Positions 1 to 64,000 of a DNA stretch of 64,000 nucleotides are shown piece by piece (the first letter of the stretch is position 1; every line of letters starts with the position of its first letter). Position numbers and translations under genes: made by a program. The stretch is from NCBI GenBank assembly GCA_001695595.3, contig MBPM02000027.1, positions 1-64,000 of the forward strand, in the 5' to 3' direction. This DNA is from Plasmopara viticola (lineage: Eukaryota > Oomycota > Peronosporomycetes > Peronosporales > Peronosporaceae). Under the pieces are notes generated by a model that was given only the letters and a program-made list of their open reading frames with translations, was not told the DNA's origin and did no database searches.

Positions 1-79
1 TGTTTGGTGTGTTTGTCGGTGGCTTGCTCCTGGTTGTGTTTCTCTTTTTGTGTACATTGATATTATCTTAACTCGAGAT

Positions 80-152
80 ACCCGTCTAGCTCAGTTGGTA
101 GAGCGCTGGCCTTTTAAGCCAGTGGTCGTGGGTTCGAGCCCCACGGGGGTGT
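80..152 (+). tRNA. tRNA-Lys(UUU)-like, unit 1
   Basis: The cloverleaf reads: acceptor ACCCGTC, TA, D stem GCTC/GAGC with loop AGTTGGTA, anticodon stem CTGGC/GCCAG, loop CTTTTAA (anticodon TTT, Lys), variable TGGTC, T stem GTGGG/CCCAC, loop TTCGAGC. The A box (TAGCTCAGTTGG) and B box (GGTTCGAGCCC) for RNA polymerase III are intact. The 3' acceptor strand is a G run rather than the expected GACGGGT, so positions 5-68 form a G-G mismatch and 6-67 a T-G wobble. This unit has five G, which puts the pairing further out of register. There is no CCA and no nearby T-run terminator. A real but possibly decayed tRNA-Lys family is the best call. Confidence 0.8.
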
Positions 153-641
153 AAATTGCCTAAGAGTCGTGCGTGAAAGATTTGTGCGCCATGCATTTAT
201 ACTAGAAAGCAGCACATGCTCCTTCTTCGTATTTTGGCTTGGATTTCTCTTTAAGTCTAACAATCGTCATGGTCGTTCACGGTGCGATTACTCTTGACTA
301 CAAGAGCGACGCAAGTAGCTGTTTTAAACAGCAAAGAATAAAATTTTCTAAAATTTTCTGCTCGACTATATTCGAAGCATTTCCGTTGTTAGGAAATGGG
401 CTGCCTGTCGCACTCAGCAGTTAGAATTCTGTTCGTAAACACGAAAACTATGTATGATCTACGCAAAAGAATGTTCAATCATGCGTTTGTCACACGTTCT
501 TGTCCGGCTTATGCGAGTAGAATAATGTGGATGGGCGTGCGTGCATTACCAAGAGCTTATACTTGGTGTTGGTGTGTTTGTCGGTGTGCTTGCTCCTTGT
601 GTTTCTTCTGTGTACATTTGATATTATCTTAACTCGAGTAT

Positions 642-712
642 ACCGTCTAGCTCAGTTGGTAGAGCGCTGGCCTTTTAAGCCAGTGGTCGTGGGTCGAGCC
701 CCACGGGGGGTG
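642..712 (+). tRNA. tRNA-Lys-like, unit 2, damaged
   Basis: One C is missing from the 5' acceptor strand (ACCGTC) and one T from the T loop (GTGGGTCGAGCC), so the B box is broken. It is probably a pseudogene or carries sequencing errors. Confidence 0.6.
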
Positions 713-1196
713 TAAATTGCCTAAGAGTCGTGTGCGTGAAAGATTTGTGCGCCATGCATTTATACTAGAAAGCAGCACATGCTCCTTCTTCGTATTTTGG
801 CTTGGATTTCTCTTAAGTCTAACAATCGTCATGGTCGTTCACGGTGCGATTACTCTTGACTACAAGAGCGACGCAAGTAGCTGTTTTAAACAGCAAAGAA
901 TAAAATTTTCTGCTCGACTAATATTCGAAGCATTCCGTTGTTAGGAAATGGGCTGCCTGTCTGCACTCAGCAGTTAGAATTCTGTTCGTAAACACGAAAA
1001 CTATGTATGATCTTCGCAAAGAATGTTCAATTCATGCGTTTGTCACGACGTTCTTGTCCGGCTTATGCGGTAGAATGATGTGGTTGCGTGCGTGCATACC
1101 AAGAGCTTATACTTGGTGTTGGTGTTTTGTCGGTGTGCTTGCTCCTGGTTGTGTTTCTCTTTTTGTGTACATTTGATATTATCTTAACTCGAGTAT

Positions 1197-1266
1197 ACCC
1201 GTCTAGCTCAGTTGGTAGAGCGCTGGCCTTTTAAGCCAGTGGTCGTGGGTCCGAGCCCCACGGGGG
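1197..1266 (+). tRNA. tRNA-Lys-like, unit 3, with duplicated anticodon arm
   Basis: The T loop reads TCCGAGC instead of TTCGAGC. The 3' acceptor runs straight into a second copy of the anticodon arm (1267-1291), which replaces the normal first bases of the spacer. Confidence 0.6.
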
Positions 1267-1291
1267 CGCTGGCCTTTTAAGCCAGTGGTCG
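1267..1291 (+). repeat. Partial duplication of the tRNA anticodon arm
   Basis: About 25 bp repeat the tRNA's anticodon stem-loop and variable region (CGCTGGCC to AGTGGTCG) directly after unit 3. The arm appears in no other unit. Confidence 0.8.
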
Positions 1292-1774
1292 CCTAAATTG
1301 CCTAGTCGTGCGTGAAAGATTTGTGCGCCATGCATTTATACTAGAAAGCAGCACATGCTCCTTCTTCGTATTTTGGCTTGGATTTCTCTTTAAGTCTAAC
1401 AATCGTCATGGTCGTTCACGGTGCGATTACTCTTGACTACAAGAGCGACGCAAGTAGCTGTTTTAAACAGCAAAGAATAAAATTTTCTGCTCGACTATAT
1501 TCGAAGCATTTCCGTTGTTAGGAAATGGGCTGCCTGTCTGCACTCAGCAGTTAGAATTCTGTTCGTAAACACGAAAACTATGTATGATCTTCGCAAGAGA
1601 ATGTTCAATCATGCGTTTGTCACGACGTTCTTGTCCGGCTTATGCGGGTAGAATAATGTGGTTGCGTGCGTGCATACCAAGAGCTTATACTTGGTGTTGG
1701 TGTTTTGTCGGTGTGCTTGCTCCTGGTTGTGTTTCTCTTTTTGTGTACATTTGATATTATCTTAACTCGAGTAT

Positions 1775-1847
1775 ACCCGTCTAGCTCAGTTGGTAGAGCG
1801 CTGGCCTTTTAAGCCAGTGGTCGTGGGTCCGAGCCCCACGGGGGGTG
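1775..1847 (+). tRNA. tRNA-Lys-like, unit 4
   Basis: Full length, with six G in the 3' acceptor strand. The T loop reads TCCGAGC, which changes the near-universal T55 and one B-box base. Confidence 0.7.
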
Positions 1848-2331
1848 TAAATTGCCTAAGAGTCGTGCGTGAAAGATTTGTGCGCCATGCATTTATACTA
1901 GAAAGCAGCACATGCTCCTTCTTCGTATTTTGGCTTGGATTTCTCTTTAAGTCTAACAATCGTCATGGTCGTTCACGGTGCGATTACTCTTGACTACAAG
2001 AGCGACGCAAGTAGCTGTTTTAAACAGCAAAGAATAAAATTTTCTGCTCGACTATATTCGAAGCATTTCCGTTGTTAGGAAATGGGCTGCCTGTCTGCAC
2101 TCAGCAGTTAGAATTCTGTTCGTAAACACGAAAACTATGTATGATCTTCGAAAAGAATGTTCAATCATGCGTTTGTCACGACGTTCTTGTCCGGCTTATG
2201 CGAGTAGAATAATGTGGTTGCGTGCGTGCATACCAAGAGCTTATACTTGGTGTTGGTGTGTTTGTCGGTGTGCTTGCTCCTGGTTGTGTTTCTCTTTTTG
2301 TGTACATTTGATATTATCTTAACTCGAGTAT

Positions 2332-2404
2332 ACCCGTCTAGCTCAGTTGGTAGAGCGCTGGCCTTTTAAGCCAGTGGTCGTGGGTCCGAGCCCCACGGGG
2401 GGTG
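2332..2404 (+). tRNA. tRNA-Lys-like, unit 5
   Basis: Full length with the same TCCGAGC T-loop variant as unit 4, and a six-G acceptor. Confidence 0.7.
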
Positions 2405-2889
2405 TAAATTGCCTAAGAGTCGTGCGTGAAAGATTTGTGCGCCATGCATTTATACTAGAAAGCAGCACATGCTCCTTCTTCGTATTTTGGCTTGGATTTC
2501 TCTTTAAGTCTAACAATCGTCATGGTCGTTCACGGTGCGATTACTCTTGACTACAAGAGCGACGCAAGTAGCTGTTTTAAACAGCAAAGAATAAAATTTT
2601 CTGCTCGACTATATTCGAAGCATTTCCGTTGTTAGGAAATGGGCTGCCTGTCTGCACTCAGCAGTTAGAATTCTGTTCGTAAACACGAAAACTATGTATG
2701 ATCTTCGCAAGAGAATGTTCAATCATGCGTTTGTCACGACGTTCTTGTCCGGCTTATGCGAGTAGAATAATGTGGTTGCGTGCGTGCATACCAAGAGCTT
2801 ATACTTGGTGTTGGTGTTTTTGTCGGTGTGCTTGCTCCTGGTTGTGTTTCTCTTTTTGTGTACATTTGATATTATCTTAACTCGAGTAT

Positions 2890-2962
2890 ACCCGTCTAGC
2901 TCAGTTGGTAGAGCGCTGGCCTTTTAAGCCAGTGGTCGTGGGTTCGAGCCCCACGGGGGGTG
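2890..2962 (+). tRNA. tRNA-Lys-like, unit 6 (consensus form)
   Basis: Intact A and B boxes and a six-G acceptor pairing as A-T, three C-G, G-G mismatch, T-G, C-G. The first TTTT downstream is at 3043-3046, about 80 nt past the 3' end, so a Pol III transcript would carry a long trailer. Confidence 0.8.
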
Positions 2963-3446
2963 TAAATTGCCTAAGAGTCGTGCGTGAAAGATTTGTGCGC
3001 CATGCATTTATACTAGAAAGCAGCACATGCTCCTTCTTCGTATTTTGGCTTGGATTTCTCTTTAAGTCTAACAATCGTCATGGTCGTTCACGGTGCGATT
3101 ACTCTTGACTACAAGAGCGACGCAAGTAGCTGTTTTAAACAGCAAAGAATAAAATTTTCTGCTCGACTATATTCGAAGCATTTCCGTTGTTAGGAAATGG
3201 GCTGCCTGTCTGCACTCAGCAGTTAGAATTCTGTTCGTAAACACGAAAACTATGTATGATCTTCGCAAGAGAATGTTCAATCATGCGTTTGTCACGACGT
3301 TCTTGTCCGGCTTATGCGGGTAGAATAATGTGGTTGCGTGCGTGCATACCAAGAGCTTATACTTGGTGTTGGTGTTTTGTCGGTGTGCTTGCTCCTGGTT
3401 GTGTTTCTCTTTTTGTGTACATTTGATATTATCTTAACTCGAGTAT

Positions 3447-3519
3447 ACCCGTCTAGCTCAGTTGGTAGAGCGCTGGCCTTTTAAGCCAGTGGTCGTGGGT
3501 TCGAGCCCCACGGGGGGTG
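3447..3519 (+). tRNA. tRNA-Lys-like, unit 7
   Basis: Identical to the consensus form of unit 6. Confidence 0.8.
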
Positions 3520-4003
3520 TAAATTGCCTAAGAGTCGTGCGTGAAAGATTTGTGCGCCATGCATTTATACTAGAAAGCAGCACATGCTCCTTCTTCGTAT
3601 TTTGGCTTGGATTTCTCTTTAAGTCTAACAATCGTCATGGTCGTTCACGGTGCGATTACTCTTGACTACAAGAGCGACGCAAGTAGCTGTTTTAAACAGC
3701 AAAGAATAAAATTTTCTGCTCGACTATATTCGAAGCATTTCCGTTGTTAGGAAATGGGCTGCCTGTCTGCACTCAGCAGTTAGAATTCTGTTCGTAAACA
3801 CGAAAACTATGTATGATCTTCGCAAAGAATGTTCAATCATGCGTTTGTCACGACGTTCTTGTCCGGCTTATGCGAGTAGAATAATGTGGTTGCGTGCGTG
3901 CATACCAAGAGCTTATACTTGGTGTTGGTGTGTTTGTCGGTGTGCTTGCTCCTGGTTGTGTTTCTCTTTTTGTGTACATTTGATATTATCTTAACTCGAG
4001 TAT

Positions 4004-4076
4004 ACCCGTCTAGCTCAGTTGGTAGAGCGCTGGCCTTTTAAGCCAGTGGTCGTGGGTTCGAGCCCCACGGGGGGTG
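4004..4076 (+). tRNA. tRNA-Lys-like, unit 8
   Basis: Consensus form with a six-G acceptor and intact boxes. Confidence 0.8.
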
Positions 4077-4561
4077 TAAATTGCCTAAGAGTCGTGCGTG
4101 AAAGATTTGTGCGCCATGCATTTATACTAGAAAGCAGCACATGCTCCTTCTTCGTATTTTGGCTTGGATTTCTCTTTAAGTCTAACAATCGTCATGGTCG
4201 TTCACGGTGCGATTACTCTTGACTACAAGAGCGACGCAAGTAGCTGTTTTAAACAGCAAAGAATAAAATTTTCTGCTCGACTATATTCGAAGCATTTCCG
4301 TTGTTAGGAAATGGGCTGCCTGTCTGCACTCAGCAGTTAGAATTCTGTTCGTAAACACGAAAACTATGTATGATCTTCGCAAGAGAATGTTCAATCATGC
4401 GTTTGTCACGACGTTCTTGTCCGGCTTATGCGGGTAGAATAATGTGGTTGCGTGCGTGCATACCAAGAGCTTATACTTGGTGTTGGTGTGTTTGTCGGTG
4501 TGCTTGCTCCTGGTTGTGTTTCTCTTTTTGTGTACATTTGATATTATCTTAACTCGAGTAT

Positions 4562-4633
4562 ACCCGTCTAGCTCAGTTGGTAGAGCGCTGGCCTTTTAAG
4601 CCAGTGGTCGTGGGTTCGAGCCCCACGGGGGTG
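4562..4633 (+). tRNA. tRNA-Lys-like, unit 9
   Basis: Consensus body, five-G acceptor strand. Confidence 0.75.
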
Positions 4634-5117
4634 TAAATTGCCTAAGAGTTGTGCGTGAAAGATTTGTGCGCCATGCATTTATACTAGAAAGCAGCACATG
4701 CTCCTTCTTCGTATTTTGGCTTGGATTTCTCTTTAAGTCTAACAATCGTCATGGTCGTTCACGGTGCGATTACTCTTGACTACAAGAGCGACGCAAGTAG
4801 CTGTTTTAAACAGCAAAGAATAAAATTTTCTGCTCGACTATATTCGAAGCATTTCCGTTGTTAGGAAATGGGCTGCCTGTCTGCACTCAGCAGTTAGAAT
4901 TCTGTTCGTAAACACGAAAACTATGTATGATCTTCGCAAGAGAATGTTCAATCATGCGTTTGTCACGACGTTCTTGTCCGGCTTATGCGGTAGAATAATG
5001 TGGTTGCGTGCGTGCATACCAAGAGCTTATACTTGGTGTTGGTGTGTTTGTCGGTGTGCTTGCTCCTGGTTGTGTTTCTCTTTTTGTGTACATTTGATAT
5101 TATCTTAACTCGAGTAT

Positions 5118-5189
5118 ACCCGTCTAGCTCAGTTGGTAGAGCGCTGGCCTTTTAAGCCAGTGGTCGTGGGTTCGAGCCCCACGGGGGTG
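5118..5189 (+). tRNA. tRNA-Lys-like, unit 10
   Basis: Consensus body, five-G acceptor strand. Confidence 0.75.
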
Positions 5190-5673
5190 TAAATTGCCTA
5201 AGAGTCGTGCGTGAAAGATTTGTGCGCCATGCATTTATACTAGAAAGCAGCACATGCTCCTTCTTCGTATTTTGGCTTGGATTTCTCTTTAAGTCTAACA
5301 ATCGTCATGGTCGTTCACGGTGCGATTACTCTTGACTACAAGAGCGACGCAAGTAGCTGTTTTAAACAGCAAAGAATAAAATTTTCTGCTCGACTATATT
5401 CGAAGCATTTCCGTTGTTAGGAAATGGGCTGCCTGTCTGCACTCAGCAGTTAGAATTCTGTTCGTAAACACGAAAACTATGTATGATCTTCGCAAAGAAT
5501 GTTCAATCATGCGTTTGTCACGACGTTCTTGTCCGGCTTATGCGAGTAGAATAATGTGGTTGCGTGCGTGCATACCAAGAGCTTATACTTGGTGTTGGTG
5601 TGTTTGTCGGTGTGCTTGCTCCTGGTTGTGTTTCTCTTTTTGTGTACATTTGATATTATCTTAACTCGAGTAT

Positions 5674-5746
5674 ACCCGTCTAGCTCAGTTGGTAGAGCGC
5701 TGGCCTTTTAAGCCAGTGGTCGTGGGTCCGAGCCCCACGGGGGGTG
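5674..5746 (+). tRNA. tRNA-Lys-like, unit 11
   Basis: Six-G acceptor; TCCGAGC T-loop variant. Confidence 0.7.
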
Positions 5747-6230
5747 TAAATTGCCTAAGAGTCGTGCGTGAAAGATTTGTGCGCCATGCATTTATACTAG
5801 AAAGCAGCACATGCTCCTTCTTCGTATTTTGGCTTGGATTTCTCTTTAAGTCTAACAATCGTCATGGTCGTTCACGGTGCGATTACTCTTGACTACAAGA
5901 GCGACGCAAGTAGCTGTTTTAAACAGCAAAGAATAAAATTTTCTGCTCGACTATATTCGAAGCATTTCCGTTGTTAGGAAATGGGCTGCCTGTCTGCACT
6001 CAGCAGTTAGAATTCTGTTCGTAAACACGAAAACTATGTATGATCTTCGCAAGAGAATGTTCAATCATGCGTTTGTCACGACGTTCTTGTCCGGCTTATG
6101 CGGTAGAATAATGTGGTTGCGTGCGTGCATACCAAGAGCTTATACTTGGTGTTGGTGTTTTTGTCGGTGTGCTTGCTCCTGGTTGTGTTTCTCTTTTTGT
6201 GTACATTTGATATTATCTTAACTCGAGTAT

Positions 6231-6303
6231 ACCCGTCTAGCTCAGTTGGTAGAGCGCTGGCCTTTTAAGCCAGTGGTCGTGGGTTCGAGCCCCACGGGGG
6301 GTG
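6231..6303 (+). tRNA. tRNA-Lys-like, unit 12
   Basis: Consensus form; last complete copy before LINE-A1. Confidence 0.8.
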
Positions 6304-6787
6304 TAAATTGCCTAAGAGTTGTGCGTGAAAGATTTGTGCGCCATGCATTTATACTAGAAAGCAGCACATGCTCCTTCTTCGTATTTTGGCTTGGATTTCT
6401 CTTTAAGTCTAACAATCGTCATGGTCGTTCACGGTGCGATTACTCTTGACTACAAGAGCGACGCAAGTAGCTGTTTTAAACAGCAAAGAATAAAATTTTC
6501 TGCTCGACTATATTCGAAGCATTTCCGTTGTTAGGAAATGGGCTGCCTGTCTGCACTCAGCAGTTAGAATTCTGTTCGTAAACACGAAAACTATGTATGA
6601 TCTTCGCAAAAGAATGTTCAATCATGCGTTTGTCACGACGTTCTTGTCCGGCTTATGCGAGTAGAATAATGTGGTTGCGTGCGTGCATACCAAGAGCTTA
6701 TACTTGGTGTTGGTGTTTTGTCGGTGTGCTTGCTCCTGGTTGTGTTTCTCTTTTTGTGTACATTTGATATTATCTTAACTCGAGTAT

Positions 6788-6805
6788 ACCCGTCTAGCTC
6801 AGTTG
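6788..6805 (+). pseudogene. tRNA-Lys 5' stub (nt 1-18), 3'-side target duplication of LINE-A1
   Basis: ACCCGTCTAGCTCAGTTG is followed at once by LINE sequence. The cut lies between G18 and G19 of the D loop, inside the A box. Nucleotides 1-18 are repeated at the far end of the element (14639). Confidence 0.9.
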
Positions 6806-6810
6806 AAGGT

Positions 6811-6834
6811 CGTCTATATTAAGTTATATAGGCG
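6811..6834 (-). other. LINE-A1 3'-terminal hairpin
   Basis: CGTCTATAT and ATATAGGCG form a 9-bp stem (one G-T) with a 6-nt loop, five bases from the insertion junction. A4 and A5 keep the stem with a changed loop. LINE-B has an equivalent stem of different sequence. A structure read by the reverse transcriptase at the RNA 3' end is the likely role (inference). Confidence 0.7.
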
Positions 6835-6930
6835 AATGTCTACCCAACTTGCCTGGCGTAATATCTGTTGTAAACTACTCTAGTGTACTATATATAATTA
6901 TGCATTTTTATCCAAAATAGGAATCTTCAT

Positions 6931-6972
6931 AAATTTATGTATTTTCCTCAAAAAAGGAAAGTGCATAAATTT
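6931..6972 (-). other. LINE-A1 second 3' hairpin (18-bp arms)
   Basis: Arms 6931-6948 and 6955-6972 are inverted repeats with two imperfect pairs around a 6-nt loop. In A5 the matching arms (59493-59504 and 59512-59523) pair perfectly over 12 bp, with both sides changed, which suggests a maintained structure. Confidence 0.65.
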
Positions 6973-7418
6973 GTGTTTTTTCCTTAGTTTTGGTTTTGGA
7001 TTTCGTCCAATCACTGGCTTGAGAGGGTTTCGGTTCTACACTTTGCCCCCATTTTGACTTCAACTTCGGCCAAAATTGGTCGTTTAGACCTTCTGTTTGT
7101 GGCAACATTGCTCGGAAACTGCGGCCAATCAACAGCTGAAACTTTGGGCACATGTGCAGCGCATACAGTGCCCATTGCATGCCAATTGTTCACACGTGTC
7201 GAGACCTCAGGTGCTTAAACGGAAGTCCGGTCTTTCAGCACACTGTCGCGTCGTTTCACGACGGCGTAGCCCGCAGCTCAATCCGTGGGCCGACCCATAA
7301 CTGGGATCGGGTCTCGACCTTAAACTTTATAAGGTAAAGTCCCTGGCTTTTCATTCGTCATGTAGATAAAAAAAATTTGTCCCTCCACCCCACAGCGAAA
7401 ATAAAAAAAATTGCCTCT

Positions 7419-7839
7419 ATGGCCCCACAGGTAAGTTGGCTTCTCAAGCCCTGCAGGGTTACCAAAACTGATGTGTTTCATCTCTCAGGCTGAACCAAGG
7501 AACCCCTGGCCTTCCAGGGCGCACAGAAGACAAAAGCTCTGGCCTCAACACACAGCCGCTTTCTCACTGCTTTTCAGGAGGCGCCGCCTTCCCCGGCTTC
7601 TGACGCGGCTAGCTCGCACCCGATGCCCCTCCATGTGCGCCGTATGGATACATCAAGTACGAGGCTTGCGGCGACGTCGGACCCTAAAGCAACCCAGACG
7701 TTATTCAAAGGAAACGATTTCACCCGCAAGGGCAACCGGCAGGCTGCCCGACCAGGTAGCAGCCACAACATCTGACGGCGAAGTGGCATTAATTGAAATG
7801 AACTCAATATTTGCCGACATTGACCGTGTTCTTTCCTAG
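7419..7839 (+). CDS. Antisense spliced ORF in LINE-A1 3' region (120 aa predicted)
   Basis: ATG GCN CCA CAG is followed by a 58-nt intron-like segment (7431-7488: GTAAGT donor, CTGAT branch-like motif at 7468-7472, CTCTCAG acceptor). Joining the exons gives an Arg-rich 120-aa frame ending at 7839. The frame is not recognised; it has no clear domain and resembles a basic low-complexity peptide. A2 and A3 keep the same exon-intron layout. A4 and A5 have lost the donor but keep an open frame over the first part of exon 2. The overlapping +1 frame also stays open and is less Arg-rich, so which frame, if any, is used is uncertain. Confidence 0.3.
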
Positions 7840-7895
7840 ACCTCGCCCATTTTTTGTCTTGTGCGCACAGGTCGTGATGACACCGGCTTCGCAGG

Positions 7896-10800
7896 TCAGA
7901 GCTGCGTAGTACGCTCCTGGGTGATGCCTGGATGCTGGCAAGTGAAGCTGCAAAACATGGAATGGGTTCTCAGCAAGCCAATCACTTGTTGCAGATCTTG
8001 GCTCAGCTGTCGGTCATACAGGTGTCGCTGGAGAAAGCGAAGGTGCGCACAGAAAGTCGACAGTATGATCAAGAGCGCCGGAGCTATTGGCATCGGTTGC
8101 CGTCCGTCGAATAAGCATCGATTGCGGTTCGTCCAGATCGTGTGAAGCACTACAGCCCGAAGCACATGCCATACTTCTCTTACCACAACAGAGCATTTAA
8201 TCCATTCGTCGCGTACGCGCAGCTTGCTCGCGAGAGCAATATCGAGCCACAACGGTCGAGAGACAAAGAACGGCGAGACAAGCTGCAGGATCTGGCACCA
8301 CAGCTGTGACGCAAGCGTGCAGTCAAAAAACAAATGCTTTTCGGTCTCTATCGCGTTGCATCCTGCACGCACGCATTTACGAATCCCTGGATGTGACGTC
8401 TCCAAGAACCAAAAGCGCGATCGCACAGGCAGCAGGCGAAACGCTAGACGAAACTGCAAGTCTTCGAAGACTGGAAGCAGGATCTGGCGCAGTCGCTTGC
8501 TATACTCCGCGAAGGCTTCAATTTGGTGGTTGTCAACGCGCTTCGAGTAAATTTTCATCGGGTGCGGCTTTTTCGGAGGGTCAGGCGCCCAGACAATTTT
8601 TATAATCGCTGACCGTGGGATTTTCGGGATCAAGAATATTTTTGCTTTGTTCCGGTAGCCAACTCGTGGAAGCAGACATCTCTGTGCGTCGATACTTGAC
8701 AAGTCTCGTACAAGTTGTCGTGCTTCAAGGCGGTCTACAATCTGTGTCGCTTCGCGGTACAGCGAGCGCAGCCACTTTATCTGTGTATACGGTCGCACTG
8801 AGCCAATCGTGTAGTCGATATGTCGCTGTACGAAGGTAGTTGCAGCTGGCCACTCTTCACCTTCACACCTGAAGTCGGAAAGTGACCGTAAGTTGAAGAC
8901 ACGTGAGATATGGAGACGAAAGCTTCGTTGTGGTTCGGTAACCATCCCTAGACAACGTCGATGCACCACTGCCGCATCGGACCGTTTTCGCTTCTCGTAG
9001 TGAAGTTGAGCATCAGCATGGAACCAAATCGGCTGATGTAGGCCGTACGTGGCGCGTTCATGTGAATCCAAGTCATGCCACGTGACGTTCCATCGAGTCT
9101 TGTACCAACACACCCACGTCTCTCTCCACCACATTGCACTTCGGCTAGTGAGATAAGCTGGCCGTGACGAAGAGGTGAAATTGTAAGAAAGTCCAGTGCA
9201 TGGCATCCGCCATAGGAAGGTAATCCTGACGCCAGCAGCTCAACACTCGCTGCCGTCCAGTTTCGCTCATCAGCAGCACTTACAGCCCCAATAAACTGCA
9301 ATAACAGCGAAAGACGTTGCTTCTTGAGCTGTGCATCGAGACGCGGAATTCCAAGACCACCTTGATTGCGCCGGAGATAAAGAAATTCGCTCGGTATGAG
9401 CATCACGTGCTTTCCGTCACGATCATGCTTTCGACTCAACACGAATCGGTTAAGCATCGATTGCCAGCGCCGCACAATGATCTGAGAAATATTCGCGTGC
9501 TGAGTGTAGTGCCATAAGCGTGATAGCACCATCGTCTGTGCAACGAGCAGTCTCCCTCGGAGTGTGCGAGCGCGCCTGTACCATGACTTTATGCCCTCAA
9601 AAAAGCGAGCATCCAAGAATTCGGTGATCATGTCGTTGACTGACGCCTGACCGAACGGGATGCCTAAGTATTTTGTTGTGTCAGAACGATCAAGGACTTG
9701 GACCCCGGGAAGTTCAGGACACACCGTGCTACGATTAAGAGCCAGCAGTACCGACTTGGATAGATTAAGTCTTGCTCCAGAGCCAGCACAATACTCGTCG
9801 ACAATTTCGAGCTGAGCCTGAACGTGATCAATTGATCCGGCGAGAAGCGTCGAGTCATCTGCAAAAAACATGCTTGTCACCGTACAATTCGCATTTAGAC
9901 ATACCCCGTATTCCTCATGTTTGCGAAGCAAATTTCCAAGAGGCTCAATTGTGAGAACAAATAGGAGTGCCGACAGAGGGTCTCCTTGCTTAACGCCTCG
10001 AGTAGGGTGTAAAGCCGGCTGGATGTTACCATTGATGAGCAGGTGTGCCTTCGGTTTGGTGTACAAGAGCCGGACCCAAGATATAAAAACTGGTCCAAAG
10101 CCCATGCAAGCCAGCAGCCGAAACATGTATGACCAATTTACACGGTCGAATGCCTTTTGAAAGTCCAGGAAAAGTGCGTATGCCTCTTCATCCCGACTCG
10201 TGACAAGGTCTTGCAGGTCGACAAGAAAGCGTACATGATGATGAATTGATCGAGTCTTGACGAAGCCTTTTTGGTCTGGATGAATCAAGTCGAGCATTAC
10301 ACTTTGTAGCCGATATGTCAGTGCTTTTGACAGCACCTTTACGTCGACTGGCACGAGTGCAATCGGACGGTAATTGCCTGGCTCAGCGCGAGAACCCTTC
10401 TTATGTAGCAGTACGACCGCCGATTTGCGCTGAGACGCTAAAAGCTTACCACGTCGCAGCCTATCTCTAAAGACAATGACGAGGCACTCCCCGAATACTA
10501 CTGGTGCCACCTGATAAAATCCAGCCGTCAATCCGTCCATGCCTGGAGCGGATGTCGCTCTCATATGCCGGATTGCAGTTGCAAGGTCAGCAGTGGTCAA
10601 GTCGGCTTCCAAAGCTGTGTAGCTCGTGACTGGGACGCTTCTCGAAATTGAGTCAAGAAGTTTGCGTTGCTTCGCGCCATTTGGCTCAGAAGCCGATTCG
10701 TTTGGGCTTTCGACATCACCCATCTCAGACCCCCAGTGCTCCAAGAAGCGCAGAGAAATTTCTTGAGGATTCGATGAGACATTTCCACTCGGTGTTATTA

Positions 10801-12080
10801 CCTCTTCAATCGAAACGCGCCGCAAACTTGTGTCGAGAGGACGAAAAAAATGGGATGTTGAACGTTCTGAGTTGTTGGCTTGGAAATCGAAAGAAGCATC
10901 ATGATTGTATTGACTACTTCTTTTGACTGTGTCTTTATAGATTTGCAGAGCCTCGTCAAAGAAGTCTCGATTGTTTTTGTCTGGAAATACGCGGTATCGT
11001 GCGGCTGCTTGATCTAATGTGACGCGGGCATCTTCGATCTCTCGCGTACTTTGTTGCTTGAGCTTCCTCTGTACGTCTTGAAGCTGAGTCTTGATGCTTC
11101 CTTTCCACTTTTCCCAAATTTTCCCGGGGTTTTTTGAACGGCGAAGTTGGTCTAGGACCTGCTCGGCCTCCCTCTCAATCGCTGATACAATCTTCGGATA
11201 TTCGAGGAGGTATTGTGGAAATTTCCAATAACCACGACCATGTAGCTGCGTACCGCTTCGAAGGGAAACACTATGAGCAAGATGATCCCAGCGTGCATTG
11301 GCAGGAAGTATTCAGCACTTTCGTAAAAGCGGTCACAGAATTGCTCCGAAACTAAAATGTAGTCCAGGCGATTTTTTCGAGGAAGGGGACCAGTAAACAC
11401 TCGCTTAAAGTCATAGTGAGTACGCCACGCATCAACGACACCTAGCTTGGCAAGCCACTCGAGACAAGCAGAGCGGCTCGGGTCGTAGCGCAAGTCAGGT
11501 TTCGAGCAGTCAAGTCGCGGGTCAAGTGGCGTATTTAAATCTCCAAGCACGAAGTGCGTTGCATCATCTTCAAACCCATCTATTGGAAGGTTTAGAAAGA
11601 ACGATTGCTTTTCGTGTCTATCGACGGGCGCATACACATTGTGATATAGACGGGAGCACGTTGAACCGTTACCTTTACAACAAGATACCGTCCCGGCACC
11701 GACAGGTGTACCATTTCTGCAGCCGTGTCGATACCAGGAAAATCAGAACGTAGCAGCGTCAGGACTCCACTACTGCGACCGCGCGTGGGTCGGTCGAGTC
11801 GCGTGTTACTGTCATTGACGAAGAGTTTGTGCGCAAAATGTGAGCAGAGGTGAAACTTGAACGTATTGAGATGCTGCGCGTCAGCAAACTTGGTTTCTTG
11901 TACGCATGTTAGCGAGTGCTTGGCCAAAAGATTTCCAATAAGGAGGTGGCCATTTCGCTTGATGCCGTTTGTGTTCACTGTCATAAGCGAGACAGCGTTC
12001 CAAGCGTGTTGTCCTTCCGACTCAACTTTAGCATCGACTGGAGACAGCTCCAGCCACAGTCGTAGCCAAGGAGCCGGCAT
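7896..12080 (-). pseudogene. LINE-A1 ORF2 (endonuclease-reverse transcriptase), frameshifted
   Basis: Encodes the retrotransposition enzyme that nicks target DNA and primes cDNA synthesis. Residues 33-275 are an APE-type endonuclease (VQETK Glu, GDLNTP Asp/Asn, RLDYIL Asp, GDHLAHS His). A basic linker follows. The reverse transcriptase spans about 500-800, with FLDFQKAFD (motif A), RGVKQGDPLS (B) and FFADDS (C, catalytic Asp pair). The C-terminal part has a zinc-binding pattern C-x4-C-x8-H-x4-C near residue 1240, as in the zf-RVT family. Against A2/A3 this copy lacks single bases near 11643, 11287 and 9147, which splits it into open pieces 12080-11592, 11637-11152, 10825-8948 and 9206-7896. 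Its first Met lies 53 bp inside ORF1 in the +1 frame. Confidence 0.93.
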
Positions 12081-14570
12081 TCAATTGAATTTTTAGCACC
12101 GATGAGTCGTCCGGATAGTACCCTTCAAGCTGGCGGAGCACTTCAAGGTCATCAAGAAGGTGACCTTGCCATTGTACGTCACGCCACTGCTCCATACAGA
12201 GCTCTCCAACCTTAGAACGCAGCAGCCGTAGCAGTGTGTTGGGATGCAAGAAGCGCATGTGGTGTGCTGGAATCCATTCGACTGGCTGGCCTGTAAAGTA
12301 TTGAATCCAGTGGTCATTTTTAAAGAGTGTCGGAGCAGCGGACATGAGCGCAAGCTCAAATATACCGAGTGCCTTCGACGCACGCGCAAGCTCTGTAATT
12401 GAGTCAGAGTGGGTCCACCACTTGGCACATGCCTTGAAGATTTCATGGCGGTTGGATGGTAGAGGCATATTCATGACACGCTTCCACTTTGTAACAAAAG
12501 TTGTGTCTTCTTGCGGGTACGTAGCTGATAATACGCGGTTAATTGCGTGCAGTTGCGCAATTTCAGCGATGATGCGGTGGTCATCTGCCATTTTAAGGGA
12601 CAACGCGCTGTTGAAAGCCATCGGACATTGAGCTGCCGGCTTCATCACAAGGTCTGGATTTGTTGCATTATCAAGTAGCTTGACCATGCCATCGACCTTT
12701 TCGTCTGCAAGCACAAGGCGATCTGGCAACGTATCAAGCAGCGCAGTATTTTCATCATTGATCATTGCCTCCGTGACTTCTAGGATCGACGAAGCCTTTG
12801 CAGCTTTTTTAATTTTTGTGTGGTGTTTTTCCATGAAAAATACCGACTCCTTTGCGGTGGCCATCCCCGAAGGACGTGCCACGGCTACTGGTACGATCTG
12901 CTTGCGCACGCCAAACTTCTTGCTTGCCGTGACGTCTTTAAGCTCAAGATCGACTTCCATGTTTTGCAGGACCTCGAAGTAGTTTTTAGTCGCGATTCCG
13001 TCGAGTGATTGCGGCTGCTTTTTGGTAAGAAGATTCGAAAGGTCAATATCTCCGCGGCTCCGCTTCTTGGTGTTGAAGACGGTTGCGAATCCGTCTGAGC
13101 TTTCCCCATTTGTAAGGTACATCGTTGGCTTCTTCATACTGCTTTCGGGACTACGGGGTGGGGAAATTTTTCCGCTCGACCCCTCGAACGTCGCAACTGA
13201 CAGAATATCGTCGGTGCAGCTTAGGGGGCTTGCAAGTCGATTGCAGTTAGGCGGTAAACTATGCTGAGCTTCTTGCTGAAGCTTCTTATCATTTTTCGTT
13301 GTGGACTCCTGTACTGCACGCTGCAGCGAGGTCATCGGCTGGGACTTAGAAGTGGCTGGTTTTGGGTTCGTTTGATGCTGCTGTTTCGCTGCAACAAGTG
13401 CCGTGACAGGCTGCAGTGGTGGTGACCCGGTTGGAGTGGCTGGGCGTCGATAGATGTCGTCACTCGTGCGCAGGTCGATGAAATGATGCGAACGATAGCC
13501 GAAAGGCAAACGCTCGGAAGGATATGGAGCGTTCTTTCCGTGCACGGGGTGCAACTTGTTGTCGAACTGGAGCTGGTCACACACTGATCCATTCACAATG
13601 AGGGGACCTGGGCATGTCGTGGTAAGGAAGTATACTCTCCAGGTTGCTGACGTTATACCAGTTGCAAGGTTTACTTCACGGAAGGTATCGTACACCGGTT
13701 TACAGCCCATCAAGAACAAGCGGTGCAGCATTACGTCCGTTTTCGTGTCCGAGTCAACATTCGAAACATCGACATAGTACTTGCCACCTAGCACGTCGAA
13801 TTCCTTAAACATGAATACACCCCCTAGAATGTTTACTTTTGTGCGCTCGAGAGCGATGCAGGCGTTCTTCGACTTTACCTTAATTCGAAGATTACCACCA
13901 GGAAGTTTGGACACTTGGCCGATCTCGAACTTGCTGTACAGGTGCTCAAGTGCTTTGTTGCCGTGATGCTTGCCTGTAAGCGATGCCATAATCTTCTGAA
14001 GCGGTGTTTTTGCAAACATGCGTCCGGTATCGATTACCATATCGTACTTGGCACGAGGTAGGGTATATGGTCGCGCCTGCTCCATGTGAGAGGCGATGAA
14101 TGACCAGTCCCCGCCAGCAGCGTACTGACGTTCGATTGCTTCAATGTCGCAGGCGAGTGGCTTGGGCGTTTCTACACGCCGACGCGCAGCGTCAGCGTCT
14201 TCGGTGCTCCGACGAATGGTTTCTTGCTGCGCAAGTAAGCTAGCCATGGTCGGACGCATGTCTTCATCTGGTGGGGACGAGACATTTTTGACGCCTGACT
14301 GAGGGGAGAGAATCGATTCACCGTCCGGACTACCAGGTGCACTTGACCCAGCGAACGCGTCCGAGGTGGAAGCATTAAGTTTCGGCGGCGTGACCGTAGC
14401 CGCGCCGTCAGTTGAACTGGATGTCAGAGGCAACTCTATATCGAGTCCCTTCTCCAATTGATGATTACTTACAGTAAGTAACAACGCAGACGGGACAGCA
14501 GACGGGACAGATTTGACGTTTTCGAAAGATTCTTTGCGATACGCGGGATAGAAATGTCAGGGCTGTCCAT
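12028..14570 (-). CDS. LINE-A1 ORF1
   Basis: Open for 818 codons from a Met at 14484. The original start is probably the Met at 14570 (MDSPDIS, as in A3 and A4), from which this copy is separated by a one-base loss near 14547. By analogy with other LINEs it should bind the element RNA, but I recognise no named fold and see no CCHC zinc knuckle. The N-terminus is Ser/Thr/Pro-rich. A conserved central block (KPLACDIEAIERQYAAGGDW to VHGKNAPYPSERLPFGYR) is shared with LINE-B and is the likely folded core. It is followed by a Gln/Ser-rich spacer, a basic KKRSRGD patch and a second conserved block ending about 45 nt before the first Met of the ORF2 endonuclease. It is the only ORF1 in the window that is open over most of its length. 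Confidence 0.85.
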
Positions 14571-14638
14571 TGCAATAGAACGAAGGGTAGAAAAGGTGGT
14601 TGAAAGGGGGTACTTCCTATGATTTGACTTGCGTAGTA

Positions 14639-14710
14639 ACCGTCTAGCTCAGTTGGTAGAGCGCTGGCCTTTTAAGCCAGTGGTCGTGGGTTCGAGCCCC
14701 ACGGGGGGTG
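14639..14710 (+). tRNA. tRNA-Lys-like rebuilt at the LINE-A1 5' junction
   Basis: Full tRNA body directly abutting the LINE 5' end. One C is missing from the acceptor strand (ACCGTC), perhaps lost when the 5' junction formed. Confidence 0.75.
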
Positions 14711-15194
14711 TAAATTGCCTAAGAGTCGTGCGTGAAAGATTTGTGCGCCATGCATTTATACTAGAAAGCAGCACATGCTCCTTCTTCGTATTTTGGCTTG
14801 GATTTCTCTTTAAGTCTAACAATCGTCATGGTCGTTCACGGTGCGATTACTCTTGACTACAAGAGCGACGCAAGTAGCTGTTTTAAACAGCAAAGAATAA
14901 AAATTCTGCTCGACTATATTCGAAGCATTTCCGTTGTTAGGAAATGGGCTGCCTGTCTGCACTCAGCAGTTAGAATTCTGTTCGTAAACACGAAAACTAT
15001 GTATGATCTTCGCAAGAGAATGTTCAATCATGCGTTTGTCACGACGTTCTTGTCCGGCTTATGCGGGTAGAATAATGTGGTTGCGTGCGTGCATACCAAG
15101 AGCTTATACTTGGTGTTGGTGTGTTTGTCGGTGTGCTTGCTCCTGGTTGTGTTTCTCTTTTTGTGTACATTTGATATTATCTTAACTCGAGTAT

Positions 15195-15267
15195 ACCCGT
15201 CTAGCTCAGTTGGTAGAGCGCTGGCCTTTTAAGCCAGTGGTCGTGGGTTCGAGCCCCACGGGGGGTG
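15195..15267 (+). tRNA. tRNA-Lys-like
   Basis: Consensus body with a six-G acceptor. Confidence 0.8.
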
Positions 15268-15751
15268 TAAATTGCCTAAGAGTTGTGCGTGAAAGATTTG
15301 TGCGCCATGCATTTATACTAGAAAGCAGCACATGCTCCTTCTTCGTATTTGGCTTGGATTTCTCTTTAAGTCTAACAATCGTCATGGTCGTTCACGGTGC
15401 GATTACTCTTGACTACAAGAGCGACGCAAGTAGCTGTTTTAAACAGCAAAGAATAAAATTTTCTGCTCGACTATATTCGAAGCATTTCCGTTGTTAGGAA
15501 ATGGGCTGCCTGTCTGCACTCAGCAGTTAGAATTCTGTTCGTAAACACGAAAACTATGTATGATCTTCGCAAAAGAATGTTCAATCATGCGTTTGTCACG
15601 ACGTTCTTGTCCGGCTTATGCGAGTAGAATAATGTGGTTGCGTGCGTGCATACCAAGAGCTTATACTTGGTGTTGGTGTGTTTGTCGGTGTGCTTGCTCC
15701 TGGTTGTGTTTCTCTTTTTGTGTACATTTGATATTATCTTAACTCGAGTAT

Positions 15752-15823
15752 ACCCGTCTAGCTCAGTTGGTAGAGCGCTGGCCTTTTAAGCCAGTGGTCG
15801 TGGGTTCGAGCCCCACGGGGGTG
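15752..15823 (+). tRNA. tRNA-Lys-like
   Basis: Five-G acceptor form. Confidence 0.75.
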
Positions 15824-16304
15824 TAAATTGCCTAAGAGTCGTGCGTGAAAGATTTGTGCGCCATGCATTTATACTAGAAAGCAGCACATGCTCCTTCTTC
15901 GTATTTTGGTTTGGATTTCTCTTTAAGTCTAACAATCGTCATGGTCGTTCACGGTGCGATTACTCTTGACTAAAGAGCGACGCAAGTAGCTGTTTTAAAC
16001 AGCAAAGAATAAAATTTTCTGCTCGACTATATTCGAAGCATTTCCGTTGTTAGGAAATGGGCTGCCTGTCTGCACTCAGCAGTTAGAATTCTCGTAAACA
16101 CGAAAACTATGTATGATCTTCGCAAAAGAATGTTCAATCATGCGTTTGTCACGACGTTCTTGTCCGGCTTATGCGAGTAGAATAATGTGGTTGCGTGCGT
16201 GCATACCAAGAGCTTATACTTGGTGTTGGTGTGTTTGTCGGTGTGCTTGCTCCTGGTTGTGTTTCTCTTTTTGTGTACATTTGATATTATCTTAACTCGA
16301 GTAT

Positions 16305-16377
16305 ACCCGTCTAGCTCAGTTGGTAGAGCGCTGGCCTTTTAAGCCAGTGGTCGTGGGTTCGAGCCCCACGGGGGGTG
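16305..16377 (+). tRNA. tRNA-Lys-like
   Basis: Consensus six-G form. Confidence 0.8.
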
Positions 16378-16862
16378 TAAATTGCCTAAGAGTCGTGCGT
16401 GAAAGATTTGTGCGCCATGCATTTATACTAGAAAGCAGCACATGCTCCTTCTTCGTATTTTGGCTTGGATTTCTCTTTAAGTCTAACAATCGTCATGGTC
16501 GTTCACGGTGCGATTACTCTTGACTACAAGAGCGACGCAAGTAGCTGTTTTAAACAGCAAAGAATAAAATTTTCTGCTCGACTATATTCGAAGCATTTCC
16601 GTTGTTAGGAAATGGGCTGCCTGTCTGCACTCAGCAGTTAGAATTCTGTTCGTAAACACGAAAACTATGTATGATCTTCGCAAGAGAATGTTCAATCATG
16701 CGTTTGTCACGACGTTCTTGTCCGGCTTATGCGGGTAGAATAATGTGGTTGCGTGCGTGCATACCAAGAGCTTATACTTGGTGTTGGTGTTTTTGTCGGT
16801 GTGCTTGCTCCTGGTTGTGTTTCTCTTTTTGTGTACATTTGATATTATCTTAACTCGAGTAT

Positions 16863-16934
16863 ACCCGTCTAGCTCAGTTGGTAGAGCGCTGGCCTTTTAA
16901 GCCAGTGGTCGTGGGTTCGAGCCCCACGGGGGTG
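16863..16934 (+). tRNA. tRNA-Lys-like
   Basis: Five-G acceptor form; last complete copy before LINE-A2. Confidence 0.75.
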
Positions 16935-17418
16935 TAAATTGCCTAAGAGTCGTGCGTGAAAGATTTGTGCGCCATGCATTTATACTAGAAAGCAGCACAT
17001 GCTCCTTCTTCGTATTTTGGCTTGGATTTCTCTTTAAGTCTAACAATCGTCATGGTCGTTCACGGTGCGATTACTCTTGACTACAAGAGCGACGCAAGTA
17101 GCTGTTTTAAACAGCAAAGAATACTATTTTCTGCTCGACTATATTCGAAGCATTTCCGTTGTTAGGAAATGGGCTGCCTGTCTGCACTCAGCAGTTAGAA
17201 TTCTGTTCGTAAACACGAAAACTATGTATGATCTTCGCAAAGAATGTTCAATCATGCGTTTGTCACGACGTTCTTGTCCGGCTTATGCGAGTAGAATAAT
17301 GTGGTTGCGTGCGTGCATACCAAGAGCTTATACTTGGTGTTGGTGTGTTTGTCGGTGTGCTTGCTCCTGGTTGTGTTTCTCTTTTTGTGTACATTTGATA
17401 TTATCTTAACTCGAGTAT

Positions 17419-17436
17419 ACCCGTCTAGCTCAGTTG
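17419..17436 (+). pseudogene. tRNA-Lys 5' stub at LINE-A2
   Basis: tRNA nt 1-18, then LINE 3' end. Same cut as at 6805. Confidence 0.9.
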
Positions 17437-18531
17437 AAGGTCGTCTGTATTAAGTTATATAGGCGAATGTCTACCCAACTTGCCTGGCGTAATATCTTTT
17501 GTAAACTACTCTAGTGTACTATATATAATTATGCATTTTTATCCAAAATAGGAATCTTCATAAATTTATGTATTTTCCTCAAAAAAGGAAAGTGCATAAA
17601 TTTGTGTTTTTTCCTTAGTTTTGGTTTTGGATTTCGTCCAATCACTGGCTTGAGAGGGTTTCGGTTCTACACTTTTGCCCCCATATTGACTTCAACTTCG
17701 GCCAAAATTGGTCGTTTAGACCTTCTGTTTGTGTCAACATTGCTCGGAAACTGCGGCCAATCAACAGCTGAAATTTTGGGCACATGTGCAGCGCATACAG
17801 TGCCCATTGCATGCCAATTGTTCACACGTGTTGAGACCTCAGGTGATTGAACGGAAGTCCGGTCTTTCAGCACACTGTCGCGTCGTTTCACGACGGCGTA
17901 GCCCGCAGCTCAGTCCGTGGGCCGACCCATAACTGGGATCGGGTCTCGACCTTAAACTTTATAAGGTAAAGCCCCTGGCTTTTCATTCGTCATGGTAGAT
18001 AAAAAAATCTTGTCCCTTCAGGCCCCACAGCGAAAATAAAAAAAAATTGCCTCTATGGCACCACAGGTAAGTTGGCTTCTCAAGCCCTGCAGGGTTACCA
18101 AAACTGATGTGTTTCATCTCTCAGGCTGAACCAAGGAACCCTTGGCCTTCCCGGGCGCACAGAGGACAAAAGCTCTGGCCTCAACACACAGCCGCTTTCT
18201 CACTGCTTTTCAGGAGGCGCCGCCTTCCCCGGCTTCTGACGCGGCTAGCTCGCACCCGATGCCCCTCCATGTGCGCCGTATGGATACATCAAGTACGAGG
18301 CTTGCGGCGACGTCGGACCCTAAAGCAACCCAGACGTTATTCAAAGGAAACGATTTCACCCGCAAGGGCAACCGGCAGGCTGCCCGACCAGGTAGCAGCC
18401 ACAACATCTGACGGCGAAGTGGCATTAATTGAAATGAACTCAATATTTGCCGACATTGACCGTGTTCTTTCCTAGACCTCGCCCATTTTTTGTCTTGTGC
18501 GCACAGGTCGTGATGACACCGGCTTCGCAGG
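17437..18531 (-). other. LINE-A2 3' noncoding region
   Basis: Same layout as in A1: terminal hairpin at 17442-17465, second hairpin near 17562-17603, then the antisense ORF. It differs from A1 by scattered single-base changes. Confidence 0.75.
18055..18475 (+). CDS. Antisense spliced ORF in LINE-A2 3' region
   Basis: ATG at 18055, intron-like segment 18067-18124 (58 nt, GTAAGT to CTCAG), exon 2 to the stop at 18473-18475. It encodes almost the same basic peptide as in A1. An overlapping 89-codon frame (18142-18411) is also open. Confidence 0.3.
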
Positions 18532-21500
18532 TCAGAGCTGCGTAGTACGCTCCTGGGTGATGCCTGGATGCTGGCAAGTGAAGCTGCAAAACATGGAATG
18601 GGTTCTCAGCAAGCCAATCACTTGTTGCAGATCTTGGCTCAGCTGTCGGTCATACAGGTGTCGCTGGAAAAAGCGAAGGTGCGCACAGAAAGTCGACAGT
18701 ATGATCAAGAGCGCTGGAGCTATCGGCATCGGTTGCCGTCCGTCGAATAAGCATCGATTGCGGTTCGTCCAGATCGTGTGAAGCACTACAGCCCGAAGCA
18801 CATGCCATACTTCTCTTACCACAACAGAGCATTTAGTCCATTCGTCGCGTACGCGCAGCTTGCTCGCGAGAGCAATATCGAGCCACAACGGTCGAGAGAC
18901 AAAGAACGGCGAGACAAGCTGCAGGATCTGGCACCACAGCTGTGACGCAAACGTGCAGTCAAAAAACAAATGCTTTTCGGTCTCTATCGCGTTGCATCCT
19001 GCACGCACGCATTTACGAATCCCTGGATGTGACGTCTCCAAGAACCAAAAGCGCGATCGCACAGGCAGCAGGCGAAACGCTAGACGAAACTGCAAGTCTT
19101 CGAAGACTGGAAGCAGGATCTGGCGCAGTCGCTTGCTATACTCCGCGAAGGCTTCAATTTGGTGGTTGTCAACGCGCTTCGAGTAAATTTTCATCGGGTG
19201 CGGCTTTTTCGGAGGGTCAGGCGCCCAGACAATTTTTATAATCGCTGACCGTGGGATTTTCGGATCAAGAATATTTTTGCTTTGTTCCTGTAGCCAACTC
19301 GTGGAAGCAGACATCTCTGTGCGTCGATACTTGACAAGTCTCGTACAAGTTGTCGTGCTTCAAGGCGGTCTACAATCTGTGTCGCTTCGCGGTACAGCGA
19401 GCGCAGCCACTTTATCTGTGTATACGGTCGCACTGAGCCAATCGTGTAGTCGATATGTCGCTGTACGAAGGTAGTTGCAGCTGGCCACTCTTCACCTTCA
19501 CACCTGAAGTCGGAAAGTGACCGTAAGTTGAAGACACGTGAGATATGGAGACGGAAGCTTCGTTGTGGTTCGGTAACCATCCCTAGACAACGTCGATGCA
19601 CCACTGCCGCATCGGACCGTTTTCGCTTCTCGTAGTGAAGTTGAGCATCAGCATGGAACCAAATCGGCTGATGTAGGCCGTACGTGGCGCGTTCATGTGA
19701 ATCCAAGTCATGCCACGTGACGTTCCATCGAGTCTTGTACCAACACACCCACGTCTCTCTCCACCACATTGCACTTCGGCTAAGTGAGATAAGCTGGCCG
19801 TGACGAAGAGGTGAAATTGTAAGAAAGTCCAGTGCATGGCATCCGCCATAGGAAGGTAATCCTGACGCCAGCAGCTCAACACTCGCTGCCGTCCAGTTTC
19901 GCTCATCAGCAGCACTTACAGCCTCAATAAACTGCAATAACAGCGAAAGACGTTGCTTCTTGAGCTGTGCATCGAGACGCGGAATTCCAAGACCACCTTG
20001 ATTGCGCCGGAGATAAAGAAATTCGCTCGGTATGAGCATCACGTGCTTTCCGTCACGATCATGCTTTCGACTCAACACGAATCGGTTAAGCATCGATTGC
20101 CAGCGCCGCACAATGATCTGAGAGATATTCGCGTGCTGTGTGTAGTGCCATAAGCGTGATAGCACCATCGTCTGTGCAACGAGCAGTCTCCCTCGGAGTG
20201 TGCGAGCGCGCCTGTACCATGACTTTATGCCCTCAAAAAAGCGAGCATCCTTCGGTGATCATGTCGTTGACTGACGCCTGACCGAACGGGATGCCTAAGT
20301 ATTTTGTTGTGTCAGAACGATCAAGGACTTGGACCCCGGGAAATTCAGGACACACCGTGCTACGATTAAGAGCCAGCAGTACCGACTTGGATAGATTAAG
20401 TCTTGCTCCAGAGCCAGCACAATACTCGTCGACAATTTCGAGCTGAGCCTGAACGTGATCAATTGATCCGGCGAGAAGCGTCGAGTCATCTGCAAAAAAC
20501 ATGGTTGTCACCGTACTATTCGCATTTAGACATACCCCGTATTCCTCATGTTTGCGAAGCAAATTTCCAAGAGGCTCAATTGTGAGAACAAATAGGAGTG
20601 CCGACAGAGGGTCTCCTTGCTTAACTCCTCGAGTAGGGTGTAAAGCCGGCTGGATGTTACCATTGATGAGCAGGTGTGCCTTCGGTTTGGTGTACAAGAG
20701 CCGGACCCAAGATATAAAAACTGGTCCAAAGCCCATGCAAGCCAGCAGCCGAAACATGTATGACCAATTTACACGGTCGAATGCCTTTTGAAAGTCCAGG
20801 AAAAGTGCGTATGCCTCTTCATCCCGACTTGTGACAAGGTCTTGCAGGTCGACAAGAAAGCGTACATGATGATGAATTGATCGAGTCTTGACGAAGCCTT
20901 TTTGGTCTGGATGAATCAAGTCGAGCATTACACTTTGTAGCCGATATGTCAGTGCTTTTGACAGCACCTTTACGTCGACTGGCACAAGTGCAATCGGACG
21001 GTAATTGCCTGGCTCAGCGCGAGAACCCTTCTTATGTAGCAGTACGACCGCCGATTTGCGTTGAGACGCTAAAAGCTTACCACGTCGCAGCCTATCTTTA
21101 AAGACAATGACGAGGCACTCCCCGAATACTACTGGTGCCACCTGATAAAATCCAGCCGTCAATCCGTCCATGCCTGGAGCGGATGTCGCTCTCATATGCC
21201 GGATTGCAGTTGCAAGGTCAGCAGTGGTCAAGTCGGCTTCCAAAGCTGTGTAGCTCGTGACTGGGACGCTTCTCGAAATTGAGTCAAGAAGTTTGCGTTG
21301 CTTCGCGCCATTTGGCTCAGAAGCCGATTCGTTTGGGCTCTCGACATCACCCATCTCAGACCCCCAGTGCTCCAAGAAGCGCAGAGAAATTTCTTGAGGA
21401 TTCGATGAGACATTTCCACTCGGTGTTATTACCTCTTCAATCGAAACGCGCCGCAAACTTGTGTCGAGAGGACGAAAAAAATGGGATGTTGAACGTTCCG

Positions 21501-22694
21501 AGTTGTTGGCTTGGAAATCGAAAGAAGCATCATGATTGTATGACTACTTCTTTTGACTGTGTCTTTATAGATTTGCAGAGCCTCGTCAAAGAAGTCTCGA
21601 TTGTTTTTGTCTGGAAATACGCGGTATCGTGCGGCTGCTTGATCTAATGTGACGCGGGCATCTTCGATCTCTCGCGTACTTTATTGCTTGAGCTTCCTCT
21701 GTACGTCTTGCTTCCTTTCCACTTTTCCCAAATTTTCCCGGGGTTTTTTGAACGGCGAAGTTGGTCTAGGACCTGCTCGGCCTCCCTCTCAATCGCTGAT
21801 ACAATCTTTGGATATTCGAGGAGGTATTGTGGAAATTTCCAATAACCACGACCATGTAGCTGCGTACCGCTTCGAAGGAAAACACTATGAGCAAGATGAT
21901 CCCAGCGTGCATTGGCAGGAAGTATTCAGCACTTTCGTAAAAGCGGTCACAGAATTGCTCCGAAACTAAAATGTAGTCCAGGCGATTTTTTCGAGGAAGG
22001 GGACCAGTAAACACTCGCTTAAAGTCATAGTGAGTACGCCACGCATCAACGACACCTAGCTTGGCAAGCCACTCGAGACAAGCAGAGCGGCTCGGGTCGA
22101 GCGCAAGTCAGGTTTCGAGCAGTCAAGTCGCGGGTCAAGTGGCGTATTTAAATCTCCAAGCACGAAGTGCGTTGCATCATCTTCAAACCCATCTATTGGA
22201 AGGTTTAGAAAGAACGATTGCTTTTCGTGTCTATCGACGGGCGCATACACATTGTGGATATAGACGGGAGCACGTTGAACCGTTACCTTTACAACAAGAT
22301 ACCGTCCCGGCACCGACAGGTGTACCATTTCTGCAGCCGTGTCGATACCAGGAAAATCAGAACGTAGCAGCGTCAGGACTCCACTACTGCGACCGCGCGT
22401 GGGTCGGTCGAGTCGCGTGTTACTGTCATTGACGAAGAGTTTGTGCGCAAAATGTGAGCAGAGGTGAAACTTGAACGTATTGAGATGCTGCGCGTCAGCA
22501 AACTTGGTTTCTTGTACGCATGTTAGCGAGTGCTTGGCCAAAAGATTTCCAATAAGGAGGTGGCCATTTCGCTTGATGCCGTTTGTGTTCACTGTCATAA
22601 GCGAGACAGCGTTCCAAACGTGTTGTCCTTCCGACTCAACTTTAGCACCGACTGGAGATAGCTCCAGCCACAGTCGTAGCCAAGGAGCCGGCAT
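18532..22694 (-). pseudogene. LINE-A2 ORF2, frameshifted
   Basis: Same endonuclease, reverse transcriptase and zinc-region order as in A1. Open pieces are 22694-22056 (endonuclease), 22014-21766, 21456-20233 (RT motifs A-D, FFADDS intact), 20168-19236 and 19314-18532 (zinc region). Breaks include single-base losses near 22099, 21900, 21540 and 19263, a 12-bp in-frame loss near 21710 and a 5-bp loss near 20250. The loss near 21900 is shared with A1, so it predates their copying or reflects conversion. Confidence 0.92.
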
Positions 22695-25124
22695 TCAATT
22701 GAATTTTTAGCACCGATGAGTCGTCCGGATAGTACCCTTCAAGCTGGCGGAGCACTTCAAGGTCATCAAGAAGGTGACCTTGCCATTGTACGTCACGCCA
22801 CTGCTCCATACAGAGTTCTCCAACCTTAGAACGCAGCAGCCGTAGCAGTGTGTTGGGATGCAAGAAGCGCATGTGGTGTGCTGGAATCCATTCGACTGGC
22901 TGGCCTGTAAAGTATTGAATCCAGTGGTCATTTTTAAAAAGTGTCGGAGCAGCGGACATGAGCGCAAGCTCAAATATACCGAGTGCCTTCGACGCACGCG
23001 CAAGCTCTGTAATTGAGCCAGAGTGGGTCCACCACTTGGCACATGCCTTGAAGATTTCATGGCGGTTGGATGGTAGAGGCATATTCATGACACGCTTCCA
23101 CTTTGTAACAAAAGTTGTGTCTTCTTGCGGGTACGTAGCTGATAATACGCGGTTAATTGCGTGCAGTTGCGCAATTTCAGCGATGATGCGGTGGTCATCT
23201 GCCATTTTAAGGGACAACGCGCTGTTGAAAGCCATCGGACATTGAGCTGCCGGCTTCATCACAAGGTCTGGATTTGTTGCATTATCAAGTAGCTTGACCA
23301 TGCCATCGACCTTTTCGTCTGCAAGCACAAGGCGATCTGGCAACGTATCAAGCAGCGCAGTATTTTCATCATTGATCATTGCCTCCGTGACTTCTAGGAT
23401 CGACGAAGCCTTTGCAGCTTTTTTAATTTTTGTGTGGTGTTTTTCCATGAAAAATACCGACTCCTTTGCGGTGGCCATCCCCGAAGGACGTGCCACGGCT
23501 ACTGGTACGATCTGCTTGCGCACGCCAAACTTCTTGCTTGCCGTGACGTCTTTAAGCTCAAGATCGACTTCCATGTTTTGTAGGACCTCGAAGAAGTTTT
23601 TAGTCGCGATTCCGTTGAGTGATTGCGGTTGCTTTTTAGTGAGAAGATTCGAGAGGTCAATGTCTCCGCGGCTCCGCTTCTTGCTGTTGAAGACGGTTGC
23701 GAATCCGTCTGAGCTCCCGTTTGTAAGGTACATCGTTGGTTCTTCATACTGCTTTCGGGACTACGGGGTGGGGAAATTTTTCCGCTCGACCCCTCGAACG
23801 TCGCAACTGACAGAATATCGTCGGTGCAGCTTAGGGGGCTTGCAAGTTGATTGCAGTTAGGCGGTAAACTATGCTGAGCTTCTTGCTGAAGCTTCTTATC
23901 ATTTTTCGTTGTGGACTCCTGTACTGCACGCTGCAGCGAGGTCATCGGCTGGGACTTAGAAGTGGCTGGTTTTGGGTTCGTTTGATGCTGCTGTTTCGCT
24001 GCAACAAGTGCCGTGACAGGCTGCAGTGGTGGTGACCCGGTTGGAGTGGCTGGGCGTCGATAGATGTCGTCACTCGTGCGCAGGTCGATGAAGTGATGCG
24101 AACGATAGCCGAAAGGCAAACGCTCGGAAGGATATGGAGCGTTCTTTCCGTGCACGGGGTGCAACTTGTTGTCGAACTGGAGCTGGTCACACACTGATCC
24201 ATTCACAATGAGGGGACCTGGGCATGTCGTGGTAAGGAAGTATACTCTCCAGGTTGCTGACGTTATACCAGTTGCAAGGTTTACTTCACGGAAGGTATCG
24301 TACACCGGTTTACAGCCCATCAAGAACAAGCGGTGCAGCATTACGTCCGTTTTCGTGTCCGAGTCAACATTCGAAACATCGACATAGTACTTGCCACCTA
24401 GCACGTCGAATTCCTTAAACATGAATACACCCCCTAGAATGTTTACTTTTGTGCGCTCGAGAGCGATGCAGGCGTTCTTCGACTTTACCTTAATTCGAAG
24501 ATTACCGCCAGGAAGTTTGGACACTTGGCCAATCTCGAACTTGCTGTACAGGTGCTCAAGTGCTTTGTTGCCGTGATGCTTGCCTGTAAGCGATGCCATA
24601 ATCTTCTGAAGCGGTGTTTTTGCAAACATGCGTCCGGTATCGATTACCATATCGTACTTGGCACGAGGTAGGGTATATGGTCGCGCCTGCTCCATGTGAG
24701 AGGCGATGAATGACCAGTCCCCGCCAGCAGCGTACTGACGTTCGATTGCTTCAATGTCGCAGGCGAGTGGCTTGGGCGTTTCTACACGCCGACGCGCAGC
24801 GTCAACGTCTTCGGTGCTCCGACGAATGGTTTCTTGCTGCGCAAGTAAGCTAGCCATGGTCGGACGCATGTCTTCATCTGGTGGGGACGAGACATTTTTG
24901 ACGCCTGACTGAGACGAGAGAATCGATTCACTGTCCGGACTACCAGGTGCACTTGACCCAGCGAACGCGTCCGAGGTGGAAGCATTAAGTTTCGGCGGCG
25001 TGACCGTAGCCGCGCCGTCAGTTGAACTGGATGTCAGAGGCAACTCTATATCGAGTCCCTTCTCCAATTGATGATTACTTACAGTAAGTAACAACGCAGA
25101 CGGGACAGCAGACGGGACAGATTT
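22642..25124 (-). pseudogene. LINE-A2 ORF1, start lost and frameshifted
   Basis: The normal start (MDSPDIS) is deleted with the 5' end. The frame is open from the junction down to 23499, shifts by small deletions near 23720-23740, and continues in 23733-22642. Content matches ORF1 of A1. Confidence 0.85.
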
Positions 25125-25577
25125 GTGCGCCATGCATTTATACTAGAAAGCAGCACATGCTCCTTCTTCGTATTTTGGTTTGGATTTCTCTTTAAGTCTA
25201 ACAATCGTCATGGTCGTTCACGGTGCGATTACTCTTGACTACAAGAGCGACGCAAGTAGCTGTTTTAAACAGCAAAGAATACTATTTCCTGCTCGACTAT
25301 ATTCGAAGCATTTCCGTTGTTAGGAAATGGGCTGCCTGTCTGCACTCAGCAGTTAGAATTCTGTTCGTAAACACGAAAACTATGTATGATCTTCGCAAGA
25401 GAATGTTCAATCATGCGTTTGTCACGACGTTCTTGTCCGGCTTATGCGGGTAGAATAATGTGGTTGCGTGCGTGCATACCAAGAGCTTATACTTGGTGTT
25501 GGTGTTTTTGTCGGTGTGCTTGCTCCTGGTTGTGTTTCTCTTTTTGTGTACATTTGATATTATCTTAACTCGAGTAT

Positions 25578-25650
25578 ACCCGTCTAGCTCAGTTGGTAGA
25601 GCGCTGGCCTTTTAAGCCAGTGGTCGTGGGTTCGAGCCCCACGGGGGGTG
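25578..25650 (+). tRNA. tRNA-Lys-like
   Basis: Consensus six-G form. Confidence 0.8.
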
Positions 25651-26134
25651 TAAATTGCCTAAGAGTCGTGCGTGAAAGATTTGTGCGCCATGCATTTATA
25701 CTAGAAAGCAGCACATGCTCCTTCTTCGTATTTTGGTTTGGATTTCTCTTTAAGTCTAACAATCGTCATGGTCGTTCACGGTGCGATTACTCTTGACTAC
25801 AAGAGCGACGCAAGTAGCTGTTTTAAACAGCAAAGAATAAAATTTTCTGCTCGACTATATTCGAAGCATTTCCGTTGTTAGGAAATGGGCTGCCTGTCTG
25901 CACTCAGCAGTTAGAATTCTGTTCGTAAACACGAAAACTATGTATGATCTTCGCAAAGAATGTTCAATCATGCGTTTGTCACGACGTTCTTGTCCGGCTT
26001 ATGCGAGTAGAATAATGTGGTTGCGTGCGTGCATACCAAGAGCTTATACTTGGTGTTGGTGTGTTTGTCGGTGTGCTTGCTCCTGGTTGTGTTTCTCTTT
26101 TTGTGTACATTTGATATTATCTTAACTCGAGTAT

Positions 26135-26205
26135 ACCCGTCTAGCTCAGTTGGTAGAGCGCTGGCCTTTTAAGCCAGTGGTCGTGGTTCGAGCCCCACGG
26201 GGGTG
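26135..26205 (+). tRNA. tRNA-Lys-like, T stem short by one G
   Basis: TCGTGGTTCGAG lacks one G of the T stem, and the acceptor has five G. Confidence 0.6.
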
Positions 26206-26689
26206 TAAATTGCCTAAGAGTCGTGCGTGAACGATTTGTGCGCCATGCATTTATACTAGAAAGCAGCACATGCTCCTTCTTCGTATTTTGGTTTGGATTT
26301 CTCTTTAAGTCTAACAATCGTCATGGTCGTTCACGGTGCGATTACTCTTGACTACAAGAGCGACGCAAGTAGCTGTTTTAAACAGCAAAGAATACTATTT
26401 CCTGCTCGACTATATTCGAAGCATTTCCGTTGTTAGGAAATGGGCTGCCTGTCTGCACTCAGCAGTTAGAACTCTCTCGTAAACACGAAAACTATGTATG
26501 ATCTTCGCAAAAGAATGTTCAATCATGCGTTTGTCACGACGTTCTTGTCCGGCTTATGCGAGTAGAATAATGTGGTTGCGTGCGTGCATACCAAGAGCTT
26601 ATACTTGGTGTTGGTGTGTTTGTCGGTGTGCTTGCTCCTGGTTGTGTTTCTCTTTTTGTGTACATTTGATATTATCTTAACTCGAGTAT

Positions 26690-26762
26690 ACCCGTCTAGC
26701 TCAGTTGGTAGAGCGCTGGCCTTTTAAGCCAGTGGTCGTGGGTCCGAGCCCCACGGGGGGTG
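26690..26762 (+). tRNA. tRNA-Lys-like
   Basis: Six-G form with TCCGAGC T loop. Confidence 0.7.
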
Positions 26763-27244
26763 TAAATTGCCTAAGAGTCGTGCGTGAAAGATTTGTGCGC
26801 CATGCATTTATACTAGAAAGCAGCACATGCTCCTTCTTCGTATTTTGGTTTGGATTTCTCTTTAAGTCTAACAATCGTCATGGTCGTTCACGGTGCGATT
26901 ACTCTTGACTACAAGAGCGACGCAAGTAGCTGTTTTAAACAGCAAAGAATAAAATTTTCTGCTCGACTATATTCGAAGCATTTCCGTTGTTAGGAAATGG
27001 GCTGCCTGTCTGCACTCAGCAGTTAGAATCTCTCGTAAACACGAAAACTATGTATGATCTTCGCAAAAGAATGTTCAATCATGCGTTTGTCACGACGTTC
27101 TTGTCCGGCTTATGCGAGTAGAATAATGTGGTTGCGTGCGTGCATACCAAGAGCTTATACTTGGTGTTGGTGTGTTTGTCGGTGTGCTTGCTCCTGGTTG
27201 TGTTTCTCTTTTTGTGTACATTTGATATTATTTAACTCGAGTAT

Positions 27245-27316
27245 ACCCGTCTAGCTCAGTTGGTAGAGCGCTGGCCTTTTAAGCCAGTGGTCGTGGGTTC
27301 GAGCCCCACGGGGGTG
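27245..27316 (+). tRNA. tRNA-Lys-like
   Basis: Five-G form. Confidence 0.75.
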
Positions 27317-27801
27317 TAAATTGCCTAAGAGTCGTGCGTGAACTATTTGTGCGCCATGCATTTATACTAGAAAGCAGCACATGCTCCTTCTTCGTATTTT
27401 GGTTTGGATTTCTCTTTAAGTCTAACAATCGTCATGGTCGTTCACGGTGCGATTACTCTTGACTACAAGAGCGACGCAAGTAGCTGTTTTAAACAGCAAA
27501 GAATAAAATTTTCTGCTCGACTATATTCGAAGCATTTCCGTTGTTAGGAAATGGGCTGCCTGTCTGCACTCAGCAGTTAGAATTCTGTTCGTAAACACGA
27601 AAACTATGTATGATCTTCGCAAAAGAATGTTCAATCATGCGTTTGTCACGACGTTCTTGTCCGGCTTATGCGAGTAGAATAATGTGGTTGCGTGCGTGCA
27701 TACCAAGAGCTTATACTTGGTGTTGGTGTGTTTGTCGGTGTGCTTGCTCCTGGTTGTGTTTCTCTTTTTGTGTACATTTGATATTATCTTAACTCGAGTA
27801 T

Positions 27802-27819
27802 ACCCGTCTAGCTCAGTTG
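27802..27819 (+). pseudogene. tRNA-Lys 5' stub at LINE-A3
   Basis: tRNA nt 1-18, cut at G18/G19. Confidence 0.9.
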
Positions 27820-28912
27820 AAGGTCGTCTATATTAAGTTATATAGGCGAATGTCTACCCAACTTGCCTGGCGTAATATCTGTTGTAAACTACTCTAGTGT
27901 ACTATATATAATTATGCATTTTTATCCAAAATAGGAATCTTCATAAATTTATGTATTTTCCTCAAAAAAGGAAAGTGCATAAATTTGTGTTTTTTCCTTA
28001 GTTTTGGTTTTGGATTTCGTCCAATCACTGGCTTGAGAGGGTTTCGGTTCTACACTTTTGCCCCCATTTTGACTTCAACTTCGGCCAAAATTGGTCGTTT
28101 AGACCTTCTGTTTGTGGCAACATTGCTCGGAAACTGCGGCCAATCAACAGCTGAAACTTTGGGCACATGTGCAGCGCATACAGTGCCCATTGCATGCCAA
28201 TTGTTCACACGTGTCGAGACCTCAGGTGCTTAAACGGAAGTCCGGTCTTTCAGCACACTGTCGCGTCGTTTCACGACGGCGTAGCCCGCAGCTCAGTCCG
28301 TGGGCCGACCCATAACTGGGATCGGGTCTCGACCTTAAACTTTATAAGGTAAAGTCCCTGGCTTTTCATTCGTCATGGGAGATAGAAAATTTTGTCCCTC
28401 CAGGCCCCACATCGAAAATAAAAAAAATTGCCTCTATGGTCCCACAGGTAAGTTGGCTTCTCAAGCCCTGCAGGGTTACCAAAACTGATGTGTTTCATCT
28501 CTCAGGCTGAACCAAGGAACCCTTGGCCTTCCAGGGCGCACAGAGGACAAAAGCTCTGGCCTCAACACACAGCCGCTTTCTCACTGCTTTTCAGGAGGCG
28601 CCGCCTTCCCCGGCTTCTGACGCGGCTAGCTCGCACCCGATGCCCCTCCATGTGCGCCGTATGGATACATCAAGTACGAGGCTTGCGGCGACGTCGGACC
28701 CTAAAGCAACCCAGACGTTATTCAAAGGAAACGATTTCACCCGCAAGGGCAACCGGCAGGCTGCCCGACCAGGTAGCAGCCACAACATCTGACGGCGAAG
28801 TGGCATTAATTGAAATGAACTCAATATTTGCCGACATTGACCGTGTTCTTTCCTAGACCTCGCCCATTTTTTGTCTTGTGCGCACAGGTCGTGATGACAC
28901 CGGCTTCGCAGG
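27820..28912 (-). other. LINE-A3 3' noncoding region
   Basis: Terminal hairpin at 27825-27848, second inverted repeat near 27945-27986, antisense ORF at 28436-28856; same order as in A1. Confidence 0.75.
28436..28856 (+). CDS. Antisense spliced ORF in LINE-A3 3' region
   Basis: ATG at 28436, predicted intron 28448-28505 (58 nt), exon 2 to 28856. The second codon is GTC here against GCC and GCA in A1 and A2; the splice signals are unchanged. Confidence 0.3.
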
Positions 28913-31900
28913 TCAGAGCTGCGTAGTACGCTCCTGGGTGATGCCTGGATGCTGGCAAGTGAAGCTGCAAAACATGGAATGGGTTCTCAGCAAGCCAATC
29001 ACTTGTTGCAGATCTTGGCTCAGCTGTCGGTCATACAGGTGTCGCTGGAAAAAGCAAAGGTGCGCACAGAAAGTCGACAGTATGATCAAGAGCGCTGGAG
29101 CTATCGGCATCGGTTGCCGTCCGTCGAATAAGCATCGATTGCGGTTCGTCCAGATCGTGTGAAGCACTACAGCCCGAAGCACATGCCATACTTCTCTTAC
29201 CACAACAGAGCATTTAGTCCATTCGTCGCGTACGCGCAGCTTGCTCGCGAGAGCAATATCGAGCCACAACGGTCGAGAGACAAAGAACGGCGAGACAAGC
29301 TGCAGGATCTGGCACCACAGCTGTGACGCAAACGTGCAGTCAAAAAACAAATGCTTTTCGGTCTCTATCGCGTTGCATCCTGCACGCACGCATTTACGAA
29401 TCCCTGGATGTGACGTCTCCAAGAACCAAAAGCGCGATCGCACAGGCAGCAGGCGAAACGCTAGACGAAACTGCAAGTCTTCGAAGACTGGAAGCAGGAT
29501 CTGGCGCAGTCGCTTGCTATACTCCGCGAAGGCTTCAATTTGGTGGTTGTCAACGCGCTTCGAGTAAATTTTCATCGGGTGCGGCTTTTTCGGAGGGTCA
29601 GGCGCCCAGACAATTTTTATAATCGCTGACCGTGGGATTTTCGGGATCAAGAATATTTTTGCTTTGTTCCTGTAGCCAACTCGTGGAAGCAGACATCTCT
29701 GTGCGTCGATACTTGACAAGTCTCGTACAAGTTGTCGTGCTTCAAGGCGGTCTACAATCTGTGTCGCTTCGCGGTACAGCGAGCGCAGCCACTTTATTTG
29801 TGTATACGGTCGCACTGAGCCAATCGTGTAGTCGATATGTCGCTGTACGAAGGTAGTTGCAGCTGGCCACTCTTCACCTTCACACCTGAAGTCGGAAAGT
29901 GACCGTAAGTTGAAGACACGTGAGATATGGAGACGGAAGCTTCGTTGTGGTTCGGTAACCATCCCTAGACAACGTCGATGCACCACTGCCGCATCGGACC
30001 GTTTTCGCTTCTCGTAGTGAAGTTGAGCATCAGCATGGAACCAAATCGGCTGATGTAGGCCGTACGTGGCGCGTTCATGTGAATCCAAGTCATGCCACGT
30101 GACGTTCCATCGAGTCTTGTACCAACACACCCACGTCTCTCTCCACCACATTGCACTTCGGCTAAGTGAGATAAGCTGGCCGTGACGAAGAGGTGAAATT
30201 GTAAGAAAGTCCAGTGCATGGCATCCGCCATAGGAAGGTAATCCTGACGCCAGCAGCTCAACACTCGCTGCCGTCCAGTTTCGCTCATCAGCAGCACTTA
30301 CAGCCCCAATAAACTGCAATAACAGCGAAAGACGTTGCTTCTTGAGCTGTGCATCGAGACGCGGAATTCCAAGACCACCTTGATTGCGCCGGAGATAAAG
30401 AAATTCGCTCGGTATGAGCATCACGTGCTTTCCGTCACGATCATGCTTTCGACTCAACACGAATCGGTTAAGCATCGATTGCCAGCGCCGCACAATGATC
30501 TGAGAAATATTCGCGTGCTGAGTGTAGTGCCATAAGCGTGATAGCACCATCGTCTGTGCAACGAGCAGTCTCCCTCGGAGTGTGCGAGCGCGCCTGTACC
30601 ATGACTTTATGCCCTCAAAAAAGCGAGCATCCAAGAATTCGGTGATCATGTCGTTGACTGACGCCTGACCGAACGGGATGCCTAAGTATTTTGTTGTGTC
30701 AGAACGATCAAGGACTTGGACCCCGGGAAGTTCAGGACACACCGTGCTACGATTAAGAGCCAGCAGTACCGACTTGGATAGATTAAGTCTTGCTCCAGAG
30801 CCAGCACAATACTCGTCGACAATTTCGAGCTGAGCCTGAACGTGATCAATTGATCCGGCGAGAAGCGTCGAGTCATCTGCAAAAAACATGCTTGTCACCG
30901 TACAATTCGCATTTAGACATACCCCGTATTCCTCATGTTTGCGAGCAAATTTCCAAGAGGCTCAATTGTGAGAACAAATAGGAGTGCCGACAGAGGGTCT
31001 CCTTGCTTAACTCCTCGAGTAGGGTGTAAAGCCGGCTGGATGTTACCATTGATGAGCAGGTGTGCCTTCGGTTTGGTGTACAAGAGCCGGACCCAAGATA
31101 TAAAAACTGGTCCAAAGCCCATGCAAGCCAGCAGCCGAAACATGTATGACCAATTTACACGGTCGAATGCCTTTTGAAAGTCCAGGAAAAGTGCGTATGC
31201 CTCTTCATCCCGACTTGTGACAAGGTCTTGCAGGTCGACAAGAAAGCGTACATGATGATGAATTGATCGAGTCTTGACGAAGCCTTTTTGGTCTGGATGA
31301 ATCAAGTCGAGCATTACAATTTGTAGCCGATATGTCAGTGCTTTTGACAGCACCTTTACGTCGACTGGCACAAGTGCAATCGGACGGTAATTGCCTGGCT
31401 CAGCGCGAGAACCCTTCTTATGTAGCAGTACGACCGCCGATTTGCGTGAGACGCTAAAAGCTTACCACGTCGCAGCCTATCTTTAAAGACAATGACGAGG
31501 CACTCCCCGAATACTACTGGTGCCACCTGATAAAATCCAGCCGTCAATCCGTCCATGCCTGGAGCGGATGTCGCTCTCATATGCCGGATTGCAGTTGCAA
31601 GGTCAGCAGTGGTCAAGTCGGCTTCCAAAGCTGTGTAGCTCGTGACTGGAACGCTTTTCGAAATTGAGTCAAGAAGTTTGCGTTGCTTCGCGCCATTTGG
31701 CTCAGAAGCCGATTCGTTTGGGCTTTCGACATCACCCATCTCAGACCCCCAGTGCTCCAAGAAGCGCAGAGAAATTTCTTGAGGATTCGATGAGACATTT
31801 CCACTCGGTGTTATTACCTCTTCAATCGAAACGCGCCGCAAACTTGTGTCGAGAGGACGAAAAAAATGGGCTGTTGAACGTTCTGAGTTGTTGGCTTGGA

Positions 31901-33098
31901 AATCGAAAGAAGCATCATGATTGTATTGACTACTTCTTTTGACTGTGTCTTTATAGATTTGCAGAGCCTCGTCAAAGAAGTCTCGATTGTTTTTGTCTGG
32001 AAATACGCGGTATCGTGCGGCTGCTTGATCTAATGTGACGCGGGCATCTTCGATCTCTCGCGTACTTTGTTGCTTGAGCTTCCTCTGTACGTCTTGAAGC
32101 TGAGTCTTGATGCTTCCTTTCCACTTTTCCCAAATTTTCCCGGGGTTTTTTGAACGGCGAAGTTGGTCTAGGACCTGCTCGGCCTCCCTCTCAATCGCTG
32201 ATACAATCTTCGGATATTCGAGGAGGTATTGTGGAAATTTCCAATAACCACGACCATGTAGCTGCGTACCGCTTCGAAGGGAAACACTATGAGCAAGATG
32301 ATCACCAGCGTGCATTGGCAGGAAGTATTCAGCACTTTCGTAAAAGCGGTCACAGAATTGCTCCGAAACTAAAATGTAGTCCAGGCGATTTTTTCGAGGA
32401 AGGGGACCAGTAAACACTCGCTTAAAGTCATAGTGAGTACGCCACGCATCAACGACACCTAGCTTGGCAAGCCACTCGAGACAAGCAGAGCGGCTCGGGT
32501 CGTAGCGCAAGTCAGGTTTCGAGCAGTCAAGTCGCGGGTCAAGTGGCGTATTTAAATCTCCAAGCACGAAGTGCGTTGCATCATCTTCAAACCCATCTAT
32601 TGGAAGGTTTAGAAAGAACGATTGCTTTTCGTGTCTATCGACGGGCGCATACACATTGTGAATATAGACGGGAGCACGTTGAACCGTTACCTTTACAACA
32701 AGATACCGTCCCGGCACCGACAGGTGTACCATTTCTGCAGCCGTGTCGATACCAGGAAAATCAGAACGTAGCAGCGTCAGGACTCCACTACTGCGACCGC
32801 GCGTGGGTCGGTCGAGTCGCGTGTTACTGTCATTGACGAAGAGTTTGTGCGCAAAATGTGAGCAGAGGTGAAACTTGAACGTATTGAGATGCTGCGCGTC
32901 AGCAAACTTGGTTTCTTGTACGCATGTTAGCGAGTGCTTGGCCAAAAGATTTCCAATAAGGAGGTGGCCATTTCGCTTGATGCCGTTTGTGTTCACTGTC
33001 ATAAGCGAGACAGCGTTCCAAACGTGTTGTCCTTCCGACTCAACTTTAGCACCGACTGGAGATAGCTCCAGCCACAGTCGTAGCCAAGGAGCCGGCAT
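28913..33098 (-). pseudogene. LINE-A3 ORF2, two frameshifts
   Basis: The consensus product is about 1395 aa. Endonuclease residues Glu62, Asp181, Asn183, Asp240 and His267 are all present. RT Asp640 (motif A) and the FADD box (740-743) are present, as is the zinc pattern ending near residue 1255. Only two single-base losses break it, near 31447 and 30944, giving pieces 33098-31356, 31371-30913 and 30898-28913. Both lie in short repeated-base contexts, so sequencing error is possible and this copy may be close to intact. Confidence 0.93.
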
Positions 33099-35587
33099 TC
33101 AATTGAATTTTTAGCACCGATGAGTCGTCCGGATAGTACCCTTCAAGCTGGCGGAGCACTTCAAGGTCATCAAGAAGGTGACCTTGCCATTGTACGTCAC
33201 GCCACTGCTCCATACAGAGCTCTCCAACCTTAGAACGCAGCAGCCGTAGCAGTGTGTTGGGATGCAAGAAGCGCATGTGGTGTGCTGGAATCCATTCGAC
33301 TGGCTGGCCTGTAAAGTATTGAATCCAGTGGTCATTTTTAAAGAGTGTCGGAGCAGCGGACATGAGCGCAAGCTCAAATATACCGAGTGCCTTCGACGCA
33401 CGCGCAAGCTCTGTAATTGAGTCAGAGTGGGTCCACCACTTGGCACATGCCTTGAAGATTTCATGGCGGTTGGATGGTAGAGGCATATTCATGACACGCT
33501 TCCACTTTGTTACAAAAGTTGTGTCTTATTGCGGGTACGTAGCTGATAATACGCGGTTAATTGCGTGCAGTTGCGCAATTTCAGCGATGATGCGGTGGTC
33601 ATCTGCCATTTTAAGGGACAACGCGCTGTTGAAAGCCATCGGACATTGAGCTGCCGGCTTCATCACAAGGTCTGGATTTGTTGCATTATCAAGTAGCTTG
33701 ACCATGCCATCGACCTTTTCGTCTGCAAGCACAAGGCGATCTGGCAACGTATCAAGCAGCGCAGTATTTTCATCATTGATCATTGCCTCCGTGACTTCTA
33801 GGATCGACGAAGCCTTTGCAGCTTTTTTAATTTTTGTGTGGTGTTTTTCCATGAAAAATACCGACTCCTTTGCGGTGGCCATCCCCGAAGGACGTGCCAC
33901 GGCTACTGGTACGATCTGCTTGCGCACGCCAAACTTCTTGCTTGCCGTGACGTCTTTAAGCTCAAGATCGACTTCCATGTTTTGCAGGACCTCGAAGTAG
34001 ATTTAGCCGCGATTCCGTCGAGTGATTGCGGCTGCTTTTTGGTAAGAAGATTCGAAAGGTCACTATCTCCGCGGCTCCGCTTCTTGGTGTTGAAGACGGT
34101 TGCGAATCCGTCTAAGCTTTCCCCATTTGTAAGGTACATCGTTGGCTTCTTCATACTGCTTTCGGGACTACGGGGTGGGGAAATTTTTCCGCTCGACCCC
34201 TCGAACGTCGCAACTGACAGAATATCGTCGGTGCAGCTTAGGGGCTTGCAAGTCGATTGCAGTTAGGCGGTAAACTATGCTGAGCTTCTTGCTGAAGCTT
34301 CTTATCATTTTTCGTTGTGGACTCCTGTACTGCACGCTGCAGCGAGGTCATCGGCTGGGACTTAGAAGTGGCTGGTTTTGGGTTCGTTTGATGCTGCTGT
34401 TTCGCTGCAACAAGTGCCGTGACAGGCTGCAGTGGTGGTGACCCGGTTGGAGTGGCTGGGCTTCGATAGATGTCGTCACTCGTGCGCAGGTCGATGAAGT
34501 GATGCGAACGATAGCCGAAAGGCAAACGCTCGGAAGGATATGGAGCGTTCTTTCCGTGCACGGGGTGCAACTTGTTGTCGAACTGGAGCTGGTCACACAC
34601 TGATCCATTCACAATGAGGGGACCTGGGCATGTCGTGGTAAGGAAGTATACTCTCCAGGTTGCTGACGTTATACCAGTTGCAAGGTTTACTTCACGGAAG
34701 GTATCGTACACCGGTTTACAGCCCATCAAGAACAAGCGGTGCAGCATTACGTCCGTTTTCGTGTCCGAGTCAACATTCGAAACATCGACATAGTACTTGC
34801 CACCTAGCACGTCGAATTCCTTAAACATGAATACACCCCCTAGAATGTTTACTTTTGTGCGCTCGAGAGCGATGCAGGCGTTCTTCGACTTTACCTTAAT
34901 TCGAAGATTACCGCCAGGAAGTTTGGACACTTGGCCAATCTCGAACTTGCTGTACAGGTGCTCAAGTGCTTTGTTGCCGTGATGCTTGCCTGTAAGCGAT
35001 GCCATAATCTTCTGAAGCGGTGTTTTTGCAAACATGCGTCCGGTATCGATTACCATATCGTACTTGGCACGAGGTAGGGTATATGGTCGCGCCTGCTCCA
35101 TGTGAGAGGCGATGAATGACCAGTCCCCGCCAGCAGCGTACTGACGTTCGATTGCTTCAATGTCGCAGGCGAGTGGCTTGGGCGTTTCTACACGCCGACG
35201 CGCAGCGTCAGCGTCTTCGGTGCTCCGACGAATGGTTTCTTGCTGCGCAAGTAAGCTAGCCATGGTCGGACGCATGTCTTCATCTGGTGGGGACGAGACA
35301 TTTTTGACGCCTGACTGAGACGAGAGAATCGATTCACTGTCCGGACCACCAGGTGCACTTGACCCAGCGAACGCGTCCGAGGTGGAAGCATTAAGTTTCG
35401 GCGGCGTGACCGTAGCCGCGCCGTCAGTTGAACTGGATGTCAGAGGCAACTCTATATCGAGTCCCTTCTCCAATTGATGATTACTTACAGTAAGTAACAA
35501 CGCAGACGGGACAGCAGACGGGACAGATTTGACGTTTTCGAAAGATTCTTTGCGATACGCGCGGATAGAAATGTCAGGGCTGTCCAT
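33046..35587 (-). pseudogene. LINE-A3 ORF1, interrupted
   Basis: Starts at Met 35587 (MDSPDIS), 87 nt from the LINE 5' end, and is open to 34238. A lost G near 34243 shifts the frame, another base is lost near 34003, and a GAA-to-TAA change makes a stop at 33526. The remaining C-terminal part runs to 33046. It is the same protein as in A1. Confidence 0.85.
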
Positions 35588-35626
35588 TGCAATAGAACGA
35601 AGGGTAGAAAAGGTGGTTGAAAGGGG

Positions 35627-35675
35627 GTACTTCCTATGATTTGACTTGCGTAGTAGCCGGCAAATTGGGAAGTAC
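35627..35675 (-). other. LINE 5'-terminal inverted repeat
   Basis: GTACTTCC (35627-35634) and GGAAGTAC (35668-35675) can pair to close a ~33-nt loop at the extreme 5' end. LINE-B has CTTCT (48533-48537) and AGAAG (48571-48575) in the equivalent place, a compensating C-G to T-A change. Confidence 0.55.
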
Positions 35676-35708
35676 CAGTGGTCGTGGGCTCGAGCCCCAC
35701 GGGGGGTG
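35675..35708 (+). pseudogene. tRNA-Lys 3' half at LINE-A3 5' junction
   Basis: Starts in the 3' strand of the anticodon stem and runs to the acceptor. The T loop reads CTCGAGC. The 5' part of the gene is missing. Confidence 0.85.
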
Positions 35709-36191
35709 TAAATTGCATGAGAGTCGTGCGTGAAAGATCTGTGCGCCATGCATTTATACTCAAAAGCAGCACATGCTCCTCTTCGTATTCTGGTTTAGAT
35801 CTCTCTCTAAGTCTAGCAATCGTTATGGTCGTTCACAGTGCAGTTGCCCTTGACTACAAGAGCGACGCAAGTAGCTGTTTTAAACAGCAAAGAATGCACT
35901 TTTCTGCTTGACTATAATCGAACCATTTCCATTGTATGGAAATCGGCTGCCTGTCTGCACTCGGCAGTAAGAATTCTCTCGTAAACACGACAACTATGTA
36001 TGATCTTCGCAAGCGAATGTTCAATCATGCGTTTGTCACGACGTTCTTGTCCGGCTTATGCGAGTAGAATAATGTGGTTGCGTGCGTGCATACCAAGAGC
36101 TTATACTTGGTGTTTGTGTGTTTGTCGGTGTGCTTGCTCCTGGTTGTGTTTCTCTTTTTGTGTACATTTGATATTATCTTAACTCGAGTAT

Positions 36192-36262
36192 ACCCGTCTA
36201 GCTCAGTTGGTAGAGCGCTGGCCTTTTAGCCAGTGGTCGTGGGTTCGAGCTCCACGGGGCGT
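36192..36262 (+). tRNA. tRNA-Lys-like, defective
   Basis: The anticodon loop has lost one A (CCTTTTAGCC), the T-stem 3' side starts TCCAC, and the acceptor reads GGGGCGT. Probably a pseudogene. Confidence 0.55.
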
Positions 36263-36747
36263 GTACATTGCCTAAGAGTCGTGCGATAAAGATTTGTGCG
36301 CCATGCATTTATACCGGAAAGCAGCACATGCTCCTTCTTCGTATTTTGGTTGAGATTTCTCTTTAAGTCTAACAATCGTCTTGGTCGTTCACGGTGCAAT
36401 TACTCTTGACTACAAGAGAGACGCAAGTAGCTGTTTTAAACAGCAAAAAATACAATTTTCCGCTCGACTATAATCAACCCTTTTCCTTTGTTAGGGAATG
36501 GGCTGCCTGTCTGCACTCAGGAAAGAATTCTGTTCATAAACACGAAAACTACGTATGATCTTCGCAAGCGAATGTTCAATCATGCGTCTGTCACGACGTT
36601 CTTGTCCGGCTATATACGAGTAGAATAATGTGGTTGCGTGCGTGCATACCAAGAGCTTATACTTGGTGTTGGTGTGTTTGTCGGTGTGCTTGCTCCTGGT
36701 TGTGTTTCTCTTTTTGTGTACATTTGATATTATCTTGACTCGAGTTT

Positions 36748-36819
36748 ACCCGTCTAGCTCAGTTGGTTGAGCGCTGGCCTTTTAAGCCAGTGGTCGTGGG
36801 TTCGAGCCCCACGGGGGTG
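36748..36819 (+). tRNA. tRNA-Lys-like
   Basis: D-loop end reads GGTT instead of GGTA; five-G acceptor. Confidence 0.65.
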
Positions 36820-37343
36820 TAAATTGCCTAAGAGTCTACGTGAAAGCTTTGTGAGCCACGCATTTATACTGGAAAGCAGCACATGCTCTTTCTTGCGCCA
36901 TGTATTTATACTCAAAAGCAGACATGCTCCTTCTTCGTATTCTAGTTTAGATTTCTCTTTAAGTCTGACAATCGTCATGGTCGTTCACGGTGCAATTATT
37001 CTTGACTACAAGAGCGACGCAAGTAGCTGTTTTAAACAGCAAAGAATAAAATTTTCTGCTCGAATATAATCGAACCATTTCCGTTGTTAGGAAATCGGCT
37101 GCCTGTCTGCACTCGGCAGTAAGAATTCTCTCGTAAACACGACAACTATGTATGATCTTCGCAAGCGAATGTTCAATCATGCGTTTGACACGACGTTCTT
37201 GTCTGGCTTATGTGAGTAGAATAATGTGGTTGCGTGCGTGCATACCAAGAGCTTATACTTGGTGTTTGTGTGTTTGTCGGTGTCCTTGCTCCTGGTTGTG
37301 TTTCTCTTTTTGTGTACATTTGATATTATCTTAACTCGAGTAC

Positions 37344-37415
37344 ACCCGTCTAGCTCAGTTGGTAGAGCGCTGGCCTTTTAAGCCAGTGGTCGTGGGTTCG
37401 AGCCCCACGGGGGTT
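37344..37415 (+). tRNA. tRNA-Lys-like
   Basis: Body normal. The 3' end reads GGGGGTTA, and the upstream base change gives TACACCCG. Confidence 0.65.
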
Positions 37416-37939
37416 ATATTGCCTAATCGTCGTGAGTTAATGATTTGTGCGCCATGCATTTATACTAAAAGGCAGCACATGCTCTTTCTTGCGCCATGCA
37501 TTTATACTAGAAAGCAGCACATGCTCCTTCTTCGTATTTTGGTTTAGATTTCTCTTTAAGTCTACAATCGTCATGGTCGTTCACGGTGCAATTACTCTTG
37601 ACTACAAGAGCGACGCAAGTTGCTGTTTTAAACAGCAAAGAATGCACTTTTCTGCTCGACTATAATCGAACCATTTCCATTGTATGGAAACGGGCTGCCT
37701 GTCTGTACTCAGCAAGTTGACTTCTGTCGTGAACACGAAAACTATGTATGATCTTCGCAAGAGAATGTTCAATCAAGCGTTTGTCACGACGTTTTTGTCC
37801 GGCTATATGCGATAGAATAATGTGGTTGCGTGCGTGCATACCAAGAGCTTATACTTGGTATTTGTGTGTTTGTCGGTGTGCTTGCTCCTGATTGTGTTTC
37901 TCTTTTTGTGTACATTTGATATTATCTTGTCTCGAGTGT

Positions 37940-38012
37940 ACCCGTCTAGCTCAGTTGGTAGAGCGCTGGCCTTTTGAGCCAGTGGTCGTGGGCTCGAGCC
38001 CCACGGGGGGTG
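37940..38012 (+). tRNA. tRNA-Lys-like
   Basis: Anticodon loop CTTTTGA (A37 to G) and T loop CTCGAGC, the latter shared with the 3' half at 35675. Confidence 0.65.
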
Positions 38013-38494
38013 TAAATTGCATGAGAGTCGTGCGTGAAAGATCTGTGCGCCATGCATTTATACTCAAAAGCAGCACATGCTCCTCTTCGTATTCTGGTTT
38101 AGATCTCTCTCTAAGTCTAACAATCGTTATGGTCGTTCACGGTGCAGTTGCCCTTGACTACAAGAGCGACGCAAGTAGCTGTTTTAAACAGCAAAGAAAA
38201 AATTTTCTGCTCGACTATATTCGAAGCATTTCCGTTGTTAGGAAATGGGCTGCCTGTCTGCACTTAGCAGTATGAATTCTGTCGTAAACACGAAAACTAT
38301 GTATGATCTTCGCAAAAGAATGTTCAATCATGCGTTTGTCACGACGTTCTTGTCCGGCTTATGCGAGTAGAATAATGTGGTTGCGTGCGTGCATACCAAG
38401 AGCTTATACTTGGTGTTTGTGTGTTTGTCGGTGTGCTTGCTCCTGGTTGTGTTTCTCTTTTTGTGTACATTTGATATTATCTTAACTCGAGTAT

Positions 38495-38566
38495 ACCCGT
38501 CTAGCTCAGTTGGTAGAGCGCTGGCCTTTTAAGCCAGTGGTCGTGGGTTCGAGCCCCACGGGGGTG
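38495..38566 (+). tRNA. tRNA-Lys-like
   Basis: Consensus body, five-G acceptor. Confidence 0.75.
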
Positions 38567-39050
38567 TAAATTGCCTAAGAGTCGTGCGTGAACGATTTGT
38601 GCGCCATGCATTTATACTAGAAAGCAGCACATGCTCCTTCTTCGTATTTTGGCTTGGATTTCTCTTTAAGTCTAACAATCGTCATGGTCGTTCACGGTGC
38701 GATTACTCTTGACTACAAGAGCGACGCAAGTAGCTGTTTTAAACAGCAAAGAATAAAATTTTCTGCTCGACTATATTCGAAGCATTTCCGCTGTTAGGAA
38801 ATGGGCTGCCTGTCTGCACTCAGCAGTTAGAACTCTCTCGTAAACACGAAAACTATGTATGATCTTCGCAAAAGAATGTTCAATCATGCGTTTGTTACGA
38901 CGTTCTTGTCCGGCTTATGCGAGTAGAATAATGTGGTTGCGTGCGTGCATACCAAGAGCTTATACTTGGTGTTGGTGTGTTTGTCGGTGTGCTTGCTCCT
39001 GGTTGTGTTTCTCTTTTTGTGTACATTTGATATCATCTTTACTCGAGTAT

Positions 39051-39068
39051 ACCCGTCTAGCTCAGTTG
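39051..39068 (+). pseudogene. tRNA-Lys 5' stub at LINE-B
   Basis: tRNA nt 1-18, then AAAGTTTGTCTG of the LINE-B 3' end. Same cut site as LINE-A. Confidence 0.9.
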
Positions 39069-39384
39069 AAAGTTTGTCTGTATTGTAAATAATTTAGACG
39101 GTGTAACTTCTCAATTGTACCTAGCTATAAATATATACTAATGATACAAAAAGGCAGTCCAACGATTACCTGAACAGCACCGGTGGGTTCAGGATAATTT
39201 GCAGCACCCAAAATGGTGTGAACCACAAAACTATGTGTGGTCCACTCAAAATATGCGCTTAGTGAGGTTCTGATCCGATGTTGGTATGATGTCTGAAAGG
39301 TCTTCAAAAGATACAGGGTATAAAGTTTGACAGGTCTTGAGTGTTGTCGGAAGGTATTCCGAAGTTGTGGGTGGTCGGGAGAAC
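39069..39384 (-). other. LINE-B 3'-terminal region
   Basis: Begins AAAGTTTGTCTGTATTG and holds a stem-loop (GTCT...AGAC, about 39075-39099) in the position of the LINE-A terminal hairpin. The rest is noncoding as far as I can see and includes the upstream side of the + strand promoter. Confidence 0.6.
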
Positions 39385-39400
39385 TCTCATTTTCGAATTT
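39385..39400 (+). promoter_or_regulatory. Oomycete-type initiator element
   Basis: TCTCATTTTCGAATTT matches GCTCATTYYNCAWTTT at 14 of 16 positions, with mismatches at the first G and at the C before AWTTT. It lies about 100 nt upstream of the ATG at 39494, a normal distance. It supports Pol II transcription of the + strand gene and an oomycete host. Confidence 0.6.
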
Positions 39401-39417
39401 GCCAAGAACCCCCCCAG

Positions 39418-39492
39418 GTACCAAAAAAGTGGTACATTTTGGATCTCGACTAAGTTCGCTGATCTGACGCTCTTTTTTTCTTGTTGGTCTAG
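39418..39492 (+). other. Possible 5'-UTR intron
   Basis: CAG/GTACCA donor, CTGAT and CTGAC branch-like motifs, a T-rich tract, and TCTAG acceptor one base before the ATG at 39494. The donor is weak (GTACC), so this is tentative. Confidence 0.4.
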
Positions 39493-39493
39493 G

Positions 39494-41095
39494 ATGACAA
39501 CGACCGCGCTTGAGGAGAGCCCCAACCTGTTGGAGGGAACGGAGTGTGTGCGATCTGATTCCGTTGAAGCTGTCCCGGCTCCGTCCCTCCTCAGTGAGGA
39601 AAGCTCGGGACCTCGCGATGGGTCCGTTGGCAACATCGCCGGTTCTGTGTTCGAAGACGGAACCCTATCGGCGGAGGGTTCGGAGTGTGTTCGGTCCGAT
39701 TCCGTTGAAGCGGCCACGGCACCGACCCTTCAAGGTGTGGGTAATCCTGAAGCTTGTGCAGAATCGGTTGGGGTTAGCGGTGCGCGTGAGGAAGGGTCCC
39801 TACCGTTGGGGGGTGCGGAGTGTGTGCGGTCTGATTCCGTTGAAGCTGCCCCGGCTCCGTTCCCTTTACTGGAGGGAGTCTAAGCCCTCGAGCGAAGCGG
39901 CTGTTGATGTCCCCATCCCGTCCATGCGAGGCCAGCTGAAGAAACCACGAGGAAAACCGATGGAAAGGGCGATCCTGAAGCATAACAAGCGTCTTCTCGC
40001 TGGCGACGAAGGCGAGGCTGAGGATATGGATAGCGAGGGGGCATCGTCGTATGAAATGGACAGCGACGAGTGTCGTTGGACGCGATGGATAGAGAGGCGG
40101 CAGCATTGGAGAGGTTCGAAGAAGGTGGCTTAGATGCTGTGGGCGAGGTGGCGGCTGGTGGGGCGATTTTGGCTTCGATAAAGAAGAAGGTGGTGCCCCG
40201 TCATCGGAATGGAGCGGTGAAGTCAAACTCGTGTCCTACCGGCCCGCCTAGTCCGAGAACCAAGAAGGCGAAGAATAAGCTTCGGCGAAGCAAGCTGACG
40301 TATAAGGCAACGTTAAAATCAGTGCCAATATCGCGAGCCGCCCACCCGTCTGAGGACTCGGAAGGGGAGCTGTCGGCGACCGAGGAGCGCTACGTGGTAG
40401 CCACCATGCATAATCGCCGGACTAGGGATGGTGTGCTCGAATACGAGGTTGAGTACACCGACGGCACCCGTCACTGGAACAGGCGCAGGCACTTGGTGGA
40501 GGATGGTCTTGAGGAGATGGTACAGTCTGTAGACACCTGGATCAAGGTGACGAACAAAAGGATGCCGTTCGCGCGCTGGTTCCGAGGGACCAAAAATGGG
40601 ATCAAGTTTATGGAGGCCGGTTCAGATCAGCAGTGCACGTTAATCGCGATCCGCGAGATCTATGAGTTGCTAGTCCCCGGGTCGTCGGCGTGCGTAACGG
40701 ATTGGGGGTGGAATTCCTTTAGGAAGAAGCACCAGTTGGAACCAGGAAGTGGGCTTGGAGCTGTAAAGCCGCGAGCGTTCTTGAGGGAGTTGGCTGTCAA
40801 CGCTGGCGGGCACGAGCTTGATTGGGTTGAGCTGAAAAGAAACCAGGTATGCGGACCGGGAAAAGCCGTCAATCGCATTCGAGCGAGGACGTGGATGTTG
40901 ACTGCGGACTTAGAGGATGGGGTCTATGTCTTGGATGCCTCGGTATCTGGACTGGTGCGACATTGCGCCGCGTCGTGGGTTATCGGCGGAAGTTTTCAAG
41001 TCTTCGACGCCGGAGAGTGGGTTGCACTTTACGATGCGATCAGTTTCTTCATCGACATATACAGTGTCAACCGAGTTCGCCTCCTGACCAAGTAA
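39494..41095 (+). pseudogene. Chromodomain-like / cysteine-peptidase-like gene antisense in LINE-B (frameshifted)
   Basis: Starts at ATG 39494. The first part has three copies of a ~46-residue repeat built on ECVRSDSVEA (138-bp DNA period) and is open to a stop at 39881. An acidic/basic middle follows in another frame (to about 40068), and the original frame resumes to a TAA at 41093. Two compensating frameshifts are needed for one product of about 530 aa. After 40070, residues 107-150 resemble a chromodomain (RYVVATMHNRR to RRHLVEDG). Residues 186-313 show DQQC, then RHCAASW, then VFDA: the Cys-His-Asp order of papain-fold peptidases such as OTU or Josephin types. No named family is certain. 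It runs in the tRNA sense, opposite to the LINE ORFs. Confidence 0.6.
39541..39870 (+). repeat. Three coding repeats of 138 bp
   Basis: GGAGTGTGTGCG...GATTCCGTTGAAGC recurs near 39541, 39679 and 39817 at a 138-bp spacing, a multiple of three, encoding ECVRSDSVEA followed by an Ala/Pro stretch. Confidence 0.8.
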
Positions 41096-41638
41096 GAAGT
41101 ATGGCTTGGCTTGGGTGTAGGAAGGAGCATCAGGTCTAGTACCCGTGATAATGACCGATAATAAAGCTTTGAGGTGAAGAAGAAGGACTTGTCGTTTCAT
41201 GAAACGGTCTTCCGCATAAGAGAATACAGGGTTAAGCGGACTGGGCTTGTGGGAGTTCTTGCTGGATCCATGAGAAAACGCGGTCTCGAGTCGACCAGCC
41301 CCTCTTCATTTATCGGCTCCTCTACCTCAATCCAATCACTCTTGTCCAAGTACTCCACCCGGCTTTCCTCTCGGCTCATGCCTATTGTCTCCCTATCAGG
41401 TGCAGCCGGAGAAAATACACTCTGTAAAGGGAAGCCAGATGTCAAACCGAAAGAGGCTGCGTGGGTCAAGTCGACGGGGCCGGAGGCGTGAAGGTGCTGT
41501 GGAGACATCTTGGGTTGCTTGTGCATGAGCTGTAAGAACTTGGGAATGAGATGTTTGGAAACAGACGGTTGTTGGCGGAGGTTCGAAAATCTCGAGCAGC
41601 ATAATCTCAACTCAAAATTCTCCATCAAATGACGTCGG
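41096..41638. other. Region between the antisense gene and LINE-B ORF2 stop
   Basis: I see no convincing gene here. Short open frames on both strands extend from the neighbours. It probably contains the 3' ends of both convergent transcripts. Confidence 0.4.
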
Positions 41639-44600
41639 CTATAAACTTGCCCGAACACTGGTGATATCCGGTTGCCGGTTTGCAAAGTCACCGAATGCTG
41701 AGTGAGTCTTCATCGCTTCGATCACTCGCTGTAACTCGCGTTTCCCTTCTCGATCGTACAACCGCCGTTGGAAGAACCGAACGTGCGCGCAGAACGTCGA
41801 GAAGATCACCGCGAGCGCCGGAGCTGCTGGTGTCGGCTGTCTTCCGTCAAACAGGCACCTGTTGCGATCCGTCCAAATCGTGTGTAGCGTCGCAGCTCGG
41901 AGAACGTGCCATACGTCGTGAATTACATCAGCGCACTCTTCCCATTCTTCGCGGACGCGCAGCTTGTTCCCGAGAGCAATGTCAAGCCATCCAGAGCGAG
42001 AGACGAAGAAAGGCGTAACGAGTATCGAGATCTGCCGCCACACCTGCGATGCGGGCATGCAGTCAAAGAACAGATGTTGCTCTGTCTCGATTGCTTCGCA
42101 GCTGTCGCGAACACAGATGCGGATACCCGGATGTGATGCTTCTAGGAACCAAAAGCGTGAGCGCACGGGAAGCAGCCGGAAGGCGAGTCGAAACTGCAAG
42201 TCGTCGAAGACCGGCAGCAAGATCTTACTCAGTCTCTTGCCGTGTTCGGCAAATTTCTTGATCCGGTGCTTGTCGACACGCTGAGAGAAGATTGTCATCG
42301 GATGTGGCTTGCTTGGCAGCTTGGGTGTCCAGATGACTTGCAGAAGCGCCGATCTCGGGATCACCGGGATCAAGCACTTCCTCGTGCCCTTCGTGCATCC
42401 CAGGTGCGGGAGCAGACGCTGCGAGCTGGTGCTGAACGAGTCTTGCACTAGCCGCAGTGCACCAAGTCGTTCCACAATTTGCGTTGCCTCACGATGCAGT
42501 GCACGTAGCCACTTTGCTTGTACACCCGGCAGAACAGGAGCGAAGGTGAAGTCGAGGTGGCGTTGAACGAAGTTATCACAAGTCGGCCACGCCTCACCCT
42601 CGAGTCGAAAGTCTGCAAGCGACCGCAGATCAAACACACGCGAGACATGCAGACGAAAGCTGCGCTGTGGCTCGGGGACCATGCCGAGACATCGTCGATG
42701 CGCTTCCGTCGTTGTTGTCCGCATGGTCTTCTCATAGTGCAGCTCTGCGTCTGCGTGAAACCAGATCGGCTGGTTCATACCATACATCGTGCGCTCGTTT
42801 GGAGGTAGGTCGCGCCACGTAATCTCCCAGCGCGTCTTGTACCACCATGTCCACGTTACTCTCCACCATACCGACGCTTGACTCCATCTGATTAGCTCGC
42901 CGTGTCGAAGCGGAGAGATAGTGAGGAAGTCCAGCGCGGTGCATCTGCCGTAGCAAGGCATCATGAATGTCAGTAGCTCGATGCTCGCCGTTGCCCAGTT
43001 CCTTACATGCGTTGCACTTGCCGCTTGCATGAACTGTAGCAGTAAGGCAAGACGCTGACACTTAAGCTGCGCATCAAGTCTTGGAATCCCCAATCCACCG
43101 TCACTGCGCCGCTGGTGCAAGAACTCACTCGGATGAGCTGCACATGCTTTGCTTCGCGGTCGTGCTTGCGGCTTAAGACGAAGCGGTTGAGCATCGACTG
43201 CCAGCGTCGCACAACTGTCTGCGGAATCGCTACATGCTGTGTGTAGTGCCACAGCGCGAGAGCACCATCGTCTGTGCTACTAGAAGTCGACCACGAAGCG
43301 TGCGCGCGCGTCGGTACCAAGCCTTGAAGCCGTCGTAAAAGCGCTGGTCAAGGAACTCGATGATCATGTTGTCCAGAGGCGCTTGTCCAAATGGGATGCC
43401 TAAGTATTTGACCGTGTCCGTGCGCGCGAGAACATGGACGCCAGGCATCGCTGGGCATATGGCATTCCGATTAAGCGCCAGCAGCACAGACTTGGACAAG
43501 TTGAGTTTTGCGCCAGAGCCTTGGCAATACTCGTCCACGGACGCAAGTTGCTCTTGAAGATTCACGATCGAGCTGGCGAGAAGCGTCGAGTCATCCGCAA
43601 AGAATATGCTCGTCACCGTGTGGTCTTCATTCAGACACACACCGTGTTCTTCATGCGCGCGCAGCATGTTCCCGAGCGGCTCGATCGTGAGCACGAAGAG
43701 CAACGCCGAGAGTGGATCGCCTTGCTTCACGCCGCGCGTCGGATGCAATGCTGGCTGGACGTTGCCGTTGATCAGCAAGTGCGCTTGGGGGTTTGTGTAC
43801 AACAGCTGGATCCACTTGATGAAGCCCTGTCCGAAGCCCATGCGCTCAAGCAGCCGGAACATGTAGTCCCAGTTGACACGGTCGAAGGCCTTCTGGAAGT
43901 CCAAGAACAGCGCGTATGCCTCTTCGTCGCGGCTTGTGACGAGATCTTGCAGATCGGAGAGGAAGCGCACGTGGTGATGTATCGAGCGGCCTTTGACGAA
44001 CCCCTTTTGATCCGGATGAATCAAGTCGGGGATCACGCCCTGCAACCGATACGTCAGCGCTTTTGACAGCACCTTCACATCACTGGTATGAGAGCGATCG
44101 GCCGGTAGTTGCCAGGCTCGGCGCGTGAGCCCTTCTTGTGTAGTAGCACGACTGCCGACTTGCGCTGAGACGCCATGAGCTCGCCACGTCGGAGTCGGTC
44201 CGAGAACACAATTGCCAAGCACTCACCAAACACAACTGGCGCCACTGGAAGAAACCAGCGGTCAAGCCATCCATCCCTGGTGATGACGTCGCTTTCATAT
44301 GCTTGATCGCACCTGCGAGGTCTGCTGCTGTTAACTCAGCGTTAAGCATTTCGCGGTCAGAGTCCGAGACGAAGCACGAGACTGAATCAAGAAGCTTGCG
44401 CTGCATGGCGTCATCGGGTGGAAGAACTCTTCCTGTCGGACTGTCGAGGCCCCATCTCGGAACCCCAATGCTCCAGGAAACGGAGCGAGATCTCTTGAGG
44501 GTTCGTCGAGACTCCTCCACTCGGTGTCACAACTTCCTCGATCGAGACTCGTCGCAAGCTCGTGTCTAACGGACGGAAGAAGTGCTTAGTGGACTTCTCG

Positions 44601-45718
44601 GAGTTGGCGACCTGAAAGTCGAACGCAGTGTCTTGATTGTACTGACTTGTCCGCGTCACCGTCTCCTTGTAGTTGCTCATCGCTTCGTCGAAGAGCTCGC
44701 GGTCGTAGTCACTCGACGACACACGGAACCGTGTGGCAGCTTGGTCCAGCGCGACGCGGGAGTCCTCGATGGCTCGTGAGTCTTGCTGTCTGAGCTTCTT
44801 CTGCATGTCTTGTAGCTGCTTCTTGATGCTCGCCTTCCAGTGTTCCCAGATCTTCCCCGGGTTCTCCACGATGCGCAGTTGATCACGTATTATCTCTGCC
44901 TCCTTCTCGATCGCCGAAACGATTTGTGGGAAGTCTAGCAAATACCGTGGGAACTTCCAGTATCCGCGACCGTGAAGCTGCGTGCTGGAGCGGAGCGAGA
45001 CGCTGTGCGCAAGGTGGTCGCCGGCATGCTTGGGCAAGAAGTACTTGGACTTGTCGTAGAAGCGGTCACAGAACCGTTCCGACATCAAGATGTAGTCCAA
45101 CCGGTTCTTCCGTGGAAGCGGACCGGTGAATACGCGCTTAGTGTCATTGTGGATCCGCCAGGCGTCGACGACCCCAAGCTTTGCTAGCCACTCCAGACAG
45201 CTGGAACGACTTGAGTCGTAGCGCAGATCGGGCGTAGAGCAGTCTAGTCGCGGATCAAGCGGTGTGTTCAGGTCCCCGAGCACTAAGTGCGTCGCGTCAT
45301 CCTCAAATTCATCGGTCGACAGACTCATGAAGAATTGTTGCTTCTCTTGGCGATCAACTGGCGCGTATACGTTGTGAATGTAGACGGGGGCAGGCTCGAC
45401 CGTCACTTTCACGACGAGGTACCTCCCTGACACTGAAAGGCGCGATATCTCAGCAGCCGTGTCGAAGCCGGGGAAATCGGAGCGTAACAGCGTCAGGACT
45501 CCATTGCATCGACCGCGCGTGGGTCGATCCAGCAACGCGTTTGGGTCATTTACGAAGATTTTGTGCGTGAAGCTCGAGTCGAGGTGGAAATTGAAGGTTG
45601 AGAGGTGTTGTGAGTCGCCAAACTTGGTTTCTTGGACGCACGACACCGAATGCTTTGAGAGGAGGTTATCAATGAAAAGGTGGCCGTTTTTCTTGATGCC
45701 GTTGGTGTTCACGGTCAT
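41639..45718 (-). pseudogene. LINE-B ORF2 (endonuclease-reverse transcriptase), frameshifted
   Basis: Starts MTVNTNGIKKNGHLF at 45718. The endonuclease is intact over 45718 to about 44480 (VQETKFGD, VLGDLNTPLDP, RLDYILMSE, GDHLAHS). The RT has FLDFQKAFDRVNW, TRGVKQGDPLS and FFADDSTLLAS. The zinc region reads CVRDSCEAIETEQHLFFDC. At least five frame changes occur, near 44470, 44250, 44090, 43255 and 43130. Domain order and spacing match LINE-A. Confidence 0.92.
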
Positions 45719-45761
45719 CAGAGAGACGGCATTCCAGGCGTGCTGTGCAGCCGAGGCAACT

Positions 45762-48162
45762 TTAGCAACGGGTGGACAAGCCTCCCGCTACCGTCATTGC
45801 GTGGCCGTCAGCATCCATGCAGACCTTCAGCACCGACGAGTCGACCGGGTAGTAACCGTCGAGCTTTCGCAGCGCCTCTAGGTCGTCGAGCAAGTGACCT
45901 TGCCACTGTACCTCACTCCACTGCTGCAAGCAGTGTGAACCAAGGTCTGACCGCAGCAGTCGCAGCAGCGTGTTTGGGTGCAGGAAACGCATGTGGTGCG
46001 CCGGGATCCACTCAACCGGCTGGCCCGTAACGTACTGGACCTAATGGTCGTTCTTAAACAGCGTCGGTGCGATCGACATGAGCGCGAGCTCAAACATGCC
46101 GAGCGCCTTGGACGCGCGCGACAGCTCTGTGATCGCGTCTGTGTGGGTCCACCACTTGGCACACTCCTTGAAGATGTCTTGACGCTTCGGCAACATCGAC
46201 ATCCCCATGACGCGCTTCCACTTCGTCACAAATGTTGTGTCTTCGTCAGGATACGTCGCGCACAACACGCGGTTGATCGCGTGAAGCTGGGCGAGCTCCT
46301 CGATCGAGTTGCCGTCACCATCCATCGCGAGCGATAGCGCGCTATTGAACGCGAGCGGACAAGCAGCGGCCGACTTCACGATGTGGTCGGGGTTTGTCGC
46401 GTTCTCGATGAGCTTCACCATACTGGGAACCTTTGCGTCTGCTTCTGTGAGACGGTCCGGGAGAATGTTGAGCAGTGCCGTATTCTCATCGTTGATCATC
46501 GACTCGGTCACCTCAAGTATCGGCGACGCCTTAGCTGCCTTCTTGATCCTTGTGTGGTGCTTCTCAACGAAGAATGCCGACTCCGCTGCGGTCGTCAGCG
46601 CCTCGGGGCGCTTCACATTGCTCGGCACGACCTGCTTGCGCACGCCGTGCTTCTTGTTCGCGGTGGCGTTTTTGACCACGAGATCGACTTCCATAGACTG
46701 GAGTGCTTCGAAGTAGTTTGCAGTCGCGACGCCATCGAGGGGCTGCGGTTGCTGCTTCGTGAGCAAAGCAGTGAAGTCGATGTCACTGCGTCTACGCCTC
46801 TTTTTATTCTGGACCGTCGAGAATACGTCCGCGTTGCTGCCATTCATCAAGAGTAAGATCGGAGCTTTCGTCTTGCCGTTAGGACTGCCGGGGGAGAAAT
46901 TTTGCCGTTGAATCCTTCGAACGTTGAGATCGACAAAGCGTCGTCGTGGGTGCTTGGGATCTTCGCGAGCTGGTTGGTGCCAGGAGGCGAGCCATGCGGA
47001 GCTCCTCTTTGGAGCTTCCCATGCGCTTCTTGGACTCCTCAACTGCCTTCTGCTGCGAGGTCATTCGCTTGCCGTTCGCCGCAGCTTGTGTAGGGATCGT
47101 TGGCATAGCTTGTTGATGTTTCTTGGGTTGCTTCGACGCCTGTGACGACGACGACGGCGACTCGGCCGGAGGGTCTGGACGCGGGAAGACTTCGTCGCTT
47201 GTGAGCAGGTCGATGCCGTGGAGCGAGCGATTACCATACAGTAGACGCTCGGACTGAAACGGTGCGCTCTTGCCGTGAGCTGGGTGCAGCTTGTTGTCGA
47301 ACAGGATCTGGTCACATACCGAGCCGTTCACCATCAGCTGTAGTGGACACGTGTTCGAGAGGAAGTACACTCGCCACGTCGCCGAAGTGATGCCGGTAGC
47401 CATATTTACCTCGCGGAACGTGTCATAGATCGGCTTGCACCCAAGGATGAAGAGCCGATGCAGGATCGCGTCCGTGTTGGTGTTCGAATCGACGTTGGAA
47501 ATGTCGAGGAAGTACTTGCCTGCGAGGACGTCGAACTCCTTGAACAAGAAGACACAGCCCAAGATGTTCACTTTTGTGCTCTCAAGCTTGAGGCAGGCTT
47601 GCTTTGTCTTGATCTTTACGCGTAAATTACCGCCAGGGAGCTTCGACACTTGGCCGATCGCATGCTCGCTGTACAGGTTCTCAAGCGCGTCGTTACCGTG
47701 GTGCGAACCAGCCAGCGACGCCATGATCATCTGTAGCGGAGTCTTCGCGAAAGTGCGACCCGTGTCAATGACCATGTCGTAACGCGCAAGGGGCAATGCG
47801 TACGGCCGCGCTTGGTCCATCTGCGAGGCGATGAATGACCAGCCACGCCCAGCAGCGTACTGGCGCTCGATCGACTCGATGTCACACGCGAGCGGTTTTG
47901 GCGTCTCGATGCGGCTTCTATTCGCTTCGACTTTGGCTTCGTCGCGACGGATGGTCTCCTGCTCTCGCAGCAGTGCGGCCATCGTTGGACGCTTGTCGAT
48001 AGGTGTAGTCAACGCTTTAACAGTTGGAGGTAACTCCATCGGCTCGTCATCGTGGTCTGCGATCACAGTCGTGCTGGAGTCCACGGCGTTGGCGGGGGAA
48101 AGAACAACAGCAGACACGGCAGCAGCAGCGACGTTGGTAACAGAAACCGGAGGCGCATCCAT
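45762..48162 (-). pseudogene. LINE-B ORF1, interrupted
   Basis: The first in-frame ATG is at 48162, but the same frame is open upstream almost to the LINE 5' end (Ser/Pro-rich), so the start is uncertain. The conserved core (KPLACDIESIERQYAAG to LHPAHGKSAPF) is readily aligned to LINE-A ORF1. There is a frameshift near 46890-46900 and an in-frame TAG at 46041-46043 replacing a Trp of the KNDHW motif. The C-terminal block resumes and stops at 45762, 44 nt before the ORF2 Met. Confidence 0.85.
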
Positions 48163-48576
48163 CGGCTCGTCTTCCGAGTCTTTAAGCGCGGGTGCAGGCG
48201 GCTCGGAGGGCGCGGACGAGGGGGGCGACAAAGGTACGAGAGGCGACGGTGGCGCAGCTGGATGGGTGGCTGCCGAGGCGTCATCAGAATAATCAGAGCC
48301 GGTTGAACAAACCGAGGGAGATGGACTTCCCGAGGTACTCAGATTGCTGGGTGCCGACTGGATTCTTGATGCAGAGACAGGCGAAGATCCGGCTGCGTCG
48401 CGTGAGCGACTGGACAGCAGATGGCGAGGAGGCGTAGGAAAGGGGGGCTGCGAAACTTCCTGCAGCTTGATTTTCCATCTATACTGGCTAGAGAGCAATA
48501 AGATGGCTGGGAAGGAGGGTGAGGGTTGGGTTCTTCTGAAGAGTCGACTTGTAGGGTTGCCGGCAAATTGAGAAGT

Positions 48577-48649
48577 ACCCGTCAAGCTCAGTTGGTAGAG
48601 CGCTGGCCTTTTAAGCCAGTGGTCGTGGGTTCGAGCCCCACGGGGGGTG
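48577..48649 (+). tRNA. tRNA-Lys-like rebuilt at LINE-B 5' junction
   Basis: Complete body. Position 8 is A instead of T (GTCAAGCTC), which alters the start of the A box. Confidence 0.7.
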
Positions 48650-49164
48650 TAAATTGCCTAAGAGTCGTGCGTGAAAGATTTGTGCGCCATGCATTTATAC
48701 TAGAAAGCAGCACATGCTCTTTCTTGCGCCATGCATTTATGCTCAAAAGCAGACATGCTCCTTCTTCGTATTCTGGATTAGATTTCTCTTTAAGTCTAAC
48801 AATCGTCATGGTCGTTCACGGTGCAATTACAAGAGCGACGCAAGTAGCTGTTTTAAACAGCAAAGAATAAAATTTTCTGCTCGACTATAATCGAAGCATT
48901 TCCGTTGCTATGAAATGGGCTGCCTATCTGCACTCAGCAGTTAATATTCTGTCGTAAACAGGAAAACTATGTATGATCTTCGCAAAAGAATGTTCAATCA
49001 TGCGTTTGTCACGACGTTCTTGTCCGGCTTATGCGAGTAGAATAATATGGTTGCGTGCGTGCATACCAAGAGCTTATACTTGGTGTTTGTGTGTTTGTCG
49101 GTGTGCTTGCTCCTGGTTGTGTTTCTCTTTTTGTGTACATTTGATATTATTTTAACTCGAGTAT

Positions 49165-49237
49165 ACCCGTCTAGCTCAGTTGGTAGAGCGCTGGCCTTTT
49201 AAGCCAGTGGTCGTGGGTTCGAGCCCCACGGGGGGTG
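49165..49237 (+). tRNA. tRNA-Lys-like
   Basis: Consensus six-G form. Confidence 0.8.
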
Positions 49238-49752
49238 TAAATTGCCTAAGAGTCGTGCGTGAAAGATTTGTGCGCCATGCATTTATACTAGAAAGCAGCA
49301 CATGCTCTTTCTTGCGCCATGCATTTATACTCAAAAGCAGACATGCTCCTTCTTCGTATTCTGGTTTAGATTCTCTTTAAGTCTAACAATCGTCATGGTC
49401 GTTCACGGTGCAATTACAAGAGCGACGCAAGTAGCTGTTTTAAACAGCAAAGAATAAAATTTTCTGCTCGACTATAATCGAAGCATTTCCGTTGTTAGGA
49501 AATGGGCTGCCTGTCTGCACTCAGCAGTTAGAATTCTGTTCGTAAACACGAAAACTATGTATGATCTTCGCAAGAGAATGTTCAATCATGCGTTTGTCAC
49601 AACGTTCTTGTCCGGCTTATGCGAGTAGAATAATATGGTTGCGTGCGTGCATACCAAGAGCTTATACTTGGTGTTTGTGTGTTTGTCGGTGTGCTTGCTC
49701 CTGGTTGTGTTTCTCTTTTTGTGTACATTTGATATTATCTTAACTCGAGTAT

Positions 49753-49825
49753 ACCCGTCCAGCTCAGTTGGTAGAGCGCTGGCATTTTAAGCCAGTGGTC
49801 GTGGGTTCGAGCCCCACGGGGGGTG
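49753..49825 (+). tRNA. tRNA-Lys-like
   Basis: T8 to C (GTCCAGCTC) and C32 to A in the anticodon loop (ATTTTAA). Confidence 0.7.
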
Positions 49826-50340
49826 TAAATTGCCTAAGAGTCGTGCGTGAAAGATTTGTGCGCCATGCATTTATACAAGAAAGCAGCACATGCTCTTTCT
49901 TGCGCCATGCATTTATACTCAAAAGCAGACATGCTCCTTCTTCGTATTCTGGTTTAGATTTCTCTTTAGGTCTAACAATCGCCATGGTCGTTCACGGTGC
50001 AATTACAAGAGCGACGCAAGTAGCTGTTTTAAACAGCAAAGAATAAAATTTTCTGCTCGACTATAATCGAAGCATTTCCGTTGTTAGGAAATGGGCTGCC
50101 TGTCTGCACTCAGCAGTTAGAATTCTGTCGTAAACACGAAAACTATGTATGATCTTCGCAAAAGAATGTTCAATCATGCGTTTGTCACGACGTTCTTGTC
50201 CGGCTTATGCGAGTAGAATAATATGGTTGCGTGCGTGCATACCAGAAGCGTATACTTGGTGTTTGTGTGTTTGTCGGTGTGCTTGCTCCTGGTTGTGTTT
50301 CTCTTTTTGTGCACATTGGACATTATCTTAACTCGAGTAT

Positions 50341-50413
50341 ACCCGTCTAGCTCAGTTGGTAGAGCGCTGGCCTTTTAAGCCAGTGGTCGTGGGTTCGAGC
50401 CCCACGGGGGGTG
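50341..50413 (+). tRNA. tRNA-Lys-like
   Basis: Consensus six-G form. Confidence 0.8.
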
Positions 50414-50925
50414 TAAATTGCCTAAGAGTCGTGCGTGAAAGATTTGTGCGCCATGCATTAATACTAGAAAGCAGCACATGCTCTTTCTTGCGCCATGCAT
50501 TTATGCTCAAAAGCAGACATGCTCCTTCTTCGTATTCTGGATTAGATTTCTCTTTAAGTCTAACAATCGTCATGGTCGTTCACGGTGCAATTACAAGAGC
50601 GACGCAAGTAGCTGTTTTAAACAGCAAAGAATAAAATTTTCTGCTCGACTATAATCGAAGCATTTCCGTTGTATGAAATGGGCTGCCTATCTGCACTCAG
50701 CAGTTAAATTCTGTCGTAAACAGGAAAACTATGTATGATCTTCGCAAAAGAATGTTCAATCATGCGTTTGTCACGACGTTCTTGTCCGGCTTATGCGAGT
50801 AGAATAATATGGTTGCGTGCGTGCATACCAAGAGCTTATACTTGGTGTTTGTGTGTTTGTCGGTGTGCTTGCTCCTGGTTGTGTTTCTCTTTTTGTGTAC
50901 ATTTGATATTATTTAACTCGAGTAT

Positions 50926-50997
50926 ACCCGTCTAGCTCAGTTGGTAGAGCGCTGGCCTTTTAAGCCAGTGGTCGTGGGTTCGAGCCCCACGGGGGTG
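50926..50997 (+). tRNA. tRNA-Lys-like
   Basis: Five-G form. Confidence 0.75.
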
Positions 50998-51513
50998 TAA
51001 ATTGCCTAAGAGTCGTGCGTGAAAGATTTGTGCGCCATGCATTTATACTAGAAAGCAGCACATGCTCTTTCTTGCGCCATGCATTTATACTCAAAAGCAG
51101 ACATGCTCCTTCTTCGTATTCTGGTTTAGAATTCTCTTTAAGTCTAACAATCGCCATGGTCGTTCACGGTGCAATTACAAGAGCGACGCAAGTAGCTGTT
51201 TTAAACAGCAAAGAATAAAATTTTCTGCTCGACTATAATCGAAGCATTTCCGTTGTTAGGAAATGGGCTGCCTGTCTGCACTCAGCAGTTAGAATTCTGT
51301 TCGTAAACACGAAAACTATGTATGATCTTCGCAAGAGAATGTTCAATCATGCGTTTGTCACAACGTTCTTGTCCGGCTTATGCGAGTAGAATAATATGGT
51401 TGCGTGCGTGCATACCAAGAGCTTATACTTGGTGTTTGTGTGTTTGTCGGTGTGCTTGCTCCTGGTTGTGTTTCTCTTTTTGTGTACATTTGATATTATC
51501 TTAACTCGAGTAT

Positions 51514-51585
51514 ACCCGTCTAGCTCAGTTGGTAGAGCGCTGGCCTTTTAAGCCAGTGGTCGTGGGTTCGAGCCCCACGGGGGTG
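51514..51585 (+). tRNA. tRNA-Lys-like
   Basis: Five-G form. Confidence 0.75.
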
Positions 51586-52096
51586 TAAATTGCCTAAGAG
51601 TCGTGCGTGAAAGATTTGTGCGCCATGCATTTATACAAGAAAGCAGCACATGCTCTTTCTTGCGCCATGCATTTATACTCAAAAGCAGACATGCTCCTTC
51701 TTCGTATTCTGGTTTAGATTTCTCTTTAGTCTAACAATCGCCATGGTCGTTCACGGTGCAATTACAAGAGCGACGCAAGTAGCTGTTTTAAACAGCAAAG
51801 AATAAAATTTTCTGCTCGACTATAATCGAAGGATTTCCGTTGTTAGGAAATGGGCTGCCTGTCTGCACTCAGCAGTTAGAATTCTGTCGTAAACACGAAA
51901 ACTATGTATGATCTTCGCAAAAGAATGTTCAATCATGCGTTTGTCCGACGTTCTTGTCCGGCTTATGCGAGTAGAATAATATGGTTGCGTGCGTGCATAC
52001 CAGAGCGTATACTTGGTGTTTGTGTGTTTGTCGGTGTGCTTGCTCCTGGTTGTGTTTCTCTTTTTGTGCACATTGACATTATCTTAACTCGAGTAT

Positions 52097-52169
52097 ACCC
52101 GTCTAGCTCAGTTGGTAGAGCGCTGGCCTTTTAAGCTAGTGGTCGTGGGTTCGAGCCCCACGGGGGGTG
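52097..52169 (+). tRNA. tRNA-Lys-like
   Basis: Anticodon stem 3' strand GCTAG instead of GCCAG, turning one G-C pair into G-T. Confidence 0.7.
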
Positions 52170-52684
52170 TAAATTGCCTAAGAGTCGTGCGTGAAAGATT
52201 TGTGCGCCATGCATTATACTAGAAAGCAGCACATGCTCTTTCTTGCGCCATGCATTTATACTCAAAAGCAGACATGCTCCTTCTTCGTATTCTGGTTTAG
52301 ATTTCTCTTTAAGTCTAACAATCGTCATGGTCGTTCACGGTGCAATTACAAGAGCGACGCAAGTAGCTGTTTTAAACAGCAAAGAATAAAATTTTCTGCT
52401 CGACTATATTCGAAGCATTTCCGTTGTTAGGAAATGGGCTGCCTGTCTGCACTCAGCAGTTAGAATTCTGTTCGTAAACACGAAAACTATGTATGATCTT
52501 CGCAAGAGAATGTTCAATCATGCGTTTGTCACAACGTTCTTGTCCGGCTTATGCGAGTAGAATAATATGGTTGCGTGCGTGCATACCAAGAGCTTATACT
52601 TGGTGTTTGTGTGTTTGTCGGTGTGCTTGCTCCTGGTTGTGTTTCTCTTTTTGTGTACATTTGATATTATCTTAACTCGAGTAT

Positions 52685-52757
52685 ACCCGTCCAGCTCAGT
52701 TGGTAGAGCGCTGGCATTTTAAGCCAGTGGTCGTGGGTTCGAGCCCCACGGGGGGTG
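52685..52757 (+). tRNA. tRNA-Lys-like
   Basis: Same two variants as the copy at 49753. Confidence 0.7.
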
Positions 52758-53271
52758 TAAATTGCCTAAGAGTCGTGCGTGAAAGATTTGTGCGCCATGC
52801 ATTTATACAAGAAAGCAGCACATGCTCTTTCTTGCGCCATGCATTTATACTCAAAAGCAGACATGCTCCTTCTTCGTATTCTGGTTTAGATTTCTCTTTA
52901 GGTCTAACAATCGCCATGGTCGTTCACGGTGCAATTACAAGAGCGACGCAAGTAGCTGTTTTAAACAGCAAAGAATAAAATTTTCTGCTCGACTATAATC
53001 GAAGGATTTCCGTTGTTAGGAAATGGGCTGCCTGTCTGCACTCAGCAGTTAGAATTCTGTCGTAAACACGAAAACTATGTATGATCTTCGCAAAAGAATG
53101 TTCAATCATGCGTTTGTCCGACGTTCTTGTCCGGCTTATGCGAGTAGAATAATATGGTTGCGTGCGTGCATACCAGAAGCGTATACTTGGTGTTTGTGTG
53201 TTTGTCGGTGTGCTTGCTCCTGGTTGTGTTTCTCTTTTTGTGCACATTGGACATTATCTTAACTCGAGTAT

Positions 53272-53344
53272 ACCCGTCTAGCTCAGTTGGTAGAGCGCTG
53301 GCCTTTTAAGCTAGTGGTCGTGGGTTCGAGCCCCACGGGGGGTG
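53272..53344 (+). tRNA. tRNA-Lys-like
   Basis: Same GCTAG variant as the copy at 52097. Confidence 0.7.
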
Positions 53345-53859
53345 TAAATTGCCTAAGAGTCGTGCGTGAAAGATTTGTGCGCCATGCATTAATACTAGAA
53401 AGCAGCACATGCTCTTTCTTGCGCCATGCATTTATACTCAAAAGCAGACATGCTCCTTCTTCGTATTCTGGTTTAGATTTCTCTTTAAGTCTAACAATCG
53501 TCATGGTCGTTCACGGTGCAATTACAAGAGCGACGCAAGTAGCTGTTTTAAACAGCAAAGAATAAAATTTTCTGCTCGACTATATTCGAAGCATTTCCGT
53601 TGTTAGGAAATGGGCTGCCTGTCTGCACTCAGCAGTTAGAATTCTGTCGTAAACACGAAAACTATGTATGATCTTCGCAAAAGAATGTTCAATCATGCGT
53701 TTGTCACGACCTTCTTGTCCGGCTTATGCGAGTAGAATAATGTGGTTGCGTGCGTGCATACCAAGAGCTTATACTTGGTGTTTGTGTGTTTGTCGGTGTG
53801 CTTGCTCCTGGTTGTGTTTCTCTTTTTGTGTACATCTAATATTATCTTATCTCGAGTAT

Positions 53860-53877
53860 ACTTGTCTAGCTCAGTTG
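53860..53877 (+). pseudogene. tRNA-Lys 5' stub at LINE-A4
   Basis: ACTTGTCTAGCTCAGTTG: nt 1-18 with one substitution (C3 to T), then LINE 3' end. The change suggests an older insertion. Confidence 0.88.
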
Positions 53878-54910
53878 AAGGTCGTCTATATCATGTAATA
53901 TAGGCGAATGCCTTCCCAACTCGCCTGGCGTAATATCTGTTCTAAACTACTCTAGTGTACTATATATAGTTTTGCATTTTTTTCCAAGATAGGAATATAC
54001 AAAAATTTATGTAATTTCATAAAAAAAGGAAATTACATAATTTATGTGTTCCGCGTATTTTTTGGATTTCATCCAATCACTGGCCTGGGAAGGTTTCGGC
54101 TCTACACTTTTGCCCCCATTTCGACTTCAACTTCGGGCGAAAAAGGCCTTTTGGACCCTCTGTGCGTGGCAACCTTGCTCGATAACCGCGGTCGATCAAC
54201 AGCCGAAACTTTTGGCCCTTGGGCAGCACATACAGCGCCCATTGCGTGCAACTTGTTCACGCGTATCGAGACTTCAGGTGCCTAAACGAAAGTCCGGTCT
54301 TTTAGCACACTGCCGCATCGTTTCACAACGGCGTAGCCCGCAGCTCAATCCGTGGGCCGACCCATAACTGGGATCGGGTTTCGACCTTATACTACATGAG
54401 GTAAAAATCCCTGGCTTCTCATTCGTCATGGACAATATTTTTTTTTTCTCCAGGCCTCACAGCGAATATTTTTTTCCTCTTTGGCCTCACAGTTTTTGGG
54501 CCCTGCAGGATTACCAAAATCACTGTGTTTCAGCTCCCAGGCTGAACCAAGAAAACCCTATCCTCCCGGGGCGCACACCAGACAGAAGCCTCGTCTTCAA
54601 CACAAAACCGCTTTCTCACTGCTTTTTAGCAGGCGCCGCCTTCTCCGGCCTCTGGCGCGACTGGTTTGCATCCGATTATCCTTCAGGCTCACCGTATTGC
54701 TACACCAAGTGCGAGGCTTGCGTCGACAGACCCCATAGCGACCCAGACGTTCTTTAAGTGATATGTCATCACCCGCAAGGGCAACAGGCAGGCTGCCCGA
54801 CCAGGTAGCAACCTCAGCATCTGAAGGCGGATTGTAATCATTTGAATTGAACTCAATATGCCGACATTAACCTTGTTCTTTCCTAGACGTTGCCCATTTT
54901 TTCCTGTGCG
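53878..54910 (-). other. LINE-A4 3' noncoding region
   Basis: Homologous to the A1 3' region. The + strand exon-2-like frame of the antisense ORF is present (about 54481-54738) but the GTAAGT donor is absent. Confidence 0.7.
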
Positions 54911-55956
54911 CTCCATCTCCCGCGTATCTTGTTGCTTGAACTTCTTCTGTTCGTGATAAAGCTGAGTCTTGATGCTTTTTATCCAGTTTATCCAAATTTG
55001 TCGGGGGTTTCTGATCGGCGAATTTAGTCCAGGACCTGCTCGGCCTCGCTTTCAATTTCTGCACAGCCTTCGAATATTCGAGGAGGTATCGCAAGAATTT
55101 TTAATAACCAGGACCATGTAGCTGCTTACCACTGCGAAAGAGAAACACTTTGAGCAAGATGGTCATTAGTGTGCACTGGAAAAATATTTGGCATTTTCGT
55201 TAAAGCGGGCACAGAATTGCTCCGAAACCAGAATGTCGTCCGGTCGATATTTTGAGGAAGAGGACCAGTAAACACTCGCTTAAAGTCATAGCGGGTACGC
55301 AACGCGTCAATGACACCTAGTTTGGCAACCAACTCGAGATAAGCAGAGCGGCTCGGGTCGAAGTGCAAGTCAGGTTTCGAGCAGTCAAGTCGCGGATCAA
55401 GTGGCGTAATTTAATCTCCAAGCATGAAGTGCGTCGCATCATCTTCAAACCCTTCTATTGGAAGGTTTAGAAAGAACGATTGCTTTTCGTGTCTATCGAC
55501 AGGCGCATACACATTGTGAATATAGGCAGGAGCACGTTGAACCGTTACCGTTACGACAAGATATCGTCCCGGCACCGACAGGTTTAATATTTCTGCAGCC
55601 GTGTCGATACCAGGGAAATCAGAACGTAGCTGCGTCAGAACTCCACTACTGCAACCACGCGTGGGTCGGTCGAGTCTCATGTTACTAACATTGACAAAGA
55701 CTTTGTGGGCAAAATTTGAGCTGAGGTGAAACTTGAATGTATTGAGATGCTCCACGTCAGCAAACTTGGTTTCTTGGACGCATGTTAGCGAGTGTTTGGC
55801 TACAAGTTTTTCAATAGAGGTGACCATTTTGCTTGATGCCGTTTGTGTTGACGGTAATAAGCGAGATAGCGCGTCCCAGGCGTGTTGTTTTTCCGATCCA
55901 ACTTTAGCAGCGACTGGAGACAGCTCCAGCCACTGTCGTAGCCAAGGAGCCAGCAT
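54911..55956 (-). pseudogene. LINE-A4 ORF2 remnant (endonuclease and linker only)
   Basis: Endonuclease pieces occur at 55956-55411 (VQETKFAD, YAPVDRHEKQ) and 55368-55126 (KRVFTGPLP), with several frameshifts and changes around the RLDYIL motif. A basic linker follows, then the deletion. It cannot encode a reverse transcriptase. Confidence 0.88.
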
Positions 55957-58424
55957 TCAATTGAATCTTCAGCACCGACGAGTCGTCTGGATAATTTGGC
56001 GGAGCACTTCAAGGTCGTCAAGAAGGTGAGCTTGCCATTGCACGTCACGCCACTGCTCCATGCAAAGCTCTCCAACCTTAGAACGCAGCAGCCGTAGCAG
56101 TGTGTTGGGATGCAAGAGGCGCATGTGGTGTGCTGGAATCCATTCGACTGGCTGGCCTGTAAAATATTAAATCCAGTGGTCATTTTCAAAGAGTGTCGGA
56201 GCAATGGACATGAGCGCAAGCTCGAATATACCGAGAGCCTTCGAAGCACGCGCAAGCTCCGTAATCAAGTCAGAGTGGGTCCACCACTTGGCACACGCCT
56301 TGAAGATGTCATGGCGGTTGGATGGTAGCGGCAAATTCATGACACGCTTCCACTTTGTAACAAAAGTTGTGTCTTCTATTGGATACGTAGCTGATAATAC
56401 GCGGTTAATCGCATGCAGTTGGGCAATTTCAGCGATGATGCGATGGTCACCTGCCATTTTAAGGGACAATGCGCTGTTGAAAGCCATCGGACATTGAGCT
56501 GCTGGCTTCATCACAAGGTCTGGATTTGTTGCGTTATCAAGTAGCTTGATTATGCCATCGACCTTTTCGTCTGCAAGCACAAGACGATCTGGCAACGTAT
56601 CAAGCAGTGCAGTATTTTCATCATTGATCATTGCCTCGGTGACTTCGAGGATCGACGAAGCCTTTGCTGCTTTTTTTATTTTTGTGTGATGTTTTTCCAT
56701 GAACAATACCGACTCCTTTCTGGTGGTTATCCCCGAAGGACGTGCCACGGCTACTGGAACGATCTGCTTTCGCACGCCAAACTTCTTGCTTGCCGCGACG
56801 TCTTTAAGCTCAAGATCAAATTCCATGGTCTGCAGGACTTCAAAAAAGTTTTTAGTCGCGATTCCGTCGAGTGATTGCGGTTGCTTTTTAGTGAGAAGAT
56901 TCGAGAGGTCAATGTCTCCGCGGCTCCGCTTATTGCTGTTGAAGACGGTTGCGAATCCGTCTGAGGTCTCTCCGTTGGTAAGGTACATCATTGGTGTCTT
57001 AATACTGCTTTCGGGACTACAAGGTGGGGAAATTTTCCCGCCCGACCCTTCGAACGTTGCAAATGATAGAATATCATCAGTGCAGCTTGGGGAACTTGCA
57101 AGCTGATTGCAGTTGAGCGGCAGACCATGCTGAACTTCTTGTTGAAGCTTCTTATCATTTTTCGCTTTGGATTCCTGTACTGCACGCTGCAGCGAGGTCA
57201 TCGATTTGGACTTCGAAATGGCTATTTTTGGTGTCGCTTGATGATCCTGTTTTGCTGCAGCAAGAGCTGTGACAGGATGCAGTGGCTGTGACCCGGTTGG
57301 AGTGGCTGCACGTTGCAATTTGGTGTCACTCGTGCGCAGGTCGATGAAATGATGCGAACGATAACCGAACGGCAAACGCTCGGAAGGATATGGAGAGTTC
57401 TTTCCGTGCACGGGGTGCAGCTTGTTGTCGAAGTGGAACTGGTCACACACTGATCCATTCACAATGAGAGGACCTGGGCATGTCGTGCTAAGGAAGTATA
57501 CTCTCCAGGTGGCTGACGTTATTCCAGTTGCAAATTCACTTCACGGAAGATATTGTACACCGGTTTGCAGCCCATCAAAAACAAGCGGTGCAACATTACG
57601 TCCGTTTTCGTGTCCGAGTCAACATTCGAAATATCGACAAAGTACTTGCCACCTAGCACGTCGAATTCCTTAAACATAAATACACCCCCTAAGATGTTTA
57701 TCGTTGTGCGCTCGAGAGCGATGCAGGCGTCCTTCGACTTAACTTTAATTCGAAGATTGCCACCGGGAAGTTTGGACACTTGGCCTATCTCGAACTTGCT
57801 GTACAGGCGTTCAAGTACGCCGTTGCCGTGATGCTTGCCCGTTAGCGATGCCATAATCTTCTGGAGCAGTGTTTTTGCAAACATGCGTCCGGTATCGATG
57901 ACCATATCGTACTTGGCACGAGGTAAGGTATATGGCCGCGCCTGCTCCATCTGAGAGGCGATGAATGACCAGTCCCCGCCAGCAGCGTACTGGCGTTCGA
58001 TTGCTTCAATGTCGCAGGCGAGTGGCTTGGGCGTTTCTACACGCCGACGCGCAGCGTCAACGTCCTCGGTGCTCCGACGAATGGTTTCTTGCTGCGCAAG
58101 TAAGCTAGCCATGGTCGGACGCATGTCTTCATCTGGTGGGGACGAGACATTCTTGACGCCTGACTGAGGGGAGAGAATCGATTCACTGTCCGTACCACCA
58201 GGCGCACTTGACCCAGCGAACGCGTCCGAGGTGGAAGCATTAAGTTTCGGCAGCGTGACCGTAGCCGCATCGTCAGTTGAACTGGATGTCAGAGGCAACT
58301 CTATATCGAGTCCCTTCTCCAATTGATGATTACTTACAGTAAGTAACAACGCAGACGGGACAGATTTGACGTTTTCGAAAGATTCTTTGCGAAACGCGCG
58401 GGAAGAAATGTCAGGGCTGTCCAT
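55905..58424 (-). pseudogene. LINE-A4 ORF1, interrupted
   Basis: Starts at Met 58424 (MDSPDIS), 86 nt from the element's 5' end. Open to 57519, then a frameshift near 57530, open again over 57462-56167, where a Gln-to-TAA change stops it. A 10-bp loss near 55995 follows in the C-terminal block. Confidence 0.85.
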
Positions 58425-58510
58425 TGCGATAGAACGAAGGGTAGAAAAGGTGGTTGAAAGGGGGCACTTCCTATGATTTGACTTGCGTAGTAGCCGGCAA
58501 ATTGGGAAGT

Positions 58511-58528
58511 ACCCGTCTAGCTCAGTTG
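58511..58528 (+). pseudogene. tRNA-Lys nt 1-18 between LINE-A4 and the SINE
   Basis: ACCCGTCTAGCTCAGTTG serves both as the 5'-side duplication of LINE-A4 and as the 3'-side stub of the SINE, so the SINE inserted into the tRNA that A4 had rebuilt. Confidence 0.9.
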
Positions 58529-58786
58529 AAAGTTGTCATGTATTTAATCTTAACACAACCTATACCTTCTCGGCTTGGCTAAATTTCTACATTTACATTT
58601 TTAGTCTGAAGATTCTTTTTCGTCTTGTTATTGTCTTATTCTTGATCGGGGTCGGAAATATTTCGCTTGGTGCCGTCCTCTCCCCAAGTCTGGTTGATTA
58701 CGAAGTTTGTCCGATGTGGGGCTCGAACCCGCAACACACACCGTGAGGACCAGAAGCATAATCCACTAACCCACGCCACCGGGTCT
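58529..58786 (-). mobile_element. tRNA-headed SINE at the same tRNA site
   Basis: A 258-bp insert flanked by tRNA nt 1-18 on both sides. In the minus sense it opens with a tRNA-like head (58782-58710): acceptor CCGGTG/CATCGG, an A-box-like TGGGTTAGTGGAT (58773-58761) and a B box GGGTTCGAGCC (58730-58720). A ~180-nt unique body follows. The 3' end, ATGACAACTTT, resembles the LINE-B end, ACAGACAAACTTT. No poly(A). The head resembles a tRNA-Glu or tRNA-Arg type; identity is unsure. It has no coding capacity and so depends on a LINE. Confidence 0.85.
58710..58782 (-). ncRNA. SINE tRNA-like head with Pol III boxes
   Basis: Internal A and B boxes and a closing acceptor-like stem ending in CATCGGA, a 3' end common in tRNA-Glu. 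The anticodon stem is weak (mismatch and wobbles), so it is a promoter-bearing relic and not a working tRNA. Confidence 0.65.
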
Positions 58787-58859
58787 ACCCGTCTAGCTCA
58801 GTTGGTAGAGCGCTGGCCTTTTAAGCCAGTGGTCGTGGGTTCGAGCCCCATAAGGGGTG
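58787..58859 (+). tRNA. tRNA-Lys-like rebuilt at SINE 5' junction
   Basis: Intact A and B boxes. The acceptor 3' strand reads AAGGGGT instead of the G run, with A opposite T6 but A opposite C7. Confidence 0.7.
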
Positions 58860-59344
58860 TAAATTGCGTAAGAGTCGTGCGTGAAAGATTTGTGCGCCAT
58901 GCATTTATACTAGAAAGCAGCACATGCTCCTTCTTCGTATTTTGGTTTGGATTTCTCTTTAAGTCTAACAATCGTCGTGGTCGTTCACGGTGCGATTACT
59001 CTTGACTACAAGAGCGACGCAAGTAGCTGTTTTGAACAGCAAAGAATAAAATTTTCTGCTCGACTATATTCAAATCATTTCCGTTGTTAGGAAATGGGGT
59101 GCCTGTCTGCACTCAGCAGTAAGAATTCTGTTCGTAAACACGAAAACTATGTATGATCTTCGCAAGAGACTGTTCGATCATGCGTTTGTCACGACGTTCT
59201 TGTCCGACTTATGCGGGTAGAATAATGTGGTTGCGTGCGTGCATACCAAGAGCTTATACTTGGTGTTGGTGTGTTTGTCGGTGTGCTTGCTCCTGGTTGT
59301 GTTTCTCTTTTTGTGTATATTTGATATTATCTTAACTCGAGTTT

Positions 59345-59362
59345 ACCCGTCTAGCTCAGTTG
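59345..59362 (+). pseudogene. tRNA-Lys 5' stub at LINE-A5
   Basis: Perfect nt 1-18, cut at G18/G19. Confidence 0.9.
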
Positions 59363-60385
59363 AAGGTCGTCTATATTATGTAATATAGGCGAATGTCTAC
59401 CCAACTTGCCTGGCGTAGTATCTGTTCTACTTCTCTAGTGTACTATATATAATTATGCATTTTCCTCCAAAATAGGAATATACAAAAAAGAAATGTAATT
59501 TCCTCAAGAAAAGGAAATTACATAATTTATGTTTTCCACGTATTTTTTGGATCTCATCCAATCACTGGTCTGGGAGGGTTCCGGTTCTACACTTTTGCCC
59601 CCGATTTGACTTCAACTTCGGGCGAAAAAGGCCATTTAGACCCTTTGTGCGTGGCAACGTTGCTCGATAACTGCGGTCGATCAACAGCCGCAACTTTTGG
59701 CACTTAGGCAGCACATACAGCGCCCATTGCATGCCAAATGCTCACGCGTATCAAGACTTCAGGGGCTTAAACGGAAGTCCGGTCTTTCAGCACACTGTCG
59801 CGTCGTTTCGCGACGGCGTGATCCGCAGCCCAATCCGTGGGCCGACCCATTTTTGGGATCGTTATACTTTATAAGATAAAAATCCCTCGCTTCTTATTCG
59901 TCGTGAGGAGTGAAAAAAATTCTTGATTCTCCAGGCCTCATAGTAAAGATAAAAAAAGTGACCGGTATGGCCCCATAGATAAATTGGCCTTTTAGGCCTC
60001 TTCGGGTCACCATAACCACTGGGATTCAGCTCTCAGACTTCATCAAGGTACCCTTGGCCCCCCAGTGTTCACAGAAGACAAAGCTCTTGACTTACGAAGC
60101 CGCATTCTCACTGCTTTGTTACAGGCGCCCCCTACTCCGGTCTTTTACGCAGCTGGCTCGTATCCAGTTACCCTCCAGGTGCACTGTATGGCTACATCAA
60201 GTGCGAGACTTGCGGCAGCGGACCCCAGAAAATTCGGACGTTCTTCGAGTGATGAGGCTTTACCCGTAAGGGCCCCGGCAGGCTGCCCGACCAGATAGCA
60301 CCCACATCTTCGGACGACGGTTTTTTAAACGATTGGAATGAACTCAGTATTTGCCGACGTTAACCGTGTTCTTTCTAGACGTTGT
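59363..60385 (-). other. LINE-A5 3' noncoding region
   Basis: Terminal hairpin plus a perfect 12-bp second hairpin (59493-59504 with 59512-59523). The antisense ORF region is recognisable (60054-60298) but the intron donor is gone (CATAGATAAATT). Confidence 0.7.
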
Positions 60386-63300
60386 TTATTTGTTCATGTG
60401 CGCACAGGTCTTGATGGTGCTGTCTTGCAGGTTATGGGTGATGCCCGGGTGCTGACAAGTGAAGCTGTGAAACACGGAATGGGTCTTCAGCGAGTCAATC
60501 ACTTGTTTTAGATTTTGTCTCAGCTGCCGGTCGTACAGGTGTCGCTGGAAAAAGCGAATGTGCGCACAGAAAGTCGACAATATGACTGAGAGTGCTGGAG
60601 CTACCGGTATCGGTTGCCGTCCGTCGAACAAGCATCGATTGCGGTTCGTCCAGATCGTGTGAAGTACCACAGCTCGAAGCACATGCCATACATCTCGTAC
60701 CACACCGAACATTGAACCCAGTCGTCGCGTACGTGCACCTTGTTTGCGAGAGCAATATCAAGCCACGACGGTCGAGAGACAAAGAATGGTGAGACAAGCT
60801 GCAAGATCTGACACCAGAGCCTTGACGCCAGCGTGCAGTCGAAAAATAAATGCTTCTCAGTCTCTATCGCTTTGCATCCTGCGCGCACGCATTTACGGAT
60901 GCCTGGATGTGACGTCTCCAAGAACCAGAAGCGCGATCGCACGGGTAGCAAGCGAAACGCAAGACGAAATTGCAAGTCTTCGAAGACCGGAAGCAGGATC
61001 TGGCGCAGCCGCTTTCGATACTCCGCGAATGCTTCAATCTGTTGGTCGTCGACACGCTCTGAGTAAATTTTCATCGGGTGCGGCTTTTTTGGAGGGTCAG
61101 GCGCCCAGACAATTTTCAGGATCGCTGACCGTGGAATCTTCGGGATCAAGAATATCTTCGCTTTATTTCTGTAGCCAACTCGTGGAAGCAGACATCCGTG
61201 TGCGTCTATGCTTGACGAGTCCCGTACAAGTTGTCGTGCTCCAAGGCGGTCAACAATTTGCGTCGCTTCCCTGTACAGCGAGCGCAGCCACTTCATCTGT
61301 GTGTACGGTCGCACTGAGACAAGCGTGTAGTCGATATGTCGCTGTACGAAGGTGGTTGCAGCTGGCCACGCTTCACCTTCACACCTGAAGTCAGCGAGTG
61401 ACCGTAATTTGAAGCTACATGAGATATGGAGACGAAAGCTTCGTTGTGGTTCGGCGACCATACCTAGACAACGTCGATGCACCACCACCGTATCGGATCG
61501 TGTTCGCTTCTCGTAGTGAAGATCAGCATCAGCATGGAGCCAAATTGGCTGATGTAGGCCATACATGGCGCGTTCGTGCAAACTCAAGTCATACCACGTG
61601 ACATTCCATCGTGTCTTGTACCAACACACCCACGTCTCTCTCCACCACATTGCAGTTCGGCCAAGTGAGATAAGCTTGCCGTGACGAAGCGGTGAGATTG
61701 TAAGAAAGTCGAGTGCGTGACATCCGCCATAGCAAGGTCATCCAGACGTCAGCAGCTCAATGCTCGCCGCCGTCCAGTTCTGCTCATCATCACCAATTAC
61801 AGCTCCGATAAACTGCAATAACAGCGCAAGACGTTGCTTTTTGAGCTGGGCATCGAGACGTGGAATACCAAGACCACCGTGGGTGCGCTTGTGATAAAGA
61901 AATTCGCTCGGGATGAGCATCACGTGCTTTTCGTCACGATCATGCTTACGACTCAGAACAAACCGGTTAAGCATCGATTGCCAACGCCGCACAATGACCC
62001 GAGATATATTCGCGTGCTGAGTGTAGTGCCACAAACGCGATAGCACCATCGTCTGTGCAACGAGCAGTCTACCTCGAAGTGTGCGGGCACGCCTGTACCA
62101 TGATTTTATGCTCTCAAAGAAGCGAGCGTCCAAAAAATTGGTAATCATGTCGTTGACTGACGCCTGACCGAACGGGATGCCTAAGTATTTTGTGGTGTCG
62201 GAACGTCCAAGAACTTGGACCCCGGGAAGTGCAGGACACACCATGCTACGATTTAGGGCCAGCAGTACCGACTTGGACAAATTAAGTCTTGCTCCAGAGC
62301 CAGCACAGTACACGTCTACAATTGCAAGCTGAGCCCGAACGTGATCAATTGACCCGGCGAGCAACGTCGAGTCATCCGCGAAAAACATACTTGTCACCGT
62401 ACAATTCGCATTCAGACATATCCCGTATTCGTCATGTTTGCGAAGTAAATTTCCAAGAGGCTCAATTGTAAGCACAAATAGGAGTGCCGACAAAGGGTCT
62501 CCTTGCTTCACGCCTCGAGTAGGGTGCAAAGCTGGCTGGATATTGCCATTGATGAGCAGGTGTGCCTTCGGTTTGGTGTACAAGAGCTGAATCCATGAAA
62601 TAAAAACTGGTCCGAAGCCCATGCAAGCCAGCAGCCGAAACATATACGACCAATTTACACGGTCGAATGCCTTTTGAAAGTCCAGGAAAAGTGCGTAGGC
62701 CTCTTCGTCTCGATTTGTCACAAGGTCTTGCAGATCGGCAAGAAAGCGTACATGATGATGAATTGATCGGGTCTTGACGAAGCCTTTTTGGTCTGGATGG
62801 ATCAGGTTCCAGCATTACTTTTTGTAATCGATATGTCAGCGCTTTTGACAGCACCTTCACGTCGACTGGCACGAGTGCAATTGGACGATAATTGCCAGGC
62901 TCAGCGCGTGAACCTTTCTTATGTAGCAGTACGACCGCTGATTTACGCTGAGACGCTAGAAGCTCGCCGCGCCTCAGTCTATCCTTGAAAACAATCGCGA
63001 GGCACTCGCCAAATACTGATGGTGCCACCTGATAAAATCCAGCCGTTAAACCGTCCATGCCTGGAGAGGATGTCGCTCTCATATGCCGGATTGCAGTTGC
63101 AAGGTCAGCAGTGGTCAGGTCGGCTTCCATAGCTGTGCAGCTCGTGACTGGGACGACTCTCGAAATTGAGTCAAGAAGTATGCGTTGCTGCGCGACATTT
63201 GGCTCAGAGGCCGATTCGATTGGACTCTTGACATCACCCATCTCAGATCCCCAGTGCTCCAAGAAACGCAGAGAGATTTCTTGAGGATTCGTTGAGACAT

Positions 63301-64000
63301 TTCCACTTGGTGTTATAACCTCCTCAATCGAAACGCGTCGCAAACTTGTGTCTAGAGGACGAAAAAAATGAGATGTTGAGCGTTCCGAGTTGTTGACTTG
63401 AAAGTCAAAAGAAGCATCATGATTGTGTTGGCGGGTTCTCGTGACTGTATCCTTATAGCTTCGTAAAGCCTCGTCAAAAAACTCGATTTCTTTGCCTGAC
63501 AATGCACGGTATCGGGCGGCTGCTTGATCTAATGCGACGCGAGCATCTTCGATCTCCCGCGTGTCTTGTTGCCTGAGCTTTTTCTGGACGTCTTGAAGCT
63601 GAGTCTTGATGCTTTTTTTCCAATTTTCCCAAATTTTTCCGGGGTTTTCTGAACGGCGAAGCTGGTCCAGGACCTGCTCGGCCTCCCTTTCAATTGCTGA
63701 TATAACCTTCGGATATTCGAGGAGGTATCGCGGAAATTTCCAATAACCACGACCATGTAGCTGCGTACCACTTCGAAGGGAAACGCTATGAGCAAGATGA
63801 TCGCCAGCATGCATTGGCAGGAAATATTCGGCATTTTCGTAGAAGCGGTCGCAGAATTGCTCCGAAATCAGAATGTAGTCTAATCGATTTTTTCGAGGAA
63901 GAGGACCAGTAAACACTCGCTTAGAGTCATGGTGGGTACGCCACGCATCAACGACACCTAGTTTGGCAATCCACTCAAGACAAGAAGAGCAGCTCTGGTC
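60386..64000 (-). pseudogene. LINE-A5 ORF2, interrupted and cut by the window edge
   Basis: Runs from the endonuclease (RLDYILIS, GDHLAHS) through the RT (FLDFQKAFD, QGDPLS, FFADDS) to the zinc region (CVRAGCKAIETEKHLFFDC). Breaks are a frameshift near 62806, a TTA-to-TGA stop at 61738, and a frameshift near 60690. The C-terminus reads through to ...CAHMNK, about ten residues longer than A1. Open at the window edge. Confidence 0.9.

What the first reader, a model, noticed from the sequence alone, without database searches (positions are those of the whole stretch)
6788..59392. LINEs inserted at one exact nucleotide of a tRNA-Lys gene (G18/G19)
Six LINE 3' ends (6806, 17437, 27820, 39069, 53878, 59363) all follow ACNNGTCTAGCTCAGTTG of the tRNA-Lys-like gene with no offset, always antisense to the tRNA. 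Known tRNA-associated LINEs such as the Dictyostelium TRE elements insert at a distance from tRNA genes. Tx1-type LINEs are known to target 5S rRNA and U2 snRNA genes. A D-loop-cutting, APE-endonuclease LINE in tRNA-Lys would be a distinct target class. Orientation implies the first nick is on the tRNA sense strand between G18 and G19, with the second about 18 bp upstream.
Basis: partly seen in the sequence, partly recalled or inferred. Interest (0 to 1): 0.92.

Follow-up and report, generated by a model that had tools for sequence, protein, structure and literature searches.

The report
Jumping genes inserting into tRNA promoters
Two families of LINE retrotransposons and a short hitchhiker element, in what is probably a water-mould genome, insert at one fixed place in the internal promoter of many different tRNA genes, in a way that usually leaves a complete tRNA gene beside the new copy, so a parasite may spread through tRNA genes with little damage.

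Summary
The six LINE 3' ends are real and abut the tRNA-Lys D arm exactly, always antisense. Two points need correction. (1) The target is not tRNA-Lys. Genome-wide, two LINE families (A, B) and a ~250-bp SINE-like element sit at the same place in eleven tRNA types of eight amino acids, all with TRGCTCA in the A box. (2) The cut is probably not G18/G19. Where the native D loop is CAGTGG, CAGTCGG or CAAATGG, the junction still reads CAGTTG (25 of 25 SINE copies, 17 of 21 LINE junctions), so GTTG travels with the element and the sense-strand nick lies at or before nt 14. On the 5' side, 52 exact LINE ends meet tRNA nucleotide 1 in nine types. The duplication is thus nt 1-14 and the gene is rebuilt: 38 of 40 SINE copies are followed by a tRNA that ARAGORN calls. 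The LINE has an APE endonuclease and an L1-like RT. Site-specific LINEs are a known kind; I found no earlier APE-type LINE in the A box of many tRNAs in the library searched.

The parts
6806..14638 (-). LINE-A copy 1; 3' end at 6806; 5' end shortened (...GTAGTA) and joined inside the tRNA acceptor start
14638..14710 (+). tRNA-Lys(TTT) next to the 5' end of LINE-A copy 1
17437..25125 (-). LINE-A copy 2; 5' end truncated and joined to array spacer (no rebuilt tRNA here)
27820..35673 (-). LINE-A copy 3; full 5' end ...GGCAAATTGGGAAGT followed by ACC and then a deletion in the tRNA; endonuclease frame within 31356-33095
39069..48576 (-). LINE-B copy; full 5' end ...GGCAAATTGAGAAGT; carries an extra antisense (+ strand) ORF stretch at about 39341-41095
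48577..48649 (+). rebuilt tRNA-Lys(TTT), nt 1 directly after the LINE-B 5' end
53878..58510 (-). LINE-A variant with a large internal deletion; full 5' end
58511..58528 (+). tRNA-Lys nt 1-18 left between LINE 5' end and SINE 3' end (second insertion at the same site)
58529..58786 (-). SINE-like element, same target site, 3' tail like the LINE tails; 126 exact copies of its 21-nt 3' end in the genome
58787..58859 (+). rebuilt tRNA-Lys(TTT) after the SINE
59363..64000 (-). LINE-A variant, continues beyond the window
6795..6801 (+). A-box core TAGCTCA (tRNA nt 8-14): inferred recognition and nick region

Best explanation
Two related L1-like, APE-endonuclease LINE families and a short partner element are site-specific parasites of tRNA genes. 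Inferred mechanism: the endonuclease recognises the conserved A box (TRGCTCA, tRNA nt 8-14) of any tRNA that has it and nicks the tRNA-sense strand after GCTCA (nt 14, possibly a few nt earlier). The 3' end of the element RNA (...CTT(T)CAAC) is copied from that primer, which carries GTTG into the new site. The other strand is cut exactly in front of tRNA nt 1, so nt 1-14 are duplicated and a complete tRNA gene with both internal promoter boxes is rebuilt at the element's 5' end; only a short stub of the gene's start is left at the 3' end. Shown by sequence: site, orientation, range of tRNA types, element-borne GTTG, 5' junction at nt 1, rebuilt tRNA genes, APE domain. Inferred: which strand is cut first, direct recognition by the endonuclease, mobilisation of the short element by the LINE, and that rebuilt tRNAs work.
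Against: One LINE-B end (L060) is not in a tRNA. 13 of 126 exact SINE ends lack the exact preceding motif and were not read. Of 69 distinct element heads in the fetched loci, 59 follow exact GCTCAGTTG, 7 a near form and 3 an unlike sequence. 4 of the 21 informative LINE junctions read CACGTG, CTGTTG, CAGTCG or CAGTTA, and two Lys-TTT junctions read CAATTA. 60 of 112 bare 5'-motif hits are not followed by the exact pattern; of 20 read, six were not LINE ends, one LINE end had no tRNA, two were slightly altered. Of the five 5' ends inside the window only two (48576, 58510) are exact; one is shortened and two are spoiled by truncation or deletion. Many copies lie in tandem units (SINE spacing ~656 nt on C76), so sites outnumber independent events. 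The nick within GCTCA (nt 9-14) is not resolved. The tRNA-like head of the short element was seen by eye only; Rfam and ARAGORN did not call it.
Confidence: 0.85

Rival explanations
1. Targeting is led by the Pol III machinery (TFIIIB/TFIIIC bound to tRNA genes), as proposed for Dictyostelium TRE5, with little DNA specificity of the endonuclease.
For: The target is the A box and the second cut is at the start of the gene; TRE5-A ORF1 interacts with TFIIIB proteins (PMC5911963 passages).
Against: Insertion is inside the gene at one place rather than at a variable distance; Ser-GCT genes in the same arrays carry none in the fetched loci. Both could act together.
Confidence: 0.2
2. Few real insertions; copies spread by unequal exchange and gene conversion in tRNA arrays.
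For: SINE-bearing units repeat at regular spacing on some contigs; LINE-A copies 1-3 in the window are 98.7-99.3% identical.
Against: Insertions in different tRNA types keep each gene's own nt 1-9 and own 5' flank. By 3' junctions A hits 7 types, B 5 and the SINE 9, so about 21 separate events as a floor.
Confidence: 0.05
3. A LINE specific for tRNA-Lys cutting between G18 and G19.
For: All six cases in the window fit, because tRNA-Lys(TTT) itself reads CAGTTGG.
Against: Same elements in eleven types; GTTG at junctions of genes that lack it.
Confidence: 0.03

Closest known systems
Dewa (zebrafish, spacer of tRNA-Leu), with Mutsu (5S rRNA) and Keno (U2 snRNA)
   Same: Target-specific elements of small-RNA genes; Dewa is tied to a tRNA repeat (PMC3706591 passage). 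That they are Tx1-clade, APE-type LINEs is recalled.
   Different: Dewa is in the spacer of one tRNA repeat; here the site is inside the gene, in many tRNA types.
NeSL-1_TV (tRNA-Pro), LIN15_SM (tRNA-Arg), LIN25_SM (tRNA-Glu)
   Same: LINEs specific for tRNA genes (PMC4640811 passage).
   Different: Families near NeSL/R5, named with one tRNA type each; their restriction-like endonuclease is recalled. Here APE endonuclease and eleven types.
Dictyostelid TRE5, TRE3, NLTR-A, NLTR-B
   Same: L1-type LINEs tied to tRNA genes in general (PMC5911963, PMC5006619 passages).
   Different: They insert 2-64 bp upstream or 40-150 bp downstream; here inside the gene at about nt 14 with the second cut at nt 1.
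Dada DNA transposons
   Same: Several lineages insert at nt 8-13, in the A box, TAGCTC among the targets (PMC8869645 passages).
   Different: DDE transposons with 6-7 bp duplications; here a LINE with an nt 1-14 duplication that rebuilds the gene.
Oomycete Utopia (U2 snRNA)
   Same: Strictly site-specific LINE in a small-RNA gene of oomycetes (PMC4640811 passages).
   Different: Different gene; disrupted U2 genes lack their first 38 bp, not rebuilt. Its restriction-like endonuclease is from the abstract's wording and recall.

Membership tests
Non-LTR retrotransposon (LINE), APE type | Reverse transcriptase domain | tested here: met
   RVT_1 1.3e-34 (A) and 2e-32 (B)
Non-LTR retrotransposon (LINE), APE type | N-terminal APE-like endonuclease | tested here: met
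Non-LTR retrotransposon (LINE), APE type | Target-site duplication | tested here: met
   tRNA nt 1-14 on both sides
L1 group | RT closest to L1 among known clades | tested here: inconclusive
   LINE-1 ORF2p 3e-59 versus R2 2e-25 among solved structures; no tree with reference clades was built
Tx1 clade | RT placement with Tx1 | not tested
   no Tx1 reference sequence was at hand
TRE-type tRNA targeting | Insertion at a distance outside the tRNA gene | tested here: not met
   insertion inside the A box
SINE | 3' tail shared with a partner LINE | tested here: met
   tail GAGAAG...ACTTTCAAC aligned with LINE-A and B tails
SINE | Pol III (tRNA-like) head | tested here: inconclusive
   B-box-like GGTTCGAGCCC by eye; Rfam at E<=1 and ARAGORN did not call it

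The most novel reading that the evidence does not exclude
The element RNA finds its primer by base pairing. Read-through RNA ending ...CAACUGAGC is complementary to the A box, pairs with the nicked strand of any tRNA gene carrying GCTCA and thereby carries GTTG along. The insertion is self-healing because the second cut is set at tRNA nt 1, so the element can enter practically all TRGCTCA tRNA genes while its own 5' end becomes the new upstream region of the tRNA, and a SINE uses the same route.
Probability: 0.35. Interest if true: 0.88.

Novelty: new variant of a known kind. Interest (0 to 1): 0.76.

Why it matters
RNA-templated insertion tools rest on site-specific LINEs, mostly aimed at rDNA (recalled). 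An APE-type LINE whose site is the Pol III A box of many tRNA genes, and whose staggered cut rebuilds the gene, would be a new safe-harbour logic and a direct test of how an APE endonuclease gains sequence specificity. It also suggests how large tRNA arrays can tolerate some two hundred insertions (207 exact junctions).

Tried and rejected
3'-terminal RNA hairpin: five single stretches fold only slightly better than shuffles (z -0.69 to -1.65) and RNAalifold found 0 pairs on 22 tails; dropped. Rfam on the short element gave only the neighbouring tRNA. Clade placement by tree: not done, no reference sequences. Relatives in other species: protein hits only (475 hits among 7995 scored candidates, 120 listed; the best named ones are oomycetes, further down also fish), no flanks available, so whether the target is kept elsewhere is untested. 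Pfam on the antisense ORF stretch of LINE-B: nothing. An oomycete initiator-like promoter at the LINE 5' end was considered from a recalled consensus and not tested.

Papers: only search listings and passages were seen, no whole text or full sections: passages of PMC4640811, PMC8869645, PMC9584435, PMC5911963, PMC5006619, PMC9141347, PMC3747384, PMC3706591. The statement that I found no such LINE in print rests on the listings in one open-licence library; Repbase and subscription journals were not seen.

Full report
Observation. The window (contig C27 of an unnamed 93-Mb genome) is a tandem array of tRNA-Lys(TTT) units of about 557-596 bp. The motif GTCTAGCTCAGTTG occurs 43 times against 0.39 expected. 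At a seventh (58529) a short element does the same. The host is probably an oomycete: the best named relatives of the LINE protein are Globisporangium, Plasmopara, Peronospora and Phytophthora proteins. Large tandem tRNA arrays are described for oomycetes (PMC9584435 passages).

The target is the A box of many tRNA genes. Searches with 200 bp of each LINE 3' end gave 40 scored matches of 68 candidates (A) and 26 of 26 (B); 30 and 26 were given as loci and read. After removal of identical contexts and 3 partial alignments, 54 junctions remained, the window's included (one place, L042/L098, twice). They divide as: A - Lys-TTT 11, Thr-AGT/CGT 5, Ile 3, Lys-CTT 3, Met 2, Tyr 2, Thr-TGT 1, unassigned 2; B - Lys-TTT 8, Thr-AGT/CGT 7, Cys 1, Lys-CTT 1, Met 1, unassigned 7. 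Of the 9 unassigned, 6 look like tRNA A boxes by eye (two GCTCTCGTAGCTCAGTTG, two records of one Cys site ending CAGTA, one Lys-CTT-like, one Thr-TGT-like), one is unclear (GTTCAGTTG), one is not tRNA-like (L060) and one is cut by a contig end. The SINE search scored 40 of 293 candidates and listed 41 matches. Among 40 distinct full copies with enough flank the genes rebuilt next to them are Thr-AGT 9, Thr-CGT 7 (plus one that ARAGORN reads as Pro-CGG), Tyr 6, Lys-TTT 4 (plus one read with a stop anticodon), Ala 4, Met 2, Thr-TGT 2, Phe 1, Ile 1, and 2 without a call (a Phe start that holds a further insertion, and an Ala-like gene). Exact patterns give 207 junctions in the genome and 113 of 126 SINE ends with the exact motif; reversed-pattern controls are 0. 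Of 69 distinct element heads in all fetched loci, 59 follow GCTCAGTTG, 7 a near form and 3 an unlike sequence. The native targets share TRGCTCA at nt 8-14. Ser-GCT genes, whose A box reads GGCCGAG, alternate with Thr-CGT genes in the same arrays and carry no element in the fetched loci (0; 11 intact Ser contexts).

The nick is earlier than G18/G19. Native D loops differ: Lys-TTT, Met, Phe and Tyr read CAGTTGG; Thr and Cys CAGTGG; Ile and Lys-CTT CAGTCGG; Ala CAAATGG. Yet the junction reads CAGTTG in all 25 SINE copies at Thr, Ile and Ala genes and in 17 of 21 LINE junctions at Thr, Cys, Ile and Lys-CTT genes; the other four read CACGTG, CTGTTG, CAGTCG and CAGTTA, none the native form. Two Lys-TTT junctions read CAATTA. 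Nt 1-9 at each assigned junction are those of the target's own type (up to 2 mismatches allowed). So GTTG is carried by the element, and the primer end lies within nt 9-14, most simply after A14.

The 5' side. The LINE 5' end motif GGCAAATTGRGAAG occurs 112 times (control 1). In 52 places (control 0) it is followed by T, exactly seven nucleotides and TRGCTCAG; the seven letters are those of Cys, Phe, Thr-AGT/CGT, Thr-TGT, Ile, Lys-TTT, Lys-CTT, Met and Tyr, with a few variants and one unassigned type. Of 20 motif places read out, 11 show a tRNA starting at nt 1 right after GAAGT, one a degenerate Phe, one Cys after GAAGA, one a LINE end without tRNA, and six are not LINE ends. Because native position -1 is C in Phe, Ile and Met, the T belongs to the LINE. 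The second cut is therefore at the 5' end of the mature tRNA sequence. SINE 5' junctions vary by a few nucleotides around the same point (by eye). The duplication is nt 1-14, and it rebuilds the gene: 38 of 40 SINE copies are followed at once by a tRNA that ARAGORN calls. In the window tRNAs called by Rfam stand at 14638 (after a shortened LINE end), 48577 and 58787; at 25125 a truncation and at 35673 a deletion spoil the junction.

Mechanism. The best reading is target-primed reverse transcription from a sense-strand nick in the A box, then a cut in front of nt 1. Strand order and the role of the endonuclease are inferred from LINE biology. That GTTG travels suggests that element RNA ends in, or reads through into, the complement of the A box; pairing of that RNA with the nicked strand is a hypothesis.

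Comparison. Known relatives in target choice are Dewa in the tRNA-Leu spacer of zebrafish (PMC3706591 passage), NeSL-1_TV, LIN15_SM and LIN25_SM for tRNA-Pro, -Arg and -Glu (PMC4640811 passage), dictyostelid TRE and NLTR elements outside tRNA genes (PMC5911963 and PMC5006619 passages) and Dada transposons at nt 8-13 (PMC8869645 passages). I found no APE-type LINE inside the A box of many tRNA types and no tRNA-gene-specific SINE in the search listings. I rate it a new variant of a known kind.

Noticed in passing
window 39341-41095 (+); L039:1924-3198 (+); L041:55-1275 (-): LINE-B carries a long ORF on the strand opposite to its own genes between ORF2 and the 3' end (424 aa, still open at the locus end, and 406 aa in two other copies, with internal repeats near its start); Pfam finds nothing in the window pieces.
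   Followed up: partly
G000 C76, C249, C16 (places): SINE-bearing tRNA units recur at regular spacing (about 656, 750 and 590 bp), so the unit tRNA plus SINE has itself become a tandem repeat.
   Followed up: no
L101, L110, L111: The motif GGCAAATTGAGAAG is also followed by another shared repeat (TGATTGAGATT...), which looks like a different family with a similar start.
   Followed up: no
window tRNA-Lys array, e.g. 2890-2962: The array tRNA-Lys(TTT) has a G5-G68 mismatch in the acceptor stem by eye, and several units have one-base differences in length; whether these genes work is open.
   Followed up: no
L075, L076, L085: More diverged SINE relatives (72-84% identical over 72-156 nt) sit in tRNA-Ala arrays next to the young ones.
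   Followed up: no
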